Of a stretch of 47,156 nt of DNA, positions 1 through 47,156 are shown in pieces; the first letter of the stretch is position 1, and every line of letters begins with the position of its first letter. The position numbers and the translations under genes are program-made. Below the pieces are notes generated by a model that was not told the DNA's origin, made no database searches, and saw only the letters and a program-made list of their open reading frames with translations. Source of the stretch: Saprospiraceae bacterium (lineage in GTDB: Bacteria; Bacteroidota; Bacteroidia; Chitinophagales; Saprospiraceae); NCBI GenBank assembly GCA_029263015.1, contig JAJCYI010000204.1:1-47156 (forward strand), read 5' to 3'.

Positions 1-151
1 AAGAGATTTTAAATATTACAACTTCAAAACTCTTTGTGAATGCTTTATAAAATCTTTCAAACGCACGAAATTGAGCAAAATCAAGCTGAAACCTAAAATT
101 TCAGCATGTAAACACTCTACTTATGGGATGACTCATGTTTGAATAGCATAA
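1..151. other. Left-edge non-coding sequence
   Basis: No gene is visible here. A weak hairpin (GCTGAAA at 85-91 against TTTCAGC at 99-105) lies just beyond the stop codon of the minus-strand aldehyde dehydrogenase. It could end that transcript, but it has no clear U-run. Confidence 0.35.
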
Positions 152-1720
152 TTAGTTCTTTGTCATCTCCCCATCCACTTTTCGCCAAATCCCCAAAGGA
201 TTCCCATCCTGTAGTTCCGAAGGTAACAATTCCCCTGGAAAATCCTGATAAGCCACTGGCCTCACAAAACGGCGAATCGATTCAGTGCCAACGGAAGTGA
301 AGCGCCCGTCTGTAGTAGCAGGATATGGGCCGCCGTGGTGCATGGCATGGCAGACTTCCACGCCTGTAGGAGCACCATTGATGATGAGCCTTCCGGCAAT
401 TTGATTCAATTCATTGACGAGGTTGCGGTAGTGGACTAGCTCGTGCGCTTCTCCAAAAATGCTGGCGGTGAGCTGGCCGTGCATGGCCTTGGCCAATTGT
501 ATCAACTCGTCGTCATTTTTGTAAGTGACGATCAGCGTGAAAGGCCCGAATACTTCTTCCTGCAACTGTGGATTGCCGAGAAAAGTCTGGACATTGGTGA
601 TCCCAGCAGAGGGCAGCACGTTTTCGGAATTTGTTTTATCGGAAGAATAAACGAAACCGACGCCTTGCTGCTCCATTGATTTGGCAAGCGAGCGGTGGTA
701 GTTTTCAAAAATACCCTTGTTCAACATGCACTGCCCCGCAGCGGATTTCATGGTCTCGACGAGGGTTTTCACAAAGCTTTTATGGCCATTTTCAGGAACA
801 AAAAGAAGTCCCGGATTGGTGCAGAACTGGCCTACTCCCAAAGTAACTGAATTGGCCAAAATGACTGCAACTTCATCGCCCCGTTGCTCTAATGTGTTTT
901 GTAAAATGATGATGGGATTCACGCTGCCCATCTCTGCAAACACGGGGATCGGTGTTTCCCGTTTATTGGCAATATCGAACAAGGCCCGGCCTCCGCGCAG
1001 GGAGCCAGTAAATGCCACACCAGCTGTCAATGGATGCTTTACGAGTGCGCCGCCGACTTTGTAACCACCATTGACCATGGAGAAAACGCCGTCGGGCATA
1101 CCGCTTGTTTTGGCTGCTTTTTGGATAGCCAACGAGACCAGTTCGTTGGTGACGGGGTGTGCCTCATGGCCTTTGACGACTACTGGGCAACCAGATGCCA
1201 AGGCCGCTGCCGTGTCGCCTCCAGCAGTAGAAAATGCCAATGGGAAATTGCTGGCCGTGAACACCACGATCGGCCCCATTGGGCTGTACATGGTGCGGAC
1301 ATCAGGTTTGGGGATCGGCTTGCGGCCGGGGTCGCCATGATCGATGATGGCATTTACCCACGAGCCTTCTTCCACATGTGTTGCAAATAATCGCAACTGC
1401 CCAACCGTGCGGCCCCGTTCGCCTTTGACCCGACCTTCTCGCAGTCCTGCTTCGGTCATGGCGGCGTCTATCAGTTGCTCGCCCAGATTTTCTATTTCAT
1501 CCGCGATGGCACGCAGGAACTTTGCTTTTTGGGCACCTGTGAAATGACGGTATGTTTGGAAAGCTTCGTGTGCCTTTGTCAACGCAGCATCCACTTCCGA
1601 ACGGGTTGCGATTTTAAATTCGGGAGCACCAGTCACTGCTTTGGCAGAATGGCTGGCGAGTGTACTGCGGCTCTTTCCCGATTTTTTGAATCCAATTATA
1701 TTTTTTCCAGTGAGTTTCAT
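152..1720 (-). CDS. Aldehyde dehydrogenase, alpha-ketoglutarate semialdehyde (2,5-dioxovalerate) dehydrogenase type
   Basis: A 522-residue NAD(P)-dependent aldehyde dehydrogenase. The active site is visible: Asn158 in TASNFP, Lys183 in VVVKGHE, the general base Glu263 in FAEMGSVNP and the nucleophile Cys300 in GQFCTNPG. The form of these motifs (AEMGSVNP, GQFCTNPG) is typical of enzymes oxidising 2,5-dioxopentanoate (alpha-ketoglutarate semialdehyde) to 2-oxoglutarate. It follows a DapA-family lyase on the same strand 107 bp upstream. That pairing is common in trans-4-hydroxyproline catabolism and in glucarate or pentonate catabolism, where the lyase family member makes the semialdehyde. The family call is firm. 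The substrate is inferred from motifs and the neighbour. Confidence 0.88.
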   Translation of the reverse strand: MKLTGKNIIGFKKSGKSRSTLASHSAKAVTGAPEFKIATRSEVDAALTKAHEAFQTYRHFTGAQKAKFLRAIADEIENLGEQLIDAAMTEAGLREGRVKGERGRTVGQLRLFATHVEEGSWVNAIIDHGDPGRKPIPKPDVRTMYSPMGPIVVFTASNFPLAFSTAGGDTAAALASGCPVVVKGHEAHPVTNELVSLAIQKAAKTSGMPDGVFSMVNGGYKVGGALVKHPLTAGVAFTGSLRGGRALFDIANKRETPIPVFAEMGSVNPIIILQNTLEQRGDEVAVILANSVTLGVGQFCTNPGLLFVPENGHKSFVKTLVETMKSAAGQCMLNKGIFENYHRSLAKSMEQQGVGFVYSSDKTNSENVLPSAGITNVQTFLGNPQLQEEVFGPFTLIVTYKNDDELIQLAKAMHGQLTASIFGEAHELVHYRNLVNELNQIAGRLIINGAPTGVEVCHAMHHGGPYPATTDGRFTSVGTESIRRFVRPVAYQDFPGELLPSELQDGNPLGIWRKVDGEMTKN

Positions 1721-1747
1721 GAAAATGGTTTAACGGTATGTTGGTAT

Positions 1748-1827
1748 AATGGTGTATTGGTTTATCGGTGTATTAGTACGGAGGTGAACCCATTAAATCG
1801 ATACACCGCTAAACCACCAAACCGATT
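1748..1827. repeat. Intergenic hairpin built from 8-nt words (GGTnTAnn)
   Basis: Starting near 1728 the sequence runs in 8-nt steps beginning GG (GGTTTAAC, GGTATGTT, GGTATAAT, GGTGTATT, GGTTTATC, GGTGTATT). The segment 1748-1774 pairs imperfectly with 1798-1827. It fills the gap between the stop of the DapA-family gene and the start of the aldehyde dehydrogenase, so both are probably on one minus-strand transcript with this structure between them. Confidence 0.7.
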
Positions 1828-2736
1828 TTAAACTTTTGGCAATTTTGGACGGTTGGCCAGTCCATCTTTCAGGATTTTAAGCACCCGTTTCCGCTCTGCA
1901 CCTTTGAGTCTTTGGCGGGGCGGGCGGACATGTTCAGTACCAATGCCAGTCATTACTTCGGCCAATTTAATATTTTGTACCAATTGTGGGCTAATATCGA
2001 GTTCAAGAATTGGTAAAAACCAGCGGTATATTTTCAGGGCTTCCTTAATGCGCCCTGCTTTTACTAATCGGTAGATGACCACCGTCTCCCGTGGGAACGC
2101 ATCCACGAGTCCAGCAACCCAACCGTGGGCGCCCATCGCCAATTCTTCCATGGCGAGGGTGTCCACGCCGCAGAGGATTTTCAGACGATTTGGCCCAAAG
2201 CGGTTGATGATGCGGGTGACATTGGAAATGTCGCGGGTGCTTTCTTTTACCGCCTGGATATTTTTTCTTTTCAATAAAACCTCAAACATGTCAAGTGTTA
2301 CCTCGATCTTGTAATCCACGGGATTGTTGTAAACTAAAATAGGTAGGTCGGTTGATTTTGATACATCTATGAAGAAATTTGTGGTTTCCGCATCGGTTGG
2401 CTTGTATTGCATGGGAGGCAAAACCATGAGTCCGTTAGCGCCATTTTTCTGGGCTTCGTTTGCGACAGCGATGGCTGCTTTTGTCGAGCGCTCCGCGACA
2501 TTTACAATCACAGGGATTTTGCCCTTGGCCAAATTTAGGCAAGTAGTCAGTAGCTGCATTTTTTCATCTTGCAACAGTGTACTCGCTTCGCCCAAGGAGC
2601 CTCCGATCACCATGCCGTCAATGCCGGCCTTGATCTGTGCATTTATATTTTTAGAAAAGGCTGGGATGTCAAGGTCGCCTTTTTTCGTGAATTTTGTCGT
2701 GAGCGCCGGATAGACGCCTTTCCATTTTATTTTCAT
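1828..2736 (-). CDS. Dihydrodipicolinate synthase/N-acetylneuraminate lyase family protein
   Basis: 302 residues from the ATG at 2736. The frame is open 20 codons further upstream, but a promoter box lies inside that extension, so the internal ATG (MKIKWKG) is chosen. It is a class I lyase with a TIM-barrel fold. The GxxGE motif is GGSLGE (45-50), the catalytic Tyr is 136 in VYNNP, and the Schiff-base Lys is 164 in AVKES. Family members catalyse pyruvate aldol chemistry or deamination/dehydration. Paired with an alpha-ketoglutarate-semialdehyde dehydrogenase, it could be a 1-pyrroline-4-hydroxy-2-carboxylate deaminase or a keto-deoxy-sugar-acid dehydratase. It is unlikely to be the lysine-pathway DapA, because no lysine genes adjoin it and the usual GTTGE motif is replaced. 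Confidence 0.85.
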   Translation of the reverse strand: MKIKWKGVYPALTTKFTKKGDLDIPAFSKNINAQIKAGIDGMVIGGSLGEASTLLQDEKMQLLTTCLNLAKGKIPVIVNVAERSTKAAIAVANEAQKNGANGLMVLPPMQYKPTDAETTNFFIDVSKSTDLPILVYNNPVDYKIEVTLDMFEVLLKRKNIQAVKESTRDISNVTRIINRFGPNRLKILCGVDTLAMEELAMGAHGWVAGLVDAFPRETVVIYRLVKAGRIKEALKIYRWFLPILELDISPQLVQNIKLAEVMTGIGTEHVRPPRQRLKGAERKRVLKILKDGLANRPKLPKV

Positions 2737-2762
2737 GGTAGTAGGTTTATTGATTTTAGGGG

Positions 2763-2796
2763 CAAAATTAGGAAGTTTGGGGTTGGTGGGTTTCAA
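2763..2796 (-). promoter_or_regulatory. Promoter of the DapA-family gene
   Basis: Read on the minus strand, TTG (2796-2794) is followed after 23 nt by TAATTTTG (2770-2763), matching the Bacteroidota pattern TTG-N17-23-TAnnTTTG. The predicted leader to the ATG at 2736 is about 20 nt, which supports the shorter start. Confidence 0.7.
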
Positions 2797-2911
2797 AAAA
2801 AATATCCAATATTGATACGATATTGATTTGTTTTAATTTAAAGCTGAAAATCATCACCATCTTAGTATTGATTTTATATTCAACCACGTCTTAGGGTTAC
2901 GCTCAAAATAA

Positions 2912-2945
2912 AATGTCGGCAGGGTTTCCGAACCCAACCGACATT
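2912..2945 (-). terminator. Terminator hairpin of the propeller gene
   Basis: AATGTCGG (2912-2919) pairs with CCGACATT (2938-2945), with an inner GGGTT/AACCC stem and a TCCG loop. On the minus strand it is followed by a T-rich stretch. It lies about 50 nt past the stop at 2995. Confidence 0.7.
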
Positions 2946-2994
2946 CGTCCGTCACATCCAAGCAAGGACAATTTATGTAATCCGCGGCAGTTGA

Positions 2995-5403
2995 TTATTT
3001 ATCCAAAACCACCAATTTTTTACTTGTTTTATGGCCATTTCTTTCGAGAGTGACTACATAAAATCCAGGGCTTGTATTTCCGATCCAAGTCTTTTTTTCT
3101 TTTGTTTTGGTTGAGAAATGAAGCCTTCCCGCCGCATCAAAAACATTGATATCCGAGGATTCTGCAGGGAATGCGGGGTCGAGCCATTCTATCCAAAAAC
3201 CTTCTGTATTGGGGTTGGGGTACAAAATAACAGCGGGTTTGTCTTGGTTCAGGTCTTCGACAAAAGTGACAGGGAGTTCTTCAACCAGCGTATTTTCGGT
3301 TGTATTTGTCACAATGGCCGGGTTGAAATCGAAATAGATTTGGGCCGTGTTTTCGATGGTCGTTGGATCGGGGAGCCCTTCCCTTGGGGCGATCCTGTAT
3401 TTCACAAAACCATGACTGGCTGGCCCGTCAAAGGACTCCCAAAGCAGGTTTATGTTTTCAAAAACAAAAGTTAGAACGCCATCGGCAGTCATGGTAGTTC
3501 GGACAGGATGGCTAAAGGAAATGACCTCAAAACTGGCAGGGTCGAGGTTGGCATCCAAGGTGTCCCTAATGACGACTATGAAAGCGGTGTCGTTGCCCTT
3601 GTTTTGAAAGCGGATGGTAAAATCGAGCGGGTCGGTCAGCAAGGAAAGATTCCCTATATAATCACCAGTCGCTTCTGCCTTTTTATCGTTTGGGTCATAA
3701 GAACACCGGACTTCGGTATTGGTGTAATCCTGTGTGGTCTGCGTGATATTTTCATTTTCGGTGCGGGTTGCTACCACGTTGAATTCGAGCAGGTCGCCAA
3801 CAGAGTTTGCCCCTGGGCTTTTGAATTTCACTTTGATTGGCTCGTATCCAAAAGGGGCCAAATCCTCGTATTTCCATGTAATGACATTTCCTTGGTTGCT
3901 TTCAGGCGGCTTGTTGGATTCGAGAAGTAAAAGGTTTGGATAAGTGGTCAGTTCGATTGAGCCACTTGCAGGGAGCAGGCCGTGGTTCGGCACCTGTATC
4001 CAAATAGTGAACGTTTCATTGCAGCGCGCCATGCTTGCCGTTATGTCCACGCTGACGGAGTCGGGCGGGTCGTTGCTCCAAACACCGAAATCAAAACCAG
4101 TTTGGTCAGCATTGCCCATGAGCAAGGACAAGGTGGAAGGGGATGTGGGGACATAAGGGGTATCGGGCTGTATGGATATTTCATGGTTTCCAGTAGTGGG
4201 GTAAAAGGTGTATAGGCCGCCAATGCTGGAATAAGTTGTTGTTTGGTCAGGTTGCAAAATGATTTTTTCGCTGGGGAGGCCGGGTTCACCATTGGGTGCT
4301 TTTGTGCCGTCTTGGTCTGTATCAAAAAAGACCTGTCCCCTGATACTGTTTGGTGGGTTGATGATGCGGGTGGAAATGCCGTATTCGTTGAAGACGGAGA
4401 CGCCGGTGCTGTGGACGAACCATTTGTTGCCATACGGATCTATTTTGACTTCCCATACCATGTCTTCGCCAATGGGGGAATTGGTGACATTGTATTCCGT
4501 AAAGTTGTTTCCATCCCAAAAATGAACGCCGTTGGTTGTGGCAAACCATAAATTCCCATATACATCTTCGGTCATGGACAACACGTCTCCTTTGCCGCTC
4601 AAAACCGGGAAAACCTCCCAGTCCGCACCATTGTACCGAAGGGCCTGCCCTTTGTTCCAAGCCCAGATAGAGCCGGAGTGATCCGCATAGACCCAAAAAA
4701 CAGCTATGGGCAGGGGAGAGTTGGACGAATTGAAAACCTGCCAGTCCGTTCCATCAAACTTGGCGAGGCCTTTTCCGTAGGTTCCCATCCAAACATTGCC
4801 GTCCAAGTCAAAGGCGATATCCCAAATTGTATTCGTTATTGGGGAGTTCGACTCATTGTACCAAGTCCATGCACTGCCATCAAATTTGCCGACCCCATTG
4901 TTCCTCGTAGTTACCCAGACATTCCCATCTGGGCCAATTTTCACCTCGATAGCCCCCCCGCCTCCATTGTGTTGAGTGAAACTGGTTCCATCGTAACTCA
5001 CTATGCCATTGCTGCCTTCATAAGACCCGATCCACAGCATGCAATTGGCCGTATCGGTTGTCATCGTCCAAGTATCAATAGAGACGCCAATATCAGAAGG
5101 TTTGTATTCTTGCCAATTTATGCCATCAGATACGTTTAATACTGCCGTTGAATTCCCCCCAAACCAAGTATTTCCGTTGCAATCAAATGCAATGTCCTTT
5201 AAATAATTGTCTCCCAAGGGATAAAACTCGGTGTTGTACCCTTTCCAAACAGTACCGTCAAATTCAAATACTTTTGGATAATGTATGCCCGCAGTTTGAA
5301 AATGTGCGACCCACCAATGCCCTTGTTCATCAATATACTTGAGGACTGGGCTTGTTACTCCTTGCGGCGGAATGGCAGGTCGTCGAAATCCCAACTTTCC
5401 CAT
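2995..5403 (-). CDS. C-terminal portion of a secreted beta-propeller protein with T9SS sorting domain
   Basis: 802 residues, without a signal peptide. Residues about 1-340 are propeller-blade repeats of the two-component-regulator type (recurring GNVWMGT, AKFDGTDW and similar). Then comes an SdrD-B-like repeat beginning RGQVFFDTDQDG, a bacterial surface region with SYDPNDK, and a C-terminal T9SS type A sorting domain (ILYPNPNTEGF through GFYVVTLERNG to the terminal KKLVVLDK). The opening residues overlap the end of the next gene upstream in another frame, and the propeller repeats continue across the junction. This is therefore almost certainly the downstream part of one protein separated from its signal peptide by a one-base frameshift near 5360-5375. 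Confidence 0.85.
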   Translation of the reverse strand: MGKLGFRRPAIPPQGVTSPVLKYIDEQGHWWVAHFQTAGIHYPKVFEFDGTVWKGYNTEFYPLGDNYLKDIAFDCNGNTWFGGNSTAVLNVSDGINWQEYKPSDIGVSIDTWTMTTDTANCMLWIGSYEGSNGIVSYDGTSFTQHNGGGGAIEVKIGPDGNVWVTTRNNGVGKFDGSAWTWYNESNSPITNTIWDIAFDLDGNVWMGTYGKGLAKFDGTDWQVFNSSNSPLPIAVFWVYADHSGSIWAWNKGQALRYNGADWEVFPVLSGKGDVLSMTEDVYGNLWFATTNGVHFWDGNNFTEYNVTNSPIGEDMVWEVKIDPYGNKWFVHSTGVSVFNEYGISTRIINPPNSIRGQVFFDTDQDGTKAPNGEPGLPSEKIILQPDQTTTYSSIGGLYTFYPTTGNHEISIQPDTPYVPTSPSTLSLLMGNADQTGFDFGVWSNDPPDSVSVDITASMARCNETFTIWIQVPNHGLLPASGSIELTTYPNLLLLESNKPPESNQGNVITWKYEDLAPFGYEPIKVKFKSPGANSVGDLLEFNVVATRTENENITQTTQDYTNTEVRCSYDPNDKKAEATGDYIGNLSLLTDPLDFTIRFQNKGNDTAFIVVIRDTLDANLDPASFEVISFSHPVRTTMTADGVLTFVFENINLLWESFDGPASHGFVKYRIAPREGLPDPTTIENTAQIYFDFNPAIVTNTTENTLVEELPVTFVEDLNQDKPAVILYPNPNTEGFWIEWLDPAFPAESSDINVFDAAGRLHFSTKTKEKKTWIGNTSPGFYVVTLERNGHKTSKKLVVLDK

Positions 5404-6287
5404 CCTGCGCCATCGAACTTCGCATAAGTCCTATCTACCGCATTTGGGCCATAAGTTATCCAAAGGTTTCCTTTCTCATCTTTGAACGGCACCCACGAAC
5501 TGCCAACCTGATAAGGGCTTCCATCATAGTCCATTTCTGACCATTGGTTGCCATCGTACCTTTTCAATATCACTTGATTGAGGCCGGCACCATACTTTGA
5601 TATTACACAGATCAATTTATTGTCATCCATTGCCCAAATGCTGCGGAAATTTTCATCTGCCGCTAAGCCCACGTCGGTTTTGGTAAACGAAGCCACCACA
5701 TTGTTACCATCGTATTGCTGAACCTTTTGATCTGCAATCAGCCATATATGTCCATTTGGGGCAATGTCAAAATGCTGGACATTGGTGATATTGTTATTGG
5801 CGGGGCCAAACACTTCATCCATATAGGTGAACTCGTTCCCATCAAACCTGAAAAATTTACTGCAGCCTCCACAATTATTGTTGATTGTGGAACTGATCCA
5901 CAAATCCCCATTCGGTGCAGCTTTAATCTCAGAAACCCTGATAAGTGTGTCTCCCGTGTTGATATGATAAAACTGCTCCCAGTTCTCACCATCAAAACGC
6001 ATCAGCCCCCCATTATCGCCTCCCAGCCATTTCACCCCGTCGGGTGCTACGTAAATGGATTGGATGCCAAAGCCACGCATGCCTGAATTGGCGGGGAGAT
6101 ACAATTGTCGCTCTTCCGTTTCCAGGTCAATGCGGACAAGGCCTCCCTGTGTGCCAACCCACAGGAAATTGTCCTCTATGGCTATATCGTAGGTGAGATG
6201 GTCATTCACATAATTGACCCATTTCTGACTTTGGGCATTTAAAAAGAAAGGAAAAAAAAGGAACAGAAAGTAGGGGTAGGAGCGCAT
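5355..6287 (-). CDS. N-terminal portion of the same secreted beta-propeller protein
   Basis: 310 residues. It starts with a clear signal peptide (hydrophobic run FLFLFFPFFLNA, cleavage before QSQ) followed by propeller repeats (LWVGTQGGLVRID, KWLGGDNGGLMRFDG, IWLIADQKVQQYDG). It ends at TAA (5355) right after DDLPFRRKE. The last 49 nt overlap the downstream frame, in which the sequence continues as GVTSPVLKYIDEQGHWW, the expected next blade. One extra base near CGCCGCAAGG would join the two frames into a protein of about 1,100 residues. Either this is a sequencing error, or the gene is broken here and the N-terminal part lacks its T9SS signal. Confidence 0.85.
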   Translation of the reverse strand: MRSYPYFLFLFFPFFLNAQSQKWVNYVNDHLTYDIAIEDNFLWVGTQGGLVRIDLETEERQLYLPANSGMRGFGIQSIYVAPDGVKWLGGDNGGLMRFDGENWEQFYHINTGDTLIRVSEIKAAPNGDLWISSTINNNCGGCSKFFRFDGNEFTYMDEVFGPANNNITNVQHFDIAPNGHIWLIADQKVQQYDGNNVVASFTKTDVGLAADENFRSIWAMDDNKLICVISKYGAGLNQVILKRYDGNQWSEMDYDGSPYQVGSSWVPFKDEKGNLWITYGPNAVDRTYAKFDGAGWESWDFDDLPFRRKE

Positions 6288-6571
6288 AATAGAATGTTAT
6301 AAGGTTGAGAAAAAATGAACAGCCGTAAAATAGCGGCATTTTCTGGTTCGTACAAATCCAAGTTCGGTATTGTCATGGGGAATTCAAAAATGTTTTGGTG
6401 AAATGAATCGGGCGATTTTCGCTACATTGGCTGTTTGTTTTTAAGCAACTGCAACGTGCAATCGGCAATAAAATCCGGCATTTTGAAAACCATGATTCCC
6501 CTGGATTTTAAATGTTCTTTTGGTAATTAAATTTTCCGACATGGACAAGCGATCTTTGTTCAAATAACAAT

Positions 6572-7462
6572 ATGATGAAAGCACTACCCTTCAACATACC
6601 AAAAACCGCCAACGAATCCTTTCGTGTTCAGGAAGATCAGCAGCTACATTTTTACGACGTGCTGCATTGCCACCCTGAAATTCAATTGACCTTAATCGTA
6701 AAAAGCGAAGGCGTGTATTCCATTGCTCACCAGATGGGCCGATTTGTAGAGGGTGATATGTACTTGATCGGGGCGGACGTGCCACATGTTTTTAAAAATG
6801 GGGAGGCTTGGTACAATGACGGGGTAGAGGCAAGAGCAAATTCTATTTCTTTGTTTTTTAAGGAGAATAGTTTTGGTGAGGGTTTATTTGGGGTGCCGGA
6901 ATTTTTAAAAATCAAACAGATTATGGAGGGGTCAAACCGAGGCATCAAACTATCAAAGGAATTGGCATCTGAACTTGCTCCTCAAATGCTCGATATGACA
7001 AAGTTGACAGGAGCAATGAGGATTATCAAATTGCTTACTTTTCTTGAAAAAATAGCGGTAAACGGCGATTGGGAATATCTTTCACCACCAATTGAAAAAA
7101 GCTCCCCAAAAGAAAACTATGAACGTTTGAACAGCATTGTTGCCTATATCTTGAAAAACTATTCACAGCAAATCAGTCTGGATGATATTGCACGGGAGGC
7201 CCACCTCAGCCCTTCTGCATTCTGTCGCTTTTTTAAAAAACGTACCCGCAAATCGTTTGTGGAATACCTGAATGAATTTAGGGTGGGCATGGCCTGTAAA
7301 ATGCTCATGGAAGGCAATGATCCTGTTTCCCAAATCTGCTATCAGGTTGGATTTAACAACCTCACCAATTTTAATCGGCAATTTCGCCGGGTGATGGGGA
7401 TGACGCCAATGGGGTATCGGAAAATAAAGAGAGACGCTTTTCCGAAAAACATTTCTCTCTGA
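6572..7462 (+). CDS. AraC family transcriptional regulator
   Basis: 296 residues. The N-terminal ~150 residues form an AraC-type cupin sensor region (HCHPEIQLTLIVKSEG, then YLIGADVPHVF). The C-terminal ~100 residues are the double helix-turn-helix: first helix pair around ISLDDIAREAHLSPSAFCRFFKK, then the family signature ending QICYQVGFNNLTNFNRQFRR and TPMGYR. ATG codons occur at 6572 and 6575 and either could start. It diverges from the propeller gene and lies near the semialdehyde dehydrogenase pair, so it may control sugar or amino-acid use. The ligand is unknown. Its last ~257 bp recur almost unchanged 1,902 bp downstream. Confidence 0.92.
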   Translation: MMKALPFNIPKTANESFRVQEDQQLHFYDVLHCHPEIQLTLIVKSEGVYSIAHQMGRFVEGDMYLIGADVPHVFKNGEAWYNDGVEARANSISLFFKENSFGEGLFGVPEFLKIKQIMEGSNRGIKLSKELASELAPQMLDMTKLTGAMRIIKLLTFLEKIAVNGDWEYLSPPIEKSSPKENYERLNSIVAYILKNYSQQISLDDIAREAHLSPSAFCRFFKKRTRKSFVEYLNEFRVGMACKMLMEGNDPVSQICYQVGFNNLTNFNRQFRRVMGMTPMGYRKIKRDAFPKNISL

Positions 7463-7546
7463 AGTAATTTACTGGCATGCAATCTGTGGTAGAACTACTA
7501 TGCTAACATGAACACAAGGCGGGAGTTCTGAACCAGTAAATTACTT
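7462..7546. terminator. Hairpin between convergent AraC and ATPase genes
   Basis: A 14-bp perfect inverted repeat (AAGTAATTTACTGG at 7462-7475, complement at 7533-7546) spans the whole gap and touches both stop codons, with a smaller inner AGAACT/AGTTCT pair. It is probably a bidirectional terminator. It also marks the left boundary of the AT-rich ATPase segment. Confidence 0.65.
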
Positions 7547-8967
7547 TATTCTATTGTTCTTCTTCCAATTGTATAGCAATATAAAGAAGAAGGCATATAA
7601 TCTAAAGAATAGTCTTCAAATTGAAGCTCATTTGTTATATCAATTGTCGTTACAATCGCTTTATTTAAATTATTTTTTATTAAAAAATTAGATAGACTTT
7701 TTAATTCTCTTGGATTTTTAAAATATCTATTACTCCATTTTATTTCAACCGCCCAAGATGGTTTTAAATTGTCAGAGGTTAATCCTACAATATCTACTTC
7801 TCCTCCTTTCCACCTTGCATAATAAGGCGTGTACCAATACCTGTGAAACCATTGAGAGTAAATGGCAGTTTCCACCATATTGCCCATTACTTCAGAATTA
7901 CTATTGATTGGTGAAAATAATGCACTTCTCAATGATGGATTTGTTAAATAGATTTTAAAATAGTTTGCTCTTTTAAATTTTTTTCCACTTAAATCAATCC
8001 TATTCACTACCCGAATTAAAAACGCCGCTTCAAGATAACTTATGTATTTTTTGATAGTATTTTTTGACACCCCTGATGAAACCGACAAATTATCATAAGA
8101 GAACTCATTTCCTGAATTAAATGCTATGGTAGTAAATAATGAATTCAACTCCTGTACATCTTGAATTCCGTATAGACTTGGTAAATCTCTTAAAAGAACT
8201 TTATCTATAATATCACTCTTAATGTATCTTCCGGGATTAGCTTGTATTTCTTTAGATAGCGAAACTTCTGGATAACCACCAAAATTTATATAATCTATGA
8301 AATGACTATTTAAGTCGTTAATATTAACTGTACCAAATACAGTAAGCAAGGATTTATTCCATTTCTTTTTTTGCGGAATAATTAAATTTTCTAAATTTTT
8401 AAGGTGAATATACTCATGAAAGGTAAGTGGCGGAAGTGTAAAATCAGTAAATCTTCCAGCGCCTGATTCGTCGCTTTTTAATTTAAGTGCTGCTGCTGCT
8501 GACCCTGAAACGATAAATTTTGTGTGATGATAAGAATCAACTAATGATTTTAAATGCACTTCCCAATTTTTCAAGTATTGTACTTCATCAAAAAATACAA
8601 AAAAGCCTTTTAAATCGTCTTCTTTTCCAACTGCTTTTCTACAAAAATTAAAAAGTTCTTCGATGCCGATACCGTTGAAAACAGGAGTTTCAATGGACAA
8701 ATAGAATATTTTTTTTGGGTCGATTCCTTCGTCAATCAACTTTTGAATTGTATGGAAAATCATTACTGTTTTTCCAACTCTTCTAGGCCCCATCAAGACT
8801 GCTGCTCTTTTTATTTTACTTTTTGTAACAAGTGGAAGAAACTTAGCAAAATAGAGCCTTCTTTTCATTGAGTGGTAGAATTCATCAATTTTTCCGTCTA
8901 CCCACCATGGATTTTCAAATCTAATTCTATTTAGTACTTGTTCTTCAGTAATTTCAAATAATGGCAT
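7546..8967 (-). CDS. AAA-type ATPase with DUF4143 C-terminal domain
   Basis: 473 residues. The Walker A motif is GPRRVGKT (about residues 58-65), Walker B is FFVFFDEVQ, and the C-terminal region carries the DUF4143/nuclease-like signature (EVDIVGL...WAVEIKWS, a D-ExK-like arrangement). These ATPases are widespread, often horizontally moved and functionally poorly understood. The coding sequence is visibly richer in A and T than its neighbours. It lies between a full AraC gene and a C-terminal copy of the same gene, both signs of insertion. A TAnnTTTG promoter box lies 30 nt upstream of its start. Confidence 0.88.
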   Translation of the reverse strand: MPLFEITEEQVLNRIRFENPWWVDGKIDEFYHSMKRRLYFAKFLPLVTKSKIKRAAVLMGPRRVGKTVMIFHTIQKLIDEGIDPKKIFYLSIETPVFNGIGIEELFNFCRKAVGKEDDLKGFFVFFDEVQYLKNWEVHLKSLVDSYHHTKFIVSGSAAAALKLKSDESGAGRFTDFTLPPLTFHEYIHLKNLENLIIPQKKKWNKSLLTVFGTVNINDLNSHFIDYINFGGYPEVSLSKEIQANPGRYIKSDIIDKVLLRDLPSLYGIQDVQELNSLFTTIAFNSGNEFSYDNLSVSSGVSKNTIKKYISYLEAAFLIRVVNRIDLSGKKFKRANYFKIYLTNPSLRSALFSPINSNSEVMGNMVETAIYSQWFHRYWYTPYYARWKGGEVDIVGLTSDNLKPSWAVEIKWSNRYFKNPRELKSLSNFLIKNNLNKAIVTTIDITNELQFEDYSLDYMPSSLYCYTIGRRTIE

Positions 8968-8996
8968 ATAGGATTATATTTTTGAACCTAAAATAA

Positions 8997-9004
8997 CAAA
9001 TATA
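8997..9004 (-). promoter_or_regulatory. -7 promoter box of the DUF4143 ATPase
   Basis: The minus strand reads TATATTTG, matching TAnnTTTG, about 30 nt before the ATG at 8967. Just upstream an interrupted inverted repeat, GTCAA(ataa)TTGAC, lies close to the box and could be an operator. Confidence 0.5.
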
Positions 9005-9061
9005 GAACTTTAGAGTCAAATAATTGACCCTATTTGTCATTTTGTTGGATTTTAAACAAAT

Positions 9062-9343
9062 TATTCACAGCAAATTAGTCTGGATGATATTGCACGGGAG
9101 GCCCACCTCAGCCCTTCTGCATTCTGTCGCTTTTTTAAAAAACGTACCCGCAAATCGTTTGTGGAAAACCTGAATGAATTTAGGGTGGGCATGGCCTGTA
9201 AAATGCTCTTGGAAAGCAATGATCCTGTCTCCCAGATTTGCTATCAGGTTGGATTTAACAACCTCGCCAATTTCAATCGACAGTTTCGCCGGATGATGGG
9301 GATGACGCCGACGGGCTATCAATTGTTCGCTTATTCCAAATGA
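9062..9343 (+). pseudogene. AraC C-terminal fragment (second copy)
   Basis: Positions 9063-9319 match 7161-7417 of the intact AraC gene with a constant offset of 1,902 bp, no gaps and about 15 mismatches by eye (~94%). It encodes only the DNA-binding half (from YSQQISLDDIA to TPTGY). There is no start codon, and an in-frame TAA lies immediately before it. After 9319 the frame runs into IS sequence and stops at 9343. Most differences are silent or conservative. This suggests a once-functional tandem AraC paralogue that lost its N-terminal half where the ATPase now lies. Confidence 0.85.
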
Positions 9344-9485
9344 GGACGCAAGAGACAGTACGCTCCGACCATCTCGGTTCATTTTTAAAATACTCGATTT
9401 AAATTCCGCATCATAACGGCGACGTTTGTCTGATCCTTTCCTTTTCATATGGGCACAAATTTAAGATAGTTTTGTGTCCTCATTT
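9320..9485 (-). mobile_element. Left-end fragment of an IS3-like element with 5' part of orfA
   Basis: On the minus strand an ATG at 9448 begins KRKGSDKRRRYDAEFK and continues through a helix-turn-helix (SVLSLASSFGISEQLI). This resembles the start of IS3-family OrfA, where YRWK normally follows. The reading breaks off at about 9320, exactly where AraC homology begins. The presumed IS terminus is AAATGAGGACACAA, read inward on the minus strand from 9485. The element is a truncated, inactive remnant with no orfB. Confidence 0.72.
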
Positions 9486-9496
9486 TCTAAGCCATC

Positions 9497-10591
9497 TCAT
9501 ATAGTTTCAAAATCCCCTGGCAGTGAAACCACCAGCAATTCCAAATCATTTGAAGCCTTATCGACCTGGTATTTCAGATTTGGTGGAATGACAAAAGCAT
9601 CTCCTTTATTTAGGCGTTGCAACTCATGCCCAACAGCATTTAATTCCATCTTCCCTTGCATCACAAAAGTAAAAAAGATGTCTGCATCGTGGCTGACTAG
9701 TTGTGGTTTTGCCATTGGTTTAAGAGGACGAACAACATGTACGGATGCGACGCCTTTAGTGGCTTTGTTGATTCCTGTTTCCCGGAATTCAAAACCTGGT
9801 ATTCGCCAGGACGCCCAGGTGGCGTCATCTAAAATATGATGGCAAAACCGTTGACCTTGGAATTCCTTGTCTGGACGGTAGTGCTGAGTTGGCAGTTCCA
9901 TATCGTGATCGATGGTGGTCATATGTTCGGCTGGCACGCCTATTTCGATAACTTCCAGGTTGTCCGATGACTCTAGTACCCGATGTCTTATTTCGGGCGG
10001 TTGAGTCACACAATCACCTGCCTTAAGAATAAAAGGAGGCCCTTGGTCTTCGTAAACCAATTTGACCCAGCCGCTGTAGCAAAATATCAATTGAAAACCG
10101 ATGGTATGGTAATGCACCATATCGGGAACTGGGCCGCCGTTGGGAATTCGGATATGGGAGGCGATGATACTGCCGCCTAAGCGATCGGGGATCAGGTCGC
10201 GATAAAGCATGCCTGCCCTGCCAATGACCCAGGGGTCGCTATCCTGTAATTGGCGCACCTCAAATTTGTGCTGAGTAGCAGGAAAATATAAGTGGTAGGA
10301 TTTGGGCTGGACTTTGAAAAGTGTGCCGGCGGGAGCTGTGAATTCTTTTTTTTCGCCGAATTGTTCTGGATAATCCGTTGACAGGATAATGGTGGCAGGA
10401 GGACAGTCGGCTTTTATATCCAAAACTATATGGAGGCCATGCCCCGACATTTTGGCCACGGCTGGATCGTCAGCAGGATAGATGTTGTCGAGCCGAAATC
10501 CAAAGTTCGAGAAAAAATCAATGTCTTTCCTTAAATCTTTACTTGGTAGTAATACCTGTGCGAAACTGTCGCTATTATTTTTTGTGCTCAT
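9497..10591 (-). CDS. Double-cupin protein with N-terminal glyoxalase-like region
   Basis: 364 residues from the ATG at 10591 (MSTKNNSDSF); the frame is open 19 codons further but crosses the intergenic hairpin. The first ~100 residues resemble a VOC/glyoxalase domain (LLPSKDLRKDIDFFSNFGFRL). Two cupin domains follow: the first around HYHTIGFQLIFCYSGWVKLVYEDQ...GDCVTQPPEIRHRV, the second around FTFVMQGKMELN...GDAFVIPPNLKYQV. The metal-binding histidines are clearer in the first cupin. The reaction is not known. It could be a dioxygenase- or isomerase-like enzyme, or a small-molecule binding protein. It lies downstream of htrA on the same strand. Confidence 0.75.
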   Translation of the reverse strand: MSTKNNSDSFAQVLLPSKDLRKDIDFFSNFGFRLDNIYPADDPAVAKMSGHGLHIVLDIKADCPPATIILSTDYPEQFGEKKEFTAPAGTLFKVQPKSYHLYFPATQHKFEVRQLQDSDPWVIGRAGMLYRDLIPDRLGGSIIASHIRIPNGGPVPDMVHYHTIGFQLIFCYSGWVKLVYEDQGPPFILKAGDCVTQPPEIRHRVLESSDNLEVIEIGVPAEHMTTIDHDMELPTQHYRPDKEFQGQRFCHHILDDATWASWRIPGFEFRETGINKATKGVASVHVVRPLKPMAKPQLVSHDADIFFTFVMQGKMELNAVGHELQRLNKGDAFVIPPNLKYQVDKASNDLELLVVSLPGDFETI

Positions 10592-10611
10592 TATTTTTGA
10601 GAAAAAAGATA

Positions 10612-10632
10612 TGGCAAATTTTGAATTTGCCA
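10612..10632. repeat. Small hairpin between htrA and the cupin gene
   Basis: TGGCAAAT (10612-10619) pairs with ATTTGCCA (10625-10632). Next to it, 10640-10662 repeats ACCAATA-type words (CCAATAACCAATAACCAACC), a single arm resembling the periodic words seen elsewhere in the window. Confidence 0.5.
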
Positions 10633-10669
10633 AACCTCCGTTTACCAATAACCAATAACCAACCTTGTC

Positions 10670-11824
10670 TTACCTCGCCTCATCCAACCACAATTCAATT
10701 TCCACTTCTTTTTCATTGCGTAAAACCTTCAGGGTTACCTGTTCGCCTGGCTTGTATTTTTCCAAAATAAGAATTAGGTCTTTTCCGCTATCAACTTTGT
10801 CGGCATTGATAGCGAGAATGGAGTCACCTATTTGGATGCGTCCATTGCTGTCACGGTAGGTAGGTTGGAGACCTGCTTTTTCAGCCGCACTACCTTTGAT
10901 GACGTGGAGGATTAGGGCGCCTTTGAGGCCGAGCTTGCTCGTTGTTTGTTGGTTGACCAAATCGATTCCGAGTGTTGGGCGCATAATTTTACCATGTGCA
11001 ATCAGTTCAGGCACGACCCATCGCACCTCGTCCACAGGAATGGAAAACCCAATACCTGCCGATGCGCCAGAAGGGCTGTATATGGCAGTGTTCACGCCAA
11101 TCAGTTGGCCAGAAGAATTGAGCAAAGGGCCACCGGAATTACCGGGGTTGATGGCTGCATCAGTCTGGATAGCCCCGCGGATGGGTATGCTGCTGACCGA
11201 CTGGATTTCCCGGCCCAGGGCACTGATGATGCCGGTGGTCAAGGTTTGGTCAAGTCCAAATGGGTTGCCGATGGCATAGACATTTTGGCCGACCAAAAGA
11301 TTGGATGACCCTCCGACTGGGATAGGCGTTAAATCTTTGCTTGGTGCATCAATTTTCAGGACAGCAAGATCTTTTTCTGGAGCTTGCCCGATTAGTTCTG
11401 CGTCCCAGGTAGTTTGGTCGGAAAGCGTTACTTGTGCCCTATCGGCGCCCTGAATCACATGAAAATTGGTAATGATGTGGCCCTCGTTGTCCCACACAAA
11501 ACCAGAGCCGCTGCCCTGTGGGATTTCCATCACATTGCGGCTCCAGAAATCTTGGCGGAATTTGGAAGTGGTAATATAAGCAACGGATGGTGCTGAGTTT
11601 TCGAACAACTGGATGGTTGCCTTCTCATGTTCGTTCAGGCCAGGAGGGATAGGTGCATGGGGCAGGGTGGCTTCCCCGCCAGTTGAAATTAGAGGCTCTT
11701 CATGTGTTCCAGTGGTAGCCTGGGAGGCTTCGTCAGTTTGGTTTGACATGGTTTGCCAGGCAGTGCCGAGGAAGAAACCGGCAATCAAGATTAAAATGAA
11801 AAAGATGAATTTTATGGATTTCAT
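10670..11824 (-). CDS. HtrA/DegP-family serine protease, single PDZ
   Basis: 384 residues. An N-terminal membrane anchor or signal (residues 4-23) precedes a trypsin-like domain with the catalytic triad His122 (NFHVIQG), Asp152 (KDLAVLKI) and Ser230 (PGNSGGPL). One C-terminal PDZ domain follows (about 280-375, GALILHVIKGSAAEKAGLQ, GDSILAIN). It acts in the periplasm on misfolded envelope proteins. With one PDZ and a probable uncleaved anchor it is closer to DegS than to DegP in layout. It is divergent from the helicase gene and has its own promoter box. Confidence 0.93.
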   Translation of the reverse strand: MKSIKFIFFILILIAGFFLGTAWQTMSNQTDEASQATTGTHEEPLISTGGEATLPHAPIPPGLNEHEKATIQLFENSAPSVAYITTSKFRQDFWSRNVMEIPQGSGSGFVWDNEGHIITNFHVIQGADRAQVTLSDQTTWDAELIGQAPEKDLAVLKIDAPSKDLTPIPVGGSSNLLVGQNVYAIGNPFGLDQTLTTGIISALGREIQSVSSIPIRGAIQTDAAINPGNSGGPLLNSSGQLIGVNTAIYSPSGASAGIGFSIPVDEVRWVVPELIAHGKIMRPTLGIDLVNQQTTSKLGLKGALILHVIKGSAAEKAGLQPTYRDSNGRIQIGDSILAINADKVDSGKDLILILEKYKPGEQVTLKVLRNEKEVEIELWLDEAR

Positions 11825-11840
11825 AGTTCTGTTGTTTTTG

Positions 11841-11848
11841 CAAAAATA
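11841..11848 (-). promoter_or_regulatory. -7 promoter box of htrA-like gene
   Basis: The minus strand reads TATTTTTG, matching TAnnTTTG, 16 nt before the ATG at 11824, giving a very short leader. Confidence 0.55.
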
Positions 11849-11967
11849 TGGACTTTAGTAAAAACTTAAAGTTGCAACTACCCCAATGTTGGCCTATCCT
11901 CAACAATTTCGGAGACGTTTTTGAATTTAATGTTCTGCATGATTTAATTTCAAGAAAGGGACGCTGA

Positions 11968-11975
11968 TAGTTTTG
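11968..11975 (+). promoter_or_regulatory. -7 promoter box of the DEAD-box helicase
   Basis: TAGTTTTG matches TAnnTTTG, 75 nt upstream of the ATG at 12051. The resulting leader of about 70 nt is long enough for the temperature or autoregulatory control common in RNA helicase genes, but I see no specific structure. Confidence 0.5.
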
Positions 11976-12050
11976 CCGATTGTTCGGCGAGCTTCAAAAA
12001 AACAAATCCCACCAAAAAAGCCCACCTTTGCAGCCAAAATTTAAGATTAT

Positions 12051-13643
12051 ATGACATTTCAGGAACTTGGTCTCATTGAACCGATATTAAAGGCGCTTAA
12101 AGAAGAAGGTTACCAGACCCCGACCCCCATTCAGGAAAAAGCAATCCCACATGCCCTCAGCAAGAGGGACGTGCTGGGCTGTGCGCAAACGGGTACCGGC
12201 AAAACGGCAGCATTCGCCTTGCCCGTATTGCAAAACCTCCACCGCCAACAGCCTCCTCAAAGCAAGAACAGGAAGATCAAAACATTGACGCTGACCCCTA
12301 CCCGGGAGTTGGCCATTCAAATAGCTGATAGTTTTAAGTCCTATTCGAGGCATTTGGACATCCGTGGCACCGTCATTTTTGGAGGAGTGCCACAGAAACC
12401 ACAGGAGGTGAAACTGCGCAGGGGTATTGATGTACTGGTAGCAACACCTGGCCGCTTGCTCGACCTGATGAACCAGGGCATTGTTGACTTGTCCGATGTC
12501 GAAATATTTATACTGGACGAGGCTGATAGGATGTTGGATATGGGATTTATTCACGATGTCAGGAGGATTATCAAAGCTTTGCCGTCGCAACGGCACACGA
12601 TGTTCTTCTCTGCTACCATGCCCAACGAAATAGCCAAACTGGCACAGGAGATACTTACCGACCCGATAAAAGTAGCGGTCACTCCGATTTCCTCTACTGC
12701 TGAGAAAATTGAGCAATCCATTTATTTTGTTGAAAAGAAAAAGAAAAGGCATCTGCTTGCTCATCTGATGGAAAATCCTGCGATTACATCTGCTTTAGTA
12801 TTTACCAGAACAAAGCATGGGGCGAACAGGGTAGCACGGGACTTGGACAGGGTAGGCGTTGATGCATTGGCCATTCATGGCAACAAGTCGCAGACTGCCC
12901 GCCAAAAGGCATTGAGCAATTTTAAAGAAGGTAAAATTAGAGTGTTGGTGGCGACCGATATTGCTGCCCGAGGAATTGACGTAGAGGAACTTACGCATGT
13001 CATCAATTTTGATATTCCGAATATTCCAGAAACTTATGTTCACCGTATTGGCCGCACAGGTAGGGCTGGGGCCAGCGGGATTGCATTGTCATTTTGTGAC
13101 GTAGAGGAAATGCCTTATTTGAAAGATATTCAAAAATTGATCGGCCTGAAAGTGCCCATAGAAAGTAATCATCCTTTCCATTATGACCCGAACAACCCGC
13201 CCGAACCTGCACCCAAAGCAGAGCGGCCTCAACGAGAGGGCCGTGGCGGACATGACAGAAGGGGAAAACCGAAAAAGGGAAAATTTCAACACCAACCGAA
13301 AAGACAAAAAGTGGATAGCACAGATGAGCGCAATGACCGCCCCGTTGAAGGGAAGGGGGGACAATCCCAACCTTCTCGCAATAGTAAAGACAACCGCCGC
13401 CGTCCTGACGGTAGGAACCGGCAACGGGACAGTGCTCCTCATGGTGAGAAGGAATCAATAAAGAAGCCGCAAGATGAAAATAAAGAGACCTCCACAGAGG
13501 ATAAAAATGATGATGGCAAATGGTCTTCTTCTATCTTTGGGAAACCAAACGCAGGCAAAAAAGGATTTGTGATAAAAAGTGACCGTTATGATAAGCCCAA
13601 GGGCAAGTCAGGGAGGAGACCTAATAGAGGTGGAAAGAGGTGA
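12051..13643 (+). CDS. DEAD-box ATP-dependent RNA helicase, RhlE-like
   Basis: 530 residues. The Q motif (Phe3 and TPTPIQEKAIP), motif I AQTGTGKT (45-52), motif II DEAD (156-159), motif III SAT (187-189) and motif VI HRIGRTGRAG are all intact. After the RecA-like core (~375 residues) there is a long, highly charged tail of about 150 residues rich in Arg, Gly, Lys, Pro and Asn (RGGHDRRGKPKKGK, RRPNRGGKR), typical of unstructured RNA-binding extensions in RhlE-type helicases. It probably works in ribosome assembly or mRNA decay. The gene starts divergently from htrA and ends directly at a long hairpin. Confidence 0.95.
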   Translation: MTFQELGLIEPILKALKEEGYQTPTPIQEKAIPHALSKRDVLGCAQTGTGKTAAFALPVLQNLHRQQPPQSKNRKIKTLTLTPTRELAIQIADSFKSYSRHLDIRGTVIFGGVPQKPQEVKLRRGIDVLVATPGRLLDLMNQGIVDLSDVEIFILDEADRMLDMGFIHDVRRIIKALPSQRHTMFFSATMPNEIAKLAQEILTDPIKVAVTPISSTAEKIEQSIYFVEKKKKRHLLAHLMENPAITSALVFTRTKHGANRVARDLDRVGVDALAIHGNKSQTARQKALSNFKEGKIRVLVATDIAARGIDVEELTHVINFDIPNIPETYVHRIGRTGRAGASGIALSFCDVEEMPYLKDIQKLIGLKVPIESNHPFHYDPNNPPEPAPKAERPQREGRGGHDRRGKPKKGKFQHQPKRQKVDSTDERNDRPVEGKGGQSQPSRNSKDNRRRPDGRNRQRDSAPHGEKESIKKPQDENKETSTEDKNDDGKWSSSIFGKPNAGKKGFVIKSDRYDKPKGKSGRRPNRGGKR

Positions 13644-13710
13644 GGCTAGCGGTGCTCTTCCGAAAGGGTGGGAATTCAATTCCCACCCTTTGGTAAGAGC
13701 ACCGCTAGCC
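13644..13710. terminator. Long hairpin after the helicase gene
   Basis: GGCTAGCGGTGCTCTT (13644-13659) pairs with its complement at 13695-13710, and an inner AAAGGGTGGGAATT pairs across the centre, interrupted by 3 nt. It begins one base after the helicase stop. The centre GGGAATTCAATTCCC is identical to that of the hairpin at 38154-38200, so this is a dispersed element. Confidence 0.75.
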
Positions 13711-13836
13711 GTGAACACGTTACATTCAATAACTGCTTTTACCCCTTTTCAAAAAGATTCCGATCCCATTTTTATCTATCTTCCCAAATCTGGCCCCTGA
13801 CCCCTCAAGCCTGACTTCTAAACATAACTCCCCATT

Positions 13837-15456
13837 ATGCTTACAAAAGAGCAAAAAAGGGCATATCGCTCCGACCTCTTCCGCCACCTCGATGGCGTCG
13901 CCACTGCACCAACGGCATACGCCTTGAATGAACATGGTGTACTGGAATATTTACTGAAAAAAGAAGAAGCACTGTTATCAGAATTGACTGCAAAGTTCAA
14001 TGCGAACAAAGGCTACCTCAATGTCGCGCTGCACATATTAAGTTCACAGGGTTGGTTGGATTACAAGGTAGATAACAAGCAAAACGAGGTAAGGTATAGT
14101 ATCAATAATAATAGTGAAACTGCTTTTTCGCTTTGTCACCTGTACCAAGATGTAGTGGAGCTGCTCAAGTTTTCAGGGAAGTTTCACAGGCGGAAATTTC
14201 AGCGGGAACCATTTGCCGTACTGGAAGGCATTTTCAAAAAGTACCGGGAAAACTATGGCCTCGCATTTTCAGAAGACGAAAATGAAAGACGCACTCAAGA
14301 ACAGGTGTTGAAACATATAGAAGGTGTCATTATTGGGCCAACCGTCGTTGCCCTGGGGATGGGCGGGATGTTCCACAAATACTTTATGGAGGCTTCTTTT
14401 ATGCCCGATGAATTCCATGAGGATGTAGAGAGTTTTGATAAAATGCTCGATTTTTTTGCCTTCCTCGGCTGGTTTGAAAAAAAACGACAGACCTATCGTT
14501 TCACCGACAAAGGGATGTTCTATGCCAGGCGTGCCAGTGCCTATGGAGTCACGGTTTCCTATATTCCTACTTTCAGAAATTTGGAGGAACTGATTTTTGG
14601 CAATCCTAAAATATTGTGGCAAGTCCCAGAAGGTTCGCCCGAAATGCACGTAGACCGAGAAATGAACGTGTGGGGAAGCGGCGGTGCGCATTCCACTTAT
14701 TTCAAAAAAATAGACGAGATCATCATCTCCCTTTTCAACAAGCCGCTCAGCGAACAGCCCAAAGGCATCGTTGACATGGGTTGCGGCAATGGGGCTTTTT
14801 TACAGCATATTTTTGAGGTGATCGAGCAGCGTACCCTGCGGGGTGAAGTACTCGAAGAACACCCACTGTTCCTGGTGGGTGCCGACTTCAACCAAGCCGC
14901 ACTTAAAGTGAGCAGGGCCAACCTCATCAAGGCCGATATATGGGCCAAGGTCATCTGGGGCGACATCGGCAGGCCCGACCTGTTGGCCAAAGATTTAGAG
15001 GAAGATTATGGCATTGCTCTCAGCGATCTGCTCAATGTCCGTACTTTCCTCGACCACAACCGAATATGGGAAGTGCCCGAGCCCAAAACCGCTGGGAGAC
15101 TCAGTACTTCGAGTGGGGCCTTTGCCTTTCGTGGCCAGCACCTCAGCAACAACGATGTGGAAGACAACCTGCTCATGCACCTGAAACGTTGGTCGCCGTA
15201 TGTGGGCAAGTTTGGTCTGCTCGTCATTGAACTGCATACGATTGCTCCGGAATTGATTGCTGCCAACCTTGGGCGTACTGCTGCCACTGCTTATAATGCC
15301 ACGCACGGTTATTCCGACCAGTATATTTTGGAGGTCGGTATTTTTAATAAAATTGCTGCCGAAGCTGGTTTGTACGCGGATGAAAAATATTTCAGTAAAT
15401 TTCCCAATTCTGATTTGGCGACAGTGAGTATCAATCTGCTGAGGGGAAGCTTTTGA
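13837..15456 (+). CDS. Class I SAM-dependent methyltransferase with duplicated N-terminal domain
   Basis: 539 residues. The SAM-binding glycine-rich motif is IVDMGCGNGAF (311-321), followed by acidic LVGADFNQAAL and a conserved LNVRTFLDHNR (399-409). Residues about 17-90 and 158-228 resemble each other (HLDGVATAPTAYAL versus HIEGVIIGPTVVAL, then GWLDYK versus GWFEKK), suggesting two copies of a winged-helix-like domain before the catalytic fold. The FLDHNR motif recalls the MT1 domain of AprA-type polyketide loading modules, but that is recollection and weak. It could be a stand-alone small-molecule methyltransferase. The substrate is unknown. The acyltransferase gene follows after 36 nt and is probably co-transcribed. 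Confidence 0.75.
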   Translation: MLTKEQKRAYRSDLFRHLDGVATAPTAYALNEHGVLEYLLKKEEALLSELTAKFNANKGYLNVALHILSSQGWLDYKVDNKQNEVRYSINNNSETAFSLCHLYQDVVELLKFSGKFHRRKFQREPFAVLEGIFKKYRENYGLAFSEDENERRTQEQVLKHIEGVIIGPTVVALGMGGMFHKYFMEASFMPDEFHEDVESFDKMLDFFAFLGWFEKKRQTYRFTDKGMFYARRASAYGVTVSYIPTFRNLEELIFGNPKILWQVPEGSPEMHVDREMNVWGSGGAHSTYFKKIDEIIISLFNKPLSEQPKGIVDMGCGNGAFLQHIFEVIEQRTLRGEVLEEHPLFLVGADFNQAALKVSRANLIKADIWAKVIWGDIGRPDLLAKDLEEDYGIALSDLLNVRTFLDHNRIWEVPEPKTAGRLSTSSGAFAFRGQHLSNNDVEDNLLMHLKRWSPYVGKFGLLVIELHTIAPELIAANLGRTAATAYNATHGYSDQYILEVGIFNKIAAEAGLYADEKYFSKFPNSDLATVSINLLRGSF

Positions 15457-15492
15457 ACCAAGAATTGAATCCCGATTCCTAATTTCATCATT

Positions 15493-16806
15493 GTGAAACT
15501 TTTCCTCTACCTATTCTACTATTCTGCCAAACTCCTTGTCCGGGCGGCCAGGTGGGTTTATTATTCGGAAAGGGGATTGGTAAACGAGGAACGAACCGAT
15601 CACAAAGGACCGGTTATTTTAGTGTCCAATCATCCGGGTACGGTGATGGATCCTTTGAATTCAGTGGTCAACATGAATCGGATGGTCAATTTTTTGGCCA
15701 ATGCCAGTTTGTTCAATACAAAGTTCAGCCATTGGTTTTTAAGCACTTTTTATTGCATTAAAATAGAACGGTATGTCGATACGGGCGGCAAGCCGCTGAA
15801 CAATGAAGCTGCATTTCGACAGGCGACCAATTTTTTGACAGGGGGCGGATGCCTTTACATTGCGCCCGAAGGCGGTAGTTATGAAGGTCGCCGAATTCAA
15901 AAATTAAAAACCGGCTTGGCCCGCATTGCACTGAATACAGAACAGGAAAATGATTTTAATCTCGGGCTTCAAATCCTGCCGATCGGTCTGAATTATTCTG
16001 ACCCCTCGAAATTCCGCAGGCCGATCCTTGTCATAATGGGAGAGCCGTTTCCCGTAGCCATTTTCAAAAAAGACTGGGAGGAGGATAGGAGAGGGGCGGT
16101 ACGGGAGTTGACGCTTCATTTAAAACAATGCATTGCAGATGTTATCCTAAACACTTCCGATGACGAGGAAGATACTTTACTTGCGAACTTGGAGGTCATG
16201 CTGCACAACGAATCTAAATTACCATTATTTGAGCAGTATAAACGCGCTAAAATGGTTTTGCAAAAGATACAGAAATGGAGGGTGGAACAGCAGCATTTTA
16301 TTGCTGATTTTTCAGAATCGGTTGGCACTTATTTTGAGAAAATACAAAAAATAAACGTCGAGGATGTTTCATTAAAAACGGATTCTCAACAAATTTTTCC
16401 GCAGGGATTGCTCTTATTGTTGGCTTCTCCATTTGCTTTGGTTGGTTATGCCACTCATTTTTTACCTGCATTTTTGATAAAAAAACTAAGTGAAAAATTG
16501 AGCGGTGACCCAGTTTGGGCTCCGACCTATAAGGTGGCGGGCGGGCTGGTGATTTACCCAGTAATTATTCTATTGCAGATTAGATTGTTGGATGTGTGGT
16601 TTTCCACTTTCGGGGAAACAGGCCTTTATTTGAAATGGCTTTATATTGTGGGCATCATACCTACAGGGCTGCTGGCAGAATGGTTTATTGGTAAATGGAA
16701 AATATTCATGAGCAACTGGCGGTTTCGACGTTTTGCGAAGACGAACCAAAATGAACATCGGGAGTTGTTGCAGCAGCGGGAGTTAATTTTGCAGGCTATT
16801 CGGTAG
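15493..16806 (+). CDS. Lysophospholipid acyltransferase (PlsC-like) family membrane protein
   Basis: 437 residues from a GTG start; no ATG fits. The acyltransferase core has SNHPGTVMDP (the NHP-type HX5D variant common in Bacteroidota) and a second motif IAPEGGSYEGRR (PEG). The C-terminal third has hydrophobic segments (LLLLLASPFALVGYATHFL, VIYPVIILLQIRLL, WLYIVGIIPTGLLAEWFI) that anchor it in the inner membrane. It probably transfers a fatty acyl chain to a lysophospholipid or glycerol phosphate acceptor. The long C-terminal extension distinguishes it from the ~240-residue housekeeping PlsC. It is followed by a 27-bp perfect stem. Confidence 0.85.
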   Translation: MKLFLYLFYYSAKLLVRAARWVYYSERGLVNEERTDHKGPVILVSNHPGTVMDPLNSVVNMNRMVNFLANASLFNTKFSHWFLSTFYCIKIERYVDTGGKPLNNEAAFRQATNFLTGGGCLYIAPEGGSYEGRRIQKLKTGLARIALNTEQENDFNLGLQILPIGLNYSDPSKFRRPILVIMGEPFPVAIFKKDWEEDRRGAVRELTLHLKQCIADVILNTSDDEEDTLLANLEVMLHNESKLPLFEQYKRAKMVLQKIQKWRVEQQHFIADFSESVGTYFEKIQKINVEDVSLKTDSQQIFPQGLLLLLASPFALVGYATHFLPAFLIKKLSEKLSGDPVWAPTYKVAGGLVIYPVIILLQIRLLDVWFSTFGETGLYLKWLYIVGIIPTGLLAEWFIGKWKIFMSNWRFRRFAKTNQNEHRELLQQRELILQAIR

Positions 16807-16807
16807 A

Positions 16808-16862
16808 TTATAAGGCTGGACTTCGAGGAAGTTTAAAACTTCCTCGAAGTCCAGCCTTATAA
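16808..16862 (+). terminator. Perfect 27-bp stem after the acyltransferase gene
   Basis: Positions 16808-16834 are the exact complement of 16836-16862 around a single central A, with no mismatches. It starts two bases past the stop codon and ends 12 bases before the glycosyltransferase start. It has no U-tract, so it may block or attenuate transcription, or serve as an mRNA 3'-end stabiliser, rather than act as a simple terminator. Confidence 0.7.
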
Positions 16863-16874
16863 CTGGCATCAACC

Positions 16875-17987
16875 ATGCTCGAACAAATCTTATTATACAG
16901 CTTCCTTGCAGCCACTGCCATCCAGTTGTTTTTCTGGCTGTATTTCTTTTCCCGTCTTGCTTTGTATCAAGAAAAAAAAGACCTTCCCGCATCCGCCGTC
17001 CCTCGTCCATCAGTATCAATAATCATCTGTGCACACAATGAGGCGGAAAATTTAAAGGCCAATCTTGACCGTATTCTAAATCAAAACTACCGTTCCTTCG
17101 AGGTAATTGTCGTCTCACACAATTCATGTGATGAAAGTTTAAATATATTATCATCTTTGCAATATCGCTTTAAACATCTAAGGATTATTGAATGCAACGA
17201 TCCTCGACCCGGTAAAAAATATGCATTGGCAAAAGGTATCGGGGAAGCGAAAAACGAAGTTCTTTTATTGACGGATGCCGACTGCAAACCCACCAGTAAA
17301 GATTGGTTGAGAACCATGGTGGAGAATATGGATGGCAAGGCTGAGATTGTACTGGGGTTTGCCCCATATGATGAAATGCCTGGCTGGCTCAACAAGTTCA
17401 TTCGATATGAAACTTGCTACACCGCGATTCAATATTTTTCGTTTGCATTGGCTGGGATGCCTTATATGGGAGTAGGCAGAAATATGGCCTATCTCAAAAA
17501 GCTGTTTCGGCAGACAGAGGGTTTTGAAAACCACCGAGATTTGGCATCAGGCGACGATGATTTGTTTATCAATCAAGTCGCAAATAATAAAAACACAAAA
17601 ATTCAACTTGATCCACGGACTTTTGTGTTTTCAAAACCGAAGCTTACTTGGAAAGCTTATATCCGTCAGAAAACGAGGCATTTATCAACAAGCAAGCGTT
17701 ATAAACTACCACATAGAATTCTACTATTTACGCTCGCTATGAGTCATTATCTACACTATTTTTTGGGAGGAATATTTATCATATATAAATTTAGCATAAT
17801 ATTTGCTCTATTGGGATATGCGGTGAGGATGAGTGTAGTGATGGCTTTCAGCAGCGTCATTTTGAAAAGGTTACGACATAAAAAATTGTGGCCCTGGGTT
17901 CCCGCCCTTGATGCTTTTCTGGTACTATACTACATTTTGTTCACTCCGATGATTCTCATGAACAATTACACCCAGAGATGGAATTAA
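16875..17987 (+). CDS. Glycosyltransferase family 2 membrane protein
   Basis: 370 residues. An N-terminal membrane helix (about 5-27) precedes the GT-A domain (VSIIICAHNEAENL, the metal-binding DADC within LLLTDADCKP, the acceptor-site SGDDDLFINQ and a QKTRHLSTSKRY motif). Two or more C-terminal membrane helices follow (LHYFLGGIFIIYKFSIIFALLG, FLVLYYILFTPMILM). It probably adds a sugar to a lipid carrier or envelope glycan on the cytoplasmic face. Its last 10 nt overlap the start of the sigma-factor gene, implying translational coupling. Confidence 0.9.
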   Translation: MLEQILLYSFLAATAIQLFFWLYFFSRLALYQEKKDLPASAVPRPSVSIIICAHNEAENLKANLDRILNQNYRSFEVIVVSHNSCDESLNILSSLQYRFKHLRIIECNDPRPGKKYALAKGIGEAKNEVLLLTDADCKPTSKDWLRTMVENMDGKAEIVLGFAPYDEMPGWLNKFIRYETCYTAIQYFSFALAGMPYMGVGRNMAYLKKLFRQTEGFENHRDLASGDDDLFINQVANNKNTKIQLDPRTFVFSKPKLTWKAYIRQKTRHLSTSKRYKLPHRILLFTLAMSHYLHYFLGGIFIIYKFSIIFALLGYAVRMSVVMAFSSVILKRLRHKKLWPWVPALDAFLVLYYILFTPMILMNNYTQRWN

Positions 17988-18658
17988 CACTAACGAAACA
18001 CACCAATGGTCTGTCCCAACAGACATCCACAATCACTCACAGTCTCTCACCTAAAGCCTCCGAAGATTACATCTTGGTACAGGCTGCCATTACAGGTGAC
18101 CAACAGGCTTTTTCATCACTCTTAAATCGCTATCGTGCGTCCGTTTATAACCACCTTCTTAAGATGGTGCGCAATCCGGACGATGCTGAAGACCTCACAC
18201 TTGAGGCTTTTGGCAAGGCATTTAACAAATTGTCCACGTATGCGCCGCACTTCGCTTTTTCGACTTGGTTGTTTAAGATTGCAGTAAACAACTGCATTGA
18301 CCACATCCGTAAAAAGCGCCTGCATTTTCTAAGTATCGATCAGCCTTTGGAGCCACATGGCAACAAAGATTTCACGGGTACTATTAGAACTTCTGCCCGT
18401 AATCCAGAGGAAGAGGTCATCCGCAGCCAGAAATTGCAAATGGTGAAACGCTCGATTACTCACCTCAACCACAAGTACCGCCTCATGATTGAGCTGCGCT
18501 ACTATGAAGAGTTGAGCTATGAAGAGATTGCCAACGAGTTGCAAATCCCACTGGGCACTGTCAAAGCACAATTGTTCCGTGCCAAGGAAATGCTTTTTGG
18601 TATCATGCAGAAGCCAGGCCATGCGGCATATCTGGAAACTACTCGGAGGTATAATTGA
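17978..18658 (+). CDS. ECF-type RNA polymerase sigma factor
   Basis: 226 residues. Region 2 is around AFSSLLNRYRASVYNHLLKMVRNPDDAEDLTLEAF and TWLFKIAVNNCIDHIRKKR. Region 4 is the helix-turn-helix ELSYEEIANELQIPLGTVKAQLFRAKEML. The N-terminal ~30 residues are extra. No anti-sigma factor gene lies next to it, which is unusual for ECF factors. Instead it overlaps the end of a glycosyltransferase gene by 10 nt, suggesting they are expressed together. Confidence 0.93.
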   Translation: MELTLTKHTNGLSQQTSTITHSLSPKASEDYILVQAAITGDQQAFSSLLNRYRASVYNHLLKMVRNPDDAEDLTLEAFGKAFNKLSTYAPHFAFSTWLFKIAVNNCIDHIRKKRLHFLSIDQPLEPHGNKDFTGTIRTSARNPEEEVIRSQKLQMVKRSITHLNHKYRLMIELRYYEELSYEEIANELQIPLGTVKAQLFRAKEMLFGIMQKPGHAAYLETTRRYN

Positions 18659-18733
18659 ATATTTGAGTATTTGAGTTTCTGAGTTATTTACTCAGAAACT
18701 CAAGTACCCAGAAACTCAAATACTCCAATATTC
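18657..18733. repeat. 8-nt-word hairpin (GAGTATTT/GAGTTTCT) with two alternative pairings
   Basis: The left arm 18657-18684 consists of GAGTATTT, GAGTTTCT and GAGTTATT-like units. Its inner part (GAGTTTCTGAGT) pairs with ACTCAGAAACTC just downstream. Alternatively, the whole arm pairs with the more distal CAGAAACTCAAATACTCC...ATATTC ending at 18733. The two folds exclude each other. It begins inside the sigma-factor stop codon. Confidence 0.7.
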
Positions 18734-18788
18734 AAAACTCATTCACGGAAAACTTTCTTTCAATCAAGGTGGAGTCGTTTGGTTTTTA

Positions 18789-18796
18789 TAGATTTG
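18789..18796 (+). promoter_or_regulatory. -7 promoter box of the DUF2851 gene
   Basis: TAGATTTG matches TAnnTTTG, 28 nt before the ATG at 18824, so this gene probably has its own promoter separate from the sigma-factor transcript. Confidence 0.5.
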
Positions 18797-18823
18797 GCTT
18801 GAAAACCAAAAGTACCCCAAATT

Positions 18824-20092
18824 ATGAAAGAAAACTTTCTGCACTTCCTCTGGCGGTTTCGTCGTTTCGACCATACTGACCTCACCACTACATTAGGCCA
18901 AAAAATTGAGATTCTGCACCCTGGTGGGCACAACCACCATGCTGGGCCAGACTTTTTGGATGCAAGGTTGAAAATTGGTAAAACGGTCTGGGCCGGGAAT
19001 GTGGAAATGCATCTCAAGGCATCGGAATGGAAACAGCACAAGCACCAGGACGACCGGGCTTATGACAATGTAATCCTGCATGTGGTTATGGAAGAAGACC
19101 GCCCCATTCATCGGGCGGATGGCACACCGATTCCATGTCTGGAAATGAGAAAGAGAGTTCCTGCCAAATTGTTGGGGGTTTATGAAAAACTTCTTTTCAA
19201 TGAATATTGGATTCCCTGCCAACACCAATTTCACGTGGTTCCGACATTGACCAGAAACCTTTGGCTCGATCGTTTGCTGGTGGAACGGCTGGAACGGAAA
19301 ACGGAGGAAGTCAAACTTGTTTTACAGAAAAACCAACAGGATTGGGAGGAGACTTTCTATCAGTTCACCGCCCGCAATTTTGGTTTGAAGATCAACGTCC
19401 TGCCATTTGAGATGCTGGCCAGGTCGTTGCCCCAGAAAATACTTGCCCGGCACAAGGACAGCCCCCTCCAGATCGAGGCTTTGCTGTTTGGGCAGGCGGG
19501 CATGTTGGAGAAGAACCTTGAGGATGAATACCCCAATCAATTGAATAAGGAGTTTTCTTTTTTGCAGAAAAAATACAACCTCTCGCCATTAGATTCATCA
19601 ATTTGGAAATTTCTCCGTCTCCACCCTGGAAATTTCCCGACCGTGCGTTTGGCGCAGTTTGCAAAATTGACTCAGCGTTCTGTGCATTTGTTCAGTAAAA
19701 TATTGGAAGTGGAAAATCAGAAGGAAATAGAAAACCTGTTCGGTGTAAAGCTTGATGGGTACTGGCTCACGCATTATTTGTTTGACAAAGAATCGGCCAA
19801 GCGGAACAAGTCTTTTGGCAAAGAAGCCATCCGCCTGCTGACCATCAATACCATTGTGCCGTTCCTGTTTTTATACGGAAATGAAACGGCAGAAGTCGCC
19901 TTTAAGGACAAAGCCCTGCGCTTTTTGGAAGAGTTGAAACCTGAAAAAAATGCCATTACCAGAGATTGGGAAAACCTGGGCATGAAAGCAGGTTCGGCCT
20001 ACCAGACACAAGCCCTTTTGCAGTTGAAGAATGAGTACTGTGACAGGAAAAAATGTCTGGAGTGTTCGATTGGTGGGGCTATATTAAAATAG
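18824..20092 (+). CDS. DUF2851 family protein
   Basis: 422 residues, a conserved Bacteroidota protein of unknown function. Recognisable conserved features are LHPGGHNHHAGPDFLDARL, WAGNVEMHLKASEW and DNVILHVV near the N-terminus, and a C-terminal cysteine-rich motif YCDRKKCLECSIG. The GPDF...VEMH pattern loosely resembles the D...ExK core of restriction-endonuclease-like folds, with His in place of Lys; this is only a suggestion. Its last 9 nt overlap the convergent ATPase gene. Confidence 0.88.
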   Translation: MKENFLHFLWRFRRFDHTDLTTTLGQKIEILHPGGHNHHAGPDFLDARLKIGKTVWAGNVEMHLKASEWKQHKHQDDRAYDNVILHVVMEEDRPIHRADGTPIPCLEMRKRVPAKLLGVYEKLLFNEYWIPCQHQFHVVPTLTRNLWLDRLLVERLERKTEEVKLVLQKNQQDWEETFYQFTARNFGLKINVLPFEMLARSLPQKILARHKDSPLQIEALLFGQAGMLEKNLEDEYPNQLNKEFSFLQKKYNLSPLDSSIWKFLRLHPGNFPTVRLAQFAKLTQRSVHLFSKILEVENQKEIENLFGVKLDGYWLTHYLFDKESAKRNKSFGKEAIRLLTINTIVPFLFLYGNETAEVAFKDKALRFLEELKPEKNAITRDWENLGMKAGSAYQTQALLQLKNEYCDRKKCLECSIGGAILK

Positions 20093-21214
20093 AAAAGAAT
20101 CAAAATTTTCTGTGTTGACAAATTCGACTTTGCTGTTGGGGTATGCCTTTGCAAAAGAGGGTGGCACCTTGTAATTTCCGGGTTTCCATTTTACCTCATA
20201 AGCATGTAAAATGTTATCGGATTCCTCGATATAATCCAATTCTTGTTGGTTGAGTGTCCTCCAAAAATACCGGTTGGGGTTGAGTTGGTTGTTAAGAAGG
20301 TATTTCAATCTTTCTGCTATAAAAAAATTCTCCCACAGGCTGCCTTTATCAACTCTGATTTCGGGTGGCTGGTACTGCTGTAGGATAGCGTTTCTCACAC
20401 CCACGTCGTAAAAATAAATCTTGTTTCTTTTTGAAATTTCTTTGCGCAAATTCCGGCTCAAAGGGCGGAGCCGGAATATCACGAACACTTTTTCCAAGAG
20501 GTCAATGTACCGTTCCACAGTTCTTGAATTTATTTTTAGGGTATTCGCCAGTTCATGGTAGGATACTTCATGTCCAATTTGCAGGGCAAGCAATTGCAAG
20601 AGTTTATGAAGCACGTCTGAACGTTTCAGGTTTTCAAATGCCAGTATGTCTTTGTAAAGGTATTTGCCTGAAAGGTCTTCCAAAAGTACTTGTGCTTCAT
20701 CTATTGGGGCCTTTACGATTTCGGGGTACAGGCCATAGGTGAGGAAATGGTCGAGTTGAGATTTGATTTCAAATATATTGTACCATTGTTCGATCTCGGC
20801 CAAAGAAAAGGGTAGCAACGTAAACTGAAGCGAACGGCCTGTCAACGGCTCGCTTGTTCGGTTGGCCAGTTCAAAACTTGAAGATCCAGTTGCTATTATT
20901 TGCAGGTCGGGGAAGGTGTCTGCAAATATTTTCAGGGTGAGGCCAATATTGGGAACATTTTGGGCTTCGTCGAACACGACTATTTTTTTGTTTCCGATAA
21001 ATCTCCGCAACAGTTCCGGCTCCCGGTTTTCCAGGGCCGCACTGACCGATGGTGTTTCACAATTGAAATAACCATCTGTTTGGTCAAACTTTTCCAGAAG
21101 TGTTTTTGCCAATGTTGTTTTACCAACTTGTCTTGCCCCGTAGATGATGATGACTTTTCTCCTAAACAGCCATCTTTCGATTTTGGGCTGGATGTGCCTT
21201 TGAACTGCTTGCAT
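20084..21214 (-). CDS. AAA-type ATPase with DUF4143 domain (second in the window)
   Basis: 376 residues. Walker A is YGARQVGKTTLAK (about 25-37), Walker B is IVVFDEAQNVPN, and a sensor-type ATGSSSFELANR follows. The C-terminal DUF4143 region has ELDYIEESDN...AYEVKWKPG, the nuclease-like acidic/EVKW signature. It is only distantly similar to the ATPase at 7.5-9.0 kb. Such genes are mobile and unevenly distributed, and no function is established. Its upstream region contains a 30-bp-arm perfect palindrome carrying a promoter-like box. Confidence 0.88.
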   Translation of the reverse strand: MQAVQRHIQPKIERWLFRRKVIIIYGARQVGKTTLAKTLLEKFDQTDGYFNCETPSVSAALENREPELLRRFIGNKKIVVFDEAQNVPNIGLTLKIFADTFPDLQIIATGSSSFELANRTSEPLTGRSLQFTLLPFSLAEIEQWYNIFEIKSQLDHFLTYGLYPEIVKAPIDEAQVLLEDLSGKYLYKDILAFENLKRSDVLHKLLQLLALQIGHEVSYHELANTLKINSRTVERYIDLLEKVFVIFRLRPLSRNLRKEISKRNKIYFYDVGVRNAILQQYQPPEIRVDKGSLWENFFIAERLKYLLNNQLNPNRYFWRTLNQQELDYIEESDNILHAYEVKWKPGNYKVPPSFAKAYPNSKVEFVNTENFDSFLF

Positions 21215-21260
21215 GTTGTGTTATTTTGGCTAAATGTATTTTTCTTAAATGGTATAAAAA

Positions 21261-21326
21261 TAGTTATTTTCGCATTCAACTACAAAAATAACTATATATT
21301 TTTGTAGTTGAATGCGAAAATAACTA
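21261..21326. promoter_or_regulatory. Perfect 30-bp-arm palindrome upstream of the DUF4143 ATPase
   Basis: Positions 21261-21290 are the exact reverse complement of 21297-21326, separated by ACTATA. Each arm contains TATTTTTG (plus strand 21297-21304; minus strand 21290-21283), matching the -7 box TAnnTTTG. On the minus strand this would start transcription about 60 nt before the ATPase ATG. It may be a promoter overlapped by an operator, or the end of a mobile unit. Confidence 0.6.
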
Positions 21327-21445
21327 ATTATCTTATTCCAATCAGAGGTTGAAATAGGCCTGAAAGGGGAGATGGAGGCCATTCAAGCACAAGCCTTTTG
21401 ACAGTTCCGCAAGATAGTCGAGAGACAGTTTCGGAATATTTTAAA

Positions 21446-22747
21446 TTATGCGACCTTGCTCAAAGGCGAATTATTTGAAGAGACGCGTATTTCGTTTGGG
21501 ATAGCCTCCAACGCCTGCTCAATATCCTTAATTAAATCCATTGCATTTTCCACTCCAATCGAAACTCGAACCAAAGATGGGGTTATGCCATACAGTTCTT
21601 TTTCCTGTGCCTCCATGCCAGCGTGGGTCATGGTAGCAGGGTGCTGCACCAATGATTCAGTACTGCCGAGACTAACGGCTAATTTTATCAAATCCAGATG
21701 GTTCAGGAATTGGAAAGCTTCTTTTTCTCCTCCTTGCACCTCGAAAGAGATCATCGCTCCAGGGGAGTTGAATTGCTTTTTATAAATAGGATAGGCTTGG
21801 TCAGTCGGTTTGAGAAGGCCGAGGTAATGTACTTTTTTCACTAAAGGGTGGCCTTCTAGAAAGACTGCAACTTTTTGCGCATTGTCAGCCTGTTTTTCCA
21901 TCCTAATCTTTAAAGTCTCCAAACTTCGCAAAAGCAGCCAACTCGTCCAGGGGCTGATCATGCTGCCCAAAAAAGTCCTCAATACTTTTAGCCGTTGGAT
22001 ACGCTCGTGGGAACCAAGTACCGCGCCAGCTATTACGTCACTATGACCCCCGATATATTTTGTTGCAGAATAAATGACCAGGTCAGCACCAAATTCCAAG
22101 GGATGTTGCCACAGAGGTCCCATGTAAGTGTTGTCGACCGTTAACATTACTTGTTTGTCAGATTTTGAAAATTGTTTTGCCACATTTGAACAAACAGTCA
22201 AATCGAACAAATCATTGGTCGGGTTAGCTGGTGATTCTACGTAGATCATTGCCAATCTGTCTTGCTTTCCAGATTGTTTTATCAATTCAATCATTTCAAT
22301 TTGACTCATTCCCGCCCGAAAACCGAGAATGTCAATGCCCCATTTTGGAAGGATGTGTTCAATGAAATGCAGGGTGCCTCCATACAACGGTTTGGAGTAC
22401 ATCAGTAGGTCTCCAGGTTTGAGGAATTCGAGAAAGGCAGTGGAAATAGCTGACATGCCGCTTTCAAAAACGGCACATGCTTCGGCTTGGTCCCAAAGGG
22501 ACAATCGGTCTTCCAGTATTTCCATGTCGGGGTTGTTGATGCGGCTGTAAATCAAACCTTGAGGTTCAGATTCCTCTTTTTCCCGAAGACCGTATGCCAC
22601 CTCAAAATAGGCTTTGCCTTGTTCTGCCGAATTGAACACAAAAGTGGAAGTTTGAAAAATCGGGCATTTGATAGAACCCTCCGACCATTCGGGGCGGTAG
22701 CCATAGGACATCATCAAACTTTCTGGTTGGAAATTATGTTTTTTCAT
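21446..22747 (-). CDS. Cys/Met-metabolism PLP-dependent enzyme (cystathionine gamma-synthase/methionine gamma-lyase type)
   Basis: 433 residues. The fold-type I PLP site is clear: ESGMSAIS for phosphate binding (95-102), the aspartate in TVDNTYMGP, and the Schiff-base Lys230 in YSATKYIGGHSDVIAG. PLYGGT (120-125) lies where methionine gamma-lyases have YGCT, so the characteristic lyase cysteine is absent. It may act as a cystathionine gamma-synthase or -lyase, or on another sulfur amino acid. It is transcribed divergently from an Lrp/AsnC regulator 154 bp away, which probably controls it in response to an amino acid. Confidence 0.88.
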   Translation of the reverse strand: MKKHNFQPESLMMSYGYRPEWSEGSIKCPIFQTSTFVFNSAEQGKAYFEVAYGLREKEESEPQGLIYSRINNPDMEILEDRLSLWDQAEACAVFESGMSAISTAFLEFLKPGDLLMYSKPLYGGTLHFIEHILPKWGIDILGFRAGMSQIEMIELIKQSGKQDRLAMIYVESPANPTNDLFDLTVCSNVAKQFSKSDKQVMLTVDNTYMGPLWQHPLEFGADLVIYSATKYIGGHSDVIAGAVLGSHERIQRLKVLRTFLGSMISPWTSWLLLRSLETLKIRMEKQADNAQKVAVFLEGHPLVKKVHYLGLLKPTDQAYPIYKKQFNSPGAMISFEVQGGEKEAFQFLNHLDLIKLAVSLGSTESLVQHPATMTHAGMEAQEKELYGITPSLVRVSIGVENAMDLIKDIEQALEAIPNEIRVSSNNSPLSKVA

Positions 22748-22762
22748 TTTTCGTATTTTTTA

Positions 22763-22794
22763 CAAAATTATCAGTATTAAGCATTTTTTGCCAA
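22763..22794 (-). promoter_or_regulatory. Promoter of the PLP-enzyme gene
   Basis: On the minus strand TTG (22794-22792) is followed after 21 nt by TAATTTTG (22770-22763), a full match to the TTG-N17-23-TAnnTTTG pattern. The leader is only about 10 nt. Confidence 0.7.
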
Positions 22795-22873
22795 TGATTC
22801 CTATCATATAAGAAAATAAAACTATTATGTAAAATATTTTAAGAAAAATTATCTATACTGAACTTCCTCCTGC

Positions 22874-22881
22874 TATCTTTG
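22874..22881 (+). promoter_or_regulatory. -7 promoter box of the Lrp-family gene
   Basis: TATCTTTG matches TAnnTTTG, 21 nt before the ATG at 22902. About 100 AT-rich bases lie between this box and the opposing box at 22763-22770, a suitable place for Lrp binding. Confidence 0.6.
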
Positions 22882-22901
22882 AAGAAATTTTTTCTGAAGA
22901 T

Positions 22902-23366
22902 ATGGAACAACTTGACGCTACTGATTTGAGGATTCTGGATCAGCTACAACAGAATTCAAAATTGACCAACAAAGAAATAGCCGCGCAGATCGGCATGACG
23001 ACCACGCCTGTGTTTGAAAGGATTAAAAGGCTGGAGAAAAGCGGGTTTGTGGAAAAATACGTGGCCCTGCTGAACAAGGAGAAATTGGGCATGACGCTCG
23101 TGGCCTTTGTCAATGTCTCTTTGAAAGAGCACAATACCCGTTTTTTGGAAGAATTTGTTAAATCAATTAAACCTTTACCTGAAGTGTTGGAGTGCTATCA
23201 TGTGGCAGGGTCCTTCGATTATTTATTGAAAGTTATTGTAAAGGACATGAATGAATACCAGTTTTTTGTTTCCAAAAAATTAGCGGGGCTGGACAATATT
23301 GGAAAGGTTCAGAGTTCGTTTGTGATGACTGAGATCAAGCATTCTACTGCTCTGAATATTATTTGA
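22902..23366 (+). CDS. Lrp/AsnC family transcriptional regulator
   Basis: 154 residues, the usual family length. The N-terminal helix-turn-helix (LRILDQLQQNSKLTNKEIAAQIGMTTTPVFERIKRLEKSGFV) is followed by the RAM ligand-binding domain (MTLVAFVNVSLK, LECYHVAGSFDYLLKVIVKDMNEYQFF). It binds amino acids and forms octamers in known cases. Its divergent position suggests that it regulates the neighbouring Cys/Met PLP enzyme and itself. It is convergent with accC, whose stop lies 8 bp away. Confidence 0.94.
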   Translation: MEQLDATDLRILDQLQQNSKLTNKEIAAQIGMTTTPVFERIKRLEKSGFVEKYVALLNKEKLGMTLVAFVNVSLKEHNTRFLEEFVKSIKPLPEVLECYHVAGSFDYLLKVIVKDMNEYQFFVSKKLAGLDNIGKVQSSFVMTEIKHSTALNII

Positions 23367-23374
23367 TATCAGGG

Positions 23375-24724
23375 CTACTTCTCCGACTCCCCCATATCAA
23401 AATCATTCAAAAAACCGGTATGGAAATCACCAGAGCGGAATTTCTCGTCTTTCATCAATTTTTTATGAAAAGGGATGGTCGTCTTTACACCTTCAACAAT
23501 GAACTCTTCGAGGGCTCGCTCCATTTTGGTGATGCATTCCTCGCGGGTACGTGCCCGGCAGATGAGTTTTGCGATCAAGGAGTCGTAATACGGGGATATG
23601 GAGTATCCCGCATAAACATGGGTGTCGACGCGGACGCCGTGGCCTTTGGCAGTGTGCAGGGAAGTAATGGTGCCTGGCGAGGGACGGAAACCTTTATATA
23701 CATCTTCAGCATTGATCCGGCACTCTATGGCATGGACTTTAGGTAAGTAATTTTCCCCTGAAATAGGAATGCCAGCAGCTATTTTAATCTGTTCCTTGAT
23801 AAGGTCATGGTCAATGACTTCCTCCGTAACAGGGTGTTCCACCTGTATGCGGGTGTTCATTTCCATGAAATAAAAATTGCGGTGCTTATCGACCAAAAAC
23901 TCGACTGTGCCGACTCCTTCGTAGTTGATGGCCTTGCCAGCAAGGATAGCAGCCTGGCCCATTTCTTCTCGCAGTTCGTCGGTCATAAAAGGAGAGGGGC
24001 TTTCTTCGACCAATTTCTGATGCCGACGTTGGATGGAGCATTCCCGCTCGGAAAGGTGGCAGACATTGCCGAACTGGTCACCTGCTATTTGGAATTCAAT
24101 GTGACGGGGTTCTTCCACAAATTTTTCTATATACATGCCATCGTTGCCAAAAGAAGCCATTGCCTCGTTTCGGGCCATATTCCACTGGTTTTCAAAGTCT
24201 TCTTCTTGCCAAACCTCCCTCATGCCTTTTCCGCCGCCACCTGCTGTAGCTTTCAGGATAACAGGGTATCCGATTTTGTCAGCGATGCGTTTACCTTCCT
24301 CTACATCGGTCAACAAGCCATCGGAACCTGGGACTACGGGTACACTAGCCGCGATCATCGTCGCTTTGGCAGTGATTTTATCTCCCATTCTTTTAATGTG
24401 CTCAGGGGTCGGGCCGATGAATTTAATGCCATATTCACCGCATATTTCTGCAAAATCAGCATTCTCCGCCAAAAAACCATATCCTGGATGAATGGCGTCG
24501 GCATTGGTGATTTCGCAGGCTGCCATCAGCCGGGGTATATTGAGGTAAGAGTCGGAGGAAGGAGCTGGGCCGATGCACACTGCCTCGTCAGCAAAGCGTA
24601 CATGCAGGCTGTCAGCATCAGCAGTTGAAAATACAGCAACGGTCTGGATGCCCATTTCCCGGCAGGTGCGGATAATACGGAGGGCAATTTCGCCACGGTT
24701 GGCTATGAGTATTTTTTCGAACAT
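23375..24724 (-). CDS. accC: Acetyl-CoA carboxylase, biotin carboxylase subunit
   Basis: 449 residues, the standard length. The biotin-carboxylase N-domain ([22 protein letters not shown]), ATP-grasp glycine-rich loop ([12 protein letters not shown]), [13 protein letters not shown], the catalytic region [18 protein letters not shown] and the C-domain are intact. It carboxylates the biotin on AccB in the first step of fatty-acid synthesis. It is the last gene of the fabH-efp-accB-accC block, separated from accB by an 86-bp gap filled with a 7-nt-word hairpin. Confidence 0.97.
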
Positions 24725-24732
24725 AGTTGATT

Positions 24733-24808
24733 AATGGTTAATGACGAATGGTGAATAGTGAATACTTATTATTAGTCATTCACCATTCACCATTCACCAT
24801 TCACCATT
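24733..24808. repeat. 7-nt-word hairpin (ATTCACC) between accB and accC
   Basis: The right arm 24777-24808 is ATTCACC repeated in tandem (four full units). The left arm 24733-24765 carries degenerate complements (GGTTAATGACGAATGGTGAATAG). The loop is ATTATTAG-like. It occupies nearly the whole accB-accC gap, so it lies inside a presumed operon and immediately before the accC start. Confidence 0.75.
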
Positions 24809-24810
24809 CT

Positions 24811-25329
24811 TTATTCCGGTTCTACAAGGAAAAGTACTTGGTCGTATTCGACAGGTTTGGCATTGTCAACTAAGACTTTGACGATCTTGCCACTGATTTC
24901 TGCTTCAATTTCATTGAACAATTTCATGGCTTCAATGACGCAAACGACATCACCTTTGTTGATCGTTTTACCAACTTCAGCATAAGCTGGCTTCTCTGGG
25001 GAAGCAGCGCGGTAAAATGTACCTACCATTGGTGATTTTATTTCGAGATAATTGGCAGTGCTGGCTTCTTCTTTGGCAGGTGCAAGGGACGGGGCTTTTT
25101 CGGGAGATACAGGTGCGGGTTCCGCAGCTATAGGTTGGATGGCGGGTGCAGCAAGAGGTGAGCCGGTCAAAGAGATCGGAGTGGAGATCATCTTGGAGGA
25201 GTGAACCTTTGTGTCCACATACCGGTCGGTTTTAACAGACAGCTCAAAATCACCGTCTTTCATTTTGAATTCAGCCAGCCTTGATTTGCTGAGTGCTTTG
25301 ATCAATTCCGTGATTTCCTGAAAAGTCAT
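24811..25329 (-). CDS. accB: Acetyl-CoA carboxylase biotin carboxyl carrier protein
   Basis: 172 residues. The N-terminal ~35 residues form the conserved helix region (QEITELIKALSKSRLAEFKMKDGDFELSV), followed by an Ala/Pro-rich linker (about 60-105) and the C-terminal biotinyl domain with the biotinylated lysine in EAMKLFNEIEAE. It carries biotin between AccC and the carboxyltransferase. The order efp, accB, accC is the usual one in this phylum. Confidence 0.96.
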   Translation of the reverse strand: MTFQEITELIKALSKSRLAEFKMKDGDFELSVKTDRYVDTKVHSSKMISTPISLTGSPLAAPAIQPIAAEPAPVSPEKAPSLAPAKEEASTANYLEIKSPMVGTFYRAASPEKPAYAEVGKTINKGDVVCVIEAMKLFNEIEAEISGKIVKVLVDNAKPVEYDQVLFLVEPE

Positions 25330-25347
25330 GATAAGTCGTTTTGAGCT

Positions 25348-25449
25348 GGTTTATCGGTTTATTGGTTTTTGGTGTAACGGGCGTTGGTACTTTGAATACA
25401 CAATAAGTGCAACACACCGTTAAACCAAAAACCAATAAACCGATAAACC
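25348..25449. repeat. 8-nt-word hairpin (GGTTTATC/GGTTTATT) between efp and accB
   Basis: The 33-nt arms 25348-25380 and 25417-25449 match in 32 of 33 positions. Each arm reads as successive 8-nt units (GGTTTATC, GGTTTATT, GGTTTTTG, GTGTAACG). The right arm ends 5 nt from the efp stop codon, and the left arm begins 18 nt before the accB start. Confidence 0.8.
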
Positions 25450-25454
25450 AACCA

Positions 25455-26015
25455 TTAAGCTCTTCCTTGGTACTCGCCAGTGCTTGGGTTTAATTTAATA
25501 ACTTCACCTTCGTTGATAAAAAGTGGTACCCTGATTTCTGCACCAGTTTCGATGGTGGCCGGCTTGAATGTGTTAGTGGCCGTGTCCCCTTTCACACCAG
25601 GTTCGGTATAAGTAATTTTATATTCCACTATTGAAGGCAGTTCCATGTTCAGTGGGGTATTTGCTTCTGCATGGAAAAGCACCTCTACCATCATTTCCTC
25701 TTTTAGGAATTGGGGATTCTCAACAAGGTGTTCTGGTAGTTGGATCTGATTGTAATCTTCCATGTTCATAAAATGGAAGCCCATGTCATCTTTGTATAGG
25801 TATTGGAAATGACGGCGTTCCACCCTCACTTCTTCAATTTTGTGTCCTGCAGAAAAAGTGTTTTCAAGTACCCTGCCTTTGGTCAAGGACTTCAATTTTG
25901 TCCTAACAAATGCGGCTCCTTTTCCTGGCTTTACATGTTGGAATGACACAATAGACCATATATCATTGTTGAACTGGATGCACATGCCATTGCGTATATC
26001 TGAAGTTGTTGCCAT
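25455..26015 (-). CDS. efp: Elongation factor P
   Basis: 186 residues, standard length, three beta-barrel domains. The loop that enters the ribosomal peptidyl-transferase centre is HVKPGKGAAFVR, with Lys in the modifiable position, and the C-terminal signature region is GDTATNTFKPATIETGAEIRVPLFINEGE. It relieves stalling at polyproline stretches. It lies between fabH and accB but has its own promoter box and a leader hairpin, so it is partly uncoupled from fabH. Confidence 0.97.
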   Translation of the reverse strand: MATTSDIRNGMCIQFNNDIWSIVSFQHVKPGKGAAFVRTKLKSLTKGRVLENTFSAGHKIEEVRVERRHFQYLYKDDMGFHFMNMEDYNQIQLPEHLVENPQFLKEEMMVEVLFHAEANTPLNMELPSIVEYKITYTEPGVKGDTATNTFKPATIETGAEIRVPLFINEGEVIKLNPSTGEYQGRA

Positions 26016-26055
26016 TTAAGCTCTATTTTTCTGGTTAAATGATGATAATGTTAAT

Positions 26056-26077
26056 ACCTGCCTGTCGGTAGGCAGGT
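26056..26077 (-). promoter_or_regulatory. Hairpin in the efp 5' leader
   Basis: ACCTGCCT (26056-26063) pairs with AGGCAGGT (26070-26077). The U-rich flank lies on the plus-strand side, so it would not terminate minus-strand transcription efficiently. Because the efp promoter box is at 26096-26103, this hairpin lies within the efp leader, about 40 nt before its start codon. Confidence 0.55.
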
Positions 26078-26095
26078 TTTTTTTGAAAAGCGGCG

Positions 26096-26103
26096 CAAAG
26101 ATA
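26096..26103 (-). promoter_or_regulatory. -7 promoter box of efp
   Basis: The minus strand reads TATCTTTG, matching TAnnTTTG, 80 nt upstream of the efp ATG. Confidence 0.6.
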
Positions 26104-26108
26104 GGTTT

Positions 26109-26207
26109 CAGTGGGCAGTATGCAGTTCGCAGTGAGTAGTTTTTTTACCGAAGCCATCTTTGCCCCGCATCAATACCTGCATACTGCCAACTGCCGATTG
26201 TCAACTG
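26109..26207. repeat. 7-nt-word hairpin (CAGTNNG) after fabH
   Basis: The left arm 26109-26136 is CAGTGGG, CAGTATG, CAGTTCG, CAGTGAG. The right arm 26178-26207, read in complement, gives CAGTTGACAATCGG, CAGTTGG, CAGTATG. It starts 3 nt past the fabH stop codon and ends close to the efp promoter box, so it probably marks the fabH 3' end. Confidence 0.72.
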
Positions 26208-26209
26208 AA

Positions 26210-27199
26210 TCAATACGCCCATTTCACCCAAGTCGCCCCCCATGTATATCCACCGCCAAAAGCAGTTAAGATAATATTGTCCCCTTTTTTCAATTGGTTT
26301 TCCCATTCCCACAAGCAGAGAGGGATGGTTCCGGCAGTTGTATTGCCATATTTATGGATGTTGACCATGACCTTTTCTATTGGGAAATCGCCCATACGGC
26401 TCACGGCTTCAATGATTCGCAAATTTGCTTGATGGGGCACCATCCAGGCCACGTCATCAGCTGTAAGGTTGTTTTTTGCCATCACATCGTTCACCACCTT
26501 TGCCATTCCTGAGACGGCAGCTTTGAAGACTGGGCGTCCATTTTGAAATACGTAATGTTCTTTTGCATCCACTGTTTCGTGGGAGGCAGGTTTTAAGGAA
26601 CCTCCAGCTTTCATGTGCAGGTACTGCATACCTTCTGCATCACTTTTTAAGATGGAATCCATAATGCCAAAACCTTCTTCAGCGGGTTCAAGCAACACCG
26701 CCCCGCAGCCATCACCAAAAAGGATACAAGTAGAGCGGTCTGAATAGTCGAGGATGGACGACATCATGTCTGCACCAACAACGATGACTTTTTTATAAGT
26801 ACCTGATTCTATGAATTTTGCACCTGTTGTGAGTGCGAAAAGAAAACCTGAACAAGCGGCATTGATGTCAAAAGTAAAGGCATTCTTACAACCTGTTTTA
26901 TAGGCAATCAAGTTGGCTGTATCAGGGAATTGCATATCTGGCGTGACCGTAGCACAGATTATCAGTTCAATGTCACCTGCAGAAGTGTCTGTTTTCTCCA
27001 GCAAGCCTTTTACTGCGGCAGCACCCATATCAGAAGTCGCTTTCCCTTCCTCCTTTAAAATACGCCGCTCCTGGATACCTGTGCGCGACTTGATCCACTC
27101 GTCATTGGTGTTTACCATTACCTCCAGGTCTTTATTACTTAAAACAAAATCAGGGACATAACCCTGAACACCGGCAATTGCGGCTTTAATATTGGACAT
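26210..27199 (-). CDS. fabH: 3-oxoacyl-[acyl-carrier-protein] synthase III (KAS III)
   Basis: 329 residues. The Cys-His-Asn triad is visible: Cys116 in AACSGFL, His in [10 protein letters not shown] and Asn in [10 protein letters not shown]; the KAS III glycine-rich [13 protein letters not shown] closes the protein. It condenses acetyl-CoA (or a branched acyl-CoA) with malonyl-ACP to start fatty-acid synthesis. plsX and rpmF, which often precede fabH, are absent here; nadD lies upstream instead, in divergent orientation. Confidence 0.96.
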
Positions 27200-27203
27200 A
27201 AAG

Positions 27204-27334
27204 TGAGTTTTGAGTATTTGAGTTCGTGAGTGTTTGAGTTCGTGAGTATTTGAGTTCGTGAGTATTTTCTGATATTTCCATTTTCCGTACTTTCACGAAC
27301 TCAAACACCCGGAAACTCAAATACTTAGAAACTC
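27204..27334. repeat. 8-nt-word hairpin (GAGTATTT/GAGTTCGT) at the fabH start
   Basis: The left arm 27204-27270 is eight successive 8-nt units of the form AGTnTTTG or AGTTCGTG. The shorter right arm 27297-27334 carries complements (CGAACTCAAACACCC, GGAAACTCAAATACTT). It lies 5 nt upstream of the fabH ATG, so the fabH leader begins with, or runs through, this structure. Confidence 0.75.
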
Positions 27335-27415
27335 TGAAAATGTGGGATCTTTTAAAAAATAATACCTTGCGGCTGAATTGAGCGGGCAAGGTAGAAAAAA
27401 TGTAGGAATTTCGTG

Positions 27416-27473
27416 GTTTCATGGTTTCATGGTTTCACTGCTCCAAAACAGTGAAACAGTGAAACAGTGAAAC
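27416..27473 (+). repeat. 8-nt-word hairpin overlapping the nadD initiation site
   Basis: The left arm (GTTTCATG, GTTTCATG, GTTTCACTG; 27416-27440) pairs with the right arm (CAGTGAAAC, AGTGAAAC, AGTGAAAC; 27449-27473) across loop CTCCAAAA, with two mismatches per repeat. The right arm ends one base before the nadD ATG, and the start codon itself (CAATGAAA) looks like one further, altered repeat unit. Confidence 0.78.
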
Positions 27474-27474
27474 A

Positions 27475-28047
27475 ATGAAAATAGGTCTCTTTTTCGGCTC
27501 TTTCAATCCTGTGCATGTAGGGCATATGATCATTGCCAATTATATGGCAACCTACACCGACCTCGACCAAGTGTGGATGGTGGTAAGTCCGCAAAACCCG
27601 CTGAAACCAAAGTCGGTCCTCGCTAATGATTATGACCGACTACACCTTGTCCGCCTCGCCATTGGCGATAACCCCCAGCTTCGGGCTTCCAATATTGAAT
27701 TCGACCTTCATCGGCCTTCTTACACCATTGACACACTGTCTTACCTAAAAGAAAAATACCCCGAAAACGAGTTTGTCCTCATCATGGGGGGTGACAATCT
27801 GGCAACCCTCCACAAATGGAAAAACTACGAACTCATTTTACAGGAATACCATATCTATTTATACAAACGGCCTAACTTGAAATTGGGAAAATTTGAAAAC
27901 CACCCGCATGTTCAACATTTTGAAGCACCCATGCTGGATATTTCGGCAACCTATATACGGCAGTGCATCAAAAGGGATAAATCCATTGAGTACCTTGTGC
28001 CTGATGCTGTATTTGAGTATTTGCAAGGCGGTTCAATGTACAAATAA
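27475..28047 (+). CDS. nadD: Nicotinate-nucleotide adenylyltransferase
   Basis: 190 residues. It is a nucleotidyltransferase with the adenylyl-binding motif GSFNPVHVGHM near the N-terminus, PQNPLKP, GGDNLATLHKWKNY and the C-terminal ISATYIRQCI (the ISSTxIR motif). It makes deamido-NAD from nicotinate mononucleotide and ATP. It has no recognisable Shine-Dalgarno sequence. The start codon lies at the foot of a repeat hairpin that would hold the initiation region in secondary structure. Confidence 0.95.
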   Translation: MKIGLFFGSFNPVHVGHMIIANYMATYTDLDQVWMVVSPQNPLKPKSVLANDYDRLHLVRLAIGDNPQLRASNIEFDLHRPSYTIDTLSYLKEKYPENEFVLIMGGDNLATLHKWKNYELILQEYHIYLYKRPNLKLGKFENHPHVQHFEAPMLDISATYIRQCIKRDKSIEYLVPDAVFEYLQGGSMYK

Positions 28048-28059
28048 AATGGAGGTGAC

Positions 28060-28479
28060 TCATTTCCGATTATTCCCCTTCTTTGATTTTGATGGGGGGG
28101 TCTTCATCACAAAACGGTGATTTTCCACCAATTCCAACAAATCAAAAGAACTCACAACCCCGACAATCTCATTTTCATGTGTGACGACAACATGGTGGAT
28201 GTGGTGGTTCCGCATGATCCGTGCAGCTATGTGGACATCGTTGTAGGCAGGTACAGAGTAAACATGATCGGGCATGATGTGGCTGATAGGGATGCCATCG
28301 TCATGGCCCTTGGCGAGATCGGAAGTAGTGATGATTCCAACCACTTCATTATTAGTATTGACAACGGGAACGGAACTGATGTTGTTTTTGGACATAATGT
28401 CACTTACATGCCCAAGCGATTTGTGTGGAACTGTGGTCACCACGCTTTTGTGCATGATGTCAGCAATTTTTACATTCAT
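28060..28479 (-). CDS. CBS-domain pair protein
   Basis: 139 residues made of two CBS domains (IADIMHKSVVTTVPHKSLGHVSDIMSKN...VPVVN and ISHIMPDHVYSVPAYNDVHIAARIMRNHHIHHVVV) and no catalytic domain. Such stand-alone proteins bind adenosine nucleotides and regulate partners. The basic C-terminus ends SKSKKGNNRK. It is convergent with nadD and has its own promoter box upstream. Confidence 0.92.
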   Translation of the reverse strand: MNVKIADIMHKSVVTTVPHKSLGHVSDIMSKNNISSVPVVNTNNEVVGIITTSDLAKGHDDGIPISHIMPDHVYSVPAYNDVHIAARIMRNHHIHHVVVTHENEIVGVVSSFDLLELVENHRFVMKTPPSKSKKGNNRK

Positions 28480-28532
28480 TTAAATGGGTTGATTGGTTTG
28501 AAACTAGTCATCCTAAAATTAAAAGGTGGGGG

Positions 28533-28540
28533 CAAAAGTA
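28533..28540 (-). promoter_or_regulatory. -7 promoter box of the CBS gene
   Basis: The minus strand reads TACTTTTG, matching TAnnTTTG, 54 nt upstream of the ATG at 28479. Confidence 0.5.
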
Positions 28541-28571
28541 AGAAATTCAAGATTATACCCAGAAGCAGATT

Positions 28572-29207
28572 CTATGGTGTAGGCTCACCATATTTAAGGT
28601 GCAACACCTTTGCTCGGCCTTTTTCGTAAACGGTGACCAAATAAAGGTTGTCGTATTGCGTCTCAGGTAGTTGCGAATAGACGTTGGTTCCGGTTATCAC
28701 ATTCAATAAAGAAGGAGTTGTGTTTGAATGGCCTACCACGAGTATTGCACCATCCTGGTAGTTTCCCAATATTTCATCGGTAAGCGGGTCAAGGTCAAAA
28801 CCACCATAGTTTTGGATGGTGATTCCTTGATCTCCCGCGGTAGGTTGAGCCGTTAGCATGGTTCGGTTAAAATTAGTGGAGTAAACCGCATCAAGGCTTA
28901 TATCGCCCAGCACCCTGGTGAGTTCGTCAGCTCTTTCCTGGCCGGCTGCACTAAGGATTGGGTCGCCACCGGCTCCTGTTGTCTCGGCATGGCGCACCAA
29001 AATGAACGTGGTGGCGGTATCGTCGATCAATTGGGTAAGTGTGATCGTGTCGGTGATGGTCAGGAATACGGTGTCGATAGCGGTGACAAATACGGTGTCG
29101 GTTTCGACAACTGTTTCAGTGATGATTTCGGGGTCTTTGTCACAACTGGTGAAAAACGATACAAATAAAGTAAATGCAAAAATTGCTGTTGTGATTTTTA
29201 GGTTCAT
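28572..29207 (-). CDS. Histidine phosphatase family lipoprotein
   Basis: 211 residues. The signal peptide ends in a lipobox (SFFTSC, Cys about residue 22). A Thr/Asp/Val-rich repetitive linker follows (TETVVETDTVFVTAIDTVF, then TITDTITLT). The phosphoglycerate-mutase-like domain has the phospho-acceptor motif LVRHAET, and the second histidine is in VVGHSNTTPSLL. It sits on a membrane face and dephosphorylates an unknown substrate. The linker DNA is internally repeated, which may make it length-variable. Confidence 0.88.
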   Translation of the reverse strand: MNLKITTAIFAFTLFVSFFTSCDKDPEIITETVVETDTVFVTAIDTVFLTITDTITLTQLIDDTATTFILVRHAETTGAGGDPILSAAGQERADELTRVLGDISLDAVYSTNFNRTMLTAQPTAGDQGITIQNYGGFDLDPLTDEILGNYQDGAILVVGHSNTTPSLLNVITGTNVYSQLPETQYDNLYLVTVYEKGRAKVLHLKYGEPTP

Positions 29208-29250
29208 TAGTATTTTAAATTAGGGCTTGATTAGTTAGTAGCTTCTTACG

Positions 29251-29535
29251 TTAAAATGGATGCTGCATGCGATTATCAAAAAACGCAATCAATTCGATCA
29301 CATTCCCTTCTGTCCGATAGGCCAAGGATAGGTTTTTAGTAGCGACGCACCGTCGGATGCTTGGAATTATTATAGATTGGGGACACAATTGGCTATTGTT
29401 TTCTATTGACTTGATTAACCGCTCTACCTTGTTATCCATTTTAATAGCGGTGTCTATTGGGGAATTGTCCATGATGTAATTTAGGATCGCTGCGTAGGTG
29501 TCTTTTGCCTCTTGAGACCAGAAGATTTGGTTCAT
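29251..29535 (-). CDS. RelE/ParE-superfamily toxin
   Basis: 94 residues. The family pattern is visible: WSQEAKDTYAAILNYI at the start, NKVERLIKSIENNSQLCPQS in the middle and LAYRTEGNVIELIAFFDNRMQHP at the end, typical of RelE/ParE toxins that cut ribosome-bound mRNA or inhibit gyrase. The antitoxin gene lies 15 nt upstream, so the two form one operon. Confidence 0.85.
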   Translation of the reverse strand: MNQIFWSQEAKDTYAAILNYIMDNSPIDTAIKMDNKVERLIKSIENNSQLCPQSIIIPSIRRCVATKNLSLAYRTEGNVIELIAFFDNRMQHPF

Positions 29536-29550
29536 AGGGTTGAGCTTTAT

Positions 29551-29802
29551 CTATGATTTCTTTAAAAGCTTGTTTATTTCTTCTCGTACCTTCCCATGTG
29601 GTAAACGTCCACCGTTTTCCAACTGCTCAAGTCCCTTTTTTATTGATTCTTTTTCTTCATCACTAATAATGTCCCACCAGTCCATTTCGTCCCCACTTTT
29701 AATTAGGTTTCCAAAAACAGATTTTATTTTTTGCAATATATTGATGTCGTCTGTTTCCACGATCAAGCGGTGTAAGTCATTTTTTATTTTTGCAGCTGAC
29801 AT
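29551..29802 (-). CDS. Antitoxin of a type II toxin-antitoxin pair
   Basis: 83 residues, mostly helical and charged. The region WWDIISDEEKESIKKGLEQLENG followed by PHGKVREEINKLLKKS resembles antitoxins encoded beside RelE/ParE toxins in Bacteroidota. The antitoxin-first order is normal. No recognised DNA-binding fold is obvious by eye. Confidence 0.8.
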   Translation of the reverse strand: MSAAKIKNDLHRLIVETDDINILQKIKSVFGNLIKSGDEMDWWDIISDEEKESIKKGLEQLENGGRLPHGKVREEINKLLKKS

Positions 29803-29910
29803 AGCATACGTTTTAAGTTGAGGAAAAATATGGTCTGTAAAAATAAAGGAAAATTAGCAAATATCCCACCCAATATATAATGGCTACCTGGGATTTGGGC
29901 ATTCATTCAG

Positions 29911-29996
29911 CAATCAAAAATCATGTATTCTTGAACCGTAAATCAGTTGTGTAAAAGGATTTGTGATTTACGATTACATGAATCTTGATTTCTGAT
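29911..29996. repeat. 7-nt-word hairpin (GATTTNN) after recN
   Basis: The right arm 29964-29996 reads GATTTAC, GATTACAT, GAATCTT, GATTTCT in about 7-nt steps, and pairs imperfectly with 29911-29945 (AATCAAAAATCATG...CGTAAATCA). It lies 10 nt past the recN stop codon. Confidence 0.62.
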
Positions 29997-30006
29997 CTAT
30001 CCCACC

Positions 30007-31668
30007 CTACACCGCCAGCCCCATCAGCTCCCTCGCATTTGCCAGTGCCGCCTCGCTGGGCGGACTTTGACTCAACATCACGGCGATGGAACGCACCCGT
30101 TCGTCGTCGTTCAACTGTTTTATTTTAGTAGCAGTGCTGTTTCCTGTTACTTTCTTGTAAACAAAATAGTGGGCGTCTGCTTTAGAAGCGATCTGCGGGG
30201 AATGGGTGATGTTAATGACCTGGTGGTGATTGCTGAGTTGCCGCAGTATATTGCCCATTTTTAAGGAAACATCGCCAGAAATACCAGTATCGATTTCATC
30301 AAAAATCAGCGTAGGTAAAGGAATGGCGCTTGCTACGAGTGATTTGGTCACCAAAGTCAAACGGCTCAATTCCCCGCCAGAGGCCACATCCTTGATATGC
30401 TGCAAACGGCTACCGGGGTTGGCTGCGAAAAGAAAACTGACCTCGTCGGTGCCCGTGGTCGAAAGGTGGTCCAGGCTCTTGAACTCTACCTCGAAACGGG
30501 TGTGCGGCATGGCCAGTTGCTTGAGCAGGCCGAGGACTTTTTTGGTAAATGACGGAGCTGATTTTTTTCGGTGCTGAGAAAGCTGTTTGGCAATGCTAAG
30601 GAGGTTTCTTTCCTGCCCGGCGATGCTTTTTTCGAGGGCTTCGATTTCAGAAGATAGGTCCCCAAAGGAATCCAGTTTGGTTTGGAGGGATTCCTGGATA
30701 TCAAGGAGTTCTGAAATAGAGTTGACACGGTGCTTGTTCTGGAGGCGGTAAATGGTGTCGAGCCGGGATTGAATGACTTCGATCCTTTCAGGGTCAAATT
30801 CTGTACTTACTGCTACTTTCTCAAACTCTCCAGCCACATCTTCCATTTCCAATGAAAGACTTTCCAAACGGGTGTAAAGAGAAGGGATGTCTGGGTGGAA
30901 TGTTTTCACTTCGGCTACTTGTCGCAGCAATTCAGCCAGTTGTCCAGTGAGTGGGGTTTCTCCATTGGTCAGGTTGTTGAAGGCGGCTGAAAGGGTCTTT
31001 TTTATTTCTTCGGCATTGGTTAACTGGTTCAGTTCTGTTTCGAGGGTAGCCTGTTCACCGATTTTCAGTTGTACTTCATTGAATTCTTCCAATTGGAAGT
31101 TTAGAAAGTCTGCCTCCTGAGAGGATCGGGTATTTTGCTCCAATAATTGTTGGAGCTTTCGTTTGTCAGAAGCGAATTTTCGGTGATGGTTTTGGTATTC
31201 GTCGAGGAGGTTTTTATTTCCAGCAAGGGCATCAAGCATTCGCAATTGGAAAGAAACATGGTGGATGTCGAGTGTGTCAAATTGTTCGTGAAGGTCGATC
31301 AATGCCCCGGTCAATTGTCTGAGCATTTCGAGGCGGACAGGCGTATCGTTCACAAAAGCCCTCGATTTGCCGGAAGGCGATAACTCCCTGCGGATAATGC
31401 ATTCAGGAGAATAATCAAGGTCTTTTTCTTCAAAAAAGGATTTCAATTTGTAACGCTCTATTTCGAAAACCCCTTCGATCACACATTTCTGCGATTCATC
31501 ATACAGAGATTTGGAGTCTGCCCGCCCGCCCATGATAAGGCCGAGGGCACCAAGTAAAATGGATTTACCTGCACCCGTTTCCCCAGTGATGATGGTCAAC
31601 CCTTCCGGGAAACCGATCTCCAGTTTCTCGATGATTGCGTAATTGCGGATGGAAAGTTTTTTGATCAT
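30007..31668 (-). CDS. recN: DNA repair protein RecN
   Basis: 553 residues, standard length. SMC-like ATPase: Walker A GETGAGKSILLGAL near the N-terminus, long coiled coil in the middle, then the ABC signature DVASGGELSRL and Walker B TLIFDEIDTGISG near the C-terminus, with ITHSPQIASKADAHY. It promotes double-strand-break repair. Its promoter box lies upstream of a long repeat hairpin, so the mRNA probably has a ~120-nt structured leader. Confidence 0.96.
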   Translation of the reverse strand: MIKKLSIRNYAIIEKLEIGFPEGLTIITGETGAGKSILLGALGLIMGGRADSKSLYDESQKCVIEGVFEIERYKLKSFFEEKDLDYSPECIIRRELSPSGKSRAFVNDTPVRLEMLRQLTGALIDLHEQFDTLDIHHVSFQLRMLDALAGNKNLLDEYQNHHRKFASDKRKLQQLLEQNTRSSQEADFLNFQLEEFNEVQLKIGEQATLETELNQLTNAEEIKKTLSAAFNNLTNGETPLTGQLAELLRQVAEVKTFHPDIPSLYTRLESLSLEMEDVAGEFEKVAVSTEFDPERIEVIQSRLDTIYRLQNKHRVNSISELLDIQESLQTKLDSFGDLSSEIEALEKSIAGQERNLLSIAKQLSQHRKKSAPSFTKKVLGLLKQLAMPHTRFEVEFKSLDHLSTTGTDEVSFLFAANPGSRLQHIKDVASGGELSRLTLVTKSLVASAIPLPTLIFDEIDTGISGDVSLKMGNILRQLSNHHQVINITHSPQIASKADAHYFVYKKVTGNSTATKIKQLNDDERVRSIAVMLSQSPPSEAALANARELMGLAV

Positions 31669-31674
31669 TTATAG

Positions 31675-31798
31675 AGTAGTGACCGGTGGTTAGTGACAAG
31701 TGATTTAGTAAAATAGTGAATTAGTGATTGATGGTTAGTTGCCAGGGGGGGGATCCACTAATCACTGGTCACTATTCACCAAGCACTAATTTGACCGG
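31675..31798. repeat. 7/8-nt-word hairpin (AGTGAnnn) in the recN leader
   Basis: The left part repeats AGTGACC, AGTGACA, AGTGATTT, AGTGAATT, AGTGATTG from 31676 to about 31740. After a G-run (31745-31752) the right part carries complements (CCACTAATCACTGGTCACTATTC, AGCACTAATT). It fills the gap from 7 nt before the recN ATG up to the recN promoter box. Confidence 0.7.
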
Positions 31799-31806
31799 CA
31801 AAGGTA
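31799..31806 (-). promoter_or_regulatory. -7 promoter box of recN
   Basis: The minus strand reads TACCTTTG, matching TAnnTTTG, about 130 nt before the recN ATG. No TTG lies at the correct spacing, so the call is moderate. Confidence 0.5.
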
Positions 31807-31841
31807 AAGGTTGTTTTGAAAAAGCGTTGGTTAGTTTCTTC

Positions 31842-31886
31842 TATAAAAAAATCCCTTTCAGCAATAAACCAAAAGGGATTTTTATA
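31842..31886. terminator. Terminator hairpin after the redoxin-like T9SS gene
   Basis: TATAAAAAAATCCCTTT (31842-31858) pairs with AAAGGGATTTTTATA ending at 31886, giving a short GC core with A/T tracts on both sides. It is suited to ending the minus-strand transcript that stops at 31931. Confidence 0.75.
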
Positions 31887-31930
31887 GTGAAATGATGCCT
31901 TTGAAAAGACTTCCTTATTTATTCAAAATA

Positions 31931-33409
31931 TTAGTTGAGTACAGTGAATTTGCTGGTCAACTGTTTTTCACCATTGGCGAAGCGTACAAAGTAAACGCCG
32001 TTGCTCAAGTTGGCAACATCAACGTTCAACGTGTGCTGGCCTAACGTGAAATCTTGACTGGAAACAACTGTCACCAGTTGGCCCAATGTGTTGAAGACAG
32101 TCACGTTCAATGGCATGCTTTCAGTCAAGTTGAACTGTATGTTCAATTCGCTGCGAGCGGGGTTAGGGAACAAGGTGAGGCCAGTAACGGAATCAAGCTC
32201 ACGTACTGCCGTAGCACCATCAACTTGGAATCCCTCCGTGAAAGAATCAGCAAAATCGTTACCCTCAAAAATGGTGTTTCCGGCATTGTCCATCAGCTTA
32301 TAGAAACCATTGCCAAAAGTGCAGCAGATACCATCACCATAAGAATCATAGATCACGAATTCGAAACAGCCATTGTCTGGTAAAGTGATTGGCTCAACGT
32401 AAAGGGTGTCTTTAGTATCGTACCCACCACCTGACGCCACGATATTTCCATTGGCATCATAAAAACCCCAAGAAGTCTCCCCGGGAAAATTATCGGTTTG
32501 GATTTCAAGTGTCAGATAAAATTCATCAACTTGAGGAACCAAGGGAATGTCAACTGAAACGAGGTTATTGGAATCGTCCTCGTCCATGACGCCATTCACG
32601 GTTGTGATATTTACTTCAAGCGTAGTAACATCTGTAACGGTTACGTCACTGAATACGATGTCGGTATACCCGTAGGTACTTAAATCACCAGTCCAATTCA
32701 TGGATTCAGCAACAGAGCCATTCAGTGCAACTTCAAAAGTTGCACTGGTCATGTTGTCGAGGCCGAGGTTTTGAAATTTAACTATAGGTGCAAATGTTTC
32801 TGACCCACAGAATGCGTTTTGGAAGCCAGTGTATTCCAAAATACCTGCATTGTTGTTGCCAAAAACAGAAAGGCAATTGTCGTTCAGCCCATATAAAACG
32901 GCAGTGCTCACCTCTCCAGCTTCAACAATTATCCTGTTCGGGCAAATGTGATAGATGGTCGGGAAAAAGTTGACTTCGAAGTCCGCCCTAATGGTGTGGT
33001 CGTTAATGACAGGAAAGGGGGAGTCTGTGACCCAGTCGCCAACAGTACCACCAATGCAAGAATCTTGACCAAAAAGACAGTCAAGTTCTGTGTTGTCATC
33101 TGATTCGATCATGAGTACAACCATTTCATCGGTACCGTCGGGTCCGTACAAATTGTAAAGGTCAGTTGTGGCGTCGGTATTGTAATAGTCCCAGGCCGAG
33201 CCTGACCAAGTGACCATGAAGTCTATAACGACTGTTTTACCTTGATCGAGGTAATCGTAAAGTGTGTGGGTATTGCCTTCAATGTCAATAACCGTAAAGT
33301 TTGGGGCAATGCTACCATCGGGCAATTGTGCCTTTGCGAGGAAGCTTGCAAAAACCAGCAGCAATGTAAGCGTGAAGTTTCTTTTCAAAATTGGTGGCAA
33401 TTTTTTCAA
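31931..33409 (-). CDS. Secreted redoxin-like protein with T9SS type A sorting domain
   Basis: 492 residues from a TTG at 33409 (MKKLPPILKRNF), which gives a normal signal peptide ending LAKAQ; an upstream TTG would add 12 residues. The N-terminal domain has a TlpA/redoxin layout (APNFTVIDIEGNTHTLYDYL, KTVVIDFMVTW, and cis-Pro region FFPTIYHI). Where CXXC should lie it reads W68-S-G-S-A-W73, so both active cysteines are missing. A CARDB-like middle, a domain with YDSYGDGIC, and a C-terminal sorting domain (LFPNPARSELNI, LSNGVYFVRFANGEKQLT) follow. It is probably a surface or matrix protein rather than a thiol oxidoreductase. Confidence 0.85.
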   Translation of the reverse strand: MKKLPPILKRNFTLTLLLVFASFLAKAQLPDGSIAPNFTVIDIEGNTHTLYDYLDQGKTVVIDFMVTWSGSAWDYYNTDATTDLYNLYGPDGTDEMVVLMIESDDNTELDCLFGQDSCIGGTVGDWVTDSPFPVINDHTIRADFEVNFFPTIYHICPNRIIVEAGEVSTAVLYGLNDNCLSVFGNNNAGILEYTGFQNAFCGSETFAPIVKFQNLGLDNMTSATFEVALNGSVAESMNWTGDLSTYGYTDIVFSDVTVTDVTTLEVNITTVNGVMDEDDSNNLVSVDIPLVPQVDEFYLTLEIQTDNFPGETSWGFYDANGNIVASGGGYDTKDTLYVEPITLPDNGCFEFVIYDSYGDGICCTFGNGFYKLMDNAGNTIFEGNDFADSFTEGFQVDGATAVRELDSVTGLTLFPNPARSELNIQFNLTESMPLNVTVFNTLGQLVTVVSSQDFTLGQHTLNVDVANLSNGVYFVRFANGEKQLTSKFTVLN

Positions 33410-33549
33410 AATAAAGGATTTTGTTAAGGTGTGTAAAAGTAGCAAGTGAAATGTAAAAGCAGAAATTGGAAAATCATCTTATTTATTTCCTATTCCTTTT
33501 GCTGATAAATATGAAAACGCTCTCCTGTTAGAAAATGAAAAACATACAC

Positions 33550-33557
33550 TAATTTTG
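33550..33557 (+). promoter_or_regulatory. -7 promoter box of the Gfo/Idh/MocA gene
   Basis: TAATTTTG matches TAnnTTTG, 10 nt before the ATG at 33567. The transcript would be nearly leaderless, and this rules out the TTG at 33555 as a start. Confidence 0.6.
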
Positions 33558-33566
33558 CACGAGATT

Positions 33567-34586
33567 ATGAATCACAAATCTATACTGAAAATAGGCGTGC
33601 TTGGTGCCGGACATCTCGGTAAAATCCATTTGAAATGCCTCGAGGAATTAGAAGGGCACTTTACCCTTTTGGGATTTTATGACAACGATAAGATTGTTGC
33701 TCAGAAAGTTTCAGAAAAAACGGGTATTCGGGTATTCGATCATTTTGATAAAATGTTGAACGAGGTAGATGCTGTGGACATCGTAACGCCCACTGTCTCT
33801 CATTTTGAACTTGCCTCGATTGCAATCAAAAAGGGTAAACATGTTTTTATTGAAAAACCTGTAACGGAAAGGCCGGAAGAGGCAAAGCAGCTCATGTCTT
33901 TGGTGAGGGAATTTGGCGTTGTTGCGCAGGTGGGCCATGTCGAACGATTTAATCCGGCCATGTTGGCGGTGAGGGATATTGCTTTAAACCCCATGTTCGT
34001 GGAGGCGCATCGGCTGGCAACTTTTAACCCCCGCGGCACGGACGTGCCTGTCGTGCTCGATCTGATGATCCATGATATTGACATTGTGCTGAGTTTGGTG
34101 AAATCCCCGGTAAAAAATATCAGCGCCAGCGGCGTCCCTGTGGTGAGCGACTCGCCCGATATTGCGAATGCGCGCATCGAATTTGAAAATGGCTGTGTGG
34201 CCAACCTTACTGCCAGCCGTATCTCGATGAAGCAAATGCGGAAAGTGCGCCTGTTTCAAAAAGATGCATACCTCGGATTGGATTTTTTGAAAAAAGAATC
34301 GCAAGTGATCCGTTTGTACCCAAAAGGAGATGTGGGTGAATTGCCGCCAACGTCATTTGAAATTCAAACTCCAACCGGCATCAAAATATTGAGCATGGAA
34401 ATGCCTGAAACGGAGCAGGTAAATGCCATCCAGGAGGAGTTGAAATCATTTGCGGAAGCGATCAAAACAGGTGCTGCACCAATTGTTTCACTCGAAGAAG
34501 GCTATGAAGCATTGCGGGTAGCCTGGGCGGTCATGGAACAGATCGAGGAGCGGTTAAGTGCCCGAACCGGAGCTGGGGACGCGTAA
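33567..34586 (+). CDS. Gfo/Idh/MocA family oxidoreductase
   Basis: 339 residues from the ATG at 33567. The N-terminal Rossmann fold has GVLGAGHLGKIH. The EKP motif (FIEKPVTE) is followed by VAQVGHVERFNPA and the catalytic-region motif DLMIHDIDIVLSL. It oxidises or reduces a sugar using NAD(P). The GHVERFNPA form occurs in UDP-N-acetylglucosamine 3-dehydrogenases among others, so a nucleotide-sugar substrate is possible, but nothing nearby confirms it. Confidence 0.9.
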   Translation: MNHKSILKIGVLGAGHLGKIHLKCLEELEGHFTLLGFYDNDKIVAQKVSEKTGIRVFDHFDKMLNEVDAVDIVTPTVSHFELASIAIKKGKHVFIEKPVTERPEEAKQLMSLVREFGVVAQVGHVERFNPAMLAVRDIALNPMFVEAHRLATFNPRGTDVPVVLDLMIHDIDIVLSLVKSPVKNISASGVPVVSDSPDIANARIEFENGCVANLTASRISMKQMRKVRLFQKDAYLGLDFLKKESQVIRLYPKGDVGELPPTSFEIQTPTGIKILSMEMPETEQVNAIQEELKSFAEAIKTGAAPIVSLEEGYEALRVAWAVMEQIEERLSARTGAGDA

Positions 34587-34740
34587 ATGTGCCCTGTTGG
34601 GAAACATCAGCAAATCGAAGGTGTATAATAAATGAACCGAATAAAAAGAGGTATTCGTAATTTTCAAATGTTTTTCTATTTGTTTTTCAATAATTTATGA
34701 ATGATTTTTGTCAATGAAGAATGAATAGTTGGCAACGATT

Positions 34741-34772
34741 TTGTCACAATTAGTAGCGAATACTTATCTTTG
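34741..34772 (+). promoter_or_regulatory. Promoter of the first VCBS/ASPIC lipoprotein gene
   Basis: TTG (34741-34743), 21 nt, TATCTTTG (34765-34772) matches the phylum consensus in full. It lies inside the open frame that begins at 34729, which excludes that start and supports the ATG at 34801. Confidence 0.7.
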
Positions 34773-34800
34773 CAATTTCAAATTTAAATTATTAATTCCC

Positions 34801-37800
34801 ATGACGTTGAATACCCGATTCCCCGGTTATATTGTCCTTTTATCTCTTACCATTTTCTTTTCCTGCAATACAAATGAAGTTGGCCAGAACAGCGATGCTG
34901 TCAATACGGATCCTCTTTATGAATTGATCCCAGCCGCTGAATCTGGAATCACGTTTACGAACAACCTCATTGAAAATGATGAGTTCAATTATTACACCTA
35001 TATGCATCTTTACAGCGGTGCAGGGGTGGCCGCAGGAGACATCAACAACGATGGTTTGACGGATTTATATTTTACCAGCACTATGGGCGAAAACAAATTG
35101 TACCTCAACAAAGGCAACCTGAAGTTTGAGGACATTTCTACTGCCGCTGGAGTCAACGATGCTTTTGGTTTCCGCACAGGTGTGACCATGGCCGACGTCA
35201 ATGGTGATGGATTTCTTGATATCTATGTTTGTAAATCAGGATTTGTACAAGATGTGAAAAGGAGGGACAACCTTTTGTATATCAACAACGGCAATTTGAC
35301 CTTTACCGAAAAAGGCCAAGAATGGGGTGTCAACGATCCTGCCACCTCCACTCAATCAACCTTCTTTGATTACGACCATGATGGCGACCTCGATCTGTAT
35401 TTGTTGAATACCTGTACAGAGTTCCGCTTAGTCGGTAGGTTAATGAAATTGGAAGATGTGCATGCCAGCCAAGATCTGCGCAAATTCATGTCTTACGATA
35501 AATTGTACCGCAATGACGGCAACCATTTTACCGAAGTGACCAAAGAGGCTGGCCTGCTTTCCGATTTTGGATTTGGGCTTGGCGTTCTGGCAGTTGATTT
35601 CAACAAAGATGGCTGGACGGATATTTTTGTTGCCAACGATTTCAGTTCCCCAGAATATATTTACGAAAACAATGGTGACGGCACGTTTACCGAAAAAAGG
35701 AACGAGTATTTCCGCCACACTAGCTATTATAGCATGGGCACAGATGCTGGTGATTTTAACGGGGACGGCCATCTCGACTTGTTTGTGGTGGACATGGCGC
35801 CTGAAGATTACAAGCGTAGTAAAACGAGTATGGATATGGTAAAGCCTGATAATTTCTTTGCGATGCAACGGTTTGGGTACAATAGCCAATACATGCACAA
35901 CGTACTTCAGGTGAACAACGGGAACGGTACATTCTCAGAGATCAGCCAATTTTCTGGCGTGAACAAATCTGATTGGAGTTGGGCCACGCTTTTTGGCGAT
36001 TATGACAACGATGGTCATAAAGACATTTTTATCACCAATGGAATCAAGCGGGATGTGAACGATAAGGACTATCAAAAAAAGATTAAGAATAGAGCAATTA
36101 CTGAAAACAGGTACTTGAAATTTGAGGATTACAAAGACCTGATCCCTTCCCAAAAACTCCCAAATTATGCTTTCAGGAACAACGGTGACTACACTTTTAC
36201 CAACGTGGCCGAGAGTTGGGGGTTGGCGATACCTTCCTTTTCAAATGGTGCTGCATTTGTTGACCTGGACAATGATGGTGACCTCGACCTGGTCACCAAC
36301 AACGTTGATGCAGAGGCTTTTCTATTTGAGAACAAAGCCGATAAGAAAGGCAACCATTACCTGCGTTTCCAATTGAAAGGAAGTAGTTCAGTAAACCCGC
36401 TCAACTCCAAAATTTCATTGAAAGACGACAACGGCAAAATATTGCATTTCGATGAATATTATACAACTAGGGGATATTTGTCAAAGTGTGAAGATTTTGT
36501 GCATTTTGGCTTGGGAACAAGAGGGGTCGTACCATTGGTAGAAGTGCAATGGCCTGACGGTAAGGTAAGTACGATGACCAATGTGAAAGCCGATCAGCTG
36601 GTTACAGTGGAGTACAGTACCGCCCAAATACCAAGGAGCACTGTTTCAATCAGCAAACCATTCCAATATGCTGGTGATTCCATAGCTCCCGCATTTGTCC
36701 ACCAGGAAAATGAATATGATGATTTCAAAACCCAAATCCTTTTGCCGCACCGCATGTCGCAATATGGCCCGTCACTCGCAGTTGGCGATGTGAACGGCGA
36801 TGGTTTTGAAGACTTTTTTGTGGGGGGCGCCCATCAACAGGCTGGAGCTATTTACCTCCAAAACGCGGAAGGTAAGTTCAACCAAAAAAACAGCAGTGCT
36901 TTGCTTAAGGATAAGGATTTTGAAGATGTGGGAAGCCTGTTTTTTGATGCAGATGGTGATGGCGACCTCGACCTCTACGTAGTGAGCGGAGGGTTTGAAT
37001 TTCCAGAAAACTCACCCCAATATCAAGACCGATTTTACACCAATGACGGTAAAGGAAATTTCTCCCGGTTGGCCAAAGTATTGCCAAACATTACTGCTGC
37101 TGGTTCGTGCGTGGAGGCTACCGACTTTGATGGTGACGGCGACCTTGACCTCTTCGTTGGGGGCAGGGTAGTGCCAAATAAATATCCTTTTCCTGCCAGG
37201 AGTTATCTGCTCCGCAATGACGGCGGCACGTTCAGTGATGCCACCCAAGAACTGGGGCCGGATGTGGCGGAAATAGGAATGGTGACTTCCGCGCTTTGGA
37301 CAGATTTCAACCAGGATGGAAATGTTGACCTAATGGTGGTGGGAGAATGGACCAATGTCGAATTTTTTGAAAACCAAAATGGAAAGCTGGCTTATGCCAC
37401 GCCGAACTACGGGATGGACCAGACTCGGGGCTGGTGGAACCACGTCAGTGAGGCGGATGTCGATGGGGATGGCGATACGGATTATGTGCTTGGCAACCTT
37501 GGCCTGAACTATAAGTTTCATGCTTCGGAAGATAAGCCATTCCACGTTTACTGTAGCGATTTTGATAGTGACGGTGTTCAGGATGTGGTGTTGGCCAAGA
37601 AAGTAAACGACGATTTTAAGCCCATCCGTGGAAGGACTTGCTCATCTACCCAAATGCCATTTATAAAGGATAAATTCACCACTTTTGGAAGCTATGCCGA
37701 TGCCAGTATTACCGATATTTATGGAGAAGAAAAATTAAATGCGGCCCTGCACTACGAGGCCAAATTATTCGAATCAGTTTGGCTCAAGAACAATGGCAAC

Positions 37801-38151
37801 GGAAAGTTTGAAATCGTGCATCTACCTTCGGAGGCGCAGTTTTTCCCTATCAATGGGGCAATTTTTGAAGACTTCAATCGAGATGGGAAAGCAGATCTTT
37901 TACTTGTTGGGAACAACTATTCCGCAGAGGTGGAAACTTCCCGTGCAGATGCAGGTAACGGCTTATTGCTTTTAGGTGATGGTACAGGTGCATTGGAGCC
38001 GTTGTCTGTTCTGGAAAGCGGCATGTTCACACCAGGGGATGTTAAAGATTTGAAACTGATAAAATTGGCCAATGGCAATAACGCAGTCCTGATAGCCAAC
38101 AATAATGCGCCCGTGCAATTGTTCCAGTCAAAAAAACTGGATCCGAGCTGA
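34801..38151 (+). CDS. VCBS/FG-GAP repeat lipoprotein with ASPIC/UnbV domain (1)
   Basis: 1,116 residues from the ATG at 34801. The signal peptide ends in a lipobox (TIFFSCN). FG-GAP blades with calcium-binding loops follow (DVNGDGFLDIYV, DYDHDGDLDLYL, DFNKDGWTDIFV, DYDNDGHKDIFI, DLDNDGDLDLVT), then an ASPIC/UnbV domain (YYTTRGYLSKCEDFVHFGLG...VQWPDGK), then a second set of blades. A conserved RGRTCSSTQMPFIKDKF block and VETSRADAGNG close the family-specific C-terminus. It is probably an outer-membrane or surface protein. Ligand and function are unknown; such proteins often accompany SusC/SusD systems, but none is in this window. Confidence 0.92.
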   Translation: MTLNTRFPGYIVLLSLTIFFSCNTNEVGQNSDAVNTDPLYELIPAAESGITFTNNLIENDEFNYYTYMHLYSGAGVAAGDINNDGLTDLYFTSTMGENKLYLNKGNLKFEDISTAAGVNDAFGFRTGVTMADVNGDGFLDIYVCKSGFVQDVKRRDNLLYINNGNLTFTEKGQEWGVNDPATSTQSTFFDYDHDGDLDLYLLNTCTEFRLVGRLMKLEDVHASQDLRKFMSYDKLYRNDGNHFTEVTKEAGLLSDFGFGLGVLAVDFNKDGWTDIFVANDFSSPEYIYENNGDGTFTEKRNEYFRHTSYYSMGTDAGDFNGDGHLDLFVVDMAPEDYKRSKTSMDMVKPDNFFAMQRFGYNSQYMHNVLQVNNGNGTFSEISQFSGVNKSDWSWATLFGDYDNDGHKDIFITNGIKRDVNDKDYQKKIKNRAITENRYLKFEDYKDLIPSQKLPNYAFRNNGDYTFTNVAESWGLAIPSFSNGAAFVDLDNDGDLDLVTNNVDAEAFLFENKADKKGNHYLRFQLKGSSSVNPLNSKISLKDDNGKILHFDEYYTTRGYLSKCEDFVHFGLGTRGVVPLVEVQWPDGKVSTMTNVKADQLVTVEYSTAQIPRSTVSISKPFQYAGDSIAPAFVHQENEYDDFKTQILLPHRMSQYGPSLAVGDVNGDGFEDFFVGGAHQQAGAIYLQNAEGKFNQKNSSALLKDKDFEDVGSLFFDADGDGDLDLYVVSGGFEFPENSPQYQDRFYTNDGKGNFSRLAKVLPNITAAGSCVEATDFDGDGDLDLFVGGRVVPNKYPFPARSYLLRNDGGTFSDATQELGPDVAEIGMVTSALWTDFNQDGNVDLMVVGEWTNVEFFENQNGKLAYATPNYGMDQTRGWWNHVSEADVDGDGDTDYVLGNLGLNYKFHASEDKPFHVYCSDFDSDGVQDVVLAKKVNDDFKPIRGRTCSSTQMPFIKDKFTTFGSYADASITDIYGEEKLNAALHYEAKLFESVWLKNNGNGKFEIVHLPSEAQFFPINGAIFEDFNRDGKADLLLVGNNYSAEVETSRADAGNGLLLLGDGTGALEPLSVLESGMFTPGDVKDLKLIKLANGNNAVLIANNNAPVQLFQSKKLDPS

Positions 38152-38153
38152 TG

Positions 38154-38200
38154 AGTGTTTCCAAAAGGATGGGAATTCAATTCCCATCCTTTTGGAAACA
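38154..38200. terminator. Perfect 23-bp stem between convergent genes
   Basis: Positions 38154-38176 are the exact complement of 38178-38200 around one central C, with a T-run just after it on the plus strand. It separates the first VCBS gene from the convergent lipoprotein gene and shares its GGGAATTCAATTCCC centre with the hairpin at 13644-13710. Confidence 0.78.
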
Positions 38201-38216
38201 CACCATTTTTTATTAT

Positions 38217-38882
38217 TTACCGCAACGCTTTTACCCTTTCAGCAATTGGGGCCGATTCCCAGTACTCATTGAATTCCGTTAAAATATCTTCGGCGCTCCT
38301 TGTGCTTTTTTTGAACGGTGTATTCATTAGCATGGTAGGCATGCCCTTGCCCTCTTCAAAAGCAATTTTCCGCTCTTCCGCAAACAGGATTTTACCATTT
38401 TCAAAGCAAACGTACATTTCCGTGATATTGGGGTCGCCTATTTTTTCCCATTTACGGTGGTGGTAGTAAAGTATCTCACCATTTTTCATATAATACGATG
38501 GGTTGACCTCAAATTCTTTGGAAGATATCCGCATGGTTATTTTGGCCATACCGTCATCCGTTTGCCAGAAGCCGAGCTGATCACGTTTGGAATGGATATT
38601 CAAGGCCACTACTTCAGTTGGTACCGATACTTTCTTCAACTTGGCGTCCAACGAATCAACTACCTCTTTTATAGCTTGAACTTCTTCGGAATCTATGGTC
38701 AGTTCATTTGGATAGGATGTGGTTGTATTTGGTGACGTTTCGGGAAGCGTATTGGCTTGGTTGTTTATAGCCAAAGTATTGTCGTCCTGAGTCTCGTCGG
38801 TAGAAGAAGCATCTCCTTTCTGGTCAGGAGCGCAAGAGAACAAGAGCAAAATGAATGTTATGGGAATTACGAAGTATTTCAT
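38217..38882 (-). CDS. Small lipoprotein A, paired with the VCBS array
   Basis: 221 residues. The signal peptide has lipobox LLLFSCAP (Cys17). A Thr/Asn/Asp-rich spacer (about 20-65) precedes a conserved core (ITMRISSKEFEV, MKNGEILYYHHRKWEK, MYVCFENGKILFAEER, STRSAEDILTEFNEYW). No known domain is recognised. The core is paralogous to the gene at 42702-43337. It lies antisense between two VCBS lipoprotein genes. Confidence 0.75.
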   Translation of the reverse strand: MKYFVIPITFILLLFSCAPDQKGDASSTDETQDDNTLAINNQANTLPETSPNTTTSYPNELTIDSEEVQAIKEVVDSLDAKLKKVSVPTEVVALNIHSKRDQLGFWQTDDGMAKITMRISSKEFEVNPSYYMKNGEILYYHHRKWEKIGDPNITEMYVCFENGKILFAEERKIAFEEGKGMPTMLMNTPFKKSTRSAEDILTEFNEYWESAPIAERVKALR

Positions 38883-39174
38883 AAAAATTGCTGGATTTAA
38901 TTAAAGATAAAATTAGGTTTATTTATTAGCATCTGAAACTGCTTTTGAGTAGATATTTACAGTGTAAAAGTATGGACTTATTTAGGGAAGATGTATAATT
39001 TTACGATGTTTCAGATTTCTGCTCTTCTGCCTTGTAAGAACCATGCCTGAAAACAGCCACCCACGCACCTTTATTTCGAACTATTATCGAACCATTTTAG
39101 GATAAAAGCGTAAAATAATTTACCCAAGAAAGTCAATTTATTTATGCACTGTTCCTAAAATAAATTAAAAAGGC

Positions 39175-42100
39175 ATGAAAAAAATCTTCTTGAACATTTA
39201 TGCCATCTCTTGCTTTTCATTGTTTTTTTCAAATTGCAGAGAGGTGGATTCGACTGTCAATATAACGGCAGGCTCTGAGATTCAATTCATTGAACATTCT
39301 CCAGAAAAAAGTGGGCTATCTTTTTCGAATATCTTGGATGAAGAAAAGCTGACAAACCCATTTAATTATATCAATGCATACAATGGAGGAGGAGTGGGAA
39401 TTGGAGATATAAATAATGATGGTTTGCAGGATGTATTTATGACAGGCAACATGGTATCTTCAAAATTATTCATAAATAAAGGTGATTTTAAGTTTGAGGA
39501 TGTAACTGCACTATCGGGTACAACTACCAATGGTTGGTGTACGGGTGTTTCGATGGCCGATGTCAATGATGATGGCTGGCTGGATATATATGTTTCGAGA
39601 TCCTATCATGATGCCCCAGCCCATAAGCTCCGTGAAAATCTTTTATTCATAAATAATAAAAATGGCACCTTTTCAGAGAAAGCAGCTGAGTATGGTGTAA
39701 ATGATGGGAACTACAGTATAGGTGCTTCTTTTTTTGATTATGACCGAGATGGTGACCTAGATTTGATTGTGGCTAACCACCCAAGATTTAGGATGGTTTC
39801 TTTGGCAACGCATTATAATTATTGGATATCGCCAGTAATGGAATTCAGTAACCGTCTTTTCCGAAATGACGGTAATAAATTTGTGGACGTGACCAGAGAA
39901 GGAGGTTTGTTGACTTATGCTTTCAGCTTGGGAGTCACTACCTCCGATCTCGACAATGATGGGTGGCCAGATATTTATATTTCTGTGGATCACGACGAGC
40001 CTGATCTGGTCTTGCACAACAATGGTGATGGCACATTTTCGAATATTACCGATACGGCTTTAAAACAAAACAGCCGCAGCTCAATGGGGATTGATGCTGG
40101 CGATGTGAACCATGATATATATCCTGACATTTTAGTAGTAGAAATGTTGTCAGAAGATTATTTCAGGGAGAAAGTGGCGATGGGCATGCAAACGGTCGAT
40201 CGGTTCGAGTATTTGATGGACAGTTTGAAATTCAAATATTATCAAATGCGGAATTTTCTGCATTTAAATAATGGAAATAATACGTTCAGTGATATAGGCC
40301 AATTGGCAGGTGTTCACCGTACCGATTGGAGTTGGTCGGCACTTTATATGGATGTGGATAATGATGGCTGGCAGGATATATTTATTTCCAATGGATATTA
40401 TCGGGATGTTTATGATAAAGACCAGGCAAAATCATTTGACTCAACCATGTTGACACTGGGTAACGATATGTTGACCAAAAATAAATTGGCTTCTGAATAT
40501 GCCCGAAGTTGCACACAAACTTTAATTCCCAACTATTTGCTAAAAAATAATGGTGACCTGACTTTTGAAAATTACACATCCGTTACCGGTTTAGATAAGC
40601 CTACTATTTCAACAGGAGCGGCATATGGTGATTTGGACAATGATGGTGATCTTGACCTAGTGATAAGCAACCTTGGTGCGCCTTCCTTATTGTATGAAAA
40701 TAAATCAAATGGAACAAACAATTATTTGCGTTTCAAAGTGGCTCATACGCCGGGAAAATCAAGGATAGGCACGAAAATAATTTTGACCAATAATAGGGAT
40801 GTGCAAATGCGAGAATTGTTGACAACAAGGGGCTATCAGTCTGCAAGTGAGCCAATTGTGCATTTTGGGACAGGTGATTTGTCTTTGGTGGAGAAAGTGG
40901 AAATTATTTGGCCTGATGGCAAATTGCAAACCCTAACTATGGTCAAAACCAATCAAGTAATAATTCTGGATTATCAAGATGCCAATGGGTTATATGTTCC
41001 ACCTCCAAAAGTGGAATTTGTGCATGAAATGCCTGCGTCAGAGTCCGGAATAGATTTTGTGCAGCAAGAAAATTTTTATAACGATTATGACGACCAGGTT
41101 TTATTGCCACATAAAATGTCGGAGCAAGGGCCTTTTATTTCAAAGGGAGATATAAACAACGATAATTTGGAAGATATATATATCGGTGCACCTTCAGGAC
41201 AAAGTGCCGAATTATATGTTCAACAAAAGAACGGAAAATTTAAAAAAAGAAATATTTCCGCTTTTGATGATGATAATTTTTTGGAAGATGCAGGCAGTGC
41301 GTTTTTTGATGTAGATGGTGATGGTGACATGGATTTATTAGTCGCAAGCGGTGGGTACGAATACAATAAAGAAAGTGAAAAATACCAGCCCCGTTTGTAT
41401 TTAAATAATGGGAGCGGAGATTTTAAAAAATCGGAAAATAAATTTCCCATATGGAGAAATAGCAGTTCTTGTGTTCGGCCAGTTGATTTTGATAATGACG
41501 GAGATGTTGATGTTTTTATTGGTGGCCGACTCGCTCCAAAAACATATCCTTTGCCTGGTAAAAGTGGAATATTTATCAATGATGGAAATGGAAATTTTAC
41601 AGAAGAAACTGAATATATAGCACCTGGACTTTCTAATATTGGAATGGTAAAAGATGCCTTGTGGGAAGATTTAAATAATGACGATAAAAAAGATTTAATA
41701 GTGACAGGGGAATGGATGCAAATCCATTTTTTGGAAAATAAAGATGGAAGATTAATGGACCAAACTGAAAGCTATTTACCAGGGTCGCCTGTTGGGTGGT
41801 GGAATTGCATCCAGGCAGCTGATTTAGATGGAAATGGATTAATTGATTTTGTGGTCGGTAACCTTGGGTTAAATTATAAATACAAAGCATCGGAAGAAAA
41901 GCCATTTACGATTTATGGGAAAGATTTTGACAACAGCGGTTCACAGGATATTGTGCTGGCTACCTATTATGGGGAAACGGTTTATCCGGTCAGGGGTCGC
42001 TCCTGTTCATCGGAGCAAATACCTGATTTGAAAAAGAAATTCCCGACTTTCACCGAATATGCTAGGGCGGATGTCAGCGAAGTATATGGCGAAGATTTAA

Positions 42101-42513
42101 ATACGGCTGTTCAATACGATGTTACCCAATTTGCAAGTGTGGTATTATACCAGGATCAACCTGGGAAATTTTCGGTGTTCGAGCTTCCTGTAGAATGCCA
42201 GATTGCTCCTGTCAACGGGGTTGTCATTTATGATATAAATGGTGACGGGAAAAAAGATTTGGTGACAGGAGGCAATCTGTATCAATCTGAAATAGAAACG
42301 GGCAGGGCTGATGCTGGCACGGGAACAATTGTTTTAAATATGGGGGATAAAAAATGGAATGCGTTGGCAGTGCACGAGTCAGGGCTGTACATGGCAAATG
42401 ATGCAAAATCCATACAATTATTGGAGCTGGGTGAAAATAAAAGCCCCGCTGTAATTGTGGGCAATAATAGCGAGAGGTGCCAGGTCTTTATTATTGATAA
42501 AATATCTTTGTGA
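39175..42513 (+). CDS. VCBS/FG-GAP repeat lipoprotein with ASPIC/UnbV domain (2)
   Basis: 1,112 residues. The lipobox is FFSNC after the signal peptide. It has the same architecture as the first and third: FG-GAP blades (DINNDGLQDVFMTGN, DYDRDGDLDLIVAN, DLDNDGWPDIYIS), ASPIC/UnbV (RGYQSASEPIVHFGTG...IIWPDGK), a second blade set, and the RGRSCSSEQIP and IETGRADAGTG blocks. Its codons look more A/T-rich than those of its two paralogues. The 292-nt gap before it, back to the divergent lipoprotein A, shows no gene and no clear TAnnTTTG box. Confidence 0.92.
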   Translation: MKKIFLNIYAISCFSLFFSNCREVDSTVNITAGSEIQFIEHSPEKSGLSFSNILDEEKLTNPFNYINAYNGGGVGIGDINNDGLQDVFMTGNMVSSKLFINKGDFKFEDVTALSGTTTNGWCTGVSMADVNDDGWLDIYVSRSYHDAPAHKLRENLLFINNKNGTFSEKAAEYGVNDGNYSIGASFFDYDRDGDLDLIVANHPRFRMVSLATHYNYWISPVMEFSNRLFRNDGNKFVDVTREGGLLTYAFSLGVTTSDLDNDGWPDIYISVDHDEPDLVLHNNGDGTFSNITDTALKQNSRSSMGIDAGDVNHDIYPDILVVEMLSEDYFREKVAMGMQTVDRFEYLMDSLKFKYYQMRNFLHLNNGNNTFSDIGQLAGVHRTDWSWSALYMDVDNDGWQDIFISNGYYRDVYDKDQAKSFDSTMLTLGNDMLTKNKLASEYARSCTQTLIPNYLLKNNGDLTFENYTSVTGLDKPTISTGAAYGDLDNDGDLDLVISNLGAPSLLYENKSNGTNNYLRFKVAHTPGKSRIGTKIILTNNRDVQMRELLTTRGYQSASEPIVHFGTGDLSLVEKVEIIWPDGKLQTLTMVKTNQVIILDYQDANGLYVPPPKVEFVHEMPASESGIDFVQQENFYNDYDDQVLLPHKMSEQGPFISKGDINNDNLEDIYIGAPSGQSAELYVQQKNGKFKKRNISAFDDDNFLEDAGSAFFDVDGDGDMDLLVASGGYEYNKESEKYQPRLYLNNGSGDFKKSENKFPIWRNSSSCVRPVDFDNDGDVDVFIGGRLAPKTYPLPGKSGIFINDGNGNFTEETEYIAPGLSNIGMVKDALWEDLNNDDKKDLIVTGEWMQIHFLENKDGRLMDQTESYLPGSPVGWWNCIQAADLDGNGLIDFVVGNLGLNYKYKASEEKPFTIYGKDFDNSGSQDIVLATYYGETVYPVRGRSCSSEQIPDLKKKFPTFTEYARADVSEVYGEDLNTAVQYDVTQFASVVLYQDQPGKFSVFELPVECQIAPVNGVVIYDINGDGKKDLVTGGNLYQSEIETGRADAGTGTIVLNMGDKKWNALAVHESGLYMANDAKSIQLLELGENKSPAVIVGNNSERCQVFIIDKISL

Positions 42514-42577
42514 AATGATATTTTCAAAAATGTAGTTGTTTTAAGTTTTAGGCCGTCAGAATAACTTTAAACAACTT

Positions 42578-42709
42578 CATTTATTGGGGTGTATTTCAAA
42601 ATGTTGGTAAGAAGGTAGGCCGGATTTCCCAATCCGGCTGTAAACAGGGCGGATTGGGAAATCCGGCCTACCTTTCCACCGACATTTTGAAATACACCCA
42701 TTTATTGGG
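42578..42709. mobile_element. Inverted-repeat element flanked by an 11-bp direct repeat
   Basis: The direct repeat CATTTATTGGG occurs at 42578-42588 and 42699-42709. Between them, the outer arms GTGTATTTCAAAATGT at the left and their complement at the right enclose inner arms GGTAGGCCGGATTTCCCAAT and complement, about 110 bp in all. The layout resembles a small non-autonomous mobile element with target duplication, but could be a recombined hairpin. The right direct repeat contains the stop codon of lipoprotein B. Confidence 0.6.
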
Positions 42710-43337
42710 TTTTAGTATTTGCTGCTTTTGCTGCCTTGTCTTTATCAATTAAAGGTTTGGCCATATTCCAGTATTTAAGCGTAAAATCATAGAGCTCTTT
42801 TTTGCTTTTTTTGGGCGTTGCCAGCTCTATCGTTTTAAGTTTTGCGGGTATTTCGCCTTCATAAATCTGGGCGCTTCGATCTCCAGCGTAAAACATTTTC
42901 CCACCATTATCGAAATAGATATAAGTTTCTTCCGTGTATTGAGGAGAAGGATTTTTATCCCAGAATCGATAATGCATGAGTAAAGGTTTGCCATCTTTAT
43001 AGAAGATATATTTTATGTTCAAAACCCTGTATTCGTTTTCAGTGACAAGTATGCGTGTTATGTCGTTACTTGTATCTGAATAGTATCCAATTTTTAAATT
43101 ATCCTGCCCAAAATGAGACACATCAATATGATTGAGTTTGGGTTTGTGAAACATGTTTTTGTTGACAGCCAATGCAATTGAATCGATATAATTGATTCTG
43201 ACAGTATCTTTTACAAAAGGCGAGTCATCAAGGTAAAAAGGGCCAGACTTGCCTGGATTGTCGGTGACGGAATTATGGGTTGGGTTGCAAGCAACCAGAT
43301 ACAACGCAACAGCAAAATAAGAAAGAAGGGTTTTCAT
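42702..43337 (-). CDS. Small lipoprotein B, paralogue of lipoprotein A
   Basis: 211 residues from the ATG at 43337 (MKTLLSYF), which places the hydrophobic run directly before the lipobox LYLVACNP. The core (YIFYKDGKPLLMHYRFWDK, TYIYFDNGGKMFYAGDR, KKSKKELYDFTLKYWNMAKP) aligns with that of the lipoprotein at 38217-38882. No known domain is recognised. It lies antisense between the second and third VCBS genes, and its stop codon lies in the direct repeat flanking an inverted-repeat element. Confidence 0.75.
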   Translation of the reverse strand: MKTLLSYFAVALYLVACNPTHNSVTDNPGKSGPFYLDDSPFVKDTVRINYIDSIALAVNKNMFHKPKLNHIDVSHFGQDNLKIGYYSDTSNDITRILVTENEYRVLNIKYIFYKDGKPLLMHYRFWDKNPSPQYTEETYIYFDNGGKMFYAGDRSAQIYEGEIPAKLKTIELATPKKSKKELYDFTLKYWNMAKPLIDKDKAAKAANTKTQ

Positions 43338-43480
43338 AAATAGATATTTTTTGTAATGCATAACAAATCAAAAAGCGTGCAAATATCTAATCCCTGGAGG
43401 AATAAAACATATCATTAAGGATTCCGTATCAGAAAATATACAATATGGTTTGACAGAGTCGATTTGAATACTGAATTTCT

Positions 43481-43488
43481 TAAATTTG
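43481..43488 (+). promoter_or_regulatory. -7 promoter box of the third VCBS gene
   Basis: TAAATTTG matches TAnnTTTG, 87 nt before the ATG at 43575. No TTG lies at the usual distance upstream. Confidence 0.5.
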
Positions 43489-43574
43489 CATTTTTCAAAT
43501 CTGCTCCATCGCCGAAACAAACAGATACATTCCTCACCTTGTTGATAAAAGATTAAATCAAAAATAATTGTCTC

Positions 43575-46500
43575 ATGTACATCCAAAAGTCTCTTTTTAT
43601 TGTAGCTGCTTTATTGCTGTTGGCACCTTCATGTAATGAAAATTCCGTAGAAAACAAGACTGGATCGCAAGAACCTGTAGGAGAAGGACTGTTTTCGCTG
43701 CTCCCCTCGTCCCAAACAGGGATTGATTTTAGCAATGATCTGGAGGAAGATGTGGTTACCGAAAATAATGTCCTTTCCTATTCACATTATTATAATGGCG
43801 CTGGCCTAGCAATTGGAGACGTGAACAACGACGGCTTGCCTGATGTCTTTTTTACTGGCAATGAAGTGCCTAACCGGCTATATCTTAATAAAGGGAATTT
43901 GAAATTTGAAGATGTAACTGAAAAAGCTGGGATTAATCCACCCAATAAATATTGGTCTACTGGAGCAACCATGGTTGATATCAACGATGACGGGTTCCAG
44001 GATATTTACGTTTGCCAATATGGCCCATATCCAGCTGAACAGCGTCAAAACCTTTTCTTTTTAAACAATGGTGACCTGACCTTTACAGAAAAGGCAGCAG
44101 CCTACGGATTGAACGATGGCAACGAAAGTGTACAGGCGGCCTTTTTTGATTACGATAAAGACGGGGATTTGGATTGCTATATCATGAATGAATCCAAATA
44201 TGCCCAAATTATTTATAAAACAGTTTTTGAAGACCTCAAAGTAAAAAAGAACTTGGAAGCGGCCAGTGGAAAGATGTTCAGAAATGATGGCGGCCATTTC
44301 ACCAATGTGACGGAAGCTGCCGGAATGCTCCAATATGGCTACGGCCTCGGCCTCAGCATCAGTGATATTGACCAGGATGGCTGGCTCGATGTTTATGTGG
44401 CCAACGATTATTCTGTCCCGGACTTCATGTACATCAACAGCGGTGACGGTACATTTACCGACAGGCAAAAAGAAAAGACCAGACAGGTTTCTTTTTACGG
44501 AATGGGCTGCGACATTGCCGATTACAACAACGACGGTCTGCCTGAAATTGCCGTGGTGGACATGGCCTCCATCGACCACTTCCGCTCCAAGACCCTCATG
44601 GCTTCGATGGACACGAAAGGTTTTTGGTATTTCATCAATGACCTTGGCTACCAGTATCAATACATGTTCAATACCTTCCAATTGAACAATGGCAACGGAA
44701 CTTTTAGCAATGTGGCCAACCTGGCTGGTGTGGCAAAGTCAGACTGGAGTTGGGCAGCACTGCTTGCTGATTTTGACAACGACGGTTGGAAGGATTATTT
44801 TATCTCAACCGGTTATCGCCGTTATTCACGGGACAATGATTTTAGGAATGAGATGAAAGCGGTGAGGGATGCAAATGGAGGGACTGTACCTTTGTCTATG
44901 CGTCAGAAAATGTACGATAAAATGCCACAGATTAAGCTTCCAAATTTTATTTATAAAAACAACAAAGATCTGACTTTTAAAGAAGTAACGGAAGTTTGGG
45001 GAATGGGGGAGCTGTCTTATTCCAACGGTGCAGCATATGCCGACCTCGACCTTGATGGGGATTTGGATCTGGTGACCAACAATATTGACCACGAAGCTTT
45101 TATCTATCGAAACAATACTTCTGAAATTGGAGGCAGCAATTATTTGCGGGTACAGTTACGGGGCAAATCCCCAGCAGACATGGTCGGCCCGAAAGTTTAT
45201 ATTTATGCTGGGGATGAAATGCAGTACCAAGAGTCGGGCACTGTGAGGGGGTACATGGGCAGTATGGAAAATACTATTCATTTTGGATTGGGTGCTTACA
45301 GTCAAGTGGACAGGGTAGTAGTAGAGTGGTTGGATGGAACGCAGACAGAACTCACCGATGTGTCTGTCAATCAGGTAATTGGAGTAGATCAAAATATGGC
45401 ATCGGCAAAGCCAGCTTCCGCTCCCGTGGCAAAGAGCTTTCCCATCGCCGAAGTAAATCCATACAGTTTGGGCATCGGTTTTGAGCACCAAGAAAACCCT
45501 TTCAATGATTTTGACAAGCAAGTTTTATTGCCGCACAAGCAATCAACCTTGGGCCCTAAAATAACGGTTGGCGATGCCAATGGCGATGGCTTGGACGACT
45601 TCTTTGTTGGCGGTGCAAGTGGTCAGGCTGGGAAAATGTATTTCCAAAAACCAGATGGACATTTTATTGAAAATGAAAACCAGCCTTGGTCAAAAGCTGA
45701 CCTGGAATGCGAAGATATGGACGCTGCTCTGTTCGATGCCGACGGGGACGGCGACCTCGATCTCTATATCGTGAGCGGTGGTGGTGGTGATATGGAAGGC
45801 AAGGAAAGTGCTTTGCAGGATCGTGTCTATATCAACCTCGATGGCAAAGGCACTTATGGCAAAGTCAATAATGCCCTGCCGGAAATGCTGACCAGCGGCG
45901 CAGTTGTAAAAGCTGCTGATTATGACCAGGATGGGGACATGGATATCTTTGTGGGCGGTGGCAACCAGCCGGGCCGATACCCTTATTCTTCCAGGAGCTA
46001 TATCCTCCGTTTTGATAGGGAAAGGTTAAAATACGTAGATGTCACTGCTGAGGTAGCACCTGGACTTGAGAACCCAGGGTTGGTCAAAGATGCCATGTGG
46101 ACAGATTTGAATGGCGACAAATACCCCGATCTTGTGATGGTAGGGGAATGGATGCCGATCAGTTTGTACATTAATAGTAAAGGAGTACTAGAAAATGCCT
46201 CTCAAAAATACGGAACGAACGAACTGAAAGGGTGGTGGTACAGTATTGAAGCTGCCGATGTGGACAATGATGGCGATCAGGATTTCATCGTGGGCAACCT
46301 TGGCCACAATGGTAAATTCCATGCAAGCCATAAGAAACCGTTCAAGGTCTTTGCCAACGATTTTGACAATAATGGTACTTGTGATATTGTGTTGAGCAAG
46401 GAATACAAAGGGAAATTGGTGCCGACCCGTGGTCGGCAATGCTCCTCTGATCAGATGCCTTTCATCAAAGAAAAATTCCCGACTTTCAAAGATTACGCAA

Positions 46501-46976
46501 ACGCTGGCATAGAGGATATTTTAGGAAAAGAAAACCTCGATGCTTCCCTGAAATTGGAAGTTACTACTTTCGAATCCATTGTTTTGATAAACAATGGTGG
46601 CAGTTTTTCAGTGAGCCACCTACCAAATGAGGCACAGATTGCACCCATCAATGGTATCATCTGTGAGGATTTTGATGGGGACGGGAACAAAGATCTTTTG
46701 ATTGCGGGCAATAACTTTGATACGGAAGTCGAAACGCCACGGTACGACGCCGGTACGGGCCTTATTCTGAAAGGAGATGGCCAAGGGCATTTTGCTCCGG
46801 TTTTGAGTTCTTCAAGTGGTTTTTATGCTCCGCAAAACGTCAAGCATATTGCAATCATCCGTTTGGCCGGCACCCAGGATAAACTGGTTTTATTGGCAGT
46901 AAATGATTCCCCATTGAAGGTATTTAAGGTAAAGGAGAAGGGGCTTTTCACCCTGAACGTGAACGCAGAAGAATGA
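43575..46976 (+). CDS. VCBS/FG-GAP repeat lipoprotein with ASPIC/UnbV domain (3)
   Basis: 1,133 residues. Signal peptide with lipobox LAPSCN. FG-GAP loops (DVNNDGLPDVFF, DINDDGFQDIYV, DYDKDGDLDCYI, DIDQDGWLDVYV), ASPIC/UnbV (TVRGYMGSMENTIHFGLG...VEWLDGT), then second-half blades (DANGDGLDDFFV, DADGDGDLDLYI) and the RGRQCSSDQMPFIKEKFPTF and VETPRYDAGTG blocks. It is nearest in motif detail to the first VCBS protein and less A/T-rich than the second. Confidence 0.92.
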   Translation: MYIQKSLFIVAALLLLAPSCNENSVENKTGSQEPVGEGLFSLLPSSQTGIDFSNDLEEDVVTENNVLSYSHYYNGAGLAIGDVNNDGLPDVFFTGNEVPNRLYLNKGNLKFEDVTEKAGINPPNKYWSTGATMVDINDDGFQDIYVCQYGPYPAEQRQNLFFLNNGDLTFTEKAAAYGLNDGNESVQAAFFDYDKDGDLDCYIMNESKYAQIIYKTVFEDLKVKKNLEAASGKMFRNDGGHFTNVTEAAGMLQYGYGLGLSISDIDQDGWLDVYVANDYSVPDFMYINSGDGTFTDRQKEKTRQVSFYGMGCDIADYNNDGLPEIAVVDMASIDHFRSKTLMASMDTKGFWYFINDLGYQYQYMFNTFQLNNGNGTFSNVANLAGVAKSDWSWAALLADFDNDGWKDYFISTGYRRYSRDNDFRNEMKAVRDANGGTVPLSMRQKMYDKMPQIKLPNFIYKNNKDLTFKEVTEVWGMGELSYSNGAAYADLDLDGDLDLVTNNIDHEAFIYRNNTSEIGGSNYLRVQLRGKSPADMVGPKVYIYAGDEMQYQESGTVRGYMGSMENTIHFGLGAYSQVDRVVVEWLDGTQTELTDVSVNQVIGVDQNMASAKPASAPVAKSFPIAEVNPYSLGIGFEHQENPFNDFDKQVLLPHKQSTLGPKITVGDANGDGLDDFFVGGASGQAGKMYFQKPDGHFIENENQPWSKADLECEDMDAALFDADGDGDLDLYIVSGGGGDMEGKESALQDRVYINLDGKGTYGKVNNALPEMLTSGAVVKAADYDQDGDMDIFVGGGNQPGRYPYSSRSYILRFDRERLKYVDVTAEVAPGLENPGLVKDAMWTDLNGDKYPDLVMVGEWMPISLYINSKGVLENASQKYGTNELKGWWYSIEAADVDNDGDQDFIVGNLGHNGKFHASHKKPFKVFANDFDNNGTCDIVLSKEYKGKLVPTRGRQCSSDQMPFIKEKFPTFKDYANAGIEDILGKENLDASLKLEVTTFESIVLINNGGSFSVSHLPNEAQIAPINGIICEDFDGDGNKDLLIAGNNFDTEVETPRYDAGTGLILKGDGQGHFAPVLSSSSGFYAPQNVKHIAIIRLAGTQDKLVLLAVNDSPLKVFKVKEKGLFTLNVNAEE

Positions 46977-47045
46977 TTTGCACCAAATAATTTGTTCTAA
47001 AAAAGTCCTGTAAGTATAACGTGAGTTCTGGATAGCAATCTTATT

Positions 47046-47156
47046 GTCCCGTTAGGGACGGAACATGGGTAGCCAAGCATTTGCAGGGGTTTTTCGCCGT
47101 GCCGTAGGTACGCAACGTGGAAAATGTTACGTACCTACGGCACGAAAAATACCGTT
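47046..47156. repeat. Right-edge hairpin repeats
   Basis: A short palindrome GTCCC-GTTA-GGGAC (47046-47059) is followed by a 15-bp perfect stem: CGTGCCGTAGGTACG (47098-47112) against 47130-47144. Both look like dispersed REP-type intergenic repeats of Bacteroidota, the first through its GTCCCGTTAGGGACGGAACAT form. They follow the third VCBS gene, and the second probably ends its transcript. The window ends inside this region. Confidence 0.55.

Follow-up and report, generated by a model that had tools for sequence, protein, structure and literature searches.

Polar arrays of 7- and 8-nt words and their hairpins at gene boundaries in a Saprospiraceae genome

Nearly a quarter of the sampled intergenic gaps of this Saprospiraceae genome (113 of 485) carry tandem arrays of 7- or 8-nt words, and 52 of the 190 inverted repeats in the sample have arms that are themselves periodic. 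The arrays are polar, with 47 of the 52 periodic hairpins G-first, 3 C-first, and 2 even, in a count that is independent of gap halves. Replication slippage and the copying of one arm into the other, followed by retention of the products as hairpins, are tentatively put forward as the best explanation of these gene-boundary arrays.

Periodic hairpins in the window and in the genome sample

Nine inverted repeats were analysed in the window, that is, the whole stretch of 47,156 nt (Table 1). They occur where the sequence-only reading had placed inverted repeats whose arms have a period of 7 or 8 nt, and their inverted-repeat score was matched by none of 100 shuffles at any of the nine loci. The best lag-7/8 score, set against 500 shuffles, exceeded all of them at eight loci, so that the periodicity claimed for nine gaps holds for eight and is weak in the gap downstream of recN. 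Five other hairpins of the window, at 13644, 16808, 21258, 38155, and 42587, gave no lag-7/8 signal in the identical test (the observed score was reached by 500 of 500 shuffles at four of them and by 299 of 500 at 21258), indicating that the periodicity is not a by-product of being a hairpin.

Table 1. Inverted repeats of the window and the block between two of them; scores are the best at lag 7 or 8.
Feature	Coordinates	Strand	Word	Position or similarity	Score	Shuffles reaching it (of 500)
Inverted repeat	1728..1827	.	8/16-nt, GGTGTATT/GGTTTATC	Between 152..1720 (-) and DHDPS-family gene 1828..2796 (-)	17	0
Inverted repeat	18655..18735	.	8-nt, GAGTTTCT/GAGTATTT	Runs over the stop codon of a sigma-70-like gene, 17978..18658 (+)	25	0
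Inverted repeat	24728..24810	.	7-nt, AATGGTG	Occupies the whole accB-accC gap	41	0
Inverted repeat	25347..25450	.	8-nt, GGTTTATC	efp-accB gap	12	0
Inverted repeat	26109..26207	.	7-nt, GCAGTNN	fabH-efp gap, adjoins the fabH stop	11	0
Inverted repeat	27204..27334	.	8/16-nt, GAGTTCGT/GAGTATTT	5' of the fabH start, inside the divergent fabH/nadD gap	17	0
Inverted repeat	27394..27480	.	8-nt, TTTCATGG / AAACAGTG	nadD start codon (27475) within the 3' arm	25	0
Inverted repeat	29907..29996	.	Weak 7-nt periodicity, GATTNNN	Downstream of recN	7	27
Inverted repeat	31675..31798	.	7/8-nt, AGTGATT	Upstream of recN	11	0
Block separating the two fabH/nadD hairpins	27344..27398	.		87.5% identity in relative L029

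Folding eight loci as RNA gave z values from -2.6 to -11.2, and the ninth, folded as 24725-24813, gave -8.8. BLAST against the relative L029 aligned no hairpin sequence beside the conserved block of the fabH/nadD gap, no Rfam family reached its gathering score within the window, and one hairpin compared with a plasmid collection found no match. T9SS domains were the basis for placing the host in Bacteroidota.

The genome sample comprised 769 kb, about a tenth of the genome, and its 485 gaps formed two sets with totals of 81 arrays of period 7 and 26 of period 8. The first set (289 gaps, 66 kb), made of contigs matching one GAGT word and thus possibly enriched, held arrays in 72 gaps, with 55 of period 7, 19 of period 8, and 11 of period 16 against 0, 1.3, and 0.3 in shuffles; no other period below 14 was in excess, and period 18 gave 5 arrays against 0.3. 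A coding control of 57 kb, run with this first set, yielded one array of period 7 and seven of period 8. The second set, consisting of the rest of C163 together with C1-C12 and C14, held arrays in 41 of 196 gaps (26 of period 7 and 7 of period 8). The predicted enrichment over shuffled sequence, at many loci and with a single pair of periods, is borne out. About half of the arrays (74 of 144) overlapped no inverted repeat with a score of at least 10, in a search that was ungapped and allowed loops up to 80.

Words, their turnover and their sharing between loci

A few spacers were tracked across related species, and in these the words turn over and the hairpin persists. Gene adjacency yielded few groups of orthologous gaps, since conserved neighbours are rare in the sampled stretches and some ORF starts extend into arrays, and protein anchors were used instead. 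The accB-accC gap has a strong stem of 7-nt words in 10 of 13 species, with words that differ between species, as the sequence-only reading had anticipated for related gaps; the RNA fold z ranges from -4.5 to -11.4 in the stem-bearing species, and the stem is absent in G002, G003, and G005 (z -1.1, 0.3, and 0.0). The clade of G001, G004, G012, and G013 uses words made of ATGAGG followed by G, T, or A. When the G001 fold is imposed on the clade alignment, pairing is found in 79 of the 96 cells belonging to its other three species, a count biased by a structure derived from G001 itself, and 4 of 32 pairs have changed on both sides.

The closest pair, G001 and G013, offered nine comparable gaps, four of them with arrays. 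Two of the four array gaps differ in length, one by 9 nt and the other by 18 nt, and the five array-less gaps by 0-2 nt, in agreement with the rapid turnover expected between close relatives. At accB-accC, the words of this pair changed without marked change in length, and one gap of unchanged length had an array called in G013 but not in G001. A further comparison of the two genomes (L194, L180) added three comparable gaps, all of them array-less.

Arm copying, also proposed from the letters of the sequence, draws weak support from the identity of the arms, which is 0.891 in register and 0.866 with permuted word order, and of the 23 hairpins with sufficient length for the test, 16 have the higher value in register. 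In the preferred explanation, slippage during replication, by 7-8 nt at a time, would create and extend the arrays, and short-range template switching within the gap would copy one arm to form the other. Favoured words may spread through some copying between loci, giving each species its dialect, and the hairpins would be retained as intercistronic or 3'-end structures in which pairing counts and sequence does not, possibly acting as a partial barrier, in translational coupling, or in protecting the upstream mRNA. Mrazek 2007, as cited in PMC4679880, proposed that a polymerase contact of 7 nt promotes slippage. Template switching creates and maintains stems according to PMC8794818, where replication errors produce reverse-complement copies and multi-base compensatory changes; that system concerns RNA genes and not spacers, and the excerpts of the paper relied on here do not describe tandem words or polarity. 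Several results speak against the slippage explanation: the G-outward polarity is not predicted by slippage alone and extends to one-arm arrays, arm matching in register is weak beyond word identity, the sharing of words would require an additional spreading step by some agent, and the accB-accC stem is missing from three species.

Sequence change in a long stem is commonly taken to prove that selection acts on the RNA. The 113 array-bearing gaps and the 13 congeners allow the polarity, the turnover of words, and the matching of arms to be compared quantitatively, which makes it testable how much mutation (slippage, template switching) and how much selection contributes to the making of hairpins.

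Word sharing is where the sequence-only reading needs amending, since it gave each locus a word of its own. By eye, GAGTTTCT (18657) forms one word family with GAGTTCGT/GAGTATTT (27204), as GGTGTATT (1748) does with GGTTTATT (25348), and the 52 gap-words of length 7 include 28 identical pairs against 4.6 for letter-permuted words. Its companion claim, that the loci are not copies of one dispersed element, stands; stem sequences differ among loci apart from the common words. Two arrays in one gap have a mean word distance of 1.69 (16 pairs) and arrays in different gaps one of 2.69 (3549 pairs); pairs with at most one mismatch make up 0.106 within a genome and 0.041 between genomes, in a comparison dominated by G000, the present genome. 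The GAGAATT word has 79 matches in G000 and none in G003, G006, G010, and G011, and the ATGAGGT word has 97 matches in G012, 94 in G007, and none in G000 and G010. In one of the two counting runs the reversed-pattern control was non-zero in G003 (197, 290) and G005 (36, 38), so that word counts in these two genomes are not specific; in the other run it was 1 in G002 and 3 in G004.

The excess of identical pairs, these species-skewed counts, and the matches of G001 arrays to many separate G013 contigs could also mean that the words are dispersed units, which ectopic conversion or a mobile agent copies from one locus to another and slippage merely trims. This is unlikely, as related words occupy one gap in related species, which fits local drift, and genes with Y1_Tnp matches have no evident relation to the arrays by eye.

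Polarity and position of the arrays

The G-rich strand usually points out of the adjoining gene, at stops as at starts, a polarity added here to what the sequence-only reading had noticed. One-arm arrays conform as well, 63 of 69 in G000 and 39 of 49 in the 13 congeners, including those in divergent gaps (9 of 10 and 6 of 6). Specifically, the sense strand of one-arm arrays is G-rich after stops (34 vs 2 in G000, 25 vs 7 in the congeners) and C-rich before starts (31 vs 6 and 15 vs 3). Arrays that overlap inverted repeats showed no significant polarity when scored by gap half (p 0.087; in G000, 25 vs 13 after stops and 12 vs 18 before starts), and they agreed with the rule in 3 of 10 cases in ++ gaps and 4 of 12 in -+ gaps; the loss is likely due to hairpins lying within one half, which places both arms in that half. 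Present even where there is no inverted partner, the polarity constrains every model.

The one-arm counts would be accounted for if G-poor leaders and G-rich trailers oriented neutral arrays, with hairpins as by-products, and array-less gaps are indeed weakly skewed in the same direction (4160 G and 3880 C in the left half, 3842 G and 4355 C in the right). Such a composition rule is nonetheless improbable, because the background skew amounts to just a few per cent and leaves unaccounted for both the sharing of words between arms and the accB-accC stem.

The position of the stems could suggest intrinsic terminators whose stems are incidentally repetitive. The median distance from periodic hairpins to the flanking stop is 9 nt, with 39 of 55 flanking stops and 14 of 41 flanking starts lying at most 25 nt from the hairpin, a placement that also favours the preferred explanation, and short T runs are seen by eye 3' of the stem in the fabH-efp gap of several congeners. 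However, no U tract was found 3' of the stems, at least four T in the first 6 nt being present after 6 of the 41 periodic hairpins that follow a stop, in a comparison whose control is not sharp because non-periodic after-stop hairpins have them in 9 of 74. Stems also occur within the probable accB-accC operon and 5' of starts in the divergent fabH/nadD gap, and termination leaves the G-first polarity unexplained, making this reading quite improbable.

The outward run of G-rich words is what would be expected if the arrays were scars of a telomerase-like repair, in which a break in the spacer is capped by a templated polymerase that extends both 3' ends with G-rich words of 7-8 nt before the ends are joined. 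Words would then run from each gene to the gap centre, one word at both ends would give a hairpin and extension of a single end a one-arm array, some gaps would have unlike words on their two sides, and species dialects would correspond to different templates. By eye, the words on the two sides do differ in some gaps (L019:1295-1423, L024:18898-19330, L213:19089-19198). DRT10, like telomerase, synthesises short tandem-repeat DNA on an RNA template; the repeat measures 9 nt in one system, and the template is not the same in all systems (PMC12632851). The DRT10 product is a protein-primed cDNA of a defence system, with no chromosomal entry described in the cited sections of that paper. Break capping is highly doubtful: some two-array gaps violate the polarity (e.g., L009:10371-10530, L022:15931-16006), and no array lies at the breakpoints of the one rearrangement observed between G001 and G013. 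REP/BIME-like elements mobilised by RAYT transposases are likewise intergenic, palindromic, and numerous, and Y1_Tnp matches occur in 33 of 40 genomes searched, but this origin is hardly tenable given loci with drifting periodic words and no common stem sequence beyond the shared words, and a Y1_Tnp number (0 in G013, 8 in G000, 9 in G025) with no evident relation, by eye, to the arrays.

Two further candidates were rejected. A model in which the words at periods 7 and 8 place a stop in every frame is not supported, G-oriented words that contain a stop numbering 39 of 52 at k=7, where 40 are expected, and 15 of 19 at k=8, where 13.2 are expected. Loss of the SbcCD hairpin nuclease is not supported either: G000 and 10 of 13 congeners have an SbcD match above the curated cut-off, G005 has no match, and G011 and G013 have matches only below the cut-off.

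Comparable repeat systems

No earlier report of such hairpins in this group appeared among the matches listed in open-licence PubMed Central, and the cited parts of the literature on comparable repeats do not describe array polarity. The cyanobacterial STRR are close in kind, being usually 7-bp intergenic units, one of which can form a hairpin near a gene 3' end (PMC2670836), and mostly 7-nt tandem units at many intergenic loci are likewise found here. Their supposed lack of inversion, asserted in the sequence-only reading, is contradicted by the same source, which describes hairpin-capable STRR as not unusual in filamentous cyanobacteria; it treats their function as unknown and suggests a part in transcript stability or translational coupling. 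As far as the STRR descriptions go, the present arrays are set apart by another phylum, common 8-nt units, species-varying word abundance, and a measured polarity. TAACTGA heptamers of Beggiatoaceae, Cyanobacteria, and five Bacteroidetes are also intergenic, with other heptamers alongside in some Bacteroidetes, but they are described as direct repeats of one fixed word, with one inverted case, mostly just 5' of starts in the main genome studied (PMC4679880).

Lastly, the P6b stem of the Nostoc tRNA-Leu (UAA) intron is based on either of two 7-nt motifs, TDNGATT and NNTGAGT, and Class I has repeatedly replaced Class II with a similar structure (PMC4476775). AGTGATT and the TGAGT within the GAGTTTCT arrays resemble these motifs by eye. 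The P6b stem is a single intron locus, unlike the many intergenic loci described here, which lie between protein genes and, in the window, match no Rfam family at gathering score, so that they do not belong to group I introns. The accB-accC gap nonetheless shows the same kind of organisation, with arms of 7-nt repeats, a lineage-specific motif, and pairing kept in 10 of 13 species.

Periodicity and frequency of the hairpins

The window is 1 of 245 contigs of a draft genome of 6.95 Mb (G000), whose placement in the Bacteroidota is indicated by a T9SS sorting domain, the neighbouring efp, accB, accC, fabH, nadD and recN genes, and database matches. At all nine window loci, the inverted repeat is matched by none of 100 shuffles. 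The sequence-only reading, according to which the arms of all nine are tandem arrays of 7- or 8-nt words, holds for eight, where none of 500 dinucleotide shuffles reaches the lag-7/8 score, and is weakened for the ninth, where 27 of 500 do so. Five further hairpins of the window lack the period-7/8 signal in the same shuffle test.

The sample drawn from G000 covers 769 kb (about a tenth of the genome, 485 gaps between genes). In 289 of these gaps (66 kb), arrays of period 7 number 55 vs 0 in shuffles and those of period 8 number 19 vs 1.3; multiples of 7 and 8 are likewise over-represented, period 18 gives 5 arrays vs 0.3, and none of the remaining periods below 14 is conspicuous. A coding control of 57 kb holds one array of period 7 and seven of period 8. 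Counting periods 7, 8, 14, 15 and 16, 113 of the 485 gaps bear arrays: 72 of 289 in the first part of the sample, which may be slightly enriched, being composed of contigs matching one GAGT word, and 41 of 196 in the second. An ungapped search for inverted repeats (score at least 13) returned 190, of which 52 have an arm self-match of at least 0.62 at lag 7 or 8; taking all 190 together, the 5' arms self-match at 0.32-0.36 for lags 7, 8, 14, 15 and 16, vs 0.25-0.30 for every other lag between 2 and 13.

This kind of element is already known. Passages of the literature describe cyanobacterial STRR as 7-base repeats capable of forming hairpins (PMC2670836), the P6b stem of the Nostoc tRNA-Leu intron as composed from either of two 7-nt motifs, with repeated replacement of one by the other (PMC4476775), and heptamers in some Bacteroidetes (PMC4679880). 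As far as the listed matches in open-licence PubMed Central show, the new aspects are the scale within one Bacteroidota genus, the co-occurrence of 7- and 8-nt words, the word preferences of each species (dialects), the polarity of the arrays, and their turnover at orthologous gaps.

Polarity and position relative to genes

The 5' arm is G-rich in 47 of the 52 periodic hairpins, C-rich in 3 and even in 2 (binomial p 4e-11), with totals of 307 G and 71 C; since an inverted repeat is the same on both strands, this G-first excess does not reflect strand bias in a single gene. The 138 non-periodic hairpins comprise 82 G-first, 37 C-first and 19 even cases (binomial p 5e-5). Moreover, arrays without an inverted partner are G-rich in 35 cases and C-rich in 7 on the left of the gap, vs 2 and 30 on the right (p 2e-11), so that the G-rich strand is usually the one exiting the gene, whether at its stop or its start. 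Of such one-arm arrays in G000, this polarity is obeyed by 22/26 in ++ gaps, 28/29 in --, 4/4 in +- and 9/10 in -+, and in 13 congeners by 12/17, 11/14, 10/12 and 6/6, respectively. Among arrays overlapping an inverted repeat, scored by gap half, it is not significant (p 0.087), and array-free gaps have a weak skew in the same direction.

With genes called by a longest-ORF method, which may misplace gap edges, the periodic hairpins lie at a median of 9 nt from the flanking stop (25 nt or less in 39/55) and 41 nt from the flanking start (25 nt or less in 14/41); divergent gaps contain 4 of the 52, and another 4 of the 52 fall inside ORF calls. Arrays of any kind occur in 15/75 divergent, 32/152 ++, 47/137 -- and 15/66 convergent gaps of G000. 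No T tract is present 3' of the hairpins, periodic or non-periodic. The hairpins just 3' of stops, one of which lies in what is probably an accB-accC operon, would be compatible with translational coupling or with the protection of 3' ends, roles suggested for STRR in passages of PMC2670836. In one hairpin, the nadD start codon falls inside the 3' arm, and folding could therefore mask translation initiation. The block that separates the two fabH/nadD hairpins is 87.5% identical in L029; it carries CTTGC and GCAAG as an inverted pair and is a possible divergent promoter. L029 is the closest record found ('Bacteroidetes bacterium isolate HyVt-532', EF-P identity 89%); its alignment to the window is the same as that of G010, the genome nearest to G000 by EF-P within the set.

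Species dialects and turnover at orthologous gaps

Words recur between gaps: identical pairs number 28 among 52 gap-words of length 7, vs 4.6 with letters permuted, and 3 vs 0 among 19 of length 8. Two words searched across 14 draft genomes of the genus (G000 and congeners G001-G013) vary in abundance. Specifically, GAGAATT was matched 79 times in G000 and 22 times in G004, and never in G003, G006, G010 or G011; ATGAGGT gave 97 matches in G012, 94 in G007 and none in G000 or G010. The 431 matches of ATGAGGT in G003 and its 88 in G005 are accompanied by a high reversed-pattern control.

Arrays are found near efp in 12 of 13 congeners, the exception being G002, which has them in 2/18 gaps over all its stretches; they occur in 19/250 gaps of family and order relatives (25 stretches) and in 14/445 gaps of 79 public loci, mostly from Flavobacteriia. 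The accB-accC gap carries an array of period 7 or 14 in 10 of the 13 species covered (all except G011). Read by eye, its word is AATGGTG in G000, ATGAGG plus G, T or A in G001, G004, G012 and G013, ACGGTGG in G007 and G010, an ACGG word in G006, ATGAACG in G008 and TAGACTT in G009. Predicted RNA folds have z from -4.5 to -11.4 in these ten species, and -1.1 (G002), 0.3 (G003) and 0.0 (G005) where no array was called. Of 14 species compared at the fabH-efp gap, 11 have a tandem array 3' of the fabH stop (seven at period 7, 8, 15 or 16, four at 17-23), and G002, G003 and G005 have none; at efp-accB, 5 of 13 species have a called array, two of these at period 9.

The closest pair, G001 and G013 (90% identity across 3.4 kb), allows comparison of nine gaps. 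Two of the four with arrays differ in length, by 9 and 18 nt; at fabH-efp, one arm accounts for about 7 nt of this and the other for about 10. At accB-accC, the words of both arms are altered without marked change in length, and one further array-bearing gap has the same length in both genomes. The five array-free gaps differ by 0-2 nt. When the G001 fold is superimposed on the alignment of the four ATGAGG species, 79 of 96 cells in the other three pair, with both-sided changes in 4 of 32 pairs. In G000, arms match at 0.891 in register vs 0.866 with word order permuted (23 hairpins with at least three words per arm); thus, the match at the level of the word exceeds that copy by copy.

What has been demonstrated is a pattern in the sequence and how it varies from species to species. 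The most economical origin of the arrays would be slippage with a unit of 7-8 nt, as Mrazek 2007 (cited in PMC4679880) proposed for the heptamer excess of other genomes, together with short-range template switching, which is reported in PMC8794818 to create and mend stems. These two processes do not yield polarity or dialects. To account for polarity, one would have to assume either selection acting at gene ends (favouring trailers rich in G, leaders poor in G, or an intercistronic hairpin that is G-first) or a directional DNA process, the boldest option being that 3' ends are extended with G-rich words. Dialects would require either that words spread from locus to locus or that whatever generates them is biased.

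Other palindromes

Further palindromes are present in the window and in other fetched stretches. One dispersed type has 50-nt arms (GGGTGTATTTCAAAATGT...), which in the window copy are 92% complementary and without 7/8 periodicity. A second type is near-perfect, with arms of 38-43 nt that start with AGACCTGTCAGGTTGTTTT or a variant and whose inner part varies by copy. A third shares a core like TTCCRAAAGGRTGGGAATT; its L009 copy lacks the tip, and this copy and both window copies begin no more than 3 nt from a stop codon. Lastly, a perfect inverted repeat of 27 bp with a 1-nt loop begins one base past the stop of the gene ending at 16806.

Coordinates of individual hairpins, palindromes and associated features (L-numbers denote fetched DNA stretches)
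Feature	Stretch	Positions
Hairpin with weaker lag-7/8 signal	window	29907-29996
Hairpin with nadD start codon in 3' arm	window	27417-27480
nadD start codon	window	27475
Block between fabH/nadD hairpins	window	27344-27398
Perfect inverted repeat	window	16808-16862
GGGTGTATTTCAAAATGT palindrome	window	42587-42699
GGGTGTATTTCAAAATGT palindrome	L014	17165-17280
GGGTGTATTTCAAAATGT palindrome	L016	14559-14671
AGACCTGTCAGGTTGTTTT-type palindrome	L010	7928-8013
AGACCTGTCAGGTTGTTTT-type palindrome	L012	396-483
AGACCTGTCAGGTTGTTTT-type palindrome	L018	8501-8586
AGACCTGTCAGGTTGTTTT-type palindrome	L019	17059-17144
AGACCTGTCAGGTTGTTTT-type palindrome	L020	8615-8702
TTCCRAAAGGRTGGGAATT-core palindrome	window	13644-13710
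TTCCRAAAGGRTGGGAATT-core palindrome	window	38155-38201
TTCCRAAAGGRTGGGAATT-core palindrome	L009	8690-8752
TTCCRAAAGGRTGGGAATT-core palindrome	L020	18968-19006
TTCCRAAAGGRTGGGAATT-core palindrome	L023	11960-12018
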